64,000 nucleotides of DNA from Solibacillus sp. R5-41 (GTDB lineage Bacteria > Bacillota > Bacilli > Bacillales_A > Planococcaceae). The translations under genes were made by a program, and so were the position numbers. Shown piece after piece: positions 1 through 64,000 of this stretch. The DNA is taken from positions 3,588,001-3,652,000 of the forward strand of contig NZ_CP024123.1 in the NCBI RefSeq assembly GCF_002736105.1, written 5' to 3'. Each line of letters starts with the position of its first letter. Positions within the stretch are counted from its first letter, which is position 1. Below the pieces are notes generated by a model, which was not told the DNA's origin, made no database searches, and worked only from the letters and a program-made list of their open reading frames with translations.

Positions 1-394
1 TGATTGGATCGCCATTTTGTAATTTGTCCAATCCCGTAAATACGGTGTCCCTATGTCCTGATAACAAAATTTGATCCTTTTGCCCAGGATAAAAGGTGCC
101 TGTGTAGTGACCAACACCTTGCTTTAAAGCATCCTCATCCGTCCCTTCCACAATCGGGACCTCTTTTTCAATAAGGGGAATTTGCAAAATGCCAATTGTT
201 TGACCGTTTTGAAAAGACAGTTCAGGATTGGATGATTCAGGCTGAGATGTCTCTATTATTTGTTTTTTTAAATCTTCTTTTGCCTGAGCTAGCGCTACTT
301 TTTCCAACTGCTGTACGGACTTTAGTTCCATACCGGCGTAACCTATGAAAATCAGTCCAACCGTCAGCAAAATAAAGGCCATTTTTTTTAACAA
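1..394 (-). CDS. Class D sortase, N-terminal part (cut by window edge)
   Basis: Only the first 131 codons are inside the window. The protein starts with one membrane segment (about residues 4-22), then a charged linker, then the beginning of the sortase barrel. The stretch LLSGHRDTVF carries the catalytic His expected of sortases; the Cys and Arg lie beyond the edge. The short N-terminal anchor and the His context fit class D (family knowledge). Start: a TTG at 394, nine bases after AGGAGG at 404-409, is preferred over the ATG at 382, which is too far from the ribosome site. It is the last visible gene of a minus-strand group whose preceding member ends in an LPATS sorting signal, so that protein is its likely substrate (inference). 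A terminator separates the two genes. Confidence 0.85.
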   Translation of the reverse strand, partial: MLKKMAFILLTVGLIFIGYAGMELKSVQQLEKVALAQAKEDLKKQIIETSQPESSNPELSFQNGQTIGILQIPLIEKEVPIVEGTDEDALKQGVGHYTGTFYPGQKDQILLSGHRDTVFTGLDKLQNGDPI

Positions 395-490
395 AACTCA
401 ACACCTCCTGCAAAATCGTACGGTAAATTCTAATAACGGCACTGTTGACCTATCTCCTCTTTACAGTAAGTAGCCTGCGCAAAAAAACGA

Positions 491-532
491 AAAAGCAACC
501 TAGGCAAGATACACGATGCCTAGGAAGCTTTT
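491..532 (-). terminator. Rho-independent terminator after the LPATS protein gene
   Basis: CCTAGGCA at 499-506 pairs with TGCCTAGG at 517-524, extended by AAAAGC/GCTTTT. Read on the minus strand the stem is followed by TTTTTCGTTTTTTT. It separates the surface-protein gene from the sortase gene, which has its own ribosome site. Confidence 0.85.
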
Positions 533-550
533 CAAAAGTCACTTTATCGT

Positions 551-1210
551 CTATTGAGCTAATTTCATTCGTCTGTAATATGTGATAATCATCATGACAA
601 TGCCACCTACCACAAGTACAGCACCAAATAACATTATATTAAATATATTTGTCGACGTGGCAGGCAGGATTTTGCCAGTTGGCGTTGGACCACCGCTAGC
701 AATCTGTCCTGATGCCACCGCTTGTACTGCAGTGCTGTCTTTTCCTTCTGCTGTAAAAATGAAATCAAAAGCCGTTAAAAGTCCTTGAAATTCATTGCCA
801 AGGTGCTCTGGAAAACGAATCGTTATATCCAAATCTTCCCCACTGCCAGTTGCCAGCTTTCTTATTGGCAGAGATTTAAATGCAGCCAATTTGCCCTGAT
901 ACAATTCCTCGTCACCAGCTTTTATTTCCAGTAGCAGCTCATTGAACAGTTTTTCTTCTCCATCGTTTCGTAACTGCATTTGGTAGTCAAAATCCTTACT
1001 TCCGGAGTTTTTGACTGTAATTACCCGAGGCGCCCAGTCACCAGGCTTCATATTGCTAATATTAAATAATGTATCTTTTGGTGAAATACTAATCTCTATT
1101 TCATTCTTGTCCGTGCCATTCTCATCGTCTGCAAATACAGTCGTTACGGGAAGGAAACATATTCCGCTAATTAACAAAAGGAGCGGTAAAAATCGAAACA
1201 GTTTGTTCAT
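551..1210 (-). CDS. Secreted protein with C-terminal LPATS sorting signal, probably wall-anchored
   Basis: A 219-residue exported protein. Seen: an N-terminal signal peptide (MNKLFRFL, hydrophobic core to about residue 22, VFADD cleavage region), a middle domain rich in beta-type residues, the phrase MKPGDW also found in the TasA-like protein of this locus, and a C-terminal LPATS motif followed by a hydrophobic helix and the positive tail YYRRMK. That tail is the classical layout of a sortase substrate, except that the fifth motif residue is Ser rather than Gly. An upstream in-frame start at 1261 would overlap sipW; the ATG at 1210 has GGAGG at proper distance and is preferred. The shared KPGDW phrase suggests a domain related to the TasA/CalY fold. 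A role as a cell-surface anchor or accessory of the fibre is inference. Confidence 0.8.
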   Translation of the reverse strand: MNKLFRFLPLLLLISGICFLPVTTVFADDENGTDKNEIEISISPKDTLFNISNMKPGDWAPRVITVKNSGSKDFDYQMQLRNDGEEKLFNELLLEIKAGDEELYQGKLAAFKSLPIRKLATGSGEDLDITIRFPEHLGNEFQGLLTAFDFIFTAEGKDSTAVQAVASGQIASGGPTPTGKILPATSTNIFNIMLFGAVLVVGGIVMMIITYYRRMKLAQ

Positions 1211-1238
1211 GTAATACCTCCATATCCTTGCAATCGAT

Positions 1239-1850
1239 TCAGGAAGGACTTTTCTCGCCATCTTCTCCCACTATTTCTGCTTTTTTTCTTTGAGGTAATT
1301 CGACTACAGATAGTACTTTCCAAATTGTAAATGCTGAGTATAGAAGTAGTAGTATTCCCGGTATTAACAATAAAAATGCACCATTTTTCGACTGGGCAAA
1401 GTTATTGAAGTACCCTACGTAAGGCATTGTAAAGCCAGTGTACTTCGCCACCACATTTTCAGACATAACTGGATTCATATCCTCGCCATTGTTGTTATCG
1501 CCTTTTGTCCGGTAAAGAACAGAATCCCCACTTTTGATTACTTCTGTAATTCGGTGAGTAATTAAAATGCCTTCAGCTTCTTGGAATGTGATGACATCGC
1601 CTTTTTTGTAGTTCGTTTTATCTTCAGCAGCCTTGACAGCTATAATGGAGCCAGTTTGAATCCCCGGTTCCATGGATCCCGAAAGAACAGTTTTTAACTG
1701 GTAACCGAAAAATTGCGGTTCTCCGCCAGATACTTTTGAAATAACTACTACGGAGGCTACACTGATCAGCAAAAACATTAGTATGCCCGAGACAATATTA
1801 TTTACCCACTTCATGATCTTGCTATTTTTCGATTTCTTTATATACCTCAT
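1239..1850 (-). CDS. sipW: SipW-type signal peptidase I
   Basis: A 203-residue membrane peptidase. The SGSMEP box carries the nucleophilic Ser and ITHRI supplies His where bacterial-type enzymes have Lys; this Ser-His arrangement is the ER-type signature of SipW. There are membrane helices near the N-terminus (about residues 15-38) and close to the C-terminus (about 155-178). In B. subtilis SipW processes TasA and TapA and has a second role in biofilm gene expression (family knowledge). Three proteins here are candidate substrates: the genes at 3076, 1908 and 551. The ATG at 1850 has AAAGG nine bases upstream; the ATG at 1859 overlaps that site, so 1850 is chosen. The downstream LPATS gene starts 28 bases later, consistent with cotranscription. 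Confidence 0.9.
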   Translation of the reverse strand: MRYIKKSKNSKIMKWVNNIVSGILMFLLISVASVVVISKVSGGEPQFFGYQLKTVLSGSMEPGIQTGSIIAVKAAEDKTNYKKGDVITFQEAEGILITHRITEVIKSGDSVLYRTKGDNNNGEDMNPVMSENVVAKYTGFTMPYVGYFNNFAQSKNGAFLLLIPGILLLLYSAFTIWKVLSVVELPQRKKAEIVGEDGEKSPS

Positions 1851-1907
1851 TTGTATCATCCTTTATATTTTTTTGTTTTCAGCAACGTTCAATGCGCCAG
1901 CTTTTTT

Positions 1908-2741
1908 TTAGTCGGTACTAATTTCTGAAGCATTATCTCCTGGGGAGTCCTGGTCTGTTTGGTTCGTTTCCTCCGATTCAGAAACAGGTTCATCCTTGCT
2001 ATCAGGTTGTTTTTGACTTTCGTCGTTAGGCTTCTGTACCTCATCTACTTTGCTATTATCCGACTCTTCTTTCTTCTCGTTTTCTTTCTCGGAATCAATG
2101 TCCCCATCTTCTAATTCATTTTTATTCTCATTTTCTTGGTCAGGTTCTGTTTTTTCTACTTCTTTATCTTTATCTTTTTCATCTTCCTCATTAGATTCTT
2201 CACCGTCAGTCACGCAGTCATCAAGATCTCCCTTACTTGAAGCAGCATCTTTTTGGTTTTCCCCTACAAGGCTTTCACCTTTGTCCTTACAGACAACTTC
2301 ACTTGCTACATCTTTTTCAACTTTGTCTCCACAGTCAATCTCATTTTCTCCACTTGCTATTACTTCCTTTTCGCTTTCTTTTATAGGATTATCAACTTTG
2401 ATTTCTTGGTCGACATTGATTTCCTCGCCAGATAATGCATCTTTCCCCTTTTCTTTCTGAGAATTATCATCTTTGGCTTCCTCATTAAGCTCAGTTCCAT
2501 CACCCGATACCTCATCAATTGTGTATTCCTCACCACAAGCATTAACAAGGATTTCCGGAACTCCCCATATACCAGCAGTAATAGTCTCAGAAAATTCCGA
2601 TTGGCTACTTAGATATGCGGAAGTGTCCGACGACATATAGCCGACACCAAAGATGGCTAAGTAACAAATGAGTGCAATCTTTAAATACAGGATAAGATCA
2701 TGCTTCCGTTTCTTATATCTGCGCCTAGGTTTGCTTTTCAA
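1908..2741 (-). CDS. TapA-like amyloid anchoring/assembly protein with very acidic tail
   Basis: A 277-residue protein in three parts. A basic N-terminus (KSKPRRRYKKRK) is followed by one hydrophobic helix (about residues 16-36) and then SDTSAYLSSQSEFSETITAG, which resembles the SipW-dependent leader of TasA-like proteins and the region after the TapA signal. From about residue 80 to the end it is low-complexity, dominated by Glu, Asp, Lys, Ser and Asn, with four scattered Cys in short acidic contexts. B. subtilis TapA also has a Glu/Lys-rich tail and sits next to sipW and tasA, but little of its central domain is recognisable here. The TapA-like role therefore rests on context and layout more than on sequence. 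Start is TTG at 2741 with an AAAGGCGG-type site upstream. The two-sided skew (acidic, intrinsically disordered) is real, not a frameshift. Confidence 0.6.
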   Translation of the reverse strand: MKSKPRRRYKKRKHDLILYLKIALICYLAIFGVGYMSSDTSAYLSSQSEFSETITAGIWGVPEILVNACGEEYTIDEVSGDGTELNEEAKDDNSQKEKGKDALSGEEINVDQEIKVDNPIKESEKEVIASGENEIDCGDKVEKDVASEVVCKDKGESLVGENQKDAASSKGDLDDCVTDGEESNEEDEKDKDKEVEKTEPDQENENKNELEDGDIDSEKENEKKEESDNSKVDEVQKPNDESQKQPDSKDEPVSESEETNQTDQDSPGDNASEISTD

Positions 2742-2807
2742 TCCGATACCGCCTTTCTAATTTTCAATCATTGGATTTTCCTTAAATATATTCCTCAAAA
2801 CACAAAA

Positions 2808-2979
2808 ATCAATTACGCCTCGGCATAATTGCCGTCCAGATTTTTTTCGAGCACGCTCGAAAACTCCTTTAAAAATCTGTGACATTCAGCCGGGGTTTGA
2901 ACCCCCACTGAATTAAGGGCATACTCGGAATTCATCCCCCACTTATAGAAGTGGAGGACTTCTGCCGAAACAAGTTAAA
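2808..2979 (+). repeat. Composite multi-hairpin intergenic repeat, copy R1 (modules A, E, B)
   Basis: Orientation A to B on the plus strand. Module A: AATTACGCC/GGCATAATT stem, then CAGATTTTT...AAAAATCTG enclosing TTTCGAGC/GCTCGAAA. Module E: ATTCAG-GGGG-tttgaa-CCCC-CTGAAT. Module B: CCCCCACTT-atag-AAGTGG followed by the end CAAGTTAAA. It lies between the terminator of the TasA-like gene and the TapA-like gene. Confidence 0.85.
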
Positions 2980-3038
2980 GTTATATGTTGAGAAATATAT
3001 ATAAGGAAGAGTACCAGCGGATTGGTGAAATAAAATAA

Positions 3039-3061
3039 GGGAGGAGAAGGGCTCTCCTCCC
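3039..3061 (-). terminator. Terminator after the TasA-like gene
   Basis: Perfect nine-base-pair stem GGGAGGAGA/TCTCCTCCC with a five-base loop, followed on the minus strand by TTATTTTATTT. It begins just after the stop codon and should make most tasA-like transcripts monocistronic. Confidence 0.85.
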
Positions 3062-3075
3062 ATTATTTGATGAAT

Positions 3076-3690
3076 TTATTTGGCTACGCCATCACCTTGT
3101 TTAGCTTCAAAGTTCCAAGTCAATTCCAAAGAATCGCCTTGGAATTGGTTTTGATCCGCGTCATTTTCAACAAATTCAAATTGGACCGCCAGTGTGTCAG
3201 TATCTCCAGTTTTCAAACCACCTTGTTCTTCAAACCATGGAATAAAGATTTTATTGGCAACAGCGTCTGGTGTCATACCCTGCAAATCTGCAAGAGTGGT
3301 TTTGTAAATCACATTGCCCGCTTCAGTCCATGGTCCAGAAATATCTTTATCTGGATTCCACATGAAGTTAACTCGGATATGTTTTCCGAAATCTTCTACA
3401 TTATCACCTTTTGCATCCGTTACAGCGTATTTTGTTTCAAGCAACACATTTGCAATGTCGAGTGTTCCATCATTTTTTAAATCAAATATTCGAGTCATCC
3501 AGTCTCCAGGCTTAATATTATCTACATTAATAATTTCCGTAGGGTTTAGTGATAAATCCAATGTACCTGCAGCGAAAGTATTCGTACTTGTTTCTGTATC
3601 ACTGAAATAAGCATAAGTTCCTCCACCGATCATACTTACAGCTAATGCTCCAGTTGCGATACCCATTGCTAACTTCTTTTTAAGATTCAT
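3076..3690 (-). CDS. tasA: TasA/CalY-like amyloid fibre subunit (SipW-dependent signal peptide)
   Basis: A 204-residue secreted protein of the TasA/camelysin family. It begins MNLKKKLAMGIATGALAVS, with a long hydrophobic core, and continues into GGGTYAYFSDTET, the diagnostic SipW-type leader and cleavage region. A shorter paralogue-like phrase, KPGDWMTR, is shared with the LPATS protein of the same locus. In Bacillus the mature subunit polymerises into extracellular fibres of the biofilm matrix (family knowledge); CalY-type members are of similar length, while B. subtilis TasA is longer. Start at 3690 is set by GGAGG at 3699-3703. It is transcribed first in the locus and has its own terminator, which fits a major structural protein made in excess over sipW and the TapA-like protein. 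Whether it is closer to TasA or CalY cannot be settled by eye. Confidence 0.9.
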   Translation of the reverse strand: MNLKKKLAMGIATGALAVSMIGGGTYAYFSDTETSTNTFAAGTLDLSLNPTEIINVDNIKPGDWMTRIFDLKNDGTLDIANVLLETKYAVTDAKGDNVEDFGKHIRVNFMWNPDKDISGPWTEAGNVIYKTTLADLQGMTPDAVANKIFIPWFEEQGGLKTGDTDTLAVQFEFVENDADQNQFQGDSLELTWNFEAKQGDGVAK

Positions 3691-3705
3691 TTTAATTTCC
3701 TCCAA

Positions 3706-4239
3706 TAAGTTTTAGTTTTTTTTAATTGCGTTTACTTTGCTCTTACCTGTGTCTTGTAAGAAATCGTTTTTCTTATTAGATGTTGGGTATGAGTTTTCTT
3801 TCACCTGTGATAAGGCAGTCTTGACTCTATGCACCATTTTCATAGTTCGGCAGCTTTTTAAAGCTTCCAAATTCCCTCCCCTTTTAGAAACTCACTTAAC
3901 TTACTATGAAAGTGGAACTATGTTCAGTATAGACAGAACCAAAAAATTCCTCTCCCCTCTATTGGGTGATTTTTGGCATTTTGACCTTCTACTTTCGTAG
4001 GGAAACTTATGGTATACTTTCGTTCCATTCCATATAACACCAATTAGTTATATACCCTTTATAAATGTTGATATATCAATGACTTACACCATTTTTTAGT
4101 GTCTAGTTTTTTTACAATTTCATGAATACACCGTTATTTTCCATTGAAATATTTTAAAAAAAATTTTAATTACCTCGCTAACTAACAAACCAAAAACCGG
4201 TAAATATCACCTTTATTTACTGTCGTATTTCCATTCATA
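3706..4239. other. Long AT-rich intergenic stretch upstream of the TasA-like gene
   Basis: No convincing gene, RNA or standard promoter was found here. It must hold the tasA-like control region, but I could not place boxes with confidence; short stretches of plus-strand open frame lack ribosome sites. Confidence 0.5.
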
Positions 4240-4728
4240 TTGAATGTTTGTGATGTTTATATTGACCTACCTTCCCATGTGCATTGGCATCTAGCGCATA
4301 TATTTCGTCATACGTTTGTTCTATTCAAAAGACAGGGGTTAATGATACTCCATTCGCGACTCGTTGGTTTTTTAAATCATGTTCGAATAATGAAATGGGT
4401 GCTGACTTTACTATTTCATATTCTTATGTGGACTTCGGATCGAATTAAGATGACTGGGACAACATCCATTCCAACTGCAGATCATTAGCATTCATTTTTT
4501 TGGCTAGCTCATCTAATTATCCTAATAATTCGTAGTGCTATTCCTACATCAATTTATTGTAAGAGTGGTGTAGCGAAATCAAATTTAGCCAACACATACC
4601 CTACTTTTAGTCCAATGGGTGCTGCAAAATTACTACTAATTGTTGTGTCTTTTGTAGTTACGGACATTCTATTCCAGCTATTAACGGTTCAACAGTCGTA
4701 TTTACACTATCGTTGTGTAGCAAATTGA
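4240..4728 (+). pseudogene. Possible decayed membrane-protein gene (one in-frame TAG)
   Basis: One frame stays open for 163 codons except for a TAG at 4486-4488. Both halves have protein-like composition with hydrophobic runs, for example LVGFLNHVRIMKWVLTLL before the stop and LLLIVVSFVVTDILFQLL after it. There is no good ribosome site at the first start. I do not recognise the family. It could be chance, but the second half in the same frame after the stop argues for a decayed gene. It sits in the 1.5-kb gap between divergent genes. Confidence 0.3.
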
Positions 4729-4990
4729 TATGAAACGACGAAATAAACAATAAGATTGCAAAGAAAGTGCTTTACACCCCCTAAAATCTGACAAAAAATC
4801 AAAAAATAATTAAGTATAATAAAAATAATAATAAAAAAATAAAAGAATTTTATTTTTTTAACTTTTTAACCCATTTTTAACATTTCTCATTTAAAATTTT
4901 TTTTAGAATCATTTTAAAAGAAGCATTTTTCAAAGTATTTATTTCCGAACCAAATTCTACAATGAATATACAGAAAATTACGTCATCTAA

Positions 4991-5173
4991 AGACTTTCAT
5001 TTCTTCGCGAACCTAAATTTAATTCCAAGCTAACATTATTACTAAAGAAGCAAAATAATAAGAACAGGAAAAGATTTTATTTTGGGAGACTAGGAAATAC
5101 ATCCTCTATTTGGGCACCTTGGATGTATGAAGTCAGTGGTGCAACCGGCCTCATTTCATTTGAAAGTCTTTAA
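4991..5173 (+). pseudogene. Possible C-terminal gene remnant
   Basis: A 60-codon open frame without a start codon at a ribosome site, ending in TAA 42 bases before the response-regulator gene. The last part reads GRLGNTSSIWAPWMYEVSG and then GATGLISFESL, with two Trp and a balanced composition unusual for AT-rich noncoding DNA. I do not recognise the parent family. It may be the tail of the same decayed gene as the fragment 260 bases upstream, or of another. Confidence 0.25.
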
Positions 5174-5215
5174 AAAGAAGCACTCTTTTAATTTGAGTGG
5201 GGAGGCAATTTATTG

Positions 5216-5869
5216 ATGAAAATCTTATTGGTGGATGAACAAGCAATCATCCGTAGGGGGTTAATTTCCATTCTATCATCAGAGGATAAATTGGAAATTT
5301 CCGGAGAAGCAAGTAGTACTCAAGAAGCACTTCATTTGATGCAAAGCGAAAGACCGGATTTGACTATTGTTGATTTCCATTTAGGAAATGAATGTGGATT
5401 AGAATTGATTAATGAAGCGAGAAAATTAGGATGTACCTCCAAATTTGCGATCCTTACCTATTCAAAAGATCGTGAATCATTTCAACGCGCAATGGCAATG
5501 GATGTAGATGGCTATATTTCACTAAACTCACATCCCGAAGAACTCATTTATGCCTTTCAATTGATTCAAAAAGGAAGGAAATATTATGACCCGGACATAA
5601 TAGACATGCTCGTGCAAACACAAAAGAAACACCGAATGGATACCAACCTTGTAGAGCTTCTCACTTCTAAGGAAAGAGAAGTATTGCAAAAACTTGGGAT
5701 GGGATTTTCGAATAAACAAATAGCCAAAAACCTATTCATTTCAGAAAATACGGTGAAAAAGCATGTTAGCCAAATTTTATCGAAATTGGACCTTAGTGAT
5801 CGTACACAAGTTGCGCTCTATGCGAATGAAACAGGATTGGTACAATATAATTATGTTGTGCCGTTTTAA
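5216..5869 (+). CDS. Orphan NarL/LuxR-family response regulator with atypical receiver
   Basis: A 217-residue two-domain regulator. The receiver (about residues 1-120) has the acidic pair D7-E8 and the phospho-acceptor Asp53 (TIVDFHLG). Thr is present in AILTYS, but the segment that normally reads GYLLKD is GYISLN, so the conserved Lys is replaced by Leu. The C-terminal LuxR helix-turn-helix (about 148-205) is intact: LTSKEREVLQKLGMGFSNKQ, then ISENTVKKHVSQI. No histidine kinase lies next to it. ATG at 5216 follows GGGGAGG by ten bases; an in-frame TTG three bases earlier is also possible. It is divergent from the fibre locus, so control of that locus is a natural guess but unproven. Confidence 0.88.
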   Translation: MKILLVDEQAIIRRGLISILSSEDKLEISGEASSTQEALHLMQSERPDLTIVDFHLGNECGLELINEARKLGCTSKFAILTYSKDRESFQRAMAMDVDGYISLNSHPEELIYAFQLIQKGRKYYDPDIIDMLVQTQKKHRMDTNLVELLTSKEREVLQKLGMGFSNKQIAKNLFISENTVKKHVSQILSKLDLSDRTQVALYANETGLVQYNYVVPF

Positions 5870-6055
5870 TAATGCGTTCCTAAAACTTAAACTAGTATTG
5901 CATGCTGGGAAATAGTTTTAACAATCTTAAATATTCTCGTACTCTAAGCTTGCGAAGAGAAGAAAAGCGCTTATTTTGATAGGGACTAACTATTGTCACA
6001 CACCTTTTGTCTATTAACAGTAACTGTAGCCAAGCTAACCCTCTTCTCCAAAAAA

Positions 6056-6101
6056 AAAGCACTCAAACAACGGATTTTCTCCTCCGTGTTTGAGTGCTTT
6101 T
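6056..6101 (-). terminator. Terminator of the glycolytic operon (after eno)
   Basis: Twelve-base-pair stem AGCACTCAAACA/TGTTTGAGTGCT (6059-6070 and 6087-6098), followed on the minus strand by a run of T. It sits shortly after the eno stop codon. Confidence 0.9.
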
Positions 6102-6114
6102 AAAATTGAATAAA

Positions 6115-7449
<1,335 letters not shown>

Positions 7450-7487
7450 CTAGTTGCACAAGCTATATAATTAGCCAAAATCAATAA

Positions 7488-9032
7488 TTAATCTTGATTT
7501 GTTGGCAAAATTAATGATTTCCCTGTCATTTCAACAGGTTGTTCAATTGTTAATAACTGTAGCATTGTTGGTGCTAAGTCTGCTAAAACGCCATCTTGAT
7601 GTAATACCACACCCGGCTTCGTCACAATAACAGGAACCGGATTTGTCGTATGGGCTGTCATCGGATGATCATCTAGTGTTATGACCTCATCTGAATTTCC
7701 GTGGTCCGCTGTAATAATTGCCTTACCGCCTTTTGCGATAATTGCATCTACCACTTTCCCTAAGCATTCATCTACAACTTCAATCGCTTTAATTGTAGGC
7801 TCTAGCATACCTGAGTGTCCAACCATATCTGGATTGGCAAAGTTTAATATAATTGCATCAAATTTATCTGCTGCAATTGCTTGAAGCAGTGCATCTGTCA
7901 CTTCATAAGCACTCATCTCAGGCTGTAAGTCATACGTCGCTACTTTTGGCGAATTAATTAAAATACGCTCTTCCCCATCAAAATTAGCTTCACGACCACC
8001 GCTCATAAAGAACGTTACGTGCGGATATTTCTCCGTTTCGGCAATGCGCAATTGCGTTTTACCTGCCTTCGAAATAACTTCACCTACTGTATTATCGAGG
8101 TTATTTGATTGGAACGCCACCTCTGCATGCACCTCATCACTATAGTGCGTGAATGAGACGAATTTTACGTTCGATGGTTGCTTGTTTGAAAGCTCGAAAC
8201 TTGCAAAGCTTTCATTCGTAAATACAGTTGAAAGCTGAATTGCACGGTCTGGACGGAAATTAAAGAAAATTACTGCATCATTTGTATCGACTGTCGCAAC
8301 AGGTGTACCTTCTTGTGTAATGACAAATGGTTGAACGAATTCATCATATACAGTTTGTTCGTATGATGTTTCTACACCTGCTAATGCAGAAGTAGCCGTT
8401 TGACCGATGCCATCTACTAACGCTTTATACGTTAGCTGTACGCGTTCCCAACGTTTGTCGCGATCCATAGCGAAATAACGTCCATGAACACTAGCAAATT
8501 TACCGATGCCAATTTCCTTCATTTGCTTTTCTGTTTCTATAATATAATCACGTGCAGTCGCAGGACCAACATCACGACCATCTAAGAAACCATGGACATA
8601 TACTTCACTTAAGCCGTTTGCTTTTGCTAATTTTAACAAGGCAAACAAGTGCTCATAATGACTATGAACTCCGCCATCTGAAAGTAAGCCCATTAGATGA
8701 AGCTTGGAGCCATGTGCTTTTGCATGCTCGACAGCAGATAAAAACTGTTCGTTATGGAAAAAGTCTCCCTCACGAATGGATTTATTGATGCGCGTTAAGT
8801 TTTGGTAAACAATACGGCCAGCACCAATATTTAAGTGCCCTACTTCAGAGTTCCCCATTTGTCCGTCTGGTAGTCCTACTGATTCTCCGCTCGCTGTTAA
8901 TGTCGCGTGCGGATAAACGTTCCAGAAACGATCGAAATTTGGTTTATTTGCTTGTGCTACGGCATTTCCCTTTACCTCTTCTCGAAAGGCAAAGCCATCT
9001 AAAATAATTAATGCAACGGGTTGCTTAGGCAT
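7488..9032 (-). CDS. gpmI: 2,3-bisphosphoglycerate-independent phosphoglycerate mutase
   Basis: A 514-residue Mn-dependent mutase of the alkaline-phosphatase fold that interconverts 3- and 2-phosphoglycerate. The N-terminal metal site LIILDGF and the phosphoserine site [14 protein letters not shown] (Ser near residue 62) are present. So are the second-domain sequences [21 protein letters not shown] and, near the C-terminus, TADHGNSDE and [11 protein letters not shown]. This form is Mn- and pH-sensitive in Bacillus, which ties it to sporulation and germination (family knowledge). It overlaps the end of tpiA by eight bases, implying translational coupling. GGAGG precedes the ATG. Confidence 0.97.
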
Positions 9033-9786
9033 TTGCTGCCGCCTCCAATAATTTCATATAAGAATCTGCTTGTAGGCTTGCACCGCCGACAAGTGCTCCA
9101 TCAATATGCTCTTTTCCTAAAAGTTCTACGATATTTTCTGGCTTTACGCTGCCGCCATACTGAATACGAATCGCTTGCGCTGTTTCCATACCGTATAATG
9201 TTTCAACTACGGTACGAATTGCACCGCATACAGCATTCGCATCATCTGCTGTTGCCGTTTTGCCAGTTCCGATTGCCCAGATTGGCTCATAAGCAAGAAC
9301 CATATGCTCCACTTCTGTTGGTGTAAAACCATCTAAAGCTTTCGTAATTTGGCTCGCTACTTTTTTCTCAGTGGCACCTGCTTCACGTTCTTCAAGTGTT
9401 TCTCCACAGCAAATTATTGGTACGATGCTATGATTTAATGCCGCGCGTACTTTTTTGTTTACGGCTTCATCTGTTTCATTGAACATTTCACGACGCTCTG
9501 AATGGCCTAAAATGCAGTAATCTACCTGAATATTAGCTAGCATGGCTGGACTAATTTCCCCTGTAAATGCCCCTTCATCTTCAAAGTGCATGTTTTGTGC
9601 GCCAATTGCTAATGAAGAATCCTCTGCTGCCACTACTAACGTTGGTAAGTATAATGCTGGTGCACAAATGACTGCATCTACTTTATCTGGAGAAGGAATC
9701 GCTTGCTGAATGGCTTCAACAAAGTCAACCGCCTCATCAAATGTTTTATACATTTTCCAGTTTCCTGCTACTATTGGTTTTCGCAT
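9025..9786 (-). CDS. tpiA: Triosephosphate isomerase
   Basis: A 253-residue TIM barrel that interconverts dihydroxyacetone phosphate and glyceraldehyde 3-phosphate. Catalytic residues are visible: Lys in AGNWKMYK, His in ILGHSERR, Glu in [13 protein letters not shown]. The phosphate loop YGGSVKPEN and GALVGGASL are intact. ATG at 9786 with GGAGGGAT upstream is preferred over the TTG at 9789. A composite repeat of about 170 bases separates it from pgk upstream, which is unusual inside this operon. Confidence 0.97.
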
Positions 9787-9843
9787 CAAAAAATCCCTCC
9801 ATCTATTTTATTTGCCGAACTTGGGTTTCCCACTATAGTTAAG

Positions 9844-10016
9844 GGTTGATTTCCATTTCGGTACGGCCGCTTTCCGCGGGCACAGCTCCAACTAACTTAT
9901 TTCGGGCCAACACGATGTTGGTCACGAAGGCGTTGTCACAAGACGTGACGGTTTTAGCCTTCGTTCCTAAGCTGCTATTCCCGCAGGAGTCGCCTTCCCT
10001 CCATTCCAATCAACTT
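9844..10016 (+). repeat. Composite intergenic repeat, copy R2 (modules C and D)
   Basis: Starts with module C (CGGCCGCTTTCCGCGGGCAC and CTCCAACTAA), a type resembling GC-richer intergenic repeats common in Bacillaceae. Then comes module D: CCAACA/TGTTGG (9907-9921), CGAAGGC/GCCTTCG (9925-9931, 9957-9963) and GTCAC/GTGAC (9935-9939, 9945-9949). It ends with CCCGCAGGAGTCG. It lies between pgk and tpiA within one operon. Confidence 0.8.
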
Positions 10017-10089
10017 GCATTTCTATAAAGTCTTTTTAACCCTAAATTTAAAAAATAATCCGATTTGTATAACCTTTAAATGCGCTTTA

Positions 10090-11274
10090 TTACTTATCGT
10101 TTAATGCGACAATGCCTGGTAATTGTTTACCTTCCATTAATTCAAGGGATGCACCGCCACCTGTTGAAATGTGGTTCATTTGTGATGCTACGCCGAATTT
10201 TTCTACTGCCGCAGCTGAGTCACCGCCACCGATAATTGTATAGCCCGCTGTTTGTGCCATCGCATCTGCAACTGTTTTCGTACCATTTGCAAACTTATCG
10301 ATTTCAAATACACCCATTGGTCCGTTCCAAATGATTAAATTTGATTTTTGAATAACTTCTGCATAATTTTCAGCAGTTTTTGGTCCGATATCTAAGCCCA
10401 TCCAATCAGCTGGAATGGCATCAATATTGACAACTTGTGTTTCTGCATCTTTTGAAAATTCATTAGCTAAAACGGCATCGACTGGCATATGTAACTCGAC
10501 ACCTTTTGCTTTTGCTTGTTCGATAAAGCTTTTTGCTAATTCAATTTTATCTTCTTCTAATAAAGATTTTCCGATATCGTGGCCCATTGCTTTCACAAAT
10601 GTGAATGACAGACCGCCACCAATAATTAAGTGATCCACTTTATCTAATAAGTTCTCGATTACGTCGATTTTATCCTTTACTTTGGCCCCACCGATAATTG
10701 CCGTAAATGGACGCTCTGGATTTGATAAGGCTTTTCCAAGTACATCTAACTCTTTTTCCATTAATAAACCAGAAACAGCCGGCACAAATTTCGCAATGCC
10801 TTCTGTTGAAGCATGTGCACGGTGAGCTGCGCCAAATGCATCGTTAATATAAAGGTCGGCTAATTTTGCAAAGCTTTCTGCTAAAGCAGGGTCATTTTTT
10901 TCTTCCCCTTTATGGAAACGAACATTTTCAAGTAGCACGATGTCGCCCTCTTGCATGCTATTTACTGCCGATTCAACTGCTTCACCAATTGACTCATCTA
11001 GCTTTGTTACAGGCTTGTTCATTAATTCTGAAAGACGCACTCCAACAGCAGTTAGACGCATATCTTCTTTTACTTCGCCTTTAGGTCGACCTAGGTGAGA
11101 AGCTAAAATAACTTTTGCTCCATTTTCAACTAGTTGTTGAATTGTTGGGATCGCTGCACGAATACGCGTTTCATCTGTAATGCGACCTTCCTCCATTGGT
11201 ACGTTGAAATCCACACGTACGAATACGCGTTTCCCTTTTACTTCTACATCGTTCATTGATTTCTTTAAAAACAT
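10090..11274 (-). CDS. pgk: Phosphoglycerate kinase
   Basis: A 394-residue two-lobed kinase that makes ATP from 1,3-bisphosphoglycerate. N-lobe motifs [20 protein letters not shown] and [16 protein letters not shown] bind the triose; the C-lobe has [11 protein letters not shown], the nucleotide loop WNGPMGVFE and the conserved GGGDSAAAV followed by [15 protein letters not shown]. Length is as expected. AGGAGG is nine bases before the ATG. It is preceded by a terminator and a repeat that separate it from gap, so it may be read partly from a separate transcript. Confidence 0.98.
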
Positions 11275-11431
11275 AAAGTAAATCCTCCTTTAATTTTCAT
11301 CGGATATTTCCAGATTTAAATACTATTTATTTTTGCTCTTTATTAAAATTTGAATATGACTATATAATTTGCAATAAATATACCTTCTGTTGATGTACGC
11401 TTTCAATTATAGATTCTAATAATTTCATGTT

Positions 11432-11463
11432 AAAAAGAGCGGCTAGGTAATCCCTTCCGCTCT
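11432..11463 (-). terminator. Terminator between gap and pgk
   Basis: Stem AGAGCGG/CCGCTCT (11436-11442, 11457-11463) followed on the minus strand by TTTTT. It lies downstream of repeat R3, so gap-cggR messages would carry R3 in their 3' untranslated end. Partial read-through would feed pgk. Confidence 0.75.
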
Positions 11464-11551
11464 ATACCCTCATATATTATAATGGTTGCTTCTTTTAAAG
11501 GCTATACTTTTTATGTCGAATAACAAGTAATATGTCACACTTTTTCCTTAC

Positions 11552-11742
11552 ATCAATTACACCTATGCTAATTCTTGTTCAGATTTTTTCGGACTAGCTC
11601 GAAAAAAACTCTAAAAATTTGTGGCATTCGCCGAGGACTTTAACTTGATTCAGACGGGGTTTGAACCCCCTGAATGAAGGTCATACCTGGCATACATCCC
11701 CCACTTATAGATGTGGGAGACTTCTGCTGAAACAAGTTAAAA
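11552..11742 (+). repeat. Composite intergenic repeat, copy R3 (modules A, E, B)
   Basis: Degenerate module A (ATCAATTACACCT, CAGATTTTTT...AAAAATTTG around a CGAG-type hairpin), module E as ATTCAG-GGGG-tttgaa-CCCC-CTGAAT, and module B as CCCCCAC-ttatagat-GTGGGAG with the terminal CAAGTTAAA. It occupies most of the gap-pgk intergenic region. Confidence 0.8.
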
Positions 11743-11763
11743 TTAAGTATGACACATTTCAAC

Positions 11764-12777
11764 TTACTTTTCGTTTAACCCTTGTTTGACAATGTATAAC
11801 GCTAAGTCCATTAGACGTGTTGAATAGCCGATTTCATTATCATACCAAGATACTACTTTTACCATACGATTTTCCATGACCATTGTTGAAAGCCCATCAA
11901 TCGTTGATGATGCTGGATTACCGTTATAATCAATCGACACAAGTGGTAATTCATTGTATGCTAAAATCCCTTTTAATTCACCTTCTGATGCCTCTTTTAA
12001 TGCGGCATTTACCGATTCAAGCGTCACATCTGTATTGAGCTCTGCTACTAAGTCCACACATGATACGTTCGGTGTTGGGACACGCATTGAGAAACCATCT
12101 AATTTTCCTTTTAACTGTGGTAATACTTTCGAAACAGCTACTGCTGCTCCTGTTGTTGTTGGAATCATGGACACCGCGCCTGCACGTGCACGACGTGGGT
12201 CTGAGTGCGGGAAGTCTAAAATACGCTGATCATTCGTGTATGAGTGAATCGTTGTCATCATACCGCGTTTAATCCCGAATTTTTCATCCAGTACTTTTGC
12301 AAATGGCGCTAAACAGTTTGTCGTACAAGATGCATTTGAAATAACATCCTGTGACGGGTCATATTCTGTATGGTTTACTCCCATTACATATGTCGGCATG
12401 TCTCCTTTAGCAGGTGCTGATAAAATCGCCTTTTTCGCACCGGCCTCGATATGTTTCGATACTTCCTCCAGAGAACGCCATCTTCCTGTACATTCTAATA
12501 CAACGTCTACACCCATTTCTCCCCATGGTAACTTCGCTGGATCCGGCTCCGAACACACTTGAATTCGCTTACCGTTTACAATGAATGCCTTGTCTTCTGC
12601 TTCTACATCCGCATCATATACACCGTGAACAGAATCAAATTTCAATAAATGTGCTAATTGACCTGCATCTGTTAAATCATTGACTGCAACTACTTCAAAT
12701 TCTTCATGTTTCATCGCCTCACGAAATACTAAACGTCCGATTCGACCAAATCCATTAATCGCTAATTTTAATACCAT
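11764..12777 (-). CDS. gap: Glycolytic NAD-dependent glyceraldehyde-3-phosphate dehydrogenase
   Basis: A 337-residue GapA-type enzyme that makes 1,3-bisphosphoglycerate and NADH. The Rossmann start INGFGRIGR is followed by VAVNDLTD, as in NAD-specific glycolytic forms. The catalytic Cys lies in SNASCTTNCLAPF and the general-base His in IHSYTND. The C-terminus carries SWYDNEIGYSTR. Its place directly after cggR identifies it as the glycolytic rather than the gluconeogenic (GapB) isoenzyme. The usual STG before the nicotinamide site reads CTG, a small variation. GGAGG precedes the ATG. A terminator and repeat follow. Confidence 0.97.
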   Translation of the reverse strand: MVLKLAINGFGRIGRLVFREAMKHEEFEVVAVNDLTDAGQLAHLLKFDSVHGVYDADVEAEDKAFIVNGKRIQVCSEPDPAKLPWGEMGVDVVLECTGRWRSLEEVSKHIEAGAKKAILSAPAKGDMPTYVMGVNHTEYDPSQDVISNASCTTNCLAPFAKVLDEKFGIKRGMMTTIHSYTNDQRILDFPHSDPRRARAGAVSMIPTTTGAAVAVSKVLPQLKGKLDGFSMRVPTPNVSCVDLVAELNTDVTLESVNAALKEASEGELKGILAYNELPLVSIDYNGNPASSTIDGLSTMVMENRMVKVVSWYDNEIGYSTRLMDLALYIVKQGLNEK

Positions 12778-12841
12778 GTGTAATTCCTCCAGTTAAATAT
12801 ATTTATTTAAACAGTCTGTGCTTGAGCACGTCGTTAAAAAC

Positions 12842-13876
12842 TTATTTTATTTTGGAAATGATTTCATTTGCCGTTTGTTCATCTGTAATGAATGTTGTCT
12901 GTGGTGCGGCATTTTTAAAGTACGCTTGAATCGCGATGGCTTTATTTATACCAGCCGCAATAGCAATAATATGCTGTGCCTTTTTTACTTGTTCGAGCTG
13001 GATACCAATCGTTCGAATATGATGAACAATTTCCCCTGTCTCGTTGAAATAATAGCCAAAAGCTTCTCCTACTGCTCCTTTTTCTTCTAATAATTGCTGC
13101 TCTATTTGAGAACTATTACGTCGAATGGCCATCTCTTGCGCTGCGCCAATTCCATGAACAACAATACTGACTTTTTCATATAAAGCCATCATCTCTTGAA
13201 TCATAGGCTCACTTTTCATCGCTTGATATGCTTGCTCACTTAAATGCTCTGGTAAAAATAAGGTGCGATAAGTTGCGGTACATTTTTGAGCAAACTTTGC
13301 GACGATTGTATTTGCTTGGAAGCTCATTTCATCGCCCATTCCACCGCGTGCCGCAATAAAGCATGCCGTATTAAGCGGAGAGACTGGCGTTAAAAAATCG
13401 CCAATTGCTGCAACTGAGTTTCCACCTGTAACCGCAATATTACATTTTCCTTGTGCGTGTTTCGTAATGATTTTTGCGCCTTCTTTACCTAATACATACT
13501 TAATCGTTGCATCTTCTTCAACGTTGCCGGGAATGATAATAACACGTTCAATTTTAAAGAGCTTTGCAAGTCGCTGCTCCTTCGTTGTTATACCCGATAT
13601 TTCATGGAATAATTCCTTGAGTTGCTCTAATATGCCATACCCTTGTGCCGAGCAAATCATGCCCTTTTGTTGAATGACAATTAGTTGTTGCTCACTTAAA
13701 ATATCTGTTTCATTGCGCACTTCTCGTTCTGTCCATTGCAGCTGCTCAGCTAAAGCTCTTCTGCCAATTGGACCGTACATCTCAATTGCTTGTAAAACAC
13801 GAAATCGCTTTTTAAAAATCTTTTCGATTTCTGGCATTAACTTTCGTCCTGCATCCAAATAAGAACGATTGTCCAA
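12842..13876 (-). CDS. cggR: CggR, repressor of central glycolytic genes
   Basis: A 344-residue SorC-family repressor. The N-terminal winged helix-turn-helix (about residues 20-80) includes YGPIGRRALAEQL and WTEREVRNETDIL. The large sugar-phosphate-binding domain carries VTGGNSVAAIGDFL and AARGGMG. In B. subtilis fructose-1,6-bisphosphate relieves repression of the gapA operon (family knowledge). Start is TTG at 13876 with AGGTGG close upstream; the next ATG would remove part of the N-terminus. It is first in the operon, 64 bases before gap, and a CggR-like operator lies just upstream of its start, so autoregulation is expected. Confidence 0.95.
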   Translation of the reverse strand: MDNRSYLDAGRKLMPEIEKIFKKRFRVLQAIEMYGPIGRRALAEQLQWTEREVRNETDILSEQQLIVIQQKGMICSAQGYGILEQLKELFHEISGITTKEQRLAKLFKIERVIIIPGNVEEDATIKYVLGKEGAKIITKHAQGKCNIAVTGGNSVAAIGDFLTPVSPLNTACFIAARGGMGDEMSFQANTIVAKFAQKCTATYRTLFLPEHLSEQAYQAMKSEPMIQEMMALYEKVSIVVHGIGAAQEMAIRRNSSQIEQQLLEEKGAVGEAFGYYFNETGEIVHHIRTIGIQLEQVKKAQHIIAIAAGINKAIAIQAYFKNAAPQTTFITDEQTANEIISKIK

Positions 13877-13900
13877 AAAACCACCTACTAACTCTATATT

Positions 13901-13937
13901 GGACTATATATGTCCCTCTTTGTAATTTTATGTCCCA
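13901..13937 (-). promoter_or_regulatory. CggR operator
   Basis: On the minus strand two half-site units occur: TGGGAC-N6-TTAC, four bases, then AGGGAC-N6-AGTC. This matches the B. subtilis operator pattern of two CGGGAC-N6-TGTC units spaced by four bases (family knowledge). It lies downstream of the promoter, as in B. subtilis. Confidence 0.85.
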
Positions 13938-13968
13938 CTTGGTGCAAAAAAAATGAATTTCTAATGCC

Positions 13969-13997
13969 ATTATAAAATAAACTAATAATTTTTGCAA
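13969..13997 (-). promoter_or_regulatory. Sigma-A promoter of the cggR operon
   Basis: TTGCAA (13992-13997) and a perfect TATAAT (13969-13974) with a 17-base spacer on the minus strand. The predicted transcript start is about 25 bases before the CggR operator. Confidence 0.85.
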
Positions 13998-14034
13998 TAA
14001 AAATTGATCAAATTTTAGCGTTTAGGCGCTAGTT

Positions 14035-14271
14035 TCATTCACTTAGCGCCTCAAACAATGTTGGATAATCAAGTCGACCATACTGAATAATTCGATCATT
14101 CCATTCAATTACCGGAATCATCAGCATGTATTTTTCATGAATAGCATCATTTTCTTCAATATTAACTATTTCGATTTGAAATGCAATGTCTTCTTGGACA
14201 ATCTTTAACGTTTGCAAGCCTTCTATGCATAGCTCGCAGTTTGGTTTTGTAAAAAATTTTACGTGCATCAT
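14035..14271 (-). CDS. Glutaredoxin-like small thioredoxin-fold protein
   Basis: A 78-residue protein. VKFFTKPNCELCIEG has the beta strand and CxxC (CELC) of glutaredoxin or thioredoxin-like folds. The conserved cis-Pro region reads LMIPVIEWNDRII. The length fits the DUF836/glutaredoxin family. Two adjacent ATG codons follow GGGGGTG; the first is used. A gene of this kind often precedes cggR in Bacillales. Its substrate is unknown. It has its own position upstream of the cggR promoter, so it is probably a separate transcript. Confidence 0.85.
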   Translation of the reverse strand: MMHVKFFTKPNCELCIEGLQTLKIVQEDIAFQIEIVNIEENDAIHEKYMLMIPVIEWNDRIIQYGRLDYPTLFEALSE

Positions 14272-14702
14272 TACACCCCCACTATCATTATGGCATAGGC
14301 GTAACGATATATGAAGGAACTTAGCCTCATATCCAACAAATAAGTAGCGAAAAGAAATGATATACGAAATGACTCTAAATACTTTAATACCCTTCCTTAC
14401 ATAATCGCCGTTTTGTCTACTGTAATAGTTGCGCAGATTTGACGGTGCAACGGCTGAACGGTCGTTCTATCCCTCACTTTTAACTTACTAACTATTAAAT
14501 TCTGTCCACCAGAACCCAAAATACAGCCTATATTGTTAACACATATAATCCGTAATTGCTCCGTATTTTCATAAAGACAATTACTCACAAGAAAAGCCCC
14601 ACGTAAGATTTCCTCTCACATAGGACCCCCCATCCAACCTCACTCAATGTATTTTCATTAAACATAGTGAATTGTCGGAATATTTCGCGCGCCATGTTCA
14701 TA
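14272..14702. other. Region with one doubtful small ORF
   Basis: Apart from the doubtful ORF at 14397-14588 I see no RNA gene, repeat or clear promoter here. Confidence 0.5.
14397..14588 (-). CDS. Doubtful small hypothetical protein
   Basis: A 63-codon frame from GTG, with a weak GGGG eight bases upstream. The alternating hydrophobic pattern (LRIICVNNIGCIL, NLIVSKLKV) looks like small beta-rich spore proteins of the GerP type, but I could not match a family. It follows the TPM-domain gene by 114 bases. It may equally be noncoding. Confidence 0.3.
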   Translation of the reverse strand: MSNCLYENTEQLRIICVNNIGCILGSGGQNLIVSKLKVRDRTTVQPLHRQICATITVDKTAIM

Positions 14703-15422
14703 TTAATCCATTTTATCCCCACCACCCGATGAGCGCCTCCCACTTCCGAAACCGCTTGTTGGGAAACCTCCTGTGCGGTATATGTGCCTCACTGTTCTTC
14801 TACGCCCACCCGGACCGCCGCCACCAAATTTGCTAAGGCTCAAATAAATAATTACGATAAAAATAATAAGTGCTGTTGGTAAATCTGCATCATCTTCATT
14901 AACAGGCTTTACTAAATCTGTGCCACCTACATCTCCATCCATTTTTACATAAAAGGTACTTAAAATGTTTGCAATTGCAGTCGTATAATCTCCTTTTTCT
15001 ATATAAGGCATCATATACGTATCGATCATGCCTCTCAGTAACTCACCTGGATACTCTCCTTTTAAGCCGTCCCCAACAACAATCCAACTATTATTAATGC
15101 CCGCCCCTGCATTCGGTGTCACAAAAATAAGTATCCCATTATTTAACTGTGCATCCCCAATACCCCATTCGCGTATCACTTCTTCGCCAAATTCATAAGG
15201 CTCTAAATCCACAATTGTATCAAGTGTCATCATGACAATCACATTGCCTGTCGAACTTTCCAATGCCTTTGCTGTTTGAATCAATTGTTGCTCAACATCA
15301 TCTGAAATCACATTGGCTTGATCATAAACATACGATTGATATGCAGGCTTTTTCGGAATTGCCGCCATTATCGTAAATGGCATCACAAACATACATATAA
15401 TGAATAAAACTAAAAATCTCAT
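14703..15422 (-). CDS. TPM-domain membrane protein (YgcG family)
   Basis: A 239-residue protein: signal peptide (about residues 1-20), TPM domain (about 22-170) with YVYDQANVIS, EFGEEVIREWGIG and DGLKGEYPGELLRGMIDTYM, then one membrane helix (about 185-203), then a Gly/Arg/Ser-rich tail with GGGGPGG and SSGGG. This layout is standard for YgcG/TPM-phosphatase proteins, whose bacterial role is poorly known; photosystem II repair is known only for plant relatives. The longer in-frame start at 15455 is rejected because GGGGGAG lies just before the ATG at 15422. Repeat R4 lies immediately upstream. Confidence 0.85.
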   Translation of the reverse strand: MRFLVLFIICMFVMPFTIMAAIPKKPAYQSYVYDQANVISDDVEQQLIQTAKALESSTGNVIVMMTLDTIVDLEPYEFGEEVIREWGIGDAQLNNGILIFVTPNAGAGINNSWIVVGDGLKGEYPGELLRGMIDTYMMPYIEKGDYTTAIANILSTFYVKMDGDVGGTDLVKPVNEDDADLPTALIIFIVIIYLSLSKFGGGGPGGRRRTVRHIYRTGGFPTSGFGSGRRSSGGGDKMD

Positions 15423-15457
15423 GTCATCTCCCCCTCTCCGAAAGCGACTTGGCATTG

Positions 15458-15570
15458 TTAGCCAGAGTTCCCTTACTTCAAGCTAGGTTTAAATACCCAC
15501 TGAATGAAGGGCACATTTGGCAATTATCCCCCATTTATAAAATGGAGGATTTTTGCTGAATCATATTAAA
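15458..15570 (+). repeat. Composite intergenic repeat, copy R4 (end of D, modules E and B)
   Basis: Begins with the D-module end AGCCAGAGTTCC, continues with a degenerate E module ending ACTGAATGAAGGGCA, then B as CCCCCAT-ttataa-AATGGAGG. Relative to R1 the B stem changes CAC/GTG to CAT/ATG with pairing kept. It lies between divergent genes. Confidence 0.7.
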
Positions 15571-15777
15571 TTATTATATTTTGGCATAGTGAACATTGCT
15601 ACTAATCCAATGCAGGCTAATATCACAAATATCGTAATTATTACATTGCCATTGTTGTTTTTTATCATAGAAAAATTCTACTTTTTTCCGCTTCTCCCAA
15701 ATGGTTTTATGCATGTTTTTTTTACTAATAGCCACAATAACCGTGTATGAAAATTTTTGTTATGGAGGTTATTAATT

Positions 15778-16389
15778 ATGGAAACCCAATCTTCACAATC
15801 TCAAGATAATTCCATGCCGCTTTCGATGAATCACGGTGCCCACGAGCTTTTCGACGTACATGAGGTATTAGGTTCGATGATTTCAGGTCTGAATCAATAT
15901 GTACTGTTAAGAGATCAAGTACAGGATCAAGAACTCCTTACAATGATGGACCGTCAGTACGCATTTATGCTCGATGAATACAATATTACGATGGAGGCTT
16001 ACAAAACTGGTAAAGATCCACAGCATCCGACAAGAAGCTACAATATGCAAATGGGCAATGATTTCACTTATGGATTGAAACCTGGTGAGCCGAAAAAACC
16101 GATTCAAACTGCTAGTGAAATTTGTGATGGTGTTATTTCTGGTTTCATGCTTGGCTGTCATAAAAATAGTGCAAAAGGGAAAACTGCTGCGGCACTTGAA
16201 TCTACAAATCCGGTTGTACGTCGCGTTCTTCAGGATTCTGTCCCTAACTGTATCGAAATGGCTTACGAAGTTTCGCTTTATCAAAACAAAAAAGGTATTT
16301 ACCAAGTCGCACAACTTTCACAAGCAGATATGAACACAATGCTAAACATGTTTGGTCAAGCACAACAAGCAAAAAATATGCCAAATTAA
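15778..16389 (+). CDS. CotF-family spore coat protein
   Basis: A 203-residue protein of the CotF/ferritin-like coat family (PF07875 type). The N-terminal half reads MNHGAHELFDVHEVL and then a helix-rich segment with LLTMMDRQYAFMLDEYN; the C-terminal half has EICDGVISGFMLGCHKNSA. Family members are found in the spore coat or released during sporulation (family knowledge). GGAGG at 15764-15768 sets the ATG at 15778; an in-frame upstream start lacks a site. It stands alone with its own terminator. Expression by a sporulation sigma factor is likely, but I could not assign boxes. Confidence 0.85.
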   Translation: METQSSQSQDNSMPLSMNHGAHELFDVHEVLGSMISGLNQYVLLRDQVQDQELLTMMDRQYAFMLDEYNITMEAYKTGKDPQHPTRSYNMQMGNDFTYGLKPGEPKKPIQTASEICDGVISGFMLGCHKNSAKGKTAAALESTNPVVRRVLQDSVPNCIEMAYEVSLYQNKKGIYQVAQLSQADMNTMLNMFGQAQQAKNMPN

Positions 16390-16401
16390 AAATTCTATAA
16401 C

Positions 16402-16437
16402 AAAAAAGCTGCCTTATTCTAGCAAGGCAGCTTTTTT
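16402..16437. terminator. Bidirectional terminator between coat gene and ABC transporter
   Basis: AAAAAAGCTGCCTT (16402-16415) pairs with AAGGCAGCTTTTTTT (16424-16437). T runs on both strands serve the two convergent genes. Confidence 0.9.
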
Positions 16438-16458
16438 TACATTTTAATTTTGGGTGTA

Positions 16459-16504
16459 TAATCAATTATGCCTTAACATAATTGTATCCAGATATCGCTG
16501 AATG
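16459..16504 (+). repeat. Repeat fragment R5 (module A1)
   Basis: ATCAATTATG...CATAATTG followed by TATCCAGAT, the start of module A, then truncated. The stem ATTATG/CATAAT differs from ATTACG/CGTAAT of R7 by a pairing-preserving C-G to T-A change. Confidence 0.6.
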
Positions 16505-16505
16505 A

Positions 16506-17228
16506 TTACAGTACTTTGCCTAAAAACGCTTGTGTACGTTCGTTTTGCGGATTACCAAATACATCATTTGGGTGACCTTCTTCAACAATATAGCCACCAT
16601 CCATAAATAATACGCGATCGCCCACTTCACGTGCAAAGCCCATTTCATGCGTCACGACAACCATTGTCATTCCTTCTTTTGCTAAATCTTTCATAACCTC
16701 TAGCACTTCTTTCACCATCTCTGGATCAAGCGCAGATGTCGGCTCATCAAACAGCATAATTTTCGGCTTCATCGCAAGAGCTCGTGCAATCGCGACACGC
16801 TGCTGTTGTCCACCTGATAGCTGCTGCGGGAAATTATCCGCCTTTTCACGTAACCCTACTTTAGTAAGCAATTCTAACGCTAGCTTTTCGGCTTCTACTT
16901 TACTTATTTTACGAATTTGCATTGGTGCCATCATAATATTATCAATTACTGACATATGCGGAAACAGGTTGAACTGTTGGAACACCATGCCTACCTCTGT
17001 GCGAATATCGTTAATATTCGTTTGCGGGTCATTAATTTTTACACCTTCAATATAAATAGCACCATCTGTCACTTCTTCAAGCAAGTTCATACAACGAAGA
17101 AACGTACTTTTCCCCGAACCTGAAGGACCAATGACACATACGACTTCTTTTTCATGAACTTCATAATCAATACCCTTTAATACTTCGAGCTTGCCAAAAT
17201 GCTTGTGTAAATTTTGTACTTTAATCAT
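16506..17228 (-). CDS. Amino-acid ABC transporter ATP-binding protein
   Basis: A 240-residue ATPase of the polar amino acid uptake (GlnQ/HisP) group. Walker A is GPSGSGKST, the Q-loop [10 protein letters not shown], signature [15 protein letters not shown], Walker [14 protein letters not shown] and switch His VTHEMGFA, all intact. It is third in the minus-strand group binding protein - permease - ATPase and overlaps the permease by four bases. Substrate cannot be read from this subunit. Confidence 0.95.
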
Positions 17229-17920
17229 TTATGCGTGCCCCTTTTCTTTCGAGGATTATAATTAATGTCGACACGCTTTTCAACCATTGCAATAATCTTC
17301 GTCGCTGTATAGGTTAAAACTAAATAAAGGAATGCTGCAAATAAATATGGCTCCCAGAAACGTTGATATGTGCCCGCCACGACCTTACTGACATATAAAA
17401 TTTCTGCCCCTGCAATAACTGTCACAAGTGAAGAATCTTTTAATAATGCAATAAATTCATTACCTAGTGGTGGAATCATACGGCGGAAAGCTTGCGGTAA
17501 TATTACTTTACGCATCGCTTGAGAATGCGTTAACCCGAGTGAACGAGCTGCTTCCATTTGACCTTTATCAATAGACTGAATTCCAGCACGGAAAATTTCT
17601 GCATTGTAGGCTGCACTATTTAAAATTAGCCCTACAATCCCTGATACCCACCAGCTCATTGATTCACCAAATATTGTCGGGATTACTGCTAAATGAATTA
17701 ATAGTAATTGTACAAGCATTGGTGTACCACGAAATACGTCAATATAAATTTTTGCTGGCCAATAAATCCACTTTTTATTCGAAACTTGACCTAATCCGAG
17801 TAACAATCCGAAAATAACCCCGCCGATATAACCGCATAGCGTTAAAATAATTGTCGTTAAAAAACCACTTAAATATAATTCACGGTAGTCCCAGATTATA
17901 TCCCATCTAAAAAAATCCAT
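17225..17920 (-). CDS. Amino-acid ABC transporter permease
   Basis: A 231-residue HisM/GlnP-type inner-membrane permease with about five hydrophobic helices. The EAA-type loop reads [20 protein letters not shown], which contacts the ATPase. ATG at 17920 is chosen because AGGAGG lies eight bases upstream; the GTG at 17929 overlaps that site. A single permease gene suggests a homodimer. It starts 19 bases after the binding-protein gene. Confidence 0.93.
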
Positions 17921-17939
17921 CTGAAACACCTCCTAAACG

Positions 17940-18731
17940 TTACTCAATTTCTGTTCCTGTAATTTCTGCTAGCTTACCGTTTTCTTTAATCTTTCCTAAA
18001 CCTTCATTTAAAACATCTAACAATTCTTTATTTCCTTTTTTCACCATGAATCCAAAGTAATCTACTTCAAATGAATCATCTTCAATTGTTTTCAATCCTG
18101 AGTCTGGGTTATTTTTAATGTATTCTAAAATAACTGCATTATCACCAATTGCAGCCTCCGCTGAACCATTAAGTACTTCTGTTAATGCTACCGAGAAGTT
18201 TTCATACGCTAAAATATTTTTACTACCTTTGCCTTGTAATTCTTGTGCTGCAATATGACCCGTAGTATTCATTTGCACAGCAATTTTCGAATCCTTTAGT
18301 TCATCTAACTTTTCAATTTTCGAATCCTCTTTTGTCACAATTAATAATGAAGCTTCATAATAAGGATCTGTGAAGTCATACGTTTCTTTACGTTCATCTG
18401 TAATTGTAATGGCTGCTGCGCCCATATCAATTCCACCAGTAGTAACTTGGCTCATCATGGCATCCCAGCCTGTATTTTCAATTTCTGTTTCGATGCCCAT
18501 TTCCTCACCGATAGCCGCTAAAATTTCTGCATCTAATCCAACTACATTTCCTTTGGTATCTAAATATTCAAATGGTGCATACGTTGCCTCAGTACCCGCA
18601 ACAATTTTTGTAATTTTTCCAGCATCATCTGTTGACGCGCCTGTAGAATCCTTATCCGCTCCACATGCCGCTAAAATCATCGTTACGGCTGCAAATGGTG
18701 CGATTATTTTGAATAATTTATTCTTTTTCAT
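17940..18731 (-). CDS. Amino-acid ABC transporter substrate-binding lipoprotein
   Basis: A 263-residue family 3 solute-binding protein. The signal peptide ends in the lipobox MILAAC, so the mature protein is lipid-anchored on the outer face of the membrane. The binding fold shows YAPFEYLDTKGNVVGLDAEI, GWDAMMSQVTTGGIDMGAAAI and the RKETYDFTDPYY signature. The sequence is close to glutamine/arginine-type receptors, but the ligand is not certain. AGGAGGAG precedes the ATG. It is the first gene of the transporter group. Confidence 0.93.
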   Translation of the reverse strand: MKKNKLFKIIAPFAAVTMILAACGADKDSTGASTDDAGKITKIVAGTEATYAPFEYLDTKGNVVGLDAEILAAIGEEMGIETEIENTGWDAMMSQVTTGGIDMGAAAITITDERKETYDFTDPYYEASLLIVTKEDSKIEKLDELKDSKIAVQMNTTGHIAAQELQGKGSKNILAYENFSVALTEVLNGSAEAAIGDNAVILEYIKNNPDSGLKTIEDDSFEVDYFGFMVKKGNKELLDVLNEGLGKIKENGKLAEITGTEIE

Positions 18732-18971
18732 AATATACTCCTCCTAATGCTTCATTATTTAATAATTGATTTTAATTAGCTTCACCTATTATATTAATTT
18801 CACAATTAATATACAACACTAAATTTTAAAAATAATGATTATTATTGCACATTCATGCATTTTTATAAACTAAACGAGCAGTATTTTTACATTTTATAAA
18901 TAATTATTCATCCATTCCAGTTAAAGCCCTTGCTGAATATTCATTTTATACAGCTTTATTCCATTTATACA

Positions 18972-19318
18972 TCAAAAAAAAAAAAACGCAACACAATTAG
19001 ATGTGTTACGCTCAAAATTTTATTTTAAGTTTAAAAAGAATGAGTTTGGGATAAAATGAATCGGTACAGTGATTATTTTACCCCATTAAACCTTCATTCC
19101 CCCATTGTTGGCGATAGTTTATTACACTACCTCCACAATCGGAATATATAAGTATATTAAAACAGTAAAATGGCGCCCATGAAAGGCATAATAGAATGGC
19201 TACATAGCTCAATTACGAGAAAACGATACGTAGCGTTTGTGCGATGTCGAAAAAAGTCGATTTTTTGCTCATTTAATACAACATTTATTAATGTACTAAT
19301 TATTGAAGGTTTTTTCAA
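18972..19318 (-). ncRNA. Possible small RNA with own promoter and terminator
   Basis: On the minus strand TTGAAA (19313-19318) and TACATT (19290-19295) are 17 bases apart. About 270 bases downstream lies a terminator, CGCAACACA/TGTGTTACG (18987-18995, 19002-19010) with one imperfect pair, followed by a run of more than ten T. Between them TGGGGTAAAAT pairs with ATTTTATCCCA (19047-19057, 19075-19085) with one G-U pair. No gene explains the terminator. A 19-codon frame (MSKKSTFFDIAQTLRIVFS) lies near the 5' end without a ribosome site. I recognise no known RNA family. Expression is unproven. Confidence 0.35.
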
Positions 19319-19560
19319 GCAATTTCAATTATTTTTATAAAGATATTTGAATTTGTGATTTTTCCGCTGAAGTTTTGGAGGGTGAGTTGTAATGTTTGGT
19401 TTACAAAAAGTGTAATACTTGTGTAGTGTTGTTTCATTGTCTATCTATTTATTAAGCTTTTCAGAAAAAAGGTTTTTGTAGAGTAAATCTCCTTATATAT
19501 TGCTAGTTCAATATTTAGAGGGTTTCACATACAATCTTTAACATATCTTAATAAGTAACA

Positions 19561-19635
19561 TGGCGCCCTCGGAGGGAATCGAACCCCCAGCGCAAGAACC
19601 GGAATCTTACGTGTTATCCATTACACCACGAGGGC
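19561..19635 (-). tRNA. tRNA-Arg (anticodon CCG)
   Basis: Read on the minus strand it has a GCCCTCG/CGAGGGC acceptor stem, a D arm GTGT...ACAC, anticodon stem TAAGA/TCTTG with loop TTCCGGT (anticodon CCG, codon CGG), a T arm GGGGGTTCGATTCCCTC, and an encoded CCA. It stands alone. Confidence 0.95.
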
Positions 19636-19788
19636 TTACTATAATTAATAAGGAGGAAACGCATAGCGCTTAAAAGCAGCATGCTACCAAAATATTAAAT
19701 GGTAATGACAATGTGCCATTGAATTTGACGATATTCCTATTATACAAAGGGTGGGCATACTTTTCAACTACGAAAATTAAGCTTTATA

Positions 19789-19805
19789 TTTGACCATCCT
19801 TGACT
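19789..19805 (-). promoter_or_regulatory. CtsR operator of clpP
   Basis: On the minus strand two heptads, AGTCAAG and GGTCAAA, are separated by three bases, matching the CtsR direct repeat. It overlaps the -35 box of the clpP promoter, so bound CtsR should block transcription. Confidence 0.88.
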
Positions 19806-19828
19806 AACATGTGTATTATAAGTATACA
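19800..19828 (+). promoter_or_regulatory. Sigma-A promoter of clpP
   Basis: TTGACT (19800-19805) and TATACA (19823-19828) with a 17-base spacer, about 65 bases before the clpP start codon. Confidence 0.8.
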
Positions 19829-19894
19829 GCTGAAATACTTACCAATTTCAGCACAAGTATACGAATTTAGCTTTTAACAGGGGAGGATTTTACA

Positions 19895-20488
19895 ATGAAT
19901 TTAATTCCTACAGTTATTGAACAAACAAATCGCGGTGAGCGTGCTTATGATATTTATTCACGTTTACTTAAGGACCGTATTATTTTACTAGGAAGTGCGA
20001 TTGATGACAACGTATCAAACTCAATCGTTGCACAGCTTTTATTCCTAGAGGCAGAAGATCCAGATAAGGATATTCACCTTTACATTAATTCTCCAGGTGG
20101 CTCAATTACTTCAGGTATGGCTATCTATGACACAATGAACTTTATCAAGCCGGACGTTTCAACAATTTGTATCGGTATGGCTGCTTCAATGGGTGCCTTC
20201 CTCTTATCTGCAGGTGCTAAAGGAAAACGTATTGCATTACCTAACTCAGAAGTAATGATTCACCAACCTTTAGGCGGTGCACAAGGTCAAGCAACTGAAA
20301 TTGAAATTGCAGCAAAACGTATTTTATTCTTACGTGAAAAATTAAATCGTATTATGGCTGAAAATTCAGGTCAAGATTACGAAACACTTGCTCGCGATAC
20401 AGATCGTGATAACTTCATGACTGCTGAACAGGCGAAAGAGTACGGCTTAATCGATAAAATTTACGAGCGTAATGATTTAAAAAAGTAA
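19895..20488 (+). CDS. clpP: ATP-dependent Clp protease proteolytic subunit
   Basis: A 197-residue serine peptidase that assembles into a double heptamer and degrades substrates delivered by ClpC, ClpX or ClpE. The triad is visible: Ser98 in [10 protein letters not shown], His123 in MIHQPLGG, and Asp near 172 in [11 protein letters not shown]. The N-terminal hydrophobic-gating segment [11 protein letters not shown] is typical of Bacillales. GGGGAGG precedes the ATG. A CtsR operator on its promoter shows heat and protein-stress control. It is monocistronic with a terminator behind it. Confidence 0.98.
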
Positions 20489-20524
20489 ATAAGTAAAGCG
20501 GTCGATTCCGCCATTTCACGAATA

Positions 20525-20570
20525 AACTGTCCGCGCAATCATTTTACACGATTGTGTGGGCAGTTTTTTC
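20525..20570 (+). terminator. Terminator of clpP
   Basis: ACTGTCCGCGCAATC pairs with GATTGTGTGGGCAGT (G-U pairs included), followed by TTTTTT. Confidence 0.85.
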
Positions 20571-20585
20571 AATCCACAAACAAAA

Positions 20586-20619
20586 ACACAAACAAATAGA
20601 GTAATCCATTTGTTTGTGT
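20586..20619 (-). terminator. Terminator of crh
   Basis: Twelve-base-pair stem ACACAAACAAAT/ATTTGTTTGTGT with a ten-base loop, followed on the minus strand by TTTTTGTTTG. Confidence 0.8.
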
Positions 20620-20636
20620 CATGTAATTAGTTATGA

Positions 20637-20894
20637 TTAATCTTCTTTTTCGATTAATACTTGCAGTGCATTTAGTGCTTTTTCTTCATCATGGCCTTCT
20701 GCTCTTAATGTGACAATGGTTCCTTTTCCAACGGCTAAGCTCATAATGCCCATAATCGATTTTGCATTTACCTTTTTATGATCTTTTTGTAAAAAAACAT
20801 CCGATTTATATCGGTTCGCCTCTTGTACGAATAATGCTGCTTGCCTAGCCTGTAAGCCTGATTTTAGTTTTACTTCAACTTGCTTTTCTACCAT
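20637..20894 (-). CDS. crh: Crh, HPr-like catabolite-control protein
   Basis: An 85-residue HPr-like protein. Position 15 is Gln (SGLQARQAAL) instead of the His that takes phosphate from PEP in true HPr, while Ser46 (NAKSIMG) is present. This is the defining pattern of Crh: HprK phosphorylates Ser46 and the product is a corepressor of CcpA (family knowledge). HprK is encoded about 15 kb away in this window. Crh is last in the conserved group yvcI-rapZ-yvcK-whiA-crh and starts 108 bases after whiA. Confidence 0.95.
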   Translation of the reverse strand: MVEKQVEVKLKSGLQARQAALFVQEANRYKSDVFLQKDHKKVNAKSIMGIMSLAVGKGTIVTLRAEGHDEEKALNALQVLIEKED

Positions 20895-21002
20895 ATGAAA
20901 TACTCCCTTTCACAACCGTTCCTTACTATATATACTTCATCTTATCTAAATTATCCAAAAAGAACAATAATTGAACACATGATTTATGAAATCGTTCACA
21001 TT

Positions 21003-21950
21003 TTATTTGATTACATGCTCCCCACGACGTATAGCTTCGGCGATTTCATCAATTTTTCGTAGACGGTGATTCACACCAGATTTACTTACGATACCAGTAG
21101 ATACCATTTCACCAAGTTCTTTTAATGTAACATCTTGATATTCCACACGCAATCTTGCAATTTCACGTAATTTTTCAGGTAACTGATCTAAACCGATTGC
21201 ATTATCAATATAACGAATATTTTCTACTTGTCTTAATGCAGCACCTATTGTTTTATTTAAATTAGCGGTTTCACAATTGACGATACGATTGACACTATTA
21301 CGCATATCCCGAACGATACGAACATCCTCGAACTTTAACATCGCTTGGTGTGCACCTACTAAATTTAAGAAATCAGAAATTTTTTCAGCTTCTTTTAAAT
21401 ACGTAACGAAGCCCTTTTTTCGTTCAATCGTTTTCGCATTTAAATCATAACAGTTCATCAAATCTGCTAATGCTTCTGCATGCTCTATATATAAAGAATA
21501 CACTTCTAAATGATAGGAAGATGTTTCTGGATTATTGACCGATCCTCCTGCTAAAAATGCTCCTCGTAAATAAGCACGCCGCTGACTATTTTTCTGTATT
21601 AGCACATTTGAAATGGTATGATTAAGTTCAAAAGAATTCGAAAGTATTTCTAAATCAGCTAATAATTCACGGGCCCCATCACGAATACGGCAAATATAAA
21701 CATTATTCTTTTTCAAACGCATTTTTTTTCGAACAAGTAATTCTACGGTATATGGGTACAATTTTTTCACAATGGTATAAAGCCTTCTTGCAATCGCGGC
21801 GTTCTCCGTTTGCACATCTAAACTGAGCTGGCGATTAGCAAAGCTTAATGATCCATTCATGCGAATAAGGGCGGACACTTCTGCCTTTAAACTATTGTCA
21901 TCCGCTTCAATTTGTGTGAGTTCTTTTTTCATTTCTGATGCAAATGACAT
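21003..21950 (-). CDS. whiA: WhiA-type DNA-binding protein
   Basis: A 315-residue protein with an N-terminal LAGLIDADG-homing-endonuclease-like region (about residues 1-200, with [21 protein letters not shown]-type core at [15 protein letters not shown]) and a C-terminal helix-turn-helix (about 225-305) with [20 protein letters not shown]. In Bacillus it affects cell division and chromosome segregation and lacks nuclease activity (family knowledge). It follows yvcK by 66 bases; a possible CcpA site lies in that gap. Confidence 0.93.
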
Positions 21951-22016
21951 GTGTTGTTTTCCCCCTTTCCTAGCAAACTATGTATTCAAACGCTTACAAG
22001 TTTAGTTATTAGATAT

Positions 22017-22985
22017 TTATTGATTTTTATTTTGCCCTGCATATTCGCAGAGCCAATCCGCTAAATTTTTTGCATCATGACGTACGACACCATCTTGAAT
22101 AATGGCAATCTCTTTTTGAATAACTTTGATACCCATGGCCTCTAATTTATCGACATCGAATTGCACAGGTTCAGCATTTTCTTCCCGATAATTTTCATAG
22201 ATCGACGGATGTAATTTCTTTTCATTAATAAGCAGAGCCTCAATAAATGGTCGCCCCACATGTGCATGAATCGCTTCTATATGTTGTGATGCTGTGTAAT
22301 GAATTGTCTCCCCAAGCTGCGTCATTAAGTTAGAAATATAAATTTTCTCTCCTTTTGCGCGCACGACAGCCTCCCCAATTCCTTTCACAAGTAAATTAGG
22401 GATAATGCTCGTATATAAGCTACCAGGACCAATCAAAATATATTGTGCACGCTCTATAGCATGGATCGCAGCGGGCAATGGTTTCACATTACCCGGCTCT
22501 AAATACACACGCTTTATTGGTGCATGACCAGATGGAATTTTAGATTCCCCCACAATTTTTGTACCGTCGTTTAATTCCGCATGGAGTGTTACTTTTTTAT
22601 TTGCAGCTGGCACGACTTTACCATGTACATTTAATACCTTGCTCATCTCAGCAATGGCATGATTAAAATCACCGGTAATTTCCGTCAAAGCAGTCAGCAT
22701 TAAATTTCCTAATGAATGTCCCCCTAAATCATTTGATTGAGAGAAACGGTATTGAAACATTTGCTCCACCAAAGGCTCCACATCCGACAATGCCGCAATA
22801 ACATTTCGGACATCTCCTGGCGGTGGAATATCGTAATCATCGCGTAATCGCCCTGAAGAGCCACCATCATCTGCTACGGTTACAATCGCAGTAATATCAA
22901 ATGGGTGTTGTTTTAGGCCGCGTAATATCGTTGATAGCCCTGTACCGCCACCAATGACTACAATACGTGTTTTCTTTTTTTTCAT
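22017..22985 (-). CDS. yvcK: GlmR (YvcK), UDP-sugar-binding regulator of envelope carbon flow
   Basis: A 322-residue CofD-like protein. The N-terminal loop IVVIGGGTGLSTILRGLK and TVADDGGSSGRLRDDY are characteristic, with GDVRNVIAAL and GPGSLYTSIIPNLL further on. B. subtilis YvcK/GlmR binds UDP-GlcNAc and stimulates GlmS, and is needed for growth on gluconeogenic carbon (family knowledge). It starts four bases after rapZ, implying tight coupling. Confidence 0.93.
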   Translation of the reverse strand: MKKKKTRIVVIGGGTGLSTILRGLKQHPFDITAIVTVADDGGSSGRLRDDYDIPPPGDVRNVIAALSDVEPLVEQMFQYRFSQSNDLGGHSLGNLMLTALTEITGDFNHAIAEMSKVLNVHGKVVPAANKKVTLHAELNDGTKIVGESKIPSGHAPIKRVYLEPGNVKPLPAAIHAIERAQYILIGPGSLYTSIIPNLLVKGIGEAVVRAKGEKIYISNLMTQLGETIHYTASQHIEAIHAHVGRPFIEALLINEKKLHPSIYENYREENAEPVQFDVDKLEAMGIKVIQKEIAIIQDGVVRHDAKNLADWLCEYAGQNKNQ

Positions 22986-22989
22986 TACA

Positions 22990-23874
22990 TCAATCCTTTC
23001 TATGATTGATATCTCTATGCGTAATAACTGCGTGATGATTATTACCGATGAGCTTGCCGAAATATTCCGCTAGTGTCACAGAGCGATGCTGACCACCTGT
23101 ACAGCCAAATGCAATGACTAGCTGTGATTTTCCTTCATGACGGTATTGCGGAATCATAAATGAAAATAAATCTGTTAGTTTCATAATGAGCTGTTGCGTT
23201 TCTTCTGTGGCTAAAACATAGGAGGAAACTTCTGTTTGTAATCCTGTCTTGTGACGGAGCTCTTCTACATAATATGGATTTTTTAAAAATCGGACATCAA
23301 AAACTAAATCAGCATCAATCGGAATCCCATACTTAAAGCCAAAAGACATCAAATTAATTGAAAATGTTGGACTACTCATATTCGAAAACTCTGTCGTAAT
23401 GCGCTCTCGTAATTCACGCGGCTTCATTTTTGAAGTATTGACTACGATTTGTGCACGTTCTTTTACTTCAGAAAGCAGTTGACGTTCAAGTTGAATCCCT
23501 TCAAGTAGTAACCCTTTTGGTCCAAGTGGATGTGCTCGACGCGTTTCTTTATATCGACGGACAAGTGCTGCATCATCTGCATCTAAAAATAAAATGCGAG
23601 GCAAAATTTCCTCTTCTTCTAACAATGTATCAAGTGATTCAATAAGGGATTCAAAAAATTCGCGTCCTCTTAAATCCATTACAACGGCAATACGTGTAAT
23701 TTTTTTTGCAGAATCTTTCATTAAGGCTAAAAAAGTTGTTAATAATTCTGGTGGTAAATTATCGACGCAGTAATATCCTAAATCTTCAAAGCTTTGTACA
23801 GCTACTGTTTTACCCGCTCCGGACATCCCTGTAATAATAACTAGCTCATGTGTATAGCTTGAACTATTACCCAC
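22990..23874 (-). CDS. rapZ: RapZ-family nucleotide-binding protein (YvcJ)
   Basis: A 294-residue P-loop protein. Walker A is [12 protein letters not shown], the Walker B-like region [11 protein letters not shown], and the C-terminal domain has [19 protein letters not shown]. subtilis YvcJ hydrolyses nucleotides and affects competence; the RNA-adaptor role of RapZ is known only from enterobacteria. A GTG at 23874 lies nine bases after GGAG and gives the usual length; the ATG at 23883 directly abuts the site and is less likely. It forms a tight group with yvcI and yvcK. Confidence 0.92.
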
Positions 23875-23891
23875 AAAATTCATCTCCTTTT

Positions 23892-24359
23892 TTATTGTTC
23901 CATTGAATTTTGGATTTTTTCGCTAATTAACTCAAAATCCTTTGTATATTCAAATGTACCATATTGCATACCGTCCTTTAATGCCGCGAATAATAAATTT
24001 GTTCGATCCCCGGCTGCCATTGGTAATGTTTTTAAACTGTCAATAGAATGCCAACCGAGTATACCTTCTCGCGTTTCTTCGAATGGCGAACCTTCCACGT
24101 CTTTTGCGACAAATGTATAAAGCATCCATTCATCTACTACGTTTTCGCCATCTTTTATGACCATTGTGTAAGTGCCTTTTAAATGAACATAGTTTGGTGT
24201 TAAGTTCGTTTCTTCTTGAAATTCACGTACTGCTGATTCATAAATGGATTCACCTTGCTCCATTTTTCCGCCTGGGGCAACAAACCATCCTCTTCTTGGT
24301 TTTTGTAGTAATAATACTTTTCCATCTTTAATTGCCAATAAGTTTGTAATACGTTGCAT
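23892..24359 (-). CDS. yvcI: Nudix hydrolase (YvcI)
   Basis: A 155-residue Nudix protein. The Nudix box begins at [18 protein letters not shown] and ends QEETNL, with the catalytic Glu residues in place. The N-terminus ([24 protein letters not shown]) resembles 8-oxo-dGTP pyrophosphatase-like members, but the substrate is not known from sequence. It opens the yvcI-rapZ-yvcK-whiA-crh group, eight bases before rapZ. Confidence 0.9.
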
Positions 24360-24529
24360 ATTAACACCTCAATCCTTCATTTGATCCTACATATATTATA
24401 CCTTGTCAAATGCATTACGTAAAAGAACGTGCGTACCCAATTATTTCTTTAATGTAACGTGGGGTTGATTGCCATTCCTAAATTTTATTGGTGAACGAGT
24501 TATTTACTTTCCACTTCTACAACAAAAAG

Positions 24530-24565
24530 AGGTTGCTTCCACGCTTCTTTACATGGAAACAACCT
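24530..24565 (-). terminator. Terminator of trxB
   Basis: AGGTTGCTTCC/GGAAACAACCT stem with one mismatch, followed on the minus strand by CTTTTTGTTG. The remaining 300-base gap before yvcI shows nothing else certain. Confidence 0.75.
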
Positions 24566-24663
24566 TAAAAATATTAGAATATCAGGGGGTTAAACAATTA
24601 CACTCTTAGTTTAACCTAATATTATTTCAGTTTGATTACATTCACATTAAATATTTCTAAAAT

Positions 24664-25686
<1,023 letters not shown>

Positions 25687-25762
25687 TTATAATCTTTTAC
25701 CGATTTAACAATACTTCTTTTATATCGTATGCCATACATTCTTGAAATTCAAATAAACGAAC

Positions 25763-27289
25763 TTATTCAAGTTCGGTTGGGATGAAATCGTAAAGTATGT
25801 CGTTGTATTTTGTAAGTGTTGCTGAAGTGATGCTATATTTTTCGGCCATGGCCTTTTTTGTCATATCTTTTTCTAATGCTTCATAGTAAGAATATTCGAC
25901 TGCTGCCGCTAAAGCTGACGTATTTTTAAAATCATATCCTTCATTAAAAGCAATTTCTCCAATCGCAAACCAAGTACTTAAAATTTGCGCGACTTCAGTT
26001 GAAATCATTTCATTGCCATCGACAATTTTTTCGGCTACTTCCATAAATCGTAGGAAAGTCTTTTCTGCATTTGCTTTTACATTGAATTCGTATTGTAATG
26101 CATACGCTAAAGAAAGCTTTTCTAATTCCGTAAAATTGGATACATTCAAAATTGTTGGATGCGCGACAATTTCTTGCTTATGCGCTGACCTTTTTAATAA
26201 AAACAAGCCGAATAGACGTCCCGATTCATTATCATCTGATAATTGGCGAATAAGGAATTCTCTATTATTCTCAATCGTATTTCCGTATTTTGCCGTTTCA
26301 CCATTTGCCCACGGTTCTAATCCCTCTTTTGTAGGATCTAATTCCAATAAGATTTTCCATGTATCTTGTGCAAATTGCTCCTGGCCTGAGAAAAAGGCTG
26401 ATTGTGCGAGCCAAAAATAAAATCCAGTATCACCTTCGTAGCCTTTTTTATCCATCGAACGTAACCATTTAAAGGCTTCCTCATATTGCCCTATTAGCGC
26501 TAGTGTTGCACCAAGTTTGTAACGATTTTCCCAGTCATACGGCTGAATCTTTTTTAGTAACGTTACAAATCCCTTTAGCTCTGCTTCATCCTTTTCATAG
26601 TAAGCAATCACCGTTAAGTTACAAAGCGCATGTAAATTGCCATGATTCTCTCTTAAAACTTCATGTAATAATGCTTTTGCTTGCTCGGCTTCACCGATAT
26701 AAAAATATGCCAGCGCTAAATTATTATAAGCAGTCCAAAGCTGTGGATATTCTTCAATGACATTTTCAAGTACTTCAATAGCTTGCTGAAAATCCCCTTG
26801 CTCCATTAAACGTCTCGCTTTTTCCTGTGCAATCATTTTAGCCGTATCATGCTCATCTATATCTTGTTCTTCATCTGAAACATAGTGTACGAAATCTAAT
26901 ATTTCCAAGGCATCTTCATTGTATGAGCCACCTGGTTCCATTTCTAAATACTGCGCAGCGAATTTTTTTGCATCATGCATCAAGCCAAGGCATCCGGAAA
27001 TTTCAGCTAGCATAAAAACAATTTCCGCTTCATTTGGCTCTTTACTATACGCTGTATGAATCAATTCGTATGCATGTTCAAAATTTTGTAATTCCATTTC
27101 TAAAATACCGTATTGTAGTAACACATTCGCATCATCTGGGCTTAAATCTGCCGCGCGTTTTATATATTTATATGCTTGATCCATCTCATCACGGTCAATT
27201 GCCTTTAAAGCTTTGCTGTAATAGTAATCGCCATTCGGCATAAATGACACGATATTAGTTGATTTAGCTTGTAATCGTTTATTTTCCAA
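25763..27289 (-). CDS. yvcD: Tetratricopeptide-repeat protein (YvcD-like)
   Basis: A 508-residue cytoplasmic protein made largely of TPR-type helical pairs, clearest at YYYSKALKAIDRDEMDQAY, PNEAEIVFMLAEISGC and TAYNNLALAYFYIGEAEQAK. TPR stacks usually bind peptides or partner proteins; the partner is unknown. Start is TTG at 27289, seven bases after GGAGG. The position before trxB and after the his operon matches B. subtilis yvcD. Confidence 0.85.
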   Translation of the reverse strand: MENKRLQAKSTNIVSFMPNGDYYYSKALKAIDRDEMDQAYKYIKRAADLSPDDANVLLQYGILEMELQNFEHAYELIHTAYSKEPNEAEIVFMLAEISGCLGLMHDAKKFAAQYLEMEPGGSYNEDALEILDFVHYVSDEEQDIDEHDTAKMIAQEKARRLMEQGDFQQAIEVLENVIEEYPQLWTAYNNLALAYFYIGEAEQAKALLHEVLRENHGNLHALCNLTVIAYYEKDEAELKGFVTLLKKIQPYDWENRYKLGATLALIGQYEEAFKWLRSMDKKGYEGDTGFYFWLAQSAFFSGQEQFAQDTWKILLELDPTKEGLEPWANGETAKYGNTIENNREFLIRQLSDDNESGRLFGLFLLKRSAHKQEIVAHPTILNVSNFTELEKLSLAYALQYEFNVKANAEKTFLRFMEVAEKIVDGNEMISTEVAQILSTWFAIGEIAFNEGYDFKNTSALAAAVEYSYYEALEKDMTKKAMAEKYSITSATLTKYNDILYDFIPTELE

Positions 27290-27378
27290 TCATATTCCTC
27301 CGAAACTAGAAAGTTCTTTTCCGTTCCTTTTTTACTTTCAATTATTATGGTCGTAGTATTCCGACGAAACAAAGAAAT

Positions 27379-27404
27379 AAGGAACGCACAATTTCACGTT
27401 CCTT
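27379..27404 (-). terminator. Probable terminator of the his operon
   Basis: AAGGAACG/CGTTCCTT stem with a ten-base loop, followed on the minus strand by a T-rich tail. It is weak, but lies where the his genes should end. Confidence 0.5.
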
Positions 27405-27484
27405 AAATAATTGGTTTTATTATAGCATATTCAGCACTAATGTCATAAATTCAACTTCACGTCTTTTACGGTGATTTTCATCCC

Positions 27485-28105
27485 TTAAATTTGGAGGTTC
27501 CCCTCATGCCGCTTTTGTAAAACTTCTAGCACTTCGTAAATATCAACTTTTTGCTCTTGAAGCAATACTAAAAGGTGATATAAAAGATCGGCGGATTCCC
27601 ACTTCACTTCTTCTTTGTCGCGGTTTTTGGCACCAATGACAACCTCTGTTGCCTCTTCCCCAACCTTTTTACAAATTTTATCGATGCCTTTATCGAATAA
27701 ATACGTTGTGTATGCACCTTCTGGCATATCATTTTCACGTTGCTTAATAATTTCTACAAGCTTCGGTAAAATGCCCACTGAGCCTGAACGTGAATTTTCA
27801 ACGATGCTTTCTGTAAAGCACGACGTTGTTCCGTTGTGACAAGCTGGTCCAGCAGGAATCACTTCTACAACAAGCGCATCTTGGTCACAATCAGTTTTAA
27901 TGGAGACAACTTGCTGAGTATTTCCGCTCGTTGCACCTTTATGCCAAAGCTCTGCGCGTGAACGAGAAAAAAACCATGTCTCGCCTGTTTCAATCGTTTT
28001 CGCTAAAGATTCTTCATTCATATTAGCTACTGTTAATATTTCTTTTGATTGTGCATTCTGGACAACGACAGGAACTAAGCCTTGTTCATTAAATTTTACG
28101 TTCAT
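27485..28105 (-). CDS. hisI: Bifunctional phosphoribosyl-AMP cyclohydrolase / phosphoribosyl-ATP pyrophosphatase
   Basis: A 206-residue fusion of HisI and HisE. The N-terminal cyclohydrolase (about 1-110) has [22 protein letters not shown] and the metal site [13 protein letters not shown] with CHNGTTSCF. The C-terminal pyrophosphohydrolase (about 115-206) has [18 protein letters not shown] and the terminal helix. It performs steps 2 and 3 of histidine synthesis and overlaps hisF by four bases as the last gene of the operon. Confidence 0.96.
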
Positions 28106-28860
28106 CGTACAGGAACTCCTTTTTCTTTTAAATAACTTTTCACTTCGGCGACACTTGTTTCTTTGTAGTGGAAAATACTGGCCGCTAAAGCCGCATCTGT
28201 ATCCACATCTTGCAACACCGCTCTAAAATGTTCAGCATTGCCCGCACCGCCACTTGCAATGACTGGAACCGTAACTGCTTCGCGTACTGCCTTTGTTAAC
28301 GCTAAATCAAAACCCGCTTTTTCACCGTCTTGATTCATTGACGTCAATAAAATTTCTCCAGCCCCAAGACGAACCGCTTCCTGAGCCCACTCTACGGCCT
28401 GCCAAGTCGTTTTCTTGCGCCCGCCATGTGTAAAGACCATCCATGTGCCATCTTCTTCTGAAAATCGTGCATCAATTGCACAGACGATGCATTGTGCACC
28501 AAAATAATCCGAGCCTTCTTTAATTAACGCTGGTCGTTCTAATGCTGAAGTGTTGACCGATACTTTATCTGCACCAGCGCGTAAAATTCGCTTCATATCT
28601 TCCAGCGTGCGAATGCCACCACCTACTGTAAATGGGATCGCCAAGCTAGTCGCTGTTTCGCGTACTACATCCACCATCGTTTTACGCCCTTCATGTGATG
28701 CGGAAATATCTAAAAACACGAGTTCATCGGCACCTTGCTCTTCATAAAACTTCGCCAGCTCAACAGGATCACCTGCATCACGAAGTCCTTCAAATTGCAC
28801 ACCCTTTACAACGCGTCCTTCTTTCACATCTAAGCATGGAATAATTCGTTTTGTTAGCAT
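28102..28860 (-). CDS. hisF: Imidazole glycerol phosphate synthase cyclase subunit
   Basis: A 252-residue TIM barrel that, with HisH, makes imidazole glycerol phosphate and [24 protein letters not shown] carries the first catalytic Asp, and [14 protein letters not shown] the second. [10 protein letters not shown] and [11 protein letters not shown] bind the phosphates. It overlaps hisH by seven bases and hisI by four. A hisA gene, which makes its substrate, is not present in this group (see findings). Confidence 0.96.
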
Positions 28861-29474
28861 ACTGTTGCCTCCACTCCATTAGCCCATTCACGTAATAAGA
28901 AAATACCCAATTGTCCTGATTTTTCTGGATGAAACTGCATGCCTGTAAAATTATCCCTCGCCACAATTCCTGGCACGGTTACACCTTCATAATGTGCCGC
29001 TGCAACTAATTGCTCCAAGGCAATATTCGATGCATAAAATGAATGCACAAAATAGACGAATCGATCTTTTGGCAACGATTTATTTTGTAACCAATTCGGT
29101 GTTTGCTGAAGTGTTAAATCATTCCAACCCATATGCGGAATACGCGATACCCCTTTAAACCGCTCAATACGCCCTTTGAATATGCCTAAGCCAATTGTTG
29201 GCGTCACTTCATCACTTGCCTCAAACAGAAGCTGCATCCCAAGACAAATGCCTAGAAACGGTTTTTTCGTTGCTTTAATATAGTCGATTAAGTCCGTTTC
29301 TTGTAATCTTTTCATCGCATCTGGAAATGCGCCAACACCTGGTAATACAAGAGCGTCTGCCTGATTAAGCTGGGCTTTATCACTCGTCACAATGACTTCC
29401 GCATTTAAACGCTTTAATGCCTGCTCGACAGAAAATAAATTGCCCATACCATAATCTATTACACCAATTTTCAC
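28854..29474 (-). CDS. hisH: Imidazole glycerol phosphate synthase glutaminase subunit
   Basis: A 206-residue class I glutamine amidotransferase that supplies ammonia to HisF. The nucleophile Cys is in [12 protein letters not shown] and the His-Glu pair in [27 protein letters not shown] marks the N-terminus. It overlaps hisB by four bases and hisF by seven. Confidence 0.96.
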
Positions 29475-30064
29475 GTTAACAGCCCCTTTGTTGAAGGCAC
29501 TCCTTTGACGCGTGGATCTAATTGAATCGCCTCATCAAGTGCACGTGCTAGTGCTTTAAAAATTGCCTCAATAACATGATGTGTATTATGTCCATAAGGT
29601 ACAATAACGTGTAAATTAATACGGGCTTCTAATGTAAATTTCCATAAAAACTCATGCACAAGTTCTGTATCAAATGTGCCCACCTTCGCATTTAATGTCG
29701 GTTCAATACGATACTCAAAATGTGGACGGTTTGAACAATCTACGACAACTTGCGCTAATGCATCATCCATCGGAACAAAGGCCGTGCCATAGCGCTTAAT
29801 ACCTTTTTTATCCCCTAATGCTTCACGGAAAACTTGACCAAGCACAATACCAATATCCTCTGCTGTGTGGTGGTCATCAATCCATATGTCCCCATTCGCA
29901 ATGATTTTCCCGTCAAATAGACCATGCTTAATAAATAAATCAAGCATATGATCCATAAAGCCAATGCCTGTTTTAATTTCGGCTTGACCAGTACCATCTA
30001 AATTTAGTTCCACTGCAATTTTCGTTTCATTTGTATTACGCTCAATTTTAGCAAAACGTGCCAT
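29471..30064 (-). CDS. hisB: Imidazoleglycerol-phosphate dehydratase
   Basis: A 197-residue monofunctional HisB without the phosphatase domain found in enterobacteria. The Mn-binding motifs are GFMDHMLDLFIKHG, DDHHTAEDIGI and the C-terminal HNTHHVIEAIFKALAR. It converts imidazole glycerol phosphate to imidazole acetol phosphate. It starts three bases after hisD. Confidence 0.97.
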   Translation of the reverse strand: MARFAKIERNTNETKIAVELNLDGTGQAEIKTGIGFMDHMLDLFIKHGLFDGKIIANGDIWIDDHHTAEDIGIVLGQVFREALGDKKGIKRYGTAFVPMDDALAQVVVDCSNRPHFEYRIEPTLNAKVGTFDTELVHEFLWKFTLEARINLHVIVPYGHNTHHVIEAIFKALARALDEAIQLDPRVKGVPSTKGLLT

Positions 30065-30067
30065 GTT

Positions 30068-31345
30068 TTATTCTCCTTTGTCCCAACCACGTGACTCTAC
30101 TGCACGCGCATGTCCTTCTAGTCCTTCTAATCTTGCTAAGCGGGCAATTTTCGGTGCATTTTGTGCCCATGTTTTTTCGCTATAATAAACAACACTTGTT
30201 CGTTTTATAAAATCCTCCACATTTAAGCCACTTGCAAAACGCGCTGTTGAATTCGTTGGCAACACATGGTTCGTACCTGCGAAGTAATCTCCTACTGGCT
30301 CCGAACTATAACGTCCGATAAAAATTGCGCCTGCATGTGTAATCATTTGTGAAACTTTCTCTGCATCATCTGTTATGACTTCTAAATGCTCAGGTGCTAA
30401 TGAATTGACGGCACTTACTGCTTCTGCAAGTGATTCAGCTACATATATATGACCAAACTTTTCAATTGAATGACGAGCTATGCTTTCACGTGGAAGCTTG
30501 CGCAATTGTATTTCTACTTGCTCTGCCACTGCATCAGCTAAATCATCACTCGTCGTAATGAGTACCGCGCACGCTAATGCATCATGCTCTGCTTGTGATA
30601 GTAAGTCGGCTGCGATTTCATCGGCATACGCAGAATCATCTGCCAGTACACAAATTTCTGAAGGGCCTGCAATCATATCAATCGCGACCTCACCAAATAC
30701 TTCGCGTTTCGCCAATGCAACAAAAATATTGCCTGGACCTGTAATTTTATCGACAGGTTCAATTGATTCCGTACCATAAGCAAGGGCTGCAATGGCCTGT
30801 GCGCCACCAACTTTATAAATTTCTGTCACACCTAATATGTATGCTGCTACTAACACAGCTGCTGGTAGCTTGCCATCTTTGCCTGCAGGTGAAGTAATGA
30901 CAATACGTTTTACACCCGCTACTTGTGCAGGAATGACATTCATTAAAACCGAGGATGGATATGCTGCTGAGCCACCTGGTACGTAAAGCCCTACTGCGTC
31001 AAGTGGTGTGATGCGTTGTCCAAGCCAAGACCCATCTGCTAATGGTAGCTTGTAGCCATCACGTTTTTGTTCCTTATGGTAAAAACGAATATTATGTGCT
31101 GCTTCCTCTAAATCTTTATATAATTGTGCATCAAAGCCAGCGACTGCCTCATTCATTTCAGCGGCACTCACTTTCAAGTTTTTTGGTGCAAAGCCATCCC
31201 ATTTTTCACTATAATACTTGACCGCCTGATCACCTTTTGTACGGACGTCCGCGATCACTTGGCGCACGGTTTTTAATTGCTCCTCATTGCCACTATCAAG
31301 CTGACGTTTTAAAGAAATTACACCCGTTAGTGTTGTAATTTTCAT
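30068..31345 (-). CDS. hisD: Histidinol dehydrogenase
   Basis: A 425-residue Zn enzyme that performs the last two steps of histidine synthesis with two NAD. Recognised by YVPGGSAAYPSSVLMN, GGAQAIAALAYGTESI, DKITGPGNIFVA, the Zn-ligand region DLLSQAEHDALA and GTNHVLPTNSTARF. ATG at 31345 follows AGGGTGG; the longer frame to 31375 overlaps hisG and has no better site. Confidence 0.97.
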   Translation of the reverse strand: MKITTLTGVISLKRQLDSGNEEQLKTVRQVIADVRTKGDQAVKYYSEKWDGFAPKNLKVSAAEMNEAVAGFDAQLYKDLEEAAHNIRFYHKEQKRDGYKLPLADGSWLGQRITPLDAVGLYVPGGSAAYPSSVLMNVIPAQVAGVKRIVITSPAGKDGKLPAAVLVAAYILGVTEIYKVGGAQAIAALAYGTESIEPVDKITGPGNIFVALAKREVFGEVAIDMIAGPSEICVLADDSAYADEIAADLLSQAEHDALACAVLITTSDDLADAVAEQVEIQLRKLPRESIARHSIEKFGHIYVAESLAEAVSAVNSLAPEHLEVITDDAEKVSQMITHAGAIFIGRYSSEPVGDYFAGTNHVLPTNSTARFASGLNVEDFIKRTSVVYYSEKTWAQNAPKIARLARLEGLEGHARAVESRGWDKGE

Positions 31346-31362
31346 GCTTCCACCCTTCCCTT

Positions 31363-31986
31363 TTATTTCACACATTTTTTTAAACGCGTTACTAAATCTT
31401 GAATACGCTCACTTTTCATTCGGTAGCTCACTGGATTGGCGATTAAACGTGATGAAACTTCTGCAATTTGTTCATACTCTACTAGGCCGTTTTCTATTAA
31501 TGTTCTACCAGTTGAAACGATATCTACAATGCGGTCAGCTAAGCCAATCATCGGTGCTAATTCAATTGAACCATTCAGTTCAATAATTTCTACTTGCTCG
31601 CCAATCCCTTTATAATATTTCATTGCGATATTCGGATATTTCGTTGCGATGCGTGGAGCAATTTCACTTAATTTCGTATTTGGTAAACCTGCAGATGCGA
31701 TGTAACATTCGCTAATTTTCAAATCTAAAAGTTCATGCACAGTACGACGTTGCTCCAGTAATACGTCTTTACCGGCAATACCGATATCCGCCACACCATG
31801 TTCCACATAAACGGGTACGTCCATTGGTTTTGCTAAAATAAATCGAATTTTTTCTTCGGGTATTTCAATCATTAATTTGCGCGACATTTCCACTTCTTCT
31901 GGAAGGTTAAAGCCTGCTTGAATTAACATTTCATATGCTTCGTCGAAAATTCGCCCTTTTGGCATTGCAATTGTTAACTCTGTCAT
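31363..31986 (-). CDS. hisG: ATP phosphoribosyltransferase, short form
   Basis: A 207-residue HisG of the short type, which lacks the C-terminal regulatory domain and works with HisZ. Motifs include [24 protein letters not shown] and the PRPP site [15 protein letters not shown]. It overlaps the end of hisZ by four bases. Confidence 0.97.
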
Positions 31987-33149
31987 TTCCCACTCCCCCT
32001 ACTTTGAAATTCATTCACTACTTCAAATTGTATTTTTAATGCGTCGACGTCGATAATTCCTTCATATGCTTGGAATGTTACTTGCTTTCCTTGTTCACGT
32101 AAGAAATTCGCCTGCGTAAGTGCATCTGCAAATCGGTCGACGGCAAATAGAACGAGTACTTGATTATTTTCTACTTCGATTTTTGGCATCACTTCGTAAA
32201 GTCGGTCTACTCTTAACCCAAAACCAGTTGCACCTACATTTGAGCCGAAATGTTCTAGCAGTCCATCATATCTTCCGCCGTTACCTAGAGGGAATCCACT
32301 ACCTGCTGCAAATATTTCAAATAACATGCCAGTGTAATAGCTCATATGGCTGGAAAGTGTAAAATCAAAAGCAATGTACTGCTCATATCCTGCTTGTTCT
32401 AAAATACGTAATAAATTTTGCATATATTCGAGTGCGTCGTTTTTACGTACATATCGCTCTATCATTTTCATAGATGGAAGACTAATCGCTTCTTCAATGT
32501 AGGCTAACAACGCATCCGATTTCGTTTTCGGTAAATCAAAAGCAAGTACGGCTTCTTCAAATCCTACATAATTGCGTTGAACGAGCAATTCATTTAATCT
32601 CTCCGCTTGTTTTGCACTTTCAGTATAATCTTGTAAAATGCAGCTTAATACGCCTGCATGCCCAATCGTTACTTTAAATGAAGTGATTCCGTATGCTTTA
32701 ATTAAATCAATGGCCGTCATAATTACTTCAGCATCTGCATAGACCGACTGATCCCCGATTAACTCAATACCCATTTGATCAAACTCTGCTGGGCGTCCAC
32801 CTTCTTGCTGTTGCGCTCGGAATACGTTTGCAAAATAAGCTAAACGTTGTGGAATTTTTTCCTTTAATAATTTCGAAGTCGTAACACGTGCAATTGGTGT
32901 TGTCATATCTGGGCGCAGGACGAGTGTATTGCCCTGACTATCAACTAGTTTGAATAATGTTGCATCGGAAATCGCCGACGCTTTTCCTACTGTATCGAAA
33001 TATTCGACAGTTGGCGTTTTTATAAATTCGTATCCGCGCGCTTTCAAAAGATTACGTCCTGTAGTACGAATCAGTTCTAATTTTTCATATATTTCGGGAA
33101 ATGTATCGCGCATCCCAAGTGGTTTTTCAAACTTTTTTATCGATGACAT
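31983..33149 (-). CDS. hisZ: ATP phosphoribosyltransferase regulatory subunit (HisRS-like)
   Basis: A 388-residue class II tRNA-synthetase-like protein that gives histidine feedback to the short HisG. It has [15 protein letters not shown], motif 2-like [13 protein letters not shown] and [13 protein letters not shown], and motif 3-like [14 protein letters not shown]. It is shorter than true HisRS and lacks the anticodon-binding domain. ATG at 33149 with AGGATG upstream is chosen over 33221. It is first in the his operon. Confidence 0.94.
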
Positions 33150-33261
33150 TTTGACACATCCTAAACTTTTATCTTTTACTTCAAAAACCAACGAATTGGT
33201 ATAAAAACCCATCAAATACACTTTACTATATTAGAGTGTTAAATCACTAGTGTATGAAAGT

Positions 33262-33290
33262 ATTTTACTGTTAGTTTCGCATATAGTCAA
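33262..33290 (-). promoter_or_regulatory. Sigma-A promoter of the his operon
   Basis: TTGACT (33285-33290) and TAAAAT (33262-33267) with a 17-base spacer on the minus strand, about 105 bases before hisZ. I see no T-box or terminator-antiterminator in the leader. Confidence 0.75.
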
Positions 33291-33421
33291 CGTATTCACA
33301 AAATTTTAATTATTTTAATCTTCTGATATATTATACATTACTGAATCCTATAAAAGTACGCCTAGTTTAAATGGAAATGTAGTTATCTTGCGGGGCAGTA
33401 GACAATTTCTATTCTGAACAT

Positions 33422-33457
33422 AAAAAAGCAAAACCAGTCAAAAGGTTTTGCTTTTTT
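33422..33457 (-). terminator. Terminator after yvoF
   Basis: AAAAAAGCAAAACC/GGTTTTGCTTTTTT, a perfect 14-base-pair stem with an eight-base loop, T-rich on both strands. It ends the hprK-lgt-ppaX-yvoF group. Confidence 0.9.
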
Positions 33458-33466
33458 AAGTAAATT

Positions 33467-34003
33467 CTATTTTTCATTATGCCAAACTGGTTGGTCTTGT
33501 TTTTTTCGTTCTGCTTGTTGCTCTGCTGTGAAAATTATACGCATTGGGTTTCCACCTACCATGCTACCAGCTGGAACATCTTTATGCACAAGCGTTGCAG
33601 CAGAAATGATCGCATCATCTCCAATTTTCACGCCAGGTAAAATCGTTGAATTTGCTCCAATCATGACGCGGCTCCCGATTTCAACATCGCCGAGACGGTA
33701 CTCCTCAATCAAATATTCATGTGCTAAAATTGTCGTATTAAATCCGATAACTGTATTATCACCGACTGAAATACGTTCCGGGAACATCGTATCAGGCATG
33801 ACCATTAACGCAAGAGATGTTTGCTTACCTATACCCATCCCTAAAAAACTACGATATAGCCAATTTTTCATCAACAAAAAAGGCACGAAACGTCCAATTT
33901 GAATAATGATAAAGCACTTCATCACCTTCCAAAAGGACACTGTTTTATAAATGTTCCAAAGCGAATTCGCTCCTTGAACTCGATAGCGCTCAGTCCTTCT
34001 CAT
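33467..34003 (-). CDS. yvoF: LbH-type acyltransferase (YvoF-like)
   Basis: A 178-residue protein with hexapeptide repeats that form a left-handed beta helix, visible in GDNTVIGFNTTILAHEYLI, IGSRVMIGANSTIL and IGDDAIISAATLVHKDV. The C-terminal VGGNPMRII is typical of the family. The acceptor is unknown. The N-terminus has a hydrophobic stretch that may touch the membrane. It starts two bases after ppaX, as in B. subtilis. Confidence 0.88.
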   Translation of the reverse strand: MRRTERYRVQGANSLWNIYKTVSFWKVMKCFIIIQIGRFVPFLLMKNWLYRSFLGMGIGKQTSLALMVMPDTMFPERISVGDNTVIGFNTTILAHEYLIEEYRLGDVEIGSRVMIGANSTILPGVKIGDDAIISAATLVHKDVPAGSMVGGNPMRIIFTAEQQAERKKQDQPVWHNEK

Positions 34004-34005
34004 GA

Positions 34006-34647
34006 TTAGACCTCCTTCACAATTGCTAATAAATCACGCATATGATGGAGCATATAATCCGGATTAAATTGCTGTAAAAACGCTTCTCCTTTTGCTGCCC
34101 AAGATACGCCTGCTGTTCGTACCCCTGCATTTTTACCGCCTTCAATATCATGTGAATTGTCGCCAATCATGATGGCTTCTTCCTTCGTTACACCTAATTT
34201 TTTCAGTGCAAGTAATATCGGCTCTGGATGAGGCTTTACATGTGTGACATCATCTAATCCTACAATAACATCAAATAAATGACCTGCCCCTAACACGTTC
34301 ATCCCACGAGCTAATCCTTCACTACCTTTCGTTGAAACGATAGCTAATTTTATGCCCATAGCATGTAATTGTTCAAGCGTTTCTAATACAGCATCATAGC
34401 CTTTTACAAGCTGATCGTGATGCTCAGCATTCCACTTTTTATATTTGGCAATCATTTCATCCGTTTCACCAGGTGTTAGTTCGTCAAAAGTCTGCTTTAA
34501 TGACGGACCGATGAACTTTAAGCAGTCTTGTGTCGTATATTGCCCGGGAAATTTTTCGTCAAAAATCTGCATAAATGTTTGGATAATTAAGTCATTTGTG
34601 TCGAGTAAAGTTCCATCAAAATCAAATAATAATGCTTTCGTTTTCAT
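34006..34647 (-). CDS. ppaX: Pyrophosphatase PpaX
   Basis: A 213-residue HAD-family phosphatase. Motif I is LLFDFDGTLLDTND, motif II IVSTKG, motif III is around HVKPHPEPI, and motif IV MIGDNSHDIEGGKNAG. In B. subtilis PpaX hydrolyses the pyrophosphate released when HprK dephosphorylates HPr (family knowledge); hprK lies two genes upstream. A small hairpin between lgt and ppaX may reduce read-through. Confidence 0.93.
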   Translation of the reverse strand: MKTKALLFDFDGTLLDTNDLIIQTFMQIFDEKFPGQYTTQDCLKFIGPSLKQTFDELTPGETDEMIAKYKKWNAEHHDQLVKGYDAVLETLEQLHAMGIKLAIVSTKGSEGLARGMNVLGAGHLFDVIVGLDDVTHVKPHPEPILLALKKLGVTKEEAIMIGDNSHDIEGGKNAGVRTAGVSWAAKGEAFLQQFNPDYMLHHMRDLLAIVKEV

Positions 34648-34672
34648 CGAATTGCTCCTTTTTTCTTTTTAA

Positions 34673-34700
34673 AAACCGCTTGCAAAATTGCAAACGGTTT
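34673..34700 (-). terminator. Hairpin between lgt and ppaX (attenuator or weak terminator)
   Basis: AAACCGCTTGCAA pairs with TTGCAAACGGTTT with a tiny loop and is followed on the minus strand by TTTTTAAAAAG. Confidence 0.6.
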
Positions 34701-34706
34701 CCATTG

Positions 34707-35528
34707 TTATTTTTTATCTAAATAGCGTACTACTGGTTTAACATTTATTCGACGGTAAACAATCGCAATAATACCAACCGCAATACCGATTATGGATACG
34801 ACCTGTGCCGAACGTAAATCGCCTACTAAATATAAGCTATCTGTACGTAAACCTTCGATGAAAAAACGTCCAAATGAATACCAAATTAAGTAGAAGAAGA
34901 ACATTTCCCCGCGACGCCAGTTAAATTTACGTGAAACAATCAAAATGACAAAACCAATTAAGTTCCATAGCGATTCATATAAAAAAGTGGGGTGCACATA
35001 TGTATTTTCACTTTTAATATACATTTGCTCAATAACCCAATTCGGTAGGAAAAGGTTTTCTAAAAACTCACGTGTAACGGGGCCACCATATGCTTCTTGA
35101 TTAACAAAATTGCCCCAACGCCCAATAATTTGACCGATTAAAATACTCGGTGCGGCAATATCCGCTAAGCGTAAAAAGCTTACTTTCCGTTTTTTTGTAA
35201 AGAAATAAGCTGTAATAAATGCACCAATTAATGCACCGTGAATCGCAATACCGCCATTCCAAATTTCGATAATACGACCTGGATTAGCACCGTAATAATC
35301 CCATTTCATTGCGACATAATAAATACGCGCCGACAAAATGCCGATTGGTACTGCCCAAATTAAAAAGTCTGCGATAAATTCATCGTCCAGTCCTAAACGA
35401 ACCGCTTCTCTTTGTGCAAGGAAATAAGCGAGGACAATTCCTACCCCAATAAGAATCCCGTACCAATTCACCGGTATTGGACCTAAGTGAAATGCAACAG
35501 GGTTAATCGTTAATAATTGTGTGACCAT
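34707..35528 (-). CDS. lgt: Prolipoprotein diacylglyceryl transferase
   Basis: A 273-residue membrane enzyme with seven hydrophobic helices that adds diacylglycerol to the lipobox Cys of prolipoproteins. Signature sequences: the N-terminal PVNWYGILIGVGI, HGALIGAF, GRWGNFVNQEAYGGP and the C-terminal YSFGRFFIEGLRTDSL with its essential Arg. Several lipoproteins of this window would be substrates. Of two adjacent ATGs, the second has better spacing to GGGAG. It follows hprK after a composite repeat. Confidence 0.97.
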   Translation of the reverse strand: MVTQLLTINPVAFHLGPIPVNWYGILIGVGIVLAYFLAQREAVRLGLDDEFIADFLIWAVPIGILSARIYYVAMKWDYYGANPGRIIEIWNGGIAIHGALIGAFITAYFFTKKRKVSFLRLADIAAPSILIGQIIGRWGNFVNQEAYGGPVTREFLENLFLPNWVIEQMYIKSENTYVHPTFLYESLWNLIGFVILIVSRKFNWRRGEMFFFYLIWYSFGRFFIEGLRTDSLYLVGDLRSAQVVSIIGIAVGIIAIVYRRINVKPVVRYLDKK

Positions 35529-35554
35529 CATATTCTCCCTTCAACTTTTCAAAT

Positions 35555-35727
35555 TCATTTATACCTCAGCATAAATTCGAATCAATTATACCTCGAAAAA
35601 ATCTGTGACATCCGCCGGAAGCTCTGGACCAACACGATGTTGGTCACTCAGGCGTTGCCGCACGACGCGGCGTTTTTAGCCAGAGTTCCACTATTTTAGC
35701 CGGGGTCTGAACCCCAGTTAATCAAGT
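35555..35727 (+). repeat. Composite intergenic repeat, copy R6 (modules A, D, E)
   Basis: Degenerate module A (ending AAAATCTGTGACATCCGCCGG), a full module D and a shortened E (GGGG-tctgaa-CCCC). D stems: CCAACA/TGTTGG (35629-35643), CTCAGGC/GCCAGAG (35647-35653, 35679-35685), GCCGC/GCGGC (35657-35661, 35667-35671). It fills the hprK-lgt gap. Confidence 0.85.
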
Positions 35728-36665
35728 TAGAAATCATCCATCTCATCATTTGCGGCAATCATATCATCTAATCGACGTGAAAATTCTTCGGCAGCATTCA
35801 CCCCCATTTTTTTCAGGCGATAATTCATTGCCGCTACTTCAATAATTACCGAAACATTTCGACCAGGCTGTACTGGAATGGTTAATTTCGTTACTTCCGT
35901 ATCAATGATTTTCATTTTTTCTTCATCTAATCCTAGACGATCATAAAACTTCTCAGGATCCCAATTTTCTAATTCTACAATAAGCGTAATTCTTTTATAC
36001 GGGCGAATGGCACTTGCACCAAACAGGGTCATAATATCAATAATCCCAATGCCTCGAATTTCGAGTAAATGCTCTAATAATGGGGGCGGGCTACCAATGA
36101 GCATATTTTCTGCTTCCTGACGAATTTCTACACTGTCGTCTGCTACAAGTCGATGCCCCTTTTTGATCAGCTCTAACGCAGTTTCACTTTTCCCGACACC
36201 GCTCTTGCCGATAATTAATACACCAATTCCGTATACATCAACAAGCACACCATGCATAGCCGTAGTTGGTGCAAGCTTACTTTCCAAAAAGTTCGTTAGG
36301 AGACTTGAAAATCTTGTCGTATTTATCGGCGTAATAAAAACGGGTACATGATTTTCATTGGATGCGTCAATTAATTCTTGAGGCACGCTCATATCACGTG
36401 AAATAATGATTGCTGGTGTTTGGTGCGAACAAAGTTGCTTCATACGGTCTTTTTTTTCAGCTGCTGGTAACATTTCAAAAAATGATAGTTCCGTCTTCCC
36501 TAAAAGCTGCACACGATTTGCAGGATAGTGCGTAAAGTAACCCGCCATCTCAAGTCCAGGTCTTGAAATATCACCCATCGTTATGTATCGTCCAATTCCT
36601 TCTTGTCCACTTACAAGCTGCAAATTAAACTTTTCCATAACGTCTTTTGTAATTACTTGAATCAT
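35727..36665 (-). CDS. hprK: HPr kinase/phosphorylase
   Basis: A 312-residue enzyme that phosphorylates Ser46 of HPr and Crh with ATP or pyrophosphate and reverses the reaction. P-loop is [12 protein letters not shown] at about residues 152-163. The family signature follows: [13 protein letters not shown], then [13 protein letters not shown] and [11 protein letters not shown]. The N-terminal regulatory domain is complete. A GGAGCG site lies about ten bases before the ATG. It heads the group hprK-lgt-ppaX-yvoF; the B. subtilis yvoD gene is absent between lgt and ppaX. Confidence 0.97.
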
Positions 36666-36760
36666 AAATAGGTACGCTCCAATCTACTTTGCATCTAGTT
36701 AGTATTTTAGCATGTCTATATCATTTACTACATTAAAGTTGTCTTATATATCCAAATAAA

Positions 36761-36796
36761 AAACGATGCAGTACAAAAGTACCCCACCGTTTTTTA
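36761..36796 (-). terminator. Terminator after the cytochrome c551 gene
   Basis: Imperfect hairpin ACGGTGGGGTAC/GTACTGCATCGT with G-U pairs, followed on the minus strand by TTTTTTATTT. Confidence 0.75.
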
Positions 36797-36799
36797 GTA

Positions 36800-37117
36800 T
36801 TATTTTAATCCAGCTAAATATTTTGCTGCTGCTTCGGCTTCAGCACCTTGGAGTAAACCAGGAGGCATTCCTTTATCAGTACCATTATTAATAATATCTA
36901 AAATCTCTTGCTCCGAATATTTTGCACCTAATTTATCTAATGCTGGAGCACCTGCACCTTGCAATTTACCACCATGGCAAGTAGCACAAGTTTGCATGAC
37001 AATTTTTTCACCAGTAGGTTGTGCAGTTTCGCCAGTAGATGAGTCTTTATCATTCCCACCACATGCAGCTAAAAATAGCGCCGAACCAAATACTAATGTA
37101 AGTAAACTTTTTTTCAT
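36800..37117 (-). CDS. cccB: Cytochrome c551-type lipoprotein
   Basis: A 105-residue small cytochrome. The signal peptide ends in the lipobox ALFLAAC, so the protein is membrane-anchored by lipid. The haem site is [16 protein letters not shown] (CxxCH) and the sixth ligand Met is in [11 protein letters not shown]. It carries electrons near the cytochrome oxidase. ATG at 37117 follows GGAGGGG. It follows the YitT-family gene by 51 bases. Confidence 0.93.
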
Positions 37118-37168
37118 TCTGAACCCCTCCAAAAATGAATTATTATTTCATTTTCTAGTATACCAAAC

Positions 37169-38032
37169 TTATACACTTTTGAAACCTTCACCTAATACTT
37201 CATACGCATCCGAAACGATTACAAACGCATTCGGATCAACGTTTTTCAGCACTTGTTTCAGCTTTGTGAACTCTGTTTGATAGACGACCACCATTAATAC
37301 AGGACGAGCTTCGCCTGTATATCCTCCAATTGCCGGGATTTTCGTAATACCTCGATTAATTTCTTCATAAATTGCGTCTCGAACTTCTTTTTCATAATTC
37401 GTAATGATGTAGACCATTTTCGATTGGCTAAAGCCTAATTGAACGATATCGATTGTTTTTGTTGTTACATATAAACCGATGAGTGCATATAATCCCTTTT
37501 CTAAATCAAACACGATTGCGGCGCTCACTGCAACAACCCCATCAATGAATAAAACACTTGTCCCTAACGTTAATCCCGTGAACTTTGTAATAATTTGAGC
37601 AAGTAAATCCGTTCCACCTGTTGATGCATTTCCTTTAAATACGAGTCCAATTCCTAAACCTACAACAATGCCACCAAAAATAGCACCGAGTAAAGGGTTG
37701 AGTGTCCACGCTTCCCAATTACCTGTAATAATTACAAAAAGAGGCAATGCCAACGTCCCTACTAACGATTTCAAACCAAATTTTTTCCCTAAAATCAGTA
37801 CTCCAGCAATAAATAATGGAATATTAAATGCATATTGGATAATCCCGGCGTTCCAGCCAAATAGACCATTCAAAATCGTACTAATTCCACTAACTCCACC
37901 GGATGCTACTTGATTTGGAAATAAAAACACATTAAATCCAAGTGCAATGATAGCAGCACCAATAAGTACAAATAAATATTCTAAAACTGTATTTTTATTT
38001 GAACTTTGCGAACTAACTTTTGATTCTGTCAT
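37169..38032 (-). CDS. YitT-family membrane protein (DUF2179; YvjA-like)
   Basis: A 287-residue protein with about five hydrophobic helices (residues about 20-185), including GFNVFLFPNQVASGGVSGIST and GNASTGGTDLLAQII, and a C-terminal soluble DUF2179 domain (about 215-280, ending FVIVSDAYEVLGEGF). Function is unknown; no transport substrate has been firmly assigned. It lies next to cccB, as does yvjA in B. subtilis. ATG at 38032 is supported by GAGG seven bases upstream. Confidence 0.88.
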   Translation of the reverse strand: MTESKVSSQSSNKNTVLEYLFVLIGAAIIALGFNVFLFPNQVASGGVSGISTILNGLFGWNAGIIQYAFNIPLFIAGVLILGKKFGLKSLVGTLALPLFVIITGNWEAWTLNPLLGAIFGGIVVGLGIGLVFKGNASTGGTDLLAQIITKFTGLTLGTSVLFIDGVVAVSAAIVFDLEKGLYALIGLYVTTKTIDIVQLGFSQSKMVYIITNYEKEVRDAIYEEINRGITKIPAIGGYTGEARPVLMVVVYQTEFTKLKQVLKNVDPNAFVIVSDAYEVLGEGFKSV

Positions 38033-38178
38033 ACATATCCTCACTTCTCAGCAAATCCCTTAGAATTATAGCAAATTCCTGCCTTAATGAGAACTTTATT
38101 AAGATGAAGTAGGTAAAAGCTACATCTGATTTTCCAACTAATTGGATTTTAGTTCGTCACTTCTTTCTCTATCTCGCT

Positions 38179-39420
38179 TTATGGATTAAATACAATAGCA
38201 TCGGCCACCCAATCTTTTACTTCTTTATAAATCGGGAGAATGGATTCACTTGGAATGTTTAATTTTTCTGCAAGTTCATTGATTCGAGGCCAATCTAGCT
38301 TACTTAGGGCAATACTAAATTGTAAGTATGGTTGCATTTCTGTATCGACGCCGCTAATTGTTTCCACAATATTTTCTGATAATGGTAATTGTCTCAACAC
38401 GCTATTCATAGGACGTTTTAATAGCGAATCAATTAATGAAAATAAACCGATTAAAAAATACTCTGAGAAGTTATCTTTATAATTTACTCGAGCAATTTTT
38501 TCACATACTTTTGCTCTAAATAATGAAGCACGCATTAACTCAATAAATACATCATCCTTGATATTTACATTAATTTCACGCATAGCTAATAAATAAATCC
38601 ATTTTCGTAGTTCTGTTAATCCCAATAGCAAAATCGCTTGTTTAATAGAGCGAACTTTTGATTTTGTTCGTTTTGATGAATTATTAATAAGCTGCAATAA
38701 CCTATAAGTTAATGAAATTTCACGCTCAATATTTTCTGCCAATACATCCATATTCGGCTCTTCATCCCTCAAAAGAGAAATAATTTGGAAATATTGGAGA
38801 GTATTAGCGGGAATCTCCGTCGATTTAATAACTTGTGGCTGTTCAAAAAAGTACCCTTGAAATAAAACATAGCCCGAATGTTTTGCCACTTCATATTCAT
38901 TGCGTGTTTCTACTTTTTCCGCTAATAATTGGATAGATGGGAAATGCGTTTTAATATTATTTTCTATTTCCATTCGTTTCGCTAATGGTGTTAATATAAA
39001 ATCAATTTTTATATAATCAATGTTTGCAAATAGTTCGTTATAAATATGAACATTTTCATTCATAACGAAATCATCGAGCGCTACTTTAAAGCCTCGTTTT
39101 CGCAATTCAATGATGCGCTGAACTAATTCTTCCGTAATAGGAACATCTTCCAATACTTCAATTACTACTCGAGAAGGATTTATGTAATCAAGCGTTGTAT
39201 CCATCAATAAATTTTTTGTGAAATTTACAAATGAGGGCTTGCCTTTTGTCACTTCATCTATCCCAATCGATAAAAATGAGTTCACTAAAACATCCACGGT
39301 TGCTGTATCCGGATCGACCATTGGAAATGAATTTTTTTCACTATTTCTATATAACAACTCATATGCTACCACTTGCTCTTGAGCATTAAAAATTGGTTGT
39401 CTTCCAATAAATACTCCCAT
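38179..39420 (-). CDS. EAL-HDOD signalling protein (YuxH type)
   Basis: A 413-residue two-domain protein. The N-terminal EAL-like domain (about 1-200) begins FIGRQPIFNAQEQVVAYELLYR, where EAL is replaced by ELL; FVNFTKN, KVALDDFVM and LLAEKVETRNEY remain recognisable. The C-terminal HDOD domain (about 200-400) includes LTYRLLQLINNSSKR and SIKQAILLLGLTELRKW. With the EAL motif changed, cyclic-di-GMP hydrolysis is doubtful and a binding or scaffold role is more likely (inference). GAGG precedes the ATG. It stands alone. Confidence 0.88.
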   Translation of the reverse strand: MGVFIGRQPIFNAQEQVVAYELLYRNSEKNSFPMVDPDTATVDVLVNSFLSIGIDEVTKGKPSFVNFTKNLLMDTTLDYINPSRVVIEVLEDVPITEELVQRIIELRKRGFKVALDDFVMNENVHIYNELFANIDYIKIDFILTPLAKRMEIENNIKTHFPSIQLLAEKVETRNEYEVAKHSGYVLFQGYFFEQPQVIKSTEIPANTLQYFQIISLLRDEEPNMDVLAENIEREISLTYRLLQLINNSSKRTKSKVRSIKQAILLLGLTELRKWIYLLAMREINVNIKDDVFIELMRASLFRAKVCEKIARVNYKDNFSEYFLIGLFSLIDSLLKRPMNSVLRQLPLSENIVETISGVDTEMQPYLQFSIALSKLDWPRINELAEKLNIPSESILPIYKEVKDWVADAIVFNP

Positions 39421-39568
39421 ATCATTTCCTCACTTCATAACATAAATTTGTATATCACAATAAAATAGTCTTTTTTACTAGTAAAATCCTATATTCAAAG
39501 TATTGTCATTTCATCTGATAACATTGTACTATACTAATAATAAAAAGAAAAATATGGAGGTAATAATT

Positions 39569-40345
39569 GTGAATATTATTCAATACGAGCAAAAAGAGTC
39601 TGTTGCATATATTACGTTAAACCGCCCTGCGATGCTAAATGCCTTTAATTTCGAAATGCTTGATGAGTTGAGAAAGGTCATTGAATCAATCCAAATCCAC
39701 CCACATATTCGACTTGTCATCATTACGGGTGCTGGTGAAAAGGCCTTTTCTGTTGGGGCAGATTTAAAAGAACGCAAAACTCTTCCTGATGAATTAGTAA
39801 AACGAAATTTAAATCGCTTCGGGGAAGTATTTTCTTTAATTGAACAATTACCTCAACCAACGATTTGTGTTTTAAATGGCTATGCATTTGGTGGAGGAAT
39901 GGAGCTTGCACTAGCTTGTGATTTCCGTATTGCTGCAGATCATATTACATTAGGCTTAACCGAAACGAGCCTTGGCATTATTCCAGGTGCTGGTGGCACG
40001 CAGCGTTTACCCCGTCTCATAGGTGAAGCGAAGGCGATGGAGCTTATTTTGACAGCGGCAAGAATGAATGCACGTGAAGCATTCAACTACGGTATTCTAA
40101 CAAAAGTCGTACCAGCAGAGAACTTACATGATGTAACAGCTGACTTTGCGAATTCCATCTTACGCAATGCTCCAATCGCGATACAACAGGCAAAATTTGC
40201 AATAAGACAAGGGATAAAAACAGATATCCAAACAGGACTGCAAATTGAACGTAAAGCCTATGAACTTACTATTCCCACTGAGGACAGAATTGAAGCATTA
40301 AATGCCTTTTCAGAAAAGCGCGCTCCTCAATTTAAAGGAAAATAA
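39569..40345 (+). CDS. Enoyl-CoA hydratase/isomerase family protein
   Basis: A 258-residue crotonase-fold enzyme, normal length for an enoyl-CoA hydratase. The oxyanion-hole segment is AFSVGADLKERK and the second is GYAFGGGMELALACDFRI. Both catalytic Glu positions are filled (GGGMELALACD and LTETSLGIIPGAGGTQRLPRL). It probably hydrates enoyl-CoA in beta-oxidation, though methylglutaconyl-CoA hydratase activity is an alternative. GTG at 39569 follows GGAGG by eight bases; the upstream frame has no site. It stands alone between convergent and divergent neighbours. Confidence 0.9.
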   Translation: MNIIQYEQKESVAYITLNRPAMLNAFNFEMLDELRKVIESIQIHPHIRLVIITGAGEKAFSVGADLKERKTLPDELVKRNLNRFGEVFSLIEQLPQPTICVLNGYAFGGGMELALACDFRIAADHITLGLTETSLGIIPGAGGTQRLPRLIGEAKAMELILTAARMNAREAFNYGILTKVVPAENLHDVTADFANSILRNAPIAIQQAKFAIRQGIKTDIQTGLQIERKAYELTIPTEDRIEALNAFSEKRAPQFKGK

Positions 40346-40347
40346 AA

Positions 40348-40388
40348 AGTGACTTAACAACACTTTTTTCATGTGTTGTTAAGTCACT
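40348..40388 (+). terminator. Perfect hairpin after the enoyl-CoA hydratase gene
   Basis: A perfect 16-base-pair stem AGTGACTTAACAACAC/GTGTTGTTAAGTCACT with a nine-base loop. It lacks a clear T run behind it, so it may protect RNA or act with the later terminator. Confidence 0.6.
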
Positions 40389-40390
40389 AG

Positions 40391-40582
40391 ATCAATTACG
40401 TCAAGGCGTAATTGCGTCCAGATTTTTTTCGAGCTCGCTCAAAAAGCACCCTTAAAAATCTGTGACATCCGCCGGGGCATTCACTTGATTCAGCCAGGGT
40501 TTGGCCCCACTGAATAAAATTGAATATTTAGCATTCATCGCCCACTTATAGATGTAGGGGAATTCTGCTGAAACAAGTGAAA
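40391..40582 (+). repeat. Composite intergenic repeat, copy R7 (modules A, E, B)
   Basis: Module A with AATTACG/CGTAATT, CAGATTTTTTT...AAAAATCTG around TTCGAGC/GCTC, module E as ATTCAG-CCAGGG-tttgg-CCCC-ACTGAAT, module B as GCCCAC-ttatagat-GT and the end CAAGTGAAA. It lies between convergent genes and is bracketed by two hairpins. Confidence 0.8.
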
Positions 40583-40605
40583 CTAAGTAAATTTTTACTT
40601 AGTTT
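40582..40605 (+). terminator. Terminator between the convergent hydratase and DedA genes
   Basis: AACTAAGTAAA/TTTACTTAGTT followed on the plus strand by a run of eight T. It overlaps the stop codon of the DedA gene on the other strand, and repeat R7 precedes it on the plus strand. Confidence 0.75.
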
Positions 40606-41243
40606 TTTTTCGTTCTCGCACGGAATGCTCCAATAATGGCTGGCAATACTGAAATAACGATAATTAAAATTAAAACCGTTGAGAAATTGTCCTTAATAAT
40701 CGGGATATTTCCAAAGAAATAGCCTAATAAAGTACAGCTCATTACCCATAAAAATGCACCTAGCACATTATATAAAATGAAATATTTATAATTCATGCGG
40801 CTCGCACCTGCTATGAATGGAATAAATGTGCGGATGAATGGCATGAAACGAGCAATTACTATCGTTTTACCACCGTGTTTATTAAAGAAATTTTGTGCAA
40901 TTTCCATGCGTTCACGATTAATAAATCGCCCGATAAAACTTTTCTCAGGAATCGAGGTCCCGACTTTTTTACCAATGTGATAATTGACAGTATCCCCAAT
41001 GACTGCAGCCATAAAAAATACAATTAATAACGTCGTTAAATTAAATGCACCTAAAGCCGCCATTGTACCACTTGCGAATAAGAGAGAGTCACCTGGTAAA
41101 AACGGCATTATAACAATACCCGTTTCTACAAACACAATCCCAAATAATATCCCATAAGACCAATTACCAAACTGTTGAATAATCTCAACTAAATGCTCAT
41201 CAATATTTAAAATAAAATCAATCAAACCATAAATTATTGACAT
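40599..41243 (-). CDS. DedA-family membrane protein
   Basis: A 214-residue protein of the DedA/SNARE-associated family, now considered undecaprenyl-phosphate or lipid flippases for some members. Family hallmarks: PGDSLLFASGTMAALG, GDTVNYHIGKKVG, the conserved FNKHGGKTIVIARFMPFIRTF and FIAGASRMNY. About five hydrophobic segments are seen. ATG at 41243 with a GAGAAG site is preferred over a GTG at 41255. The stop codon lies inside a terminator hairpin. Confidence 0.9.
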   Translation of the reverse strand: MSIIYGLIDFILNIDEHLVEIIQQFGNWSYGILFGIVFVETGIVIMPFLPGDSLLFASGTMAALGAFNLTTLLIVFFMAAVIGDTVNYHIGKKVGTSIPEKSFIGRFINRERMEIAQNFFNKHGGKTIVIARFMPFIRTFIPFIAGASRMNYKYFILYNVLGAFLWVMSCTLLGYFFGNIPIIKDNFSTVLILIIVISVLPAIIGAFRARTKKN

Positions 41244-41403
41244 CTTACTTCTCACTTTCAGCTTAAATTTTCTTTACCATTTTAACATACTCATATTCAT
41301 GATGGACAAAATTCCAGCATTATTTCAATAGTTAAGACGAATTTATTGCCTACTAGTTGCATGTGTTTATATAAAAAGTATAGTTCGTTACTGAAACGTA
41401 GGA

Positions 41404-41454
41404 TTTATTCCCATTTCAGTCCGGACGCTTTCCGCGGGCACAACTCCAACTAAA
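41404..41454 (+). repeat. Repeat fragment R8 (module C)
   Basis: CCATTTCAGTCCGGACGC, then TTTCCGCGGGCAC and CTCCAACTAA, matching the first 45 bases of copy R2. It lies between the DedA and S9-peptidase genes. Confidence 0.7.
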
Positions 41455-41494
41455 TTGCATTATATTCAAATTTTCACATCACCTATTTATAACC

Positions 41495-43468
41495 TTATAA
41501 ATACCGCTTAAACCAGCCTATAATTTGTTCTAAGCGTTCCAGGCGTAAGTTTGGCGTGCCTGTTCGTGAAAGGTTGTGGTCACTTTCTGGGAAACGGACA
41601 AATTCTACGTCTTTCCCCATTCGCTTTAATGTAATGTAAAATTGCTCTGCCTGTTCGATTGGACAACGGAAATCACGTTCACTATGCAAAATAAGTAATG
41701 GTGTTTCGACTTGCGCGGCATATTTTAATGGTGAATGCTTCCATAGCTTTTCCACATCATTCATATCCGCTTGCATTTGCCACTCTGTAAAGTAATAGCC
41801 AATATCTGATACACCATTGAAGCTGATCCAGTTTGAAATTGAGCGCTGAGTTACGGCTGCTTTAAATCGATTTGTATGTCCTACAATCCAGTTCGTCATA
41901 AAACCACCATAGCTACCACCCGTTACACCAAGTCGGCTGTCATCTACCCATGAATAATTGGCTAATGCGTAATCGACACCCGCCATAATATCTTCATAAT
42001 CTCCGCCACCATAATCACCGCGCACTGCATCAACAAATGCCTGGCTATAACCGTGACTACCTCGAGGGTTTACATACAGTACACCATAGCCTTGTGCAGC
42101 TAATAATTGCAGCTCGTGGAAAAATGTATTCGCGTATAAAGTATGTGGTCCACCATGAACTTCAACAATTAATGGATATTTGGTGCCTTCCTCAAATTGT
42201 GCTGGTTTCATCATCCACCCATGAATGATTGTGCCATCTTTTGATTCATACGAAATAGCTTCTGGGGTTGCGAGCTGGACATCATTTAAAAAGGCTTCAT
42301 TAAATCTCGTTAACTGCTTCCGCTCGCCTGTCGTTATATCAAAATCAAATAGCTCACCTGGGAACGTAGCATTAGAGGCAGTTATTAACGCGCGATTGCC
42401 ATTTTTAAAAATCGCATAGCCATGAATATGCTCATTTTCTGGTGAAGCTGGATAAATAGCTCCGTCTAATGTTGCATAATAAAGACGGACATCACCACTA
42501 ATTGATACTTGGAAATACAAATCATTATTTTCAGTCCACTTAACAGCTGGCGCATCCACATTTTGTTGCGTATCGGCAACTGAATAATCGCCAACTGGTG
42601 CATCAAAGCTTTCTGTTAGCTTTTGTGTCAAACCCGTTTCACGATCATATACATAAATATGCCCATGAGTAGCATTTAAGAAAGCTTGGTCTGCCCCTCT
42701 ATACGCAATATAGCGATCATCCATTGAAAACTCAGCGCCACCATAATTTCCATCTGCATCTACAAGCACTTTTTCCTCTTTTGTTTCAACGTTCATCAAA
42801 TAAAGCGGTGTACGGAATACATCATCTGTATTTTCAGCACGATTCACACTGATGACTAACCATTGACCATCCTGCGAAATGCCTTGAATTGAATGAGAAT
42901 AATCCCCTGCGGTAATTGATGTAATTTCCTTCGTCGTAACATTAACAGCTGCAATTTGCGTAAAACGATCTTGCGGTAATAATCCGACGCTATCCGCTTT
43001 ATATTTCAACTTATCTACTGCGTAAGGCTTCAGAAGTTTTTTTTCATCTTTTTCCTCTTCTTGCATTATTGTAAGACCTTTTTTTACTGAACTAGCAATC
43101 CAAATTTTTTCCCCACAAGGGCTCCATAAAAAGTCTTGAATACCATTTGGTAGTGTTGTAATTGCCTGTGCCTCGCCACCTTGACGATGCATTATAAATA
43201 ATTGATTTTTTTCATTGCGATTCGATAAGAAGGCAATTTTTTTGCCGTCTGGAGACCAAGCAGGGGCTGCAATCACTTCATTGCCGAATGTCCACTGTAC
43301 TATCTCTCTTGATGCTAAATCGATATGGAATAAATGGGCATTGTAATTATTCTCTTGTTCATTTATTTGCGTGCGAACAAATACCGCTTCTTGCTCATTT
43401 GGTGCTAAAACTGGATTCGTAATAGATTGAATTTGATATAAATGTTCCTTTGTTAAACACGTTTTCAT
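41495..43468 (-). CDS. S9-family prolyl oligopeptidase-like peptidase
   Basis: A 657-residue protein: an N-terminal beta-propeller (about residues 1-390) with WD/TolB-like phrases such as PAWSPDGKKIAFLSNRN and FLWSPCGEKIWIASS, and a C-terminal alpha/beta hydrolase. The catalytic Ser is in VTGGSYGGFMTNW, Asp in LILHSERDFRCPIEQ and His in PESDHNLSRTG. The group includes acylaminoacyl-peptidases and dipeptidyl peptidases; substrate class cannot be fixed here. It appears cytoplasmic. ATG at 43468 follows GGGGTG. Confidence 0.93.
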   Translation of the reverse strand: MKTCLTKEHLYQIQSITNPVLAPNEQEAVFVRTQINEQENNYNAHLFHIDLASREIVQWTFGNEVIAAPAWSPDGKKIAFLSNRNEKNQLFIMHRQGGEAQAITTLPNGIQDFLWSPCGEKIWIASSVKKGLTIMQEEEKDEKKLLKPYAVDKLKYKADSVGLLPQDRFTQIAAVNVTTKEITSITAGDYSHSIQGISQDGQWLVISVNRAENTDDVFRTPLYLMNVETKEEKVLVDADGNYGGAEFSMDDRYIAYRGADQAFLNATHGHIYVYDRETGLTQKLTESFDAPVGDYSVADTQQNVDAPAVKWTENNDLYFQVSISGDVRLYYATLDGAIYPASPENEHIHGYAIFKNGNRALITASNATFPGELFDFDITTGERKQLTRFNEAFLNDVQLATPEAISYESKDGTIIHGWMMKPAQFEEGTKYPLIVEVHGGPHTLYANTFFHELQLLAAQGYGVLYVNPRGSHGYSQAFVDAVRGDYGGGDYEDIMAGVDYALANYSWVDDSRLGVTGGSYGGFMTNWIVGHTNRFKAAVTQRSISNWISFNGVSDIGYYFTEWQMQADMNDVEKLWKHSPLKYAAQVETPLLILHSERDFRCPIEQAEQFYITLKRMGKDVEFVRFPESDHNLSRTGTPNLRLERLEQIIGWFKRYL

Positions 43469-43609
43469 ACTCAAACACCCCTTAATTATTTCGGATTTCG
43501 TAATAAACATTTTACCATTAAACATTTGTTATTGAAATGATTATTTTATATTTTCATACTATTACAAAAATATAACTTTAGAATCTTTAAGGTATGTTTA
43601 ACAATTAAA

Positions 43610-43644
43610 AACCCACCATTGTCCAAAAGTTCAAATGGTGGGTT
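43610..43644 (-). terminator. Terminator of the acyl-CoA ligase gene
   Basis: AACCCACCATT/AATGGTGGGTT, perfect 11-base-pair stem, followed on the minus strand by TTTTTAATTG. Confidence 0.88.
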
Positions 43645-43654
43645 GCGGCAATCT

Positions 43655-45202
43655 TTATTGTTTTACTATTTCTTTTAATGAACGGCGCAAAATTTTTCCC
43701 GTTGTATTTTTTGGGAGCTCTTCGATAATTTCGATAACTGTTGGAATTTTATATTTTGCGATATGATTTGCACAGTATTCTAAAATATCCTCCACTTTTG
43801 TTTCTGGATTTTTCAAAACAACGTATGCATGTACAGCTTCACCAAAATTGGCATCCGGGTATCCAACTACGGCCGCTTCAACAATACCTGGATGCGAATA
43901 GAGTACTTCCTCAACTTCTCGTGGATAAACATTATAACCACCGACAATAATCATATCTTTTTTACGATCAACAATATAGAAATAATCCTCCTCATCACGT
44001 CTCGCTAAATCGCCTGTATACAGCCATCCATTGCGAATGGCTGCGGCTGTTTCTTCAGGCATTTTATAATAGCCCTTCATCACATTCGCTCCACGGACGA
44101 TCAATTCCCCTACTTCACCAACTGAAACTTCTTCACCATTTTCGTCAACAATTTTATTTTCAACATTTAAAATAGACGTCCCAATCGACCCTGCTTTTCG
44201 CTCGCGATCAGTTGGATTAAAGCATGTAACTGGTGATGCTTCTGATAAACCGTATCCTTCAGACACTCGAACATTAAATTTCTTTTCAAAATTATGAAGC
44301 AATGACACTGGTAATGAAGCGCCTCCTGAAATAGCTAAACGTACACTTGAAAAAGCATTTACATCACCATCATATTGATATAAGAAATTGAACATCGTCG
44401 GTACGCCTGCAAAAATTGTCGCTTTATAATCAGCTGTCAGTTCAAAAATTTCTGCTGGACTAAAGCGCGGCGCAAGTAATAACGTTGCACCTTTCATTAA
44501 GGGCGCATTTACTACAACCGTTAATGCAAACACATGAAATACTGGCAACGTTGTAACGACGCGATCATCCGACGTCATTTTTAAATATTCGCCAACATCA
44601 CGTGCATTCGAATATATATTTTCGTGTGTGAGCATCGCACCTTTTGGGTGACCCGTCGTACCAGAAGTGTATAAAATAATCGCTGTATCATCCGGTTCAA
44701 CGGCTACTGGTTCCACCGTATCAAACGTCGTTGCAAGAACTTGTGTAAATAATTTTGTTTTTGCCTTTGCTGCATCACTTAAGGCAGCATATTTCTCTGC
44801 TACATCTGGCGTTGTTTCACATACGATATAGTTTGTCACCTGTGGGAATCCTTGCACCCCTGCTTCCACAAGTGGTAATAACATATCTAGCGCAATCACA
44901 ACTTTTACATCACCATTTTTAATAATGTATGAAATTTCGTCCGGCGTGTAAATTGGATTAATTGGTATCGCCGTCGCACCAATTCGCATCGTTGCATAGA
45001 GCGAAACTAAATAATGCGGTGTATTGCCCAGTAAAAATGCAATATGATCACCTTTTTGTACGCCTAAATCTTGTAAGGCCGCGGCAAATCGAGCAATCGT
45101 TTGCTCAAATTCACCATAAGAAGTGCCTTGTCCTAAAAAATAATACGCTGTTTTTTCTGGTTGTTCGAGAGCCTGTTGTCTAATTTTTTCAACTAAATTC
45201 AA
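43655..45202 (-). CDS. Long-chain fatty acid--CoA ligase
   Basis: A 515-residue AMP-forming ligase. The P-loop is LYTSGTTGHPKGAMLTH; GYGLSEASPVTCFN, the aspartate in GWLYTGDLARRDEEDY, the hinge IVDRKKDMIIVGGYNVYPREVEE and the C-terminal Lys in PKNTTGKILRR are all present. It activates fatty acids for breakdown or lipid synthesis. TTG at 45202 lies nine bases after AAAGGGG; the ATG at 45211 abuts that site and is less likely. It stands alone with a terminator. Confidence 0.93.
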   Translation of the reverse strand: MNLVEKIRQQALEQPEKTAYYFLGQGTSYGEFEQTIARFAAALQDLGVQKGDHIAFLLGNTPHYLVSLYATMRIGATAIPINPIYTPDEISYIIKNGDVKVVIALDMLLPLVEAGVQGFPQVTNYIVCETTPDVAEKYAALSDAAKAKTKLFTQVLATTFDTVEPVAVEPDDTAIILYTSGTTGHPKGAMLTHENIYSNARDVGEYLKMTSDDRVVTTLPVFHVFALTVVVNAPLMKGATLLLAPRFSPAEIFELTADYKATIFAGVPTMFNFLYQYDGDVNAFSSVRLAISGGASLPVSLLHNFEKKFNVRVSEGYGLSEASPVTCFNPTDRERKAGSIGTSILNVENKIVDENGEEVSVGEVGELIVRGANVMKGYYKMPEETAAAIRNGWLYTGDLARRDEEDYFYIVDRKKDMIIVGGYNVYPREVEEVLYSHPGIVEAAVVGYPDANFGEAVHAYVVLKNPETKVEDILEYCANHIAKYKIPTVIEIIEELPKNTTGKILRRSLKEIVKQ

Positions 45203-45351
45203 TACACCCATCCCCTTTTGCGTAAAATGAATAACTATTCACTTAATTAACATTATAAAATAAGTATATTAATAAAACAACACCATTTCCTCGTTCGTTA
45301 CATTAACCCATTAAAAATAAACACTTTTATCTACTTCCTGCACTTTTCTCG

Positions 45352-47286
45352 TTATGATCGGATATGTGAAATATAGCGCCAACGTATTAAAAAGAAATAG
45401 ACAATTTGAATACACGCAATCAATGAAATGGAAATTACTCCTTCTTTTACGATGGAAAGGTTCATAACATCATGTAATACCGTTTGGATTACAAGGAAAG
45501 CAAAGGCACTATGCAGAAGAGCTAGCCCCCATGGAAGGAAAAATTGAATGCTTAAAAAACGGTTAACTAACTTTTTCATTTCACGATCCGTTAAACCAAT
45601 CCGCTTTAACATTTCAAATTGTTTCTTCTTGTAATCTAAGTTTGCATATAGTTTGAAATACACAAAGCTTCCTGAAGCAAGTAAAAAAACAGCAACAACG
45701 AGAATTCCTACAAGCGTAAATAAAGAGTATGTTGCCAATATATAAGAATAATTTAATCCTATATTTTCATAATAAAATGGGAGTGAATACACATCACTTA
45801 ATACGTATTCTCTCGCGACCATTTGATGAATGCCTACACCAATTTCTTTTGTTTCCATCCATTTCGGAATATCAAAAGCAAAAAGATGATACCCAGGTTC
45901 AACAGTTGGTGAATAAGCAAACGGTTTTGTTAACAATTCAAAATCCTCATCACTAATAATAATTGAATTGCTGCTAATAATGGCCGTAGGGAAAAACATT
46001 TTAGGATACACGCTATTAATCGTTAATCCTACATTATTTTCCATCAACTTTGTTTCAACAACTTTATTTTTTAAGTATTTTATCGAGTCTTCTGAATAAG
46101 GAATAAACATCGCTTCTCCGCTTTTTAAGCTGACGAGCGGATACTTGTACGAAAACAATAGGTGATTAATATCCGTTTCTCGGAAAACTTCGACGGGATT
46201 TGATGTGAAAGAGGAGGTTTGTCTCTTTACTGAAAATCTCGTCATTTGATAGCTAATGCCATTTTCCTCAAGGCTCTCAATTAACGATAAAATATGACCT
46301 TCTTCATACGGATTGTCCATTTCCCCTTTATAAACCATTGCAAGTGGATTTATTTTATCGTACTGTGAAGTGTAAGAAGACATTGCCGAAAGTATACCGA
46401 CTGTCAAAAAGGCCATTGTTGATACGAGCGTCACGATAAAGAACATTCGTGAATTTCCCCGTACAAGTTGTACTTGCTCTGCAATCGCCAGCATCCGTGA
46501 CTTTTTCCAATAATATTGCTTGCGTCTTTTAATGCTATCGATAATGTAAAGCGTTGTATCCGTAAAGAAATAATACGTCCCGACCGTTACAAAAACTGGT
46601 ACGAGCAGTGTGTAACTAAAAATGGATGATTTTGTTGTATTTAATGCTAAAAAATAGCCAAGCAGAATAAGTAACACGCCTAATAATGCGTGTTTTTTTG
46701 AATAGGAATCCGAAAAATCGTCATTTTTAGGTCCTTTTAACACATCAATAATTTTAATATTCGGCGTGAATACAATACTAATGACTGAAATGACTGTGAA
46801 TGCACTTAAATAAACAAATAACGTTAACACAAACGGTTCCCACGAAAGATACAATGGCAATTCAGACAAGTTTAATATTTCACGCACAATCATGAAAAAG
46901 AATTTCGAAAATGCGAAACCAAAAAGAATCCCTGAAATACTTGAAAGGATACCGATCGTCATCGTTTCAATGAAAATTAATTTACTCAGCTGATTGCGAT
47001 TCATGCCTAAATGCAAAAAAATCGCAAATTCCTTTGCACGTGCCTCTAAAAATGCACGCATCGAGAAGAAAATAAAAAACCATGAAAACAACACTAATAT
47101 GACTTCTGCAAACACCATTCCTGCTATGGAAACTTCCCCTAAAAAACCTCTTTCAATTTCCGGATGAAACATAATCATGGAATAAATGAAAAAAACAAAA
47201 ACAGAAAAGAAACTCGCCATAAAAAATGCCGCGTAATTACGGAAATTACGGAAAACGTTACGGTAAGCGAATTGAAGAAAAGTCAC
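45352..47286 (-). CDS. BceB-type ABC transporter permease (FtsX/MacB-like)
   Basis: A 644-residue permease with about ten hydrophobic helices and one large extracytoplasmic domain (about residues 310-520), as in BceB. Family features: MTFLQFAYRNVFRNFRNYAA, KEFAIFLHLGMNRNQLSK and the C-terminal EMLKRIGLTDREMKKLVNR. Together with its ATPase and the BceS-type kinase it would sense and detoxify a cell-envelope-active peptide (family knowledge); the compound is unknown. Start is GTG at 47286, eight bases after GGAGG, and it overlaps the ATPase gene by 29 bases. Confidence 0.92.
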   Translation of the reverse strand: MTFLQFAYRNVFRNFRNYAAFFMASFFSVFVFFIYSMIMFHPEIERGFLGEVSIAGMVFAEVILVLFSWFFIFFSMRAFLEARAKEFAIFLHLGMNRNQLSKLIFIETMTIGILSSISGILFGFAFSKFFFMIVREILNLSELPLYLSWEPFVLTLFVYLSAFTVISVISIVFTPNIKIIDVLKGPKNDDFSDSYSKKHALLGVLLILLGYFLALNTTKSSIFSYTLLVPVFVTVGTYYFFTDTTLYIIDSIKRRKQYYWKKSRMLAIAEQVQLVRGNSRMFFIVTLVSTMAFLTVGILSAMSSYTSQYDKINPLAMVYKGEMDNPYEEGHILSLIESLEENGISYQMTRFSVKRQTSSFTSNPVEVFRETDINHLLFSYKYPLVSLKSGEAMFIPYSEDSIKYLKNKVVETKLMENNVGLTINSVYPKMFFPTAIISSNSIIISDEDFELLTKPFAYSPTVEPGYHLFAFDIPKWMETKEIGVGIHQMVAREYVLSDVYSLPFYYENIGLNYSYILATYSLFTLVGILVVAVFLLASGSFVYFKLYANLDYKKKQFEMLKRIGLTDREMKKLVNRFLSIQFFLPWGLALLHSAFAFLVIQTVLHDVMNLSIVKEGVISISLIACIQIVYFFLIRWRYISHIRS

Positions 47287-48031
47287 CGACGTGTCCTCCT
47301 AATAAACTCAGTACATTCAAAATCCGTTGGAAAAATGTTTGTTGGCGATCATCTTTATAAATTTCATTGAAAAATTCGCCATCTTTAATAAATAACACGC
47401 GGTCGCAAAAACTCGCTGCAATCGGGTCATGTGTCACCATCAAAATAGTTGCTTCATTTTCCTTATTTACTTTTCCTAGCAACTGTAAAACTTCGCGCGA
47501 TGCATTTGAATCTAAATTTCCCGTCGGCTCATCTGCTAAAATAATCATTGGCTCATGAATTAGTGCCCTTGCAATTGCCGTTCGTTGTGCCTGACCACCT
47601 GAAATTTCATTTGGTCGTTTTTGCAATATCGCTTTTAAATCCAATTTTTCACTTAAACGTTGCAAGCGCTCCTCCATCACTGCAATGGGCTGCTCATCAA
47701 GTGTTAATGGCAAAATGATATTTTCTTCCACAGAAAGCATCGGCAATAGATTAAAATCTTGAAAGACAAAACCAAGCTGCCGGCGACGAAAATAGGCAAG
47801 CTGTTCACTATTAAACGTTTGTGGTTTCAATCCATCAAAAATAATTTCGCCTGACGTGGGCATATCCACCATAGAAATCATGTTAAGCAATGTTGTTTTG
47901 CCACTACCCGATGGTCCCATAATTGCGACAAATTCACCTTTTTCAACTTCAAAACTTAGTTGGTTGAGTGCACGCTTCGTTACTTTTCCTTCATACACTT
48001 TCGTCACTTCATTAATTTGTAAAATTGACAT
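47258..48031 (-). CDS. BceA-type ABC transporter ATP-binding protein
   Basis: A 257-residue ATPase of the MacB/LolD group. Walker A is MGPSGSGKTTLLN, Q-loop FVFQDFNLLPM, signature EISGGQAQRTAIARAL, Walker B IILADEPTGNLDS and switch VTHDPIAA. The ATG at 48031 follows GAGGG by six bases. The small DUF-like gene upstream ends 13 bases earlier. The C-terminal tail (FFQRILNVLSLLGGHVGDF) is typical of peptide-detoxification transporters. Confidence 0.94.
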   Translation of the reverse strand: MSILQINEVTKVYEGKVTKRALNQLSFEVEKGEFVAIMGPSGSGKTTLLNMISMVDMPTSGEIIFDGLKPQTFNSEQLAYFRRRQLGFVFQDFNLLPMLSVEENIILPLTLDEQPIAVMEERLQRLSEKLDLKAILQKRPNEISGGQAQRTAIARALIHEPMIILADEPTGNLDSNASREVLQLLGKVNKENEATILMVTHDPIAASFCDRVLFIKDGEFFNEIYKDDRQQTFFQRILNVLSLLGGHVGDFSSIRLP

Positions 48032-48044
48032 TTGCATCCCTCGA

Positions 48045-48473
48045 TTATAGTGTATTCGTGTTTGTAAGTACCCAGGGCAATACCACTTCAAAGCTTATTT
48101 CAATTATCGGTCCATCCATCGTTATTGGCACCATTTCCAATTCTTCAGTCAATGAAAAACAATGTTCTCCCAGCACAATATCCCAGGCATCCATTTCCCC
48201 TATTTTGATTTCTCCTAATACATGATATTTCCCACAATACATAATCGCTGAATTATCATTTACTAGATGACTGTCTAACTGACTTGGTTTGGATAAATCA
48301 ATGCCGAGCTGTCCCGCAAATTGTAGCACGACATCTTCCATACTGTGGCCGCACGCTGCTACAAAATTACGGCATTTTTCGCTCATGCATCGAAAGCTAT
48401 TAAATTCATATGCCATTTTTGTCTTTTCAACGTCAACCGCTAATACCCAATTTTTGATTTCAATTCCTTGCAT
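48045..48473 (-). CDS. Conserved small protein of unknown function inside the Bce-type operon
   Basis: A 142-residue predicted cytosolic protein without membrane segments. Visible features: IEIKNWVLAVDVEKT at the start, the Cys cluster CMSEKCRNFVAAC, GIDLSKP and YCGKYHVLGEI. It resembles an uncharacterised Bacillales family with a similar KW-x-VDVE start, a CxxCRN element and an LGIDP/YGGxYHxxG pattern, recalled from memory, so the relation is tentative. Three Cys close together suggest metal or redox chemistry (inference). GGGGGG lies before the ATG. It sits between the kinase and the ATPase genes, with gaps of 11 and 13 bases, so it is part of the operon. Function unknown. Confidence 0.8.
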   Translation of the reverse strand: MQGIEIKNWVLAVDVEKTKMAYEFNSFRCMSEKCRNFVAACGHSMEDVVLQFAGQLGIDLSKPSQLDSHLVNDNSAIMYCGKYHVLGEIKIGEMDAWDIVLGEHCFSLTEELEMVPITMDGPIIEISFEVVLPWVLTNTNTL

Positions 48474-48484
48474 AGCTTTTCCCC

Positions 48485-49468
48485 CTATGAATTAAAAACA
48501 ACTTCGATTTTTGTACCTTGGTCTACTTCTGAAGTAATGACAAGTTGATGTCCTAATTTATCGCAAATTTCCTTCGCAATATATAATCCCATTCCAGTAG
48601 ATTCCCCTGTTTTACGACCATTTTCCCCTGTATAGAATGCTTTTGTTACTCTTGATAAATCTGATTTTGGTATGCCAATGCCCTCATCTTGAATCGTTAA
48701 AATAATTTGATGATCCGACTCCGTGCTTGAAATATAAATTTTTTTATTCGGTTCAAATGTATATTTCACAGCATTTGTAATGAATTGATCAATTAAAAAA
48801 CGGAGCCATTTGGAATCACTCATGACATATAAATCCTCATCCACATCGACATTTGGAAACACTCGATTGGCAATAAATAAGCGTTTATTTTCATTTATCG
48901 TCGTCGTTACAATCGACTTTAAAGGTACTTGAACAATTTGCATATCCTCTTCAAAGTTTTCTAATCGCGCATTAATTAATACCATTTCCAGCCCACGCTT
49001 CAGGCGATCTACTTCTTCTTGAACACTCTTATTATCGAGCTCCTCATCCTGTTGCAATAAAAGCTCTAATACAGATACAGGCGTTTTCATTTGATGCACC
49101 CATTGATTCATAAATTTATACTGTCTCGATTGCGTTGCATATAACGATTGGACCTCATGCTGATACAGCTTATATAATTCATGTAAATAGCGCTCTGTTA
49201 ACGCATATTCCGCCGTCTTTGCATTTTTTTGAAGTGCATCCTCCACCGTTGTCGGAAACTGTGTAATTTTTGCTAAATAGCGACGTCTTAGCATATATCT
49301 CACAATTAGAAATGAAGTAACTAACAGCATATTAATAGCAATTGCATAAATTGCGGTTTCCTTGCTACGAAATCCTTCAAGCCAAAACAACGAGATTAAA
49401 AAAACCGTCATAAATAATTGAAATAATACGTAAGAACTATGTTCTTTCAAAAATAATTTGATTGCCAT
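48485..49468 (-). CDS. BceS-type intramembrane-sensing histidine kinase
   Basis: A 327-residue kinase. Two helices at about residues 13-30 and 37-57 are joined by only a few residues, the hallmark of intramembrane-sensing kinases that read the state of their partner transporter. The phospho-acceptor His lies in WVHQMKTPVSVLE (about residue 127). ATPase motifs: FITNAVKYTF, IQDEGIGIPKSDL, ESTGMGLYIAKEI. It overlaps the regulator gene by one base. Confidence 0.94.
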   Translation of the reverse strand: MAIKLFLKEHSSYVLFQLFMTVFLISLFWLEGFRSKETAIYAIAINMLLVTSFLIVRYMLRRRYLAKITQFPTTVEDALQKNAKTAEYALTERYLHELYKLYQHEVQSLYATQSRQYKFMNQWVHQMKTPVSVLELLLQQDEELDNKSVQEEVDRLKRGLEMVLINARLENFEEDMQIVQVPLKSIVTTTINENKRLFIANRVFPNVDVDEDLYVMSDSKWLRFLIDQFITNAVKYTFEPNKKIYISSTESDHQIILTIQDEGIGIPKSDLSRVTKAFYTGENGRKTGESTGMGLYIAKEICDKLGHQLVITSEVDQGTKIEVVFNS

Positions 49469-50172
49469 TACATTTCCTCCGCATTTAACACAAAACGGTA
49501 ACCTGCTCCACGAACCGTTTCAATGCTAGAAAGAATATCGTAATCCGATAATTTCTTTCGTACACGCGTCATATTTACATTTAATGTATTTTCATCAACA
49601 AATGCTTGATCATCCCACAATTCCTCTAATAATTGATCGCGGCTCACAACTTTTGGCGCATGTCCCATTAAAAGCCCTAAAATAACACATTCCTTCTTTT
49701 GAAGGGGTACCGTTAACTCTTTTATTTGTAATTCCATTCTTTCTAGATACAGTGTTAGCTGACCCTGCTTAATTGTCCGTTCCTCTTGACGTATTGAGTA
49801 TTCCCCATATGTGCGACGTAAGTGGCTGCGAATTTTAGCTAGTACAATCTCATAGTTGAACGGCTTTGTAATGAAATCATCGCCACCATTTTCAAGTGCG
49901 AAAATTTGATCCATTTCTCCAGACCTGGCTGAAATAAATAAAATCGGGCATTTCGTATATTGACGTAACTTACGACACCAATAATAGCCGTCATATGTAG
50001 GTAAATTAATATCGAGTAGGACAAGGTGTGGATTAAATGCTAAACATTCTTCAATCACCTGTTCAAAATTTTGCACAATCGCCACATCATATTGGTATTT
50101 CCTTAATGTTTCTGCTAATAATGATGCAATTTTCACATCATCTTCAACAACGAAAATTCGGTGCTTTTCCAT
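49468..50172 (-). CDS. BceR-type OmpR-family response regulator
   Basis: A 234-residue regulator: receiver (about 1-115) with acidic VVEDD, Asp in LVLLDINLPTYDG, Thr/Ser region LFISARSG and Lys in ITKPFNYE; C-terminal winged helix (about 135-232) with ELWDDQAFVDENTLNVNMTR and VRGAGYRF. ATG at 50172 follows GAGAGGTG. It is first in the five-gene operon regulator-kinase-unknown-ATPase-permease. Confidence 0.94.
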   Translation of the reverse strand: MEKHRIFVVEDDVKIASLLAETLRKYQYDVAIVQNFEQVIEECLAFNPHLVLLDINLPTYDGYYWCRKLRQYTKCPILFISARSGEMDQIFALENGGDDFITKPFNYEIVLAKIRSHLRRTYGEYSIRQEERTIKQGQLTLYLERMELQIKELTVPLQKKECVILGLLMGHAPKVVSRDQLLEELWDDQAFVDENTLNVNMTRVRKKLSDYDILSSIETVRGAGYRFVLNAEEM

Positions 50173-50223
50173 AAAATCACCTCTCTTTTTAATGTAAGCT
50201 TTCCCTTTCAATAGTACACTAAA

Positions 50224-50257
50224 AAAAAGTACACTCAAAGTCATGAGCGTACTTTTT
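50224..50257 (-). terminator. Terminator of lplJ, beyond repeat R9
   Basis: AAAAAGTACACTCA/TGAGCGTACTTTTT with one mismatch, followed on the minus strand by further T. It separates lplJ (and its repeat) from the Bce-type operon. Confidence 0.8.
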
Positions 50258-50260
50258 CTA

Positions 50261-50395
50261 ATCAATTACGCCTTGGCGAAATTGCGTCCAGATTTGGAAT
50301 TGTACTTGCACAATTAACTCCCTTCAAAATCTGTGACATCCGTCGGAGACTTTATCTTCATTCAATGGGTGTTTGTACACCCATTGAATGAAGAT
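50261..50395 (+). repeat. Composite intergenic repeat, copy R9 (modules A and E)
   Basis: Module A has AATTACGCC/GGCGAAATT, then CAGATTT...AAAATCTG around AATTGT/ACAATT, an inner stem quite different from the CGAGC stem of R1. Module E is extended to a perfect 18-base-pair stem (50354-50371, 50378-50395). Lies in the lplJ 3' untranslated region. Confidence 0.85.
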
Positions 50396-50400
50396 ATTTG

Positions 50401-51393
50401 TTAATAAATTAATTGTAAAAATTCCTCTTTTGTTATACCACCGAAATAGTTCGGAATGTCGATATTACCGAGTTTTTCTTCAACTGCATTTCGGTCGTAT
50501 TTTGTACCAATTAATAATTGTTCGATTTCCTCTACGTCACCAACACCAAAAAAGTCTCCGAATATCGTTACTTCTTCAATGATTCCCTTACTTACTTCTA
50601 ATCGGATATCAATGCTGCCTGACGGGAAACGTTGTGATTTTTGAATATTGAAGCGTGGTGATTTTCCGTAGTTCCAATCCCATTGCTGATAACGGTTTTT
50701 CGAAATTTCATGGATTTCCGCCCAATCTGCTTCTGCTAATTCATAGTATTGAATATTTTCTTCACCATCAAAAATGGATTTTAAAATTTCCAGACGGAAT
50801 TGTTCCACTGTTATCTTTTCAGGAAGGAAATCAATAATATTCGCAACTCGAGAACGAACGGATTTAATTCCTTTTGATTCAATCTTATCTTGCTTCACTT
50901 TTAATGAGCTTACTACCGCATCAATATCTAAATTAAACATTAATGTACCATGGCTAAACATACGACCACGCGTAGAATACTGTGCATTTCCAGAAACTTT
51001 CTTGCCTTCTGCTAAAATATCGTTACGACCAGAAAGCTCTGAATTAACACCTAATTTTGAAAGTGCATCTACTACAGGCTGCGTAAACTTTTTATAGTTA
51101 TTAAAGCTGTTACCATCATCTTTTGTTAAAAAGCTGAAGTTTAAATTATTTAAATCATGGTACACAGCTCCCCCACCTGAAAGACGGCGAACGACAATTA
51201 CGTCATTTGCTTCAACGTAATCTGTATTAATCTCTTCAATCGTATTTTGATTCTTTCCGATAATGATTGATGGCTGATTAATATAGAACAATAAGTAATC
51301 ATCTTTTTCAATATCCATATTTTTCAAAACATACTCTTCAATTGCTAAGTTGATACGTGGATCTGTAATTCCTTTGTTATCGATAAAATACAT
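50401..51393 (-). CDS. lplJ: Lipoate--protein ligase
   Basis: A 330-residue ligase that attaches free lipoate to E2 subunits and GcvH using ATP. Motifs: the lipoyl-AMP pocket RRLSGGGAVYHDLNN, GRNDILAEGKKVSGNAQ with the catalytic Lys, and FSHGTLMFNLD. The C-terminal accessory domain is present (about 250-330). The preceding gene on the other strand is yhfH, as B. subtilis has yhfH near lplJ (yhfJ). Confidence 0.95.
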   Translation of the reverse strand: MYFIDNKGITDPRINLAIEEYVLKNMDIEKDDYLLFYINQPSIIIGKNQNTIEEINTDYVEANDVIVVRRLSGGGAVYHDLNNLNFSFLTKDDGNSFNNYKKFTQPVVDALSKLGVNSELSGRNDILAEGKKVSGNAQYSTRGRMFSHGTLMFNLDIDAVVSSLKVKQDKIESKGIKSVRSRVANIIDFLPEKITVEQFRLEILKSIFDGEENIQYYELAEADWAEIHEISKNRYQQWDWNYGKSPRFNIQKSQRFPSGSIDIRLEVSKGIIEEVTIFGDFFGVGDVEEIEQLLIGTKYDRNAVEEKLGNIDIPNYFGGITKEEFLQLIY

Positions 51394-51534
51394 GGTTCCT
51401 CACTCCTTCACAATTTCTCCATATTTATTTTAACGCAAATTAGGCATTTTGTGTTGACGAAATAAAACTGTTATAATACAATGATTAATATCAACACAAG
51501 TCATATAACAGACTTAAAAAAAGGAGGAGCCACA

Positions 51535-51660
51535 ATGTTAGAAAACGTAGTCGAATTTTTCAAAAACTTACCAGATAAAATTTGTGTACAATGCGGTGAT
51601 AAAATTGAAGAACAAAGCGAGTGCTACAGCAACAATTGTGAAAAATGCAACTCTCTTTAA
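51535..51660 (+). CDS. yhfH: YhfH-family small zinc-ribbon-like protein
   Basis: A 41-residue protein with strong AGGAGGAG upstream of the ATG. It contains CVQCGDKIEEQSEC and NNCEKC, five or more Cys in two knuckle-like pairs, which suggests a bound zinc. It matches the small YhfH family in length and pattern (from memory). Divergent from lplJ and followed by a strong terminator. Function unknown. Confidence 0.85.
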   Translation: MLENVVEFFKNLPDKICVQCGDKIEEQSECYSNNCEKCNSL

Positions 51661-51742
51661 TAATCGTTGATACATCGTTAGACATTATAATTTGCTAACA
51701 CTTTCATCTTTGATAAAGATGAACCTATAACAGCTTACATTC

Positions 51743-51777
51743 AAACCACGAGCCCGCTCAAAACTCGTGGTTTTTTT
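51743..51777 (+). terminator. Terminator of yhfH
   Basis: AAACCACGAG/CTCGTGGTTT followed by seven T. Confidence 0.9.
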
Positions 51778-51894
51778 ATTTTGAAACTCTGCATGAGCAT
51801 TTCAGAAAATAAATCTCCTGTATGGTAGTTCTATCCATCAAATTTCAAATTCTAACCGCCACTTTCGACTTTCTATCCGTTTAAATGAAAAAAC

Positions 51895-51920
51895 GTCCTG
51901 CCGCAATATAGCAACAGGAC
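51895..51920 (-). terminator. Terminator of yhgE
   Basis: GTCCTG/CAGGAC stem with a 14-base loop, followed on the minus strand by GTTTTTTC. Confidence 0.65.
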
Positions 51921-51937
51921 ATTTCCATCTATTTGTA

Positions 51938-54127
51938 TTATTTACTTTCTACTTGATGCTTTGAATAACGCTTTTTATGAATTAACGTAAAGTAGCTAAA
52001 CGTAATTGCTAAACAACTTAATAAATACGTACCTAATATCGCCCAGTTAAATTGTAAGAATGTGTTATCACCCATTGAAATGGCAGATTTAAAGCCTTGA
52101 ACTGAGAACGTCATCGGTAAAAATGTATTGAAAATATGAAGTTGCTCTGGCAATAATTCAAGTGGGAATGTTCCCGCACTTGTTACTAATTGGAAAATCA
52201 AAATTAAGATTGCAATGAAGCGACCTGGATCCCCCAATATTGACACAAGCATTTGAACTAAAGCTAAAAACGTAAAGCTTGTTAAAATCGTTGTAATAAT
52301 AAATTGAGGCATGCTTCCAACTTCTAAACCTAATACTCCTACAACAATTGCAATCGTAATAATTGATTGAATGATCCCTACGACCGCTAATACAGACACC
52401 TTACTCACAAACCAGCTTGCACCGTTTTTTGGAATAATGGCTGGCTCGACTAATGGGAAAACAATTGAGATTAATAGCGCACCTACGAATAGACCCAATG
52501 AAATAAAGTAAGGAGCAAACCCTGTTCCGTAGTTTGGTACATGGTTAACCGCTGTTTTTTCAACTTCCACTGGTGAACCGACCATATTATACGTATCTTC
52601 TGTCGGATTAATATCTATCTGACTACTTGCTTCTGTTAAATTTTCCGTTAACGTCGCTGTTCCATCTGCTAAATCTTTTGTACCATCCACTAAAGATGAA
52701 GATCCTTCTGCTAATTCGCCCGATTTTTCTACTAATAACGATGTACCGTCATTTAATTTATTCGAACCTGTTGCGAGTGTATTAAGTCCAGATGCAAGTT
52801 CATTTGCTCCTTGTGACGCATCGCCAGCACCTTGGCTTAACTGTTGTAATTTTTCCGCTAAAGTTGAATTCCCTGCTGCTAAAGAATTTGCCCCTTCAAG
52901 CAATTGTGAAGAATTGTTTGTAAGCTCTTCAACACCTGCTGCAAGTTGCTTTTGACCCTCATTTAGTTTTTCTGCACCTTCGCTAAGTGCTGTAATTTTA
53001 TCATCAAGTCCATTTGTCCCCGTATGAAGTTGGTTTAATCCACCACTCACTTGCGAACTACCTGCTTGTAATTGGGCTAAAGTCGTTTTTAATGCCGCTT
53101 GACTTTCTTCTGGTAATGATGGAATAACCGCTTGTAGCTGCTGCTCTAATTGATTAATACCACCTGTAATATTTGCAGAACCGTCCGCTAATGCTTGTAT
53201 TTTATCATCCATATTGGCAGTTCCTTGAGATAATGCTGCTAAATTAGAAGATAGGCTTGCCTGACCTGTTGTAAGCTCTTTTTGTCCACTTGCAACTTGA
53301 TCAACACCAGTAACATATTTGTTAAGCCCTTGATGTAATGCCTCTGCACCTTGTGATGCGGTTGTTGCACCTGCTGCAAGCTGATTACTACCATCTGCAA
53401 TTTTTGCCACACCAGTTGCTAATTCATTTGCCCCTGTTGCTGCTTTTTGTGCACCTTCCGTTAATTCAGTCGAACCATCCGATAATTCAATCGTGCTTGA
53501 AGCTAATTGTTCTAAATACCCTTTTAAATCATCTGCACCGTCGACAATTTTTTGTGCACCTTCATCCAATTGACCTGCACCATCTGCCGCTTCAGTATAA
53601 CCATCACCTAAAGTTGTAATGGAATTGAATAATTCTTCAGCAAACGTCGCAGAAACTTGTGCATTTACTTCTGCTTTAATCATTTCCATTGCTGATTCCC
53701 CAATTTGAGCACTTAGGAAGTTAAAGCCCTCATTTGGAATGTATTCAATTTTTAACTTTTGAGGTGAATCATCTAATAACGTTGTCACATGCTGTGAAAA
53801 GTTTTCTGGAATTTTAATTAAAATATAATATTTCCGATCTTTTAATGCGTTTTCTGCATCTGATTGATCGATTTCTTCAAATTTAAATTGCTTACTTTTT
53901 ACAAGGTTTTCAACGAGTTCATCGCCGACTTGTAGCGACTCACCCTCCATCGTAGCACCTTTATCTTCGTTAACAATTGCCACTGGTAGGCTTTCTAAAT
54001 TGGCATATGGATCCCAAAACGCCCATAAAAACATTCCCGCGTAAAGCACTGGAACGAATAATACAGCAATTGTTGCCACGAGCATTTTTCGAGTTTTAAG
54101 TAATTTTAACCACTCTGCTTTAATCAT
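51938..54127 (-). CDS. yhgE: YhgE/Pip-family membrane protein
   Basis: A 729-residue protein. One N-terminal helix (about 15-37) is followed by a long extracytoplasmic region and then about five C-terminal helices (about 530-720), an ABC-2-permease-like layout. The region at about residues 190-470 is built of imperfect repeats such as ELATGVAKIADGSNQLAAG and GANELASGLNTLATGSNKL, about 11 residues per unit, likely a coiled rod. Related proteins include the phage-infection protein Pip and the type VII secretion subunit EsaA, plus exporters. GGAGG precedes the ATG. A likely operator for the neighbouring TetR protein lies just upstream. Confidence 0.9.
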   Translation of the reverse strand: MIKAEWLKLLKTRKMLVATIAVLFVPVLYAGMFLWAFWDPYANLESLPVAIVNEDKGATMEGESLQVGDELVENLVKSKQFKFEEIDQSDAENALKDRKYYILIKIPENFSQHVTTLLDDSPQKLKIEYIPNEGFNFLSAQIGESAMEMIKAEVNAQVSATFAEELFNSITTLGDGYTEAADGAGQLDEGAQKIVDGADDLKGYLEQLASSTIELSDGSTELTEGAQKAATGANELATGVAKIADGSNQLAAGATTASQGAEALHQGLNKYVTGVDQVASGQKELTTGQASLSSNLAALSQGTANMDDKIQALADGSANITGGINQLEQQLQAVIPSLPEESQAALKTTLAQLQAGSSQVSGGLNQLHTGTNGLDDKITALSEGAEKLNEGQKQLAAGVEELTNNSSQLLEGANSLAAGNSTLAEKLQQLSQGAGDASQGANELASGLNTLATGSNKLNDGTSLLVEKSGELAEGSSSLVDGTKDLADGTATLTENLTEASSQIDINPTEDTYNMVGSPVEVEKTAVNHVPNYGTGFAPYFISLGLFVGALLISIVFPLVEPAIIPKNGASWFVSKVSVLAVVGIIQSIITIAIVVGVLGLEVGSMPQFIITTILTSFTFLALVQMLVSILGDPGRFIAILILIFQLVTSAGTFPLELLPEQLHIFNTFLPMTFSVQGFKSAISMGDNTFLQFNWAILGTYLLSCLAITFSYFTLIHKKRYSKHQVESK

Positions 54128-54150
54128 TTATTCTCCTCCATTTAGTACTT

Positions 54151-54177
54151 GTTGACCAAAAACGTCATCTGGTCAAA
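54151..54177. promoter_or_regulatory. Probable operator upstream of yhgE
   Basis: TTGACCA (54152-54158) and TGGTCAA (54170-54176) form an inverted repeat, and the segment GTCATCTGGTCA is shared with the site upstream of the TetR gene at 54846-54880. Confidence 0.6.
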
Positions 54178-54187
54178 CTAGTGAAAA

Positions 54188-54219
54188 AAAATTCAATTAC
54201 ACCACGGCGTAATTGCGTC
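54188..54219 (-). terminator. Repeat fragment R10 (module A1) acting as terminator of yhgD
   Basis: CAATTACACC/GGCGTAATTG-type hairpin, with the TCAATTACaCC...GGCGTAATTGCGTC sequence of module A1. Read from yhgD the stem is followed by AATTTTTTTTC, so it has all parts of a Rho-independent terminator. Confidence 0.7.
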
Positions 54220-54240
54220 TTTTTAATATCCCCAAGTGGT

Positions 54241-54813
54241 TTATTTTTTTGCTAAACCACGGAATATTGTTTCTTTAAATAAAGCTAATATATCCTCTTC
54301 TTTTATTGGTTCTTCATGCGTCGATTGCCAGTCTACGATGAAAGCAAGATAGGTTTTAAATAGCATATAAGAAACATGTTCTTTATTGCATTCTATTATT
54401 TCATCCTTTTCAATCCCAATTTGAATTCGGGCAGAAATATAAGAAATAATTTCTCGTTCAATTTCTAAAAGCATCTGTTTTACTGCCGGCGTTCGTAGTT
54501 CTTTTTCCTCTTCTACGAGTTTGGCAAATAATAAATGGCGTTCTCTAAATTGAAGCATTTTCATTAATGAAGTATGAGCATTGTGCATAAAACTCGCATT
54601 GGAGTCAATCGATTTATCTGTTTCACTCTTCATTTCATCAATTAAATTGAGTACTACTTCTTGGAAAAGTTCTTCTTTATTTGCGAAAAACGTGTAAACC
54701 GTTCCCTTTCCAACATTCGCAATTTTAGCAACTTGCTCAATTGTCGTTGCTTTATAACCAAATAACGTGAAAGATTTCGTTGCAGACTGTAAAATTTCTT
54801 GACGTCGATCCAC
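54241..54813 (-). CDS. yhgD: TetR/AcrR-family repressor (YhgD-like)
   Basis: A 190-residue regulator. The N-terminal helix-turn-helix (about 8-50) reads ILQSATKSFTLFGYKATTIE and VGKGTVYTFFANKEELF. The remaining helices form the ligand domain; the ligand is unknown. Start is GTG at 54813 with GGAGG upstream. It is in tandem with yhgE as in B. subtilis; two similar inverted repeats near both genes are its likely targets. Confidence 0.9.
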   Translation of the reverse strand: MDRRQEILQSATKSFTLFGYKATTIEQVAKIANVGKGTVYTFFANKEELFQEVVLNLIDEMKSETDKSIDSNASFMHNAHTSLMKMLQFRERHLLFAKLVEEEKELRTPAVKQMLLEIEREIISYISARIQIGIEKDEIIECNKEHVSYMLFKTYLAFIVDWQSTHEEPIKEEDILALFKETIFRGLAKK

Positions 54814-54845
54814 TTACCCACCTCCATAAATAATAAATAAACGAG

Positions 54846-54880
54846 AATGACCAGAAAACCATTTCGGTCATCTGGTCATT
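54846..54880. promoter_or_regulatory. Probable TetR operator upstream of yhgD
   Basis: AATGACCAGA (54846-54855) and TCTGGTCATT (54871-54880) form a perfect ten-base inverted repeat with a 15-base spacer; the inner part contains the direct repeat GGTCA-TCT-GGTCA. Confidence 0.65.
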
Positions 54881-54911
54881 ATTATACACCGATTTTATTG
54901 AATTGCAATTA

Positions 54912-55412
54912 TTAATGATTATCTTTTTTCTCTGAATCCTTATTTTCGTCGTGCCCAGCTCCATGGTCCATTGAACTAGAGCTTCCATCCTCTAAAACTT
55001 TACTCATATCCGGGTTCCCAACTACTAACTCTTGCTTTGGCATCACATGTAATCCGCGCGCTGTTGTGTGGGCAAACATATAGTACACACCGTCCTGATC
55101 AAATGTATAATCGACCGCATAAACCCCGTCTTCTGTAAGTTTTCCGTCTATCATTTGACCGTCCTCGCGTAAGCCCGATTCCCACACTTCAAATTTTACT
55201 TCCTCAGCATCATCTACCGCTTCATCGCCTTGTGTAACACGTGCAGCAAGCTGAATTGTTTCGTTTACATTTAAATGCTCCGGTGTTTGAATTTCAACAA
55301 CAACTTCCACTGGCATTACACCATTATCTAATGTATCTACTTCTGGTTCTTCGCCTCCACAGCCAAATAATAATACCGGAATTGCTACTAAACTATACAT
55401 CCATTTTTTCAT
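54912..55412 (-). CDS. FixH/YtkA-like lipoprotein
   Basis: A 166-residue lipoprotein. The signal peptide ends in LLFGC, a lipobox. The central domain (about 30-130) is a beta-sandwich of the FixH/YtkA-like type: VEVVVEIQTPEHLNVNE, DGVYAVDYTFDQDGVYYMF. The C-terminal tail (SSMDHGAGHDENKDSE) is His- and Asp-rich and could bind metal (inference). It is last in a four-gene group with the kinase, regulator and propeller lipoprotein, overlapping the kinase by one base. A role in sensing or copper/redox chemistry is possible but not shown. Confidence 0.82.
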   Translation of the reverse strand: MKKWMYSLVAIPVLLFGCGGEEPEVDTLDNGVMPVEVVVEIQTPEHLNVNETIQLAARVTQGDEAVDDAEEVKFEVWESGLREDGQMIDGKLTEDGVYAVDYTFDQDGVYYMFAHTTARGLHVMPKQELVVGNPDMSKVLEDGSSSSMDHGAGHDENKDSEKKDNH

Positions 55413-56803
55413 TATGATTCCTCCATTATTGGGAGCGTAATAATTACGTCCGTTCCTTTTGCTAATGTACTTTCAATTTTTAGTTTGCCATGATGTTGTT
55501 TAACAATTTGTTCGACAATGGATAAACCTAAGCCACTGCCTCCATCCGATCGACTCCGCGCTTTATTGACACGATAAAAACGTTCTGTAATATGTGGTAA
55601 ATCTTCGGCTGGAATACCAATTCCACTATCAGTTACCGTAATGACTGCATCACTTCCAATTTCTTTAGAATGGATTAAAATAGCCGCGTTTTCCTGAGAG
55701 TAACGTACTGCATTTTCGATAACATTAATAAAAACTTGCTTTATTTTTTCTTCATCACCCATGACAATCAATTCTTCTTCAAGGCTTTGTTCAATTTGAA
55801 TACGTTTAGCTATTGCCTGATTTTGTAGCAATGACACTGCATCCCGTATCGTTTCAGCTAGCACAAGTGGCTCAGTTTCAGATAACGGGATTTTTTCATC
55901 TTTTCTTGCAAGCTGCATCAACTCATTTGTTAATCGCTCCATTCGAGCAGATTCACGTGCAATGAGCCCAATCGCTTCATCTCTTTTTTGATCTGATATA
56001 TACCCATTTTGAATTGCTTCACTATATCCCTTTACATAGCTAATTGGTGTACGCAACTCATGTGATACCGTTGCAAGGAATGACTTTTGTGCTTCATCTT
56101 CCCGTTGAATGGATTGGGCCATCTGATTAAAGGCGGTGGAAAGTGTGCCGATTTCATCCTTTGATGTCACATCAACTCTTGTTGCGTACTCTCCTTGGGC
56201 CATGTGATTCACTGCCTGTTGTAAATTAGCTAATGGCCGTAAAATTTTTCGCATTCCTTGGTACACAAAAAATGTCGCAACTAATAAAAACATTACCGCG
56301 CCCGTTATAAGCAGCACTACTTCTTCTTTAGCCAATTCCGAAATCTTTGCTAACGGATAATATAAATAAATAATTCCTTCCAAACGATTTTGGTCGGTAA
56401 ATGGCAAGATGACTGAAATAATTTGGCGTTCAAAACGTTTTTCAAAACCAATTTTTATTACAGCATTTCCTGCTATTAGTTGCTGACGTTCTGCCGGTCC
56501 AATTAACGCATCATAATCAACATCAAACGGGACACACGCACTCAGCTCACGTGGATTTCTCACCGCAAAAATAGGAATATTTGAATAGGCGGCGTAATTG
56601 TCAATCGCATCAATTAGTTCGTCCGTTACTTTTCCACCTTTATACATCGTTTGCAGCTTTTCGCCGACTTCTACCATCTTTATCTTCGTATCTTCAACAT
56701 AAAAGTGTTCATAAAGAAAGTCTGTAAATATGTACATGAAAACAACCGTCGCACTTAAAAATAATACAATTAGCAGCCAAATTTTCGAGGACAACTTTTT
56801 CAT
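55412..56803 (-). CDS. Sensor histidine kinase
   Basis: A 463-residue kinase: helix 1 (about 7-29), an extracytoplasmic sensor domain (about 30-155), helix 2 (about 158-180), HAMP (about 182-235), the His box FLATVSHELRTPISYVKGYSE (about 243-263) and ATPase motifs NVIENAVRYSQE, DSGIGIPAEDL and GGSGLGLSIV. It resembles ResE/PhoR/WalK-group kinases. Its start overlaps the regulator by four bases. Confidence 0.93.
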   Translation of the reverse strand: MKKLSSKIWLLIVLFLSATVVFMYIFTDFLYEHFYVEDTKIKMVEVGEKLQTMYKGGKVTDELIDAIDNYAAYSNIPIFAVRNPRELSACVPFDVDYDALIGPAERQQLIAGNAVIKIGFEKRFERQIISVILPFTDQNRLEGIIYLYYPLAKISELAKEEVVLLITGAVMFLLVATFFVYQGMRKILRPLANLQQAVNHMAQGEYATRVDVTSKDEIGTLSTAFNQMAQSIQREDEAQKSFLATVSHELRTPISYVKGYSEAIQNGYISDQKRDEAIGLIARESARMERLTNELMQLARKDEKIPLSETEPLVLAETIRDAVSLLQNQAIAKRIQIEQSLEEELIVMGDEEKIKQVFINVIENAVRYSQENAAILIHSKEIGSDAVITVTDSGIGIPAEDLPHITERFYRVNKARSRSDGGSGLGLSIVEQIVKQHHGKLKIESTLAKGTDVIITLPIMEES

Positions 56804-57492
56804 GTCGTTTTTTCAAAGCGGTACCCAATTCCCCACACAGTTTGAATGTACTCGCTTGCTGCTTTCGATTTTTTCCCTAGCTTGATACGCAATGTTTTAA
56901 TATGGGTATCTACTGTACGTGTTCCACCCGCGTAATTCAGTTCCCATATTCGTTCCAATAGCTGCTCACGCGAATACACGGTATTTGGATTTTGCATAAA
57001 TAAATGCAGCAACTCGAATTCCTTTAAAGTGAGCGACACCACATCATCATCAATGAATACTTTTCGAGAAATCTCATCCATTTTGATCACACCACATTGC
57101 AAAAAGTTCGCTTCCACCTGCTGAGTGGCAATGCCTGTTCTTCGTAATACCGCTTGAATTCGTGCTATTAATTCATTCGCCGTAAAGGGCTTGACGATGT
57201 AATCATCACCGCCAATAGTTAGCCCTTTTACTTTATCCTCATTTGCATCGCGTGCTGTTAAAAATATTACGGGAACTTGACATATTGCTTGAATCGCTTC
57301 ACATACAACAAATCCATCTTCCCCTGGCATCATCACATCGAGCAATACTAAATCAACTTGCTGCTTTGTCAGGATATGATACGCTTCTGTCCCATTCGCA
57401 GCCATTTTTATCGTGTAGCCTGATTGGGATAGTACAATGTCAATTAGCTGCCTCATATTTTCTTCATCATCTACAATTAATATTGTTACCAT
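56800..57492 (-). CDS. OmpR-family response regulator
   Basis: A 230-residue regulator: receiver with LIVDDEENMRQ, Asp in LVLLDVMMPGEDG, Thr in FLTARD and Lys in DYIVKPFTANELI; winged-helix domain with SLTKEFELLHLF-like core at SLTLKEFELLHLF and GGTRTVDTHIKTLRIKLG ending in VWGIGYRF. GAGGG lies eight bases before the ATG. It begins three bases after the propeller lipoprotein gene. Confidence 0.93.
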   Translation of the reverse strand: MVTILIVDDEENMRQLIDIVLSQSGYTIKMAANGTEAYHILTKQQVDLVLLDVMMPGEDGFVVCEAIQAICQVPVIFLTARDANEDKVKGLTIGGDDYIVKPFTANELIARIQAVLRRTGIATQQVEANFLQCGVIKMDEISRKVFIDDDVVSLTLKEFELLHLFMQNPNTVYSREQLLERIWELNYAGGTRTVDTHIKTLRIKLGKKSKAASEYIQTVWGIGYRFEKTT

Positions 57493-57495
57493 CCG

Positions 57496-58449
57496 CTATC
57501 CCTCCCTCACAAGCAAGTGAAATGGTCCTTTTTCTGTATGGACCTTTTTTTGAATTCTTCTATTATTAATAAAATAAATCGAATGATCGTCATAGCCTGC
57601 TACAACGAGTGAATCTTTAAAATGCGCTACGGCAAACGGATTCGCACCAATTTCAAGCTGCCATTCAATTATTCCATCCGTATTCACAACGTACAATATA
57701 TTTTCACCATGACTAACAACAGCAATTTCATCATCCCTTTGTGAAAAGCCAACTGGCATTAACGGCATTAGTATTTCTTTTATTTTTTCACCTGTAGATT
57801 GTGCATAAATATCGACGGTTTTATTGGGGCTATTTCCTTCACCATGTCCACCAACCCATAGTTCATCTCGTCCAGTAGGAATGACCAGGCCATGCGATGA
57901 TTTTGGTATCACCCATTCGTCTAAGATGGCCATTGTTTCAGTAGAAATAACTGAAAGAATCGTGTCTTTGTAATTGATCACATACAGCTTACCATCACTC
58001 ACCAACATTGACATTGGATAATTATGAAGCTTTACTGTATGCTGCAATTCCCCTTTCATCGTGTAACTTGTAAGTTCATTCGTTTTACTATTCGTTATAA
58101 ATATCTTTTCAGTTTGCGCATCAAAATAGGCGTTCGTTACACCTAATCCTGTACTGATTTCTTTCAAAAGCTTCCCAGTAGAAAGCTCATATAAATCGGC
58201 ATCTTTCAGTTGATGGCCGTACAATAAAATGGCATCTTTTCCAACTAATATGGCACCTGTATACGCTTTTTCTAAAGGCCACAAAGCAATTTCATTCGCT
58301 GATTGATCAAAAAATGTAATTGATGGCTCTATTATATTAACCGATGCGACGAATGATTGATGTGGGTCAATACGTTCGAAACGGTCATCTGAACAACCAG
58401 TAAGTATAAATACAAATAGAGAAAACAAAATGAAATGAGTTCGTTTCAT
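57496..58449 (-). CDS. YncE/YVTN-like beta-propeller lipoprotein
   Basis: A 317-residue lipoprotein: signal peptide with lipobox FILTGC, then repeated strands of a propeller, for example KIFITNSKTNELTSYTMKG, KLYVINYKDTILSVIS and DELWVGGHGEGNSPNKTVDIY. Such propellers bind partners or ligands outside the membrane. It is first in the group with the regulator, kinase and FixH-like lipoprotein, so it may be part of the sensing system (inference). GAGG precedes the ATG. Confidence 0.85.
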   Translation of the reverse strand: MKRTHFILFSLFVFILTGCSDDRFERIDPHQSFVASVNIIEPSITFFDQSANEIALWPLEKAYTGAILVGKDAILLYGHQLKDADLYELSTGKLLKEISTGLGVTNAYFDAQTEKIFITNSKTNELTSYTMKGELQHTVKLHNYPMSMLVSDGKLYVINYKDTILSVISTETMAILDEWVIPKSSHGLVIPTGRDELWVGGHGEGNSPNKTVDIYAQSTGEKIKEILMPLMPVGFSQRDDEIAVVSHGENILYVVNTDGIIEWQLEIGANPFAVAHFKDSLVVAGYDDHSIYFINNRRIQKKVHTEKGPFHLLVREG

Positions 58450-58551
58450 ATTTCGCCACCTCGCTATTAAGCGTACTAAATAATTGTGAAATTTGCATGA
58501 AAGGCGTGAGATAAAATTGTGAACAAATTAGGCTGCACGATGAAACTTAAA

Positions 58552-58594
58552 AAAATGCTGTACTAAAAGAGTTTGTCCTTTAGTACAGCATTTT
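58552..58594 (-). terminator. Terminator beyond repeat R11 (after cgoX)
   Basis: AAAATGCTGTACTAAA/TTTAGTACAGCATTTT, a perfect 16-base-pair stem followed on the minus strand by TTTTTTTAAG. Confidence 0.9.
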
Positions 58595-58600
58595 CATTCG

Positions 58601-58772
58601 AAATTATCTTCAATCAGCAAATATTCTCTCACCTCTATAGGTGGCGAGATGAATGCAAGTATAGCCTTTTTAGTGAACATCCCACCGCCGGCTAAATAGG
58701 GGCACTCTGGCAAAGAACGTCGCGTCCTGCTGCAACACCAGGATGACCTGCATCGTGCTGGCCCAAGCAAAA
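58601..58772 (-). repeat. Composite intergenic repeat, copy R11 (modules D and B, inverted)
   Basis: Reverse complement contains a full module D (58705-58762) aligned base for base with R6 in length, then the GCCGG junction, then module B as CACCT-atag-AGGTG. Lies in the 3' untranslated region of cgoX. Confidence 0.8.
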
Positions 58773-58807
58773 TTAAAATTATGGCACAATTGATTTGAAA
58801 GTAGGAA

Positions 58808-60241
58808 TTACGGAGTGACCGGTGATTCAAAAAGTTCTTGAATGACTTTGTCCGCCGCTCGTTTTCCCTGCGCAACACAATCGGGCACACTAATCCCTTT
58901 GTACGAACTCCCTACAAGATGAATTTTTGGATATTCCTTATGAAATTGCTCGTCCATTTTTTTCATGCGTGCCTCATGACCAATCGTATATTGCGGCATA
59001 GATTCTTTCCAACGTGCAACTACCGTAAAAATGGGCGAACTCGTTAATCCAACAGCATTTCGTAAATCTTGCAAGACAATTTTCTCAATCTCACTGTCCG
59101 AAAGCTCTACAATGGACTCGTCCCCTACACGCCCTATATAAACACGCAAAGAATCATAATCTTCTGGCGCAACATCATCCCATTTACGATTATTCCACGT
59201 ACAAGTCGTAATGGCAAAATCACTATTTCGGGAAACAAAGAAATTTAACGTATCTGCATGCTTTTTCATTTGCCCTTTTTTAAATGCCATCGTCACCGTT
59301 GCAATCGTTGCATAGTTCATATTCGGGATTTGTTGGATTGCCTCTGAATCACTAAATATTTTTTTCGTCACATTAAACGGGGTTGTGACAACGACCATAT
59401 CTGCTTGAATTGGTGAACCACTATTTAAATTAACTTGATATGTGCTATCTGGTAATTTTTCAATGGCATCGACTTTGATTCCTTTTAAAATTGATTGATC
59501 AGCCAATTCTTTTTCTAATGTTTCCACTAATGTTTCGAGTCCATTTTTAAATGTCTCATAATGCAGTTCACCATGTGTATCATCTAACGCATAAATTCCT
59601 CGTCCTGTCTTTTTCATCCCTAAAAGTAAACTACGATAATCTTTCTCTAACTGGTAAAATTGCGGGAACATTGAGTGCATGCTTAAATGATCGACGTCTC
59701 CTGCAAAGGTACCTGCAAGTACAGGCTCTACTAAATTTTCTACAACCTCTTGACCAAAACGTCGTCGGAAAAATTCACTTATTGGTTCATCCGCTTCATG
59801 AGGGAGTTTCGGTAAAAACAAATCTCCTGCCGCACGAATCTTACCACTTAAAGAAAGGACACTCGATGTCATAAACGAGGAAATATCAGGTGACCCCCCG
59901 AGCAATAAATTACTCGGGATGGGATGAAGTTCGCTACCAATCGCAATGAATGTTCGACCATTTTTATTTTGAATCATTTCATGTTCGATATTTAAATCAC
60001 GTGCCAAATCGCGGACACTGCTACTTGTATCAAAAAACGATTCGGGGCCACGTTCGATAATAAACCCATCTTTTCGTACTGTATGGATTTTTCCTCCTAA
60101 ACGTAGAGATGCTTCACTTAATACTACGTCTAAAGGTAAATTTTGCGCCTTCGCTTTTTGCTGTAAATAGAATGCCGTCGTTAAGCCTGTGATTCCACCG
60201 CCAACGATAACAACCTTTCGTCTTTTTAATGTCACCTTCAT
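58808..60241 (-). CDS. cgoX: Coproporphyrinogen III oxidase (HemY/CgoX)
   Basis: A 477-residue FAD enzyme that oxidises coproporphyrinogen III to coproporphyrin III in the Firmicutes haem pathway. FAD motif VVIVGGGITGLTTAFYLQ at the N-terminus, then RLGGKIHTVRKDGFIIERGPESFF and the C-terminal LVGSSYKGISVPDCVAQGKRAA. It follows cpfC by 14 bases. ATG at 60241 is chosen among GTG-ATG-ATG for spacing to AGAGAG. Confidence 0.94.
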   Translation of the reverse strand: MKVTLKRRKVVIVGGGITGLTTAFYLQQKAKAQNLPLDVVLSEASLRLGGKIHTVRKDGFIIERGPESFFDTSSSVRDLARDLNIEHEMIQNKNGRTFIAIGSELHPIPSNLLLGGSPDISSFMTSSVLSLSGKIRAAGDLFLPKLPHEADEPISEFFRRRFGQEVVENLVEPVLAGTFAGDVDHLSMHSMFPQFYQLEKDYRSLLLGMKKTGRGIYALDDTHGELHYETFKNGLETLVETLEKELADQSILKGIKVDAIEKLPDSTYQVNLNSGSPIQADMVVVTTPFNVTKKIFSDSEAIQQIPNMNYATIATVTMAFKKGQMKKHADTLNFFVSRNSDFAITTCTWNNRKWDDVAPEDYDSLRVYIGRVGDESIVELSDSEIEKIVLQDLRNAVGLTSSPIFTVVARWKESMPQYTIGHEARMKKMDEQFHKEYPKIHLVGSSYKGISVPDCVAQGKRAADKVIQELFESPVTP

Positions 60242-60255
60242 CATCACTCTCTATA

Positions 60256-61188
60256 TTAATTCACTAGTTTTTTGTTTATCGCATCCACCATCGCATCGAT
60301 AAATAACGGATGCGTATTTGGCATCGTTGGACGATAATAGCTAGCACCGATTTCATTACAAACTAATTTACACTCAAAATCGTTATCATAAAGAACTTCT
60401 AAATGCTCTGTTACGAAACCGACTGGTGTGTAAATAAATGCTTTATACCCTTTTTGTTCAAATAATTCTCTCGTTAAATCTTGTACATCCGGTCCTAACC
60501 ATGGCTCTGGTGTTTGACCAGCTGATTGCCAACCAACGACAACATTTTCAATTGCGGAGGCTTGTTCGATTAAATTTGCCGTTTCAACTAATTGTTGTTC
60601 ATACGGGTCACCAGCTAATTTGATTTTTTCTGGTAATGAGTGATTCGAAACAATTAGACAGCAGTTTGTCCGTTCTTCATCTGACATTTTAGCTAGCTCA
60701 CCATTAACGGCTTGCTTCCAAAACTCGATAAATTTAGGTTCATCATACCATGCTTCCACAGAAGTAATCTTTAAAGTGCCACCTAATTTTTCAGCAGCTT
60801 CTATTGCTCGGCCATTATATGATTTAACTGAAAATGTCGAGAAATGAGGTGCTAAAACAATGGAGATCGCCTCTGTAATTCCTTCGTTTACCATTGCCTC
60901 TACTGCATCTTCTACGAAAGGCTCGATATGTTTTAATCCAATAAACACTTTATATTCAACTTCATCTTGTACCTCGTTTAAACGTGCGCCTAACGCTTCC
61001 GCTTGTGCAACGGTCATTTTAGCAAGTGGCGAAATTCCACCAATGGCACGGTAGCGCGCTGCTAAATCATCAATATGTTCTTGAGACGGTTTGCGACCGT
61101 GACGAATATGTGTATAATAACGTTCGATATCTTCTTCTTTATACGGCGTACCGTATGCCATTACTAATAAACCACGTACTTGTTTCAT
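60256..61188 (-). CDS. cpfC: Coproporphyrin III ferrochelatase
   Basis: A 310-residue enzyme, the same length as B. subtilis HemH. It inserts Fe(II) into coproporphyrin III. VMAYGTPYKEEDIERYYTHIR and LAARYRAIGGISPL mark the N-terminus; the catalytic His lies in LIVSNHSLPEKI and the Glu in GFVTEHLEVLYDND. It sits between hemE and cgoX in the classic order, 49 bases after hemE. Confidence 0.96.
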   Translation of the reverse strand: MKQVRGLLVMAYGTPYKEEDIERYYTHIRHGRKPSQEHIDDLAARYRAIGGISPLAKMTVAQAEALGARLNEVQDEVEYKVFIGLKHIEPFVEDAVEAMVNEGITEAISIVLAPHFSTFSVKSYNGRAIEAAEKLGGTLKITSVEAWYDEPKFIEFWKQAVNGELAKMSDEERTNCCLIVSNHSLPEKIKLAGDPYEQQLVETANLIEQASAIENVVVGWQSAGQTPEPWLGPDVQDLTRELFEQKGYKAFIYTPVGFVTEHLEVLYDNDFECKLVCNEIGASYYRPTMPNTHPLFIDAMVDAINKKLVN

Positions 61189-61237
61189 GCCTTTTCACCT
61201 CTATAAAGTTTTAAACGACCTTTGATAAATCGATCAA

Positions 61238-62290
61238 TTAACCGCGCTTCGCAATTTGTTCGCGACTATATTCATGCACAAAAGTCGTTAAGCGTTTTAA
61301 TACAGCTGGACTTACTTCTGGGAATACTCCATGGCCTAGGTTGAAAATATGTCCGCCTTCATGTGCTAATCCTTGATCCACAATATCTTTCGCACGAGCT
61401 TCTAATACGTTCCAATCTGAAATCAGTAATGTCGGATCTAAGTTACCTTGTACAGCTTTGGTTACACCACGCGCTCCCGCTTCACGAATTGGTAAACGCC
61501 AATCTAAACCAACAACATCAATCGGTAAATCATGCCATTCATTCACTAAATGAGATGCACCTACTCCAAATTGAATTAACGGTACATTTAATTTTCGTAG
61601 CTCACCAAAAATACGAGTCATCGTAGGCTTTATAAAAATGCGATAATCATCAACATTCAATGCACCTACCCATGAGTCAAAAATTTGAATGGCTTTTGCA
61701 CCTGCTTCTACTTGAGCTGTAATATCCGCAATTATCATGTCTGCTAACTTGTCCATTAATGCAAACCAAGCTTTTGGCTCAGATACCATAAAGGATTTCG
61801 TTTTTGCGTAACTACGACTAGGACCGCCTTCAATCATGTAGCTCGCTAATGTAAATGGTGCACCACCAAAGCCAATTAACGGTACATTCAGTTGTTCTTG
61901 CGTAAGCATTTTAATCGTTTCCAGAACATAAGGTGTATGTTCTTTTGCGTTAAATTCACCCAGCTTCTCAACATCTGCAACTGTACGAATTGGATTTGAA
62001 ATAACCGGACCAATTCCCGCTTGTATTTTCACATCAACACCAATACCAGGTAATGGTGTCACAATATCTTTATATAAAATCGCTGCATCTACATCATATT
62101 GTTCAACAGGTAGACGTGTGACATAAGCACATAGCTCAGGTTGCATCGTAATTTCTTCCAATGAATATTTTGCTTTGATTTCACGATATTCTGGCTGTGA
62201 ACGACCTGCTTGGCGCATAAACCAAACCGGAGTATGTTCTACTTCCTCCCCGCGAGCAGCACGTAATAACGTATCATTAAATTTAGTCAT
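61238..62290 (-). CDS. hemE: Uroporphyrinogen decarboxylase
   Basis: A 350-residue TIM-barrel enzyme that removes four carboxylates from uroporphyrinogen III. Motifs: [18 protein letters not shown] with the substrate-binding Arg, and the second signature [20 protein letters not shown] at 62290 is preferred; the TTG at 62302 almost touches the GGGG site. It is first of the hemE-cpfC-cgoX group. Confidence 0.96.
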
Positions 62291-62500
62291 AAACTCATCC
62301 AAACCCCTTCAGATTTATAATTTAATTTTCTTTCTCTATAATGTCAGTGATATCCATTATCGACTATAAACTGTTCGTTTAGTATTGTATAGTTTTCTCA
62401 TACAAATGTCATAAAATTGTTCTTTCTAACCCCCTCTTTTTGACAAATAGGTTGAACTTCAATATAAATGGAACTATTAGAGCAAAAGGAGGTTGTCATA

Positions 62501-63007
62501 TTGAATTTTTATATCACATCTGGAACACCTGATTTTATGGAAAAATTAATTGCTAAAAATCACAAAGAATCCCTCATTTTATTACATGGAAATGGGAATT
62601 CAGTTGTCCTTCATGAAAGTCCCAAAAAATCTTTTTTTGCCGTCCCACGTAATTTTGAGGTGCTGGATCAAAAAGGGCAATTCGAACAAAAAGGTTATTT
62701 TACTTTTTACAATATGCCGATTTTGTCAGATGGTCGACCTGTTTTCGAGAACGCAGTATCGGATGTCATTACGTCGCTGAAAACAGATAGTACGGTCATC
62801 GCCTATCGTTTTTTACGTCCAATTAAAGCCGATACGTATTTGCTCATCATCCAGTGGGTAGGTCCTGCGTCATTTGATGTTTGGAAAAATGGCCAAAATT
62901 ATAAAGCGAAAATCGCACCTATTTTAGAAGGGAAAGCTTCGGTCATCCAATCCATGTTCGACACGTCATTTTATATGACGACTTACAGCGCTACACCAAA
63001 AGATTAG
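62501..63007 (+). CDS. HmoB-like protein (antibiotic-monooxygenase fold) possibly without haem ligands
   Basis: A 168-residue protein that aligns with B. subtilis HmoB (YhgC) over its length: YITSGTPDFMEKLI, GRPVFENAVS, and the C-terminal YMTTYSA. HmoB is a haem monooxygenase. In my alignment from memory, HmoB Asn70 corresponds to Tyr and HmoB His138 to Ile, so both reported haem-binding residues are missing. It is divergent from hemE, the same neighbourhood as in B. subtilis. TTG at 62501 follows AGGAGG by eight bases. Its present function may differ from haem degradation. Confidence 0.85.
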   Translation: MNFYITSGTPDFMEKLIAKNHKESLILLHGNGNSVVLHESPKKSFFAVPRNFEVLDQKGQFEQKGYFTFYNMPILSDGRPVFENAVSDVITSLKTDSTVIAYRFLRPIKADTYLLIIQWVGPASFDVWKNGQNYKAKIAPILEGKASVIQSMFDTSFYMTTYSATPKD

Positions 63008-63295
63008 CGCTGCGAATGTATGCTTTTTATTATGGATTCTGATAATCTTCTGTAGAAGTAATTTTTCTAATACGGATTCTAAAAAAGTGCCTGCATGTTT
63101 TGTCTGGCTAAGCACATGAGCCTCACAGCTTTGTGCAAGGCCAGCCTTTATAAAATGTATCCTAATGGAGCTTTCTGAATTTATTGCGCCGCTACCGTGG
63201 GAAGCAGTGAATTCTTAGGTAGATTCCCCTTACATTGACTTACATTTTTTATTGCAAGGACAGATTTTGGTATTGACCCCGAATTTCATATGTAT
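63008..63295. other. Intergenic stretch with a hairpin
   Basis: TGGC-GCACA and TGTGC-GCCA form an imperfect hairpin near 63102-63140. It may be a worn-out repeat, but its similarity to module D is too weak to assign. Confidence 0.35.
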
Positions 63296-63326
63296 AAAAA
63301 GCTACGATTGAGTTTCGTAGCTTTTT
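63296..63326 (+). terminator. Terminator downstream of the HmoB-like gene
   Basis: AAAAAGCTACGA/TCGTAGCTTTTTT stem with a short loop, followed by T run and ATA. Confidence 0.85.
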
Positions 63327-63387
63327 TATATAAAATTAGTATTTACAGAATATTTAGATATACAAAGTTTTTAAGGAGGGTTGTTAC

Positions 63388-63939
63388 TTGCATATACAGC
63401 TTCAAATATTTATTGCTTTTTTCAGATCTGGAATTTTAGGTTTCGGTGGTGGTCCAACGACGATTCCGCTCGTACATAAGGAAGTCGTAACGAAATTTGA
63501 ATGGATGACGGATGAAGAGTTTTCAGATGTCATTTCTATTGGCAATACATTACCTGGACCAGTTGCTACTAAAATGGCTGGCTATATCGGCTATAGAATT
63601 GGTGGGTGGCTTGGACTCGCTACCGCATTGATTGCAACTGTACTGCCTACTGTTGTTCTCATGATTATTTTGCTCGGCTCGTTAAATCAATTTAACGACT
63701 CCAAATTTGTTAATGGCATGACTAATGGTGTTATTCCGATTGTAGCGGTCATGATGGGTGCTCTCACTTGGGACTTTATGAAAAAAGCAAAAACTTCCCT
63801 CGGCATAAAAATTGCGGGCTTAATTTTTATTGTGAGCTTTGTCGCGATGGTTCCACTGAATATTCACCCAGGAATTGTCATTTCCATTTTACTTATTTTA
63901 GCTTTCGCATTACCTGTTAAAGGAGAAAAAGCATCATGA
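63388..63939 (+). CDS. Chromate transporter, N-terminal-domain protein
   Basis: A 183-residue single-domain ChrA-type protein with about five hydrophobic helices. The family motif FGGGPTTIPLVHKEVV is at the start, followed by MTDEEFSDVISIGNTLPGPVATKMAGYIGYRIGG in shorter pieces along the chain. Short-chain ChrA proteins work as pairs from adjacent genes (family knowledge), and the next gene overlaps by four bases. Start is TTG at 63388, seven bases after GGAGGG. Chromate or sulphate export is inferred only from family. Confidence 0.9.
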   Translation: MHIQLQIFIAFFRSGILGFGGGPTTIPLVHKEVVTKFEWMTDEEFSDVISIGNTLPGPVATKMAGYIGYRIGGWLGLATALIATVLPTVVLMIILLGSLNQFNDSKFVNGMTNGVIPIVAVMMGALTWDFMKKAKTSLGIKIAGLIFIVSFVAMVPLNIHPGIVISILLILAFALPVKGEKAS

Positions 63940-64000
63940 CGTATTTCCATTTATTTTTAGCTTTTTTCTTCCCAAATATACTGGGATATGGTGGAGGACC
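63936..64000 (+). CDS. Chromate transporter, second half (cut by window edge)
   Basis: ATG at 63936 overlaps the stop of the preceding gene (ATGA). The visible residues TYFHLFLAFFFPNILGYGGG show the hydrophobic start and the GYGGG motif of a second ChrA domain. The rest lies outside. Confidence 0.8.
   Translation, partial: MTYFHLFLAFFFPNILGYGGG

Follow-up and report, generated by a model that had tools for sequence, protein, structure and literature searches.

A composite hairpin repeat in Solibacillus sp. R5-41 as a probable non-autonomous IS200/IS605-type element, and its embedded Bacillaceae-1 RNA

The PATEs of the IS200/IS605 group are described, in the excerpted text of PMC7290912, as ends-only elements with hairpins at their ends, no terminal inverted repeats or target duplication, and insertion 3' to a fixed penta-nucleotide. 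In Bacillus, the bcr1 repeat is specific to the B. cereus group, according to the title of a reference in PMC2267715, and the Bacillaceae-1 RNA was described by Weinberg et al. 2010 (PMC2864571, in excerpt). Here we compare with these systems a repeat from Solibacillus sp. R5-41, studied in a window of 64 kb, by which we mean the whole stretch of DNA analysed. The first-pass annotation of this window knew of no description of the repeat; this stands for the whole element in the literature searched but not for one of its modules, which that annotation did not recognise as the already described Bacillaceae-1 RNA (RF01690).

The repeat family and its copies in the window

The A-D-E-B repeat is a unit of about 185 nt, starting with ATCAATTACG and ending with CAAG, and is present in dozens of near-full-length copies in the 4.28-Mb genome. 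The family and the module order A, D, E, B that had been read by eye are real: R1, a model derived from 41 copies in this genome, found at least 176 matches in the same genome (150 out of 2172 candidate windows scored; fragments counted), and two single-copy queries found at least 53 and at least 44 matches (40 candidates scored each), far above chance. The location is intergenic, and none of the 41 copies was spanned by an ORF. Read from B to A, on the transposon strand, the layout begins with TTTAA/CTTGCTTCAGC-AGAAGTC-(B hairpin)-GATGAATGCC-(E hairpin)-D-A and continues as ...-(terminal hairpin CAATTACGCC.GGCGTAATTG)-AT/, with slashes at the boundaries. The two ends (ATCAATTACG and ...GCAAG) are mutually non-complementary, so there are no terminal inverted repeats. 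Inside the unit, module D and the tip of B form an inverted pair, CTTG.TTCAGC/GCTGA..CAAG, which adjoins TTAA and has 87.6% of its cells paired. Many copies have the Bacillaceae-1 hairpin in place of module D, and A-type ends were also joined to other left parts (at 50261 in the window and in the second insert of locus L072).

R1 recovered seven of the eleven sites that had been listed as copies, and two more (16459 and 54188) are A-hairpin remnants (Table 1). The sites at 9844 and 41404 were rejected as A/D/E/B members, their sequence being that of a separate repeat (GATTTCC..CCGCGGGC..). The comparison genome in Table 1, G003, belongs to the same genus as the genome of the window.

Table 1. 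Copies of the A-D-E-B repeat, other repeats and Bacillaceae-1 RNA matches in the 64-kb window
Feature	Position	Strand	Evidence and remarks
A-E-B copy, module D deleted	2808..2974	+	R1 E 2.3e-40; A to B; outside the G003 comparison; target TTAAA at 2975-2979, directly after the copy
Other interspersed repeat (GGTTGATTTCC...CCGCGGGC...CCCGCAGG...CCAATCAACTT) with Bacillaceae-1	9842..10031 (approximate)	.	Missing in G003
Bacillaceae-1 RNA (RF01690) in the other repeat	9907..9973	-	74.2 bits
Full A-D-E-B copy	11552..11736	+	R1 E 5.6e-38; syntenic G003 site without element
Remnant: end of Bacillaceae-1 module, E and B	15455..15565 (limits approximate)	+	R1 15468-15569, E 8.6e-13; G003 carries a different remnant at this site
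A-end hairpin remnant	16461..16495	+	Repeat family D2, by eye; below R1 threshold; missing in G003
Truncated A, minus-strand Bacillaceae-1, E-type end ...AATCAAG	35581..35726	+	R1 from 35587, E 1.4e-3; TTAG directly after; missing in G003
Bacillaceae-1 RNA (RF01690) in A-D-E-B-family copy	35629..35695	-	73.1 bits (gathering score 35)
Full A-D-E-B copy	40391..40577	+	R1 E 1.4e-47; G003 site empty, small indel adjoining
Half of the 9842..10031-type repeat	41400..41456	.	Syntenic G003 site is an A-module remnant
A module and long E-type hairpin (TATCTTCATTCAATGGGTG..CACCCATTGAATGAAGATA), B absent	50261..50400	+	R1 E 1.3e-22; then TTAAT
A-end hairpin remnant	54192..54219	+	Repeat family D2, by eye; below R1 threshold
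Decayed copy: B/E remnants, then Bacillaceae-1	58605..58761	-	R1 58605-58700 minus strand, E 2.2e-5
Bacillaceae-1 RNA (RF01690) in decayed copy	58695..58761	+	50.1 bits

We also examined how the family is distributed among genomes. R1 matches were as numerous as at least 183 in G003, at least 139 in G021 and at least 137 in G002, while each of the remaining 12 of the 16 genus genomes searched contained at least 4–28. A single-copy query found no match in plasmids and phages.

Empty sites, target and ends of the element

For 22 of the 41 copies both flanks lay within G003 stretches; the other 19 had no flank or only one. Insertions seen by comparing sites had been named in the first-pass annotation as support for a mobile or functional family, and such insertions were found, the syntenic G003 site being without the element for 15 of the 22 compared copies. 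Seven of these 15 empty sites had a junction without a gap within 15 nt, eight had nearby gaps, and none gave an R1 match at the junction. Four other sites carried remnants or another element in G003 (L034, L037, L056, L077) and three, none with an R1 match, were set aside as unclear (L043, L044, L086). In total, no full copy was found in G003 at the 22 compared sites, where the R1 matches corresponded to two partial copies only. The A-D-E-B element is mobile.

The five bases that follow CAAG in the 41 copies were T39 T39 A34 A35 A32, and conservation stops there. The G003 junction 5-mers agreed with TTAAA at 53 of 75 positions, compared with a mean of 23.6 and a maximum of 34 at more than 4 nt away (42 offsets). 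From this flank conservation and from the G003 empty sites, the terminal TTAAA, formerly assigned to module B, is pre-existing target DNA (TTTAA on the transposon strand). Insertion occurs 3' to this fixed penta-nucleotide, which is also present in the G003 empty sites, and no target duplication was found at the exact junctions of the empty-site comparison. Direct repeats flanking the copies showed no excess over shuffles either; this shuffle test located the ends imprecisely, with the 3' end wrongly placed for several copies, and is superseded by the exact junctions. The insertions had a strand/replichore bias (p 0.004 in the genome of the window and p 0.027 in G003) that is inseparable from gene direction, and where flanking genes converge or diverge, 7 agreed with the lagging-strand orientation versus 5. 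We discarded the lagging-strand bias as evidence, because gene direction accounts for it equally well.

Hairpins are found near both ends of the element, and DNA folding of one copy gave z -3.72 for the left end and z -6.17 for the right end. RNAalifold recovered almost no consensus structure from the whole alignment; therefore, the named helices were counted instead, and these were 88.2% paired versus 33–52% in slid versions. Covariation was modest: 12 pairs were changed on both sides (7.1 +/- 1.8 in shuffled and 7–11 in slid versions), and the helix between D and the B tip had 4 two-sided changes (1.4 +/- 1.0 shuffled, 1–5 slid).

IS605 elements with tnpA and tnpB from other genera of the family have a left end similar to the B module, with TTTAA likewise directly beside it, and R1 matches adjoined tnpA and tnpB in 2 of 30 Y1 loci (E 3.5e-4 and 3.7e-4). 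Left ends were scored in 25 of 29 TnpA loci (four fragmentary ones omitted): three loci, two of them near-identical, scored 64, two scored 45, and the other 20 scored 14–31. We read the hairpin foot and the target by eye in 23 TnpA loci, with L329 and L330 omitted for having no recognisable left end; 3 of the 23 are without a class and several are copies within one genome. In this reading by eye, the next-to-last base of the foot was T in 12 out of 12 TTTAAC-type loci and A in 7 out of 8 TATCA-type loci, and the foot of the A-D-E-B element falls in the same class as that of IS605 elements with TTTAAC. The A end showed no resemblance to the IS605 right ends read, and none of 30 + 33 transposase loci or stretches contained either of two exact A-module patterns. 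Within this sample of genomes, the left end is common with an autonomous element but the right end is not.

The first-pass annotation saw no transposase in the window, and this extends genome-wide for the domains searched by profile, as neither Y1_Tnp (PF01797) nor the TnpB C-terminal domain had a match in the genome of the window (G000). At E <= 0.001, Y1_Tnp had no match in G000, G002 or G021. G003 contains one tnpA with a stop codon inside and with ends not matching those of the A-D-E-B element; the stretch with this broken tnpA and four other transposase stretches gave no R1 match. A search of 287 sequences with TnpA and TnpB proteins found only the IS605-type loci L316 and L261 of G003 and a piece of 29–31 residues in L158. 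Y1 proteins that are about 200–260 aa long and score more weakly against Y1_Tnp are common across the family; they are RAYT-like by length and score only. The mismatch of the A end, together with the lack of a Y1 or TnpB C-terminal match in G000, argues against simple membership in IS200/IS605.

The Bacillaceae-1 module

Bacillaceae-1 was represented in the genome by at least 103 matches, at least 99 of them above the cut-off (150 out of 532 candidates scored). All of the best 30 copies lie within one of three interspersed repeats, and 23 of these 30 lie in the A-D-E-B element, in a single orientation. The RNA also occurs within other repeats and next to rRNA/tRNA genes. This suggests that Bacillaceae-1, at least in this lineage, is part of mobile repeats, and therefore its 'sRNA' counts in genome annotation call for caution. 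A tentative reading, which we hold to be possible rather than probable, is that Bacillaceae-1 (an sRNA in Rfam) could be a mobile, self-contained hairpin cassette able to insert into other structured repeats, into itself and beside rRNA/tRNA genes. If so, the A-D-E-B element would be a composite, with an IS200/IS605-type carrier spreading a structured RNA through genomes.

Interpretation and comparison with known systems

The A-D-E-B composite is probably a non-autonomous, PATE-like transposable element of the IS200/IS605 type. Small IS200/IS605-type derivatives had been mentioned at first only as an alternative, and they become the better reading because there is no target duplication, insertion is at TTTAA, hairpins lie at the ends and the left end is IS605-like. 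Single-stranded copies would have been excised by a Y1 (HUH) transposase supplied in trans and inserted 3' of TTTAA, and AGAAGTC, the bases at the B hairpin's 5' foot, is the putative target guide. The transposase may afterwards have been lost from the genome of the window, and the larger composites with Bacillaceae-1 in place of D also moved as units.

Other explanations account for part of these data. A chimaera, in which A is an unrelated hairpin repeat that acquired a left end captured from IS605 and is moved by a mechanism that recognises A, would agree with the A-type ends that have differing left parts and with the failure to find an IS605 element with an A-type right end in the 30 + 33 loci or stretches, but the insertion at the B end still obeys the IS200/IS605 rule, and we regard this origin as unlikely. 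We give a somewhat smaller chance to a REP/REPIN-like element dispersed by a domesticated transposase, a RAYT (TnpA-REP): the repeat is hairpin-rich, intergenic and high-copy and the RAYT-like Y1 proteins are common in the family, yet the unit of about 185 nt has two unlike ends, its left end is IS605-like, it prefers TTTAA as target, and G000, G002 and G021 had no Y1_Tnp match at E <= 0.001.

A further alternative is a structured RNA, or a cis-acting mRNA or terminator element, selected at each site with no transposon involved. Conserved helices with some two-sided changes, the embedded Rfam RNA and the intergenic location would fit it, whereas the lack of full copies at the compared G003 sites and the copy numbers that differ widely among genomes had already weakened it and make it very improbable. 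About as improbable is a classical MITE, mobilised by a DDE transposase and having both terminal inverted repeats and a target duplication; the many gene-free copies and the D/B-tip inverted pair next to TTAA recall such an element, but at the true ends ATCAATTACG and ...CAAG do not form inverted repeats and both the shuffle test and the exact junctions lack a duplication.

As a PATE-like element, the repeat would be a concrete, testable example of an ends-only, single-strand transposon that multiplied in a large burst; its genome now has no detectable transposase of that type, and the sister genome G003 provides exact empty sites. The composite copies, in which the carrier has an embedded RNA hairpin, are also a way to study the spread of structured RNA cassettes. 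If Bacillaceae-1 is itself such a cassette, a loose parallel to the composite would be the IStrons, which combine a group I intron with an IS (PMC4227781, in excerpt). Bacillaceae-1 itself is the same as RF01690 as an inner module (50–74 bits in the window), and differs in being here one module within a composite.

Among the intergenic repeats, bcr1 and Bhal-1 of Bacillus are stem-loop repeats of similar size, a likeness by description only, in the excerpted text of PMC2267715. REPs and REPINs with RAYT are hairpin repeats that likewise lie between genes and may be mobilised in trans by a Y1 enzyme (PMC8266576 and PMC3116915, both in excerpt), whereas the A-D-E-B element is much larger and asymmetric, in a genome with no RAYT by the Y1_Tnp profile. 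The IS605 elements with tnpA and tnpB at L271, L294, L322 and L268 have the same TTTAAC left junction, a GAAGTC or GAATTC/AAATTC foot, a hairpin and GATG(A/G)AT; their right end, read in L294 and L268, is ...GAAGCTCCCACTTC...GTAGTTCAC, while the A-D-E-B element ends with CAATTACGCC.GGCGTAATTGAT. Finally, the element has all the PATE features given above in excerpt from PMC7290912 (end hairpins, no terminal inverted repeats, no duplication, the penta-nucleotide, ends only), and it differs from PATEs in its high copy number, in a right end unlike any IS605 right end read, in the extra hairpin modules that make up about half of the unit and in the many copies that carry Bacillaceae-1.

Structure and abundance of the repeat

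Reading of the named sites and a repeat search confirmed the composite repeat with module order A, D, E, B that the first-pass annotation had described, except that two of the sites it listed as copies, 9844 and 41404, belong to another repeat. The consensus of 41 genomic copies was ATCAATTACGCCTCGGCGTAATTG-CGTCCAGATTTTTTTCGAGCTTGCTCGAAAA...AAAAATCTGTGACATCCGCCGGGGC-TTAACTTGATTCAG-CCGGGGTTTGAACCCCCACTGAAT...GGCATTCATCCCCCACTTATAGAAGTGGGGGACTTCTGCTGAAGCAAG, with no terminal inverted repeat at its ends. Single-copy queries against the window's own genome gave 53 and 44 matches (40 candidates scored each), and R1, a sequence-only model built from the 41 copies, gave 176 matches there at E <= 0.001, fragments counted (150 of 2172 candidate windows scored). 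With 150 candidates scored per genome, R1 also gave 183, 139 and 137 matches in three other genomes of the genus (G003, G021 and G002, respectively), and 4 to 28 in each of the remaining 12. At least 120 stretches from named genomes contained a 20-base core of the A module; the matches listed were labelled as Sporosarcina, Solibacillus, Psychrobacillus, Metasolibacillus, Lysinibacillus, Filibacter, Siminovitchia and several Bacillus, and one as 'Arthrobacter beigongshangensis', apparently a misnamed record.

In the named helices, 88.2% of the cells were paired compared with 33–52% in slid versions, and 12 pairs were changed on both sides, compared with 7.1 ± 1.8 in shuffles and 7–11 in slid versions. 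The D/B-tip helix was 87.6% paired, with 4 pairs changed on both sides (1.4 ± 1.0 in shuffles, 1–5 in slid versions). Given the values that the slid versions reach, covariation in the helices is only modest. Both ends of one copy (L032) fold well as single-stranded DNA (z of -3.72 and -6.17). The loop of the E hairpin presumably resembles a tRNA T-arm.

Features located in the window and at compared loci
Feature	Position	Remarks
E hairpin (example)	window 2893-2906, reverse complement	on the B to A strand; loop GGGGTTCAAACCCC
c-di-GMP-II riboswitch (RF01786)	window 5076-5159	72.1 bits
Second interspersed repeat	window 9842-10031; also L005, L007, L010, L019, L026	ends near GTTGATT..AATCAAC, inner CCGCGGGC/CCCGCAGG
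Site filled in G003 and empty in the window	window 12806/12807	
Third repeat (GGCTAAGCACATGAG..TTTGTGCAAGGCCAGCC)	window 63011-63282; L011, L028	in a window stretch missing at the syntenic G003 site
Shortened copy of the element in G003, opposite orientation	L315 9302-9352	syntenic place of the L034 site
Different short element, 147 nt	L072 1971-2119	A-type end and another hairpin (TTCAGTTGGC..GCCAACTGAA); syntenic G003 site lacks it

Mobility, insertion site and orientation

The element moves. The window is collinear with the sister genome G003 from 6080 to 64000, in blocks of 78–94% identity, and 22 of the 41 copies had both flanks inside the G003 stretches compared. At 15 of these sites G003 lacked the element and R1 gave no match at the junction; seven junctions were gap-free within 15 nt (L047, L049, L051, L052, L063, L072 and L080) and the other eight had small gaps. 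Remnants or another element occupied four further sites in G003, and three were ambiguous. At those seven sites R1 found just two partial copies, at model positions 1-52 (L034 site) and 1-69 (L077 site); therefore, none of the 22 sites held a full copy in both genomes. The reverse case was also found: the empty window site reads ...TTTAT/TTAAACAG and the filled G003 site ...TTAT/ATCAATTACG...CTGAATCAAG/TTAAACAG (slashes mark junctions), and this G003 copy contains, by eye, the RNA module Bacillaceae-1 (RF01690). Larger composites with Bacillaceae-1 in L024 (251 nt), L022 (269 nt) and L060 (248 nt) were likewise absent from the syntenic G003 sites. The reversed, shortened copy at the L034 site suggests repeated insertion at one place.

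After CAAG, the 41 copies continued with T (39), T (39), A (34), A (35) and A (32), where conservation stopped; the bases before ATCAATT had no comparable pattern. At the same five positions, the 15 empty G003 sites matched TTAAA at 53 of 75 bases, compared with a mean of 23.6 and a maximum of 34 for 42 offsets lying over 4 nt from the junction. Thus, the end 'AAGTTAAA' first assigned to the element is CAAG followed by target DNA. On the opposite strand, the element lies directly 3' of TTTAA, without duplication. Several copies come after terminator-like hairpins, whose T-tracts would be a source of TTTAA. No ORF spanned any of the 41 copies, and in five the overlap with a mechanically called ORF exceeded 60 nt.

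Orientation followed the replichore, both in the window's genome (9+/18- in the first half and 23+/9- in the second, p 0.004, for 59 of the R1 matches listed) and in G003 (9+/15- and 21+/9-, p 0.027, for 54 of those listed). Its sense is as expected for lagging-strand templates (PMC6006769). Between co-directional genes, 22 of 29 copies agreed with this bias, and between convergent or divergent genes only 7 agreed against 5; gene direction may therefore explain it.

Bacillaceae-1 and other repeats

The RF01690 module occurred at three places in the window. In the window's genome, with 150 of 532 candidates scored, it gave 103 matches, 99 of them above the cut-off. Twenty-three of the 30 best copies lay inside the present element, adjoining an R1 match, and the best adjacent R1 match was always on the opposite strand. 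By eye, Bacillaceae-1 stands in place of D in most, and within the A hairpin in L020; five of the 30 lay in the second repeat (GATTTCC..CCGCGGGC) and two in the third, and in L003 and L012 it was nested in another Bacillaceae-1. The second repeat occurred with or without the module, and its presence differed from G003. Across the class, Bacillaceae-1 was detected in 67 of 299 sampled genomes (32 of 119 genera). In other genera, nine of 28 loci examined by eye (L360, L361, L363, L368, L371-L374 and L376) adjoined what we take to be rRNA or tRNA genes, where the module may lie within the stems at which rRNA precursors are processed. A further mention (PMC5764928) only gives a count of 10 Bacillaceae-1 motifs in one genome.

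Transposases and comparison with IS200/IS605 elements

Neither Y1_Tnp nor the TnpB C-terminal domain matched in the window's genome at E <= 0.001, and Y1_Tnp had no match in G002 or G021 either. G003 carries one tnpA of the L271 type (68% identity) with a stop codon, followed by tnpB, and a separate second tnpB with no tnpA match in the stretch searched. Presumably the transposase worked in trans and has since been lost, or is decaying.

Of 151 genomes in the bacterial family, 97 had a Y1_Tnp match. Among 30 Y1 loci, R1 matched L294 (E 3.5e-4) and L271 (E 3.7e-4), in both at the B end and just upstream of tnpA and tnpB. When 25 of 29 tnpA loci were compared locally with the left-end consensus, three scored 64 (L321, the same as L271, and the near-identical L322 and L323, the latter the same as L294), two scored 45 (L332, the same as L268, and L336) and the remaining 20 scored 14 to 31. 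The junction was TTTAAC in L271, L294, L322 and L268, and TATCAA in L336. Hairpin feet were read by eye in 23 loci, three left unsorted and several being copies within one genome: the foot ended in GTC or TTC in 12 of 12 elements at TTTAAC, and A replaced that T in 7 of 8 at TATCA. An AGAA-type foot ending in TC was found in 32 of the 41 copies of the present element, and this correspondence between foot and target agrees with a candidate guide. In L294, L268, L261 and L316, the right end consists of a hairpin and then GTAGTTCA(C/A), and does not resemble the A end of the element. Right-end comparisons scored 16–28, and two exact A-module patterns had no match in 30 and 33 transposase loci or stretches.

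Elements of the IS200/IS605 family have no terminal inverted repeats, insert without duplication 3' to a tetra- or pentanucleotide, and carry hairpins at both ends, each with a guide sequence at the 5' base (PMC7290912). The lack of inverted repeats and of duplication, the insertion beside TTTAA and the folding ends of the present element fit these rules. That it works like IS200/IS605 is firmer than that it is a member, because neither of two defining features, autonomous ends matching on both sides in the loci compared and a resident Y1 transposase, was found. No earlier description appeared in literature listings and abstract openings, mostly outside subscription papers. We file it as an IS200/IS605-type ends-only element whose copy number, unmatched right end and embedded RNA module are unusual.
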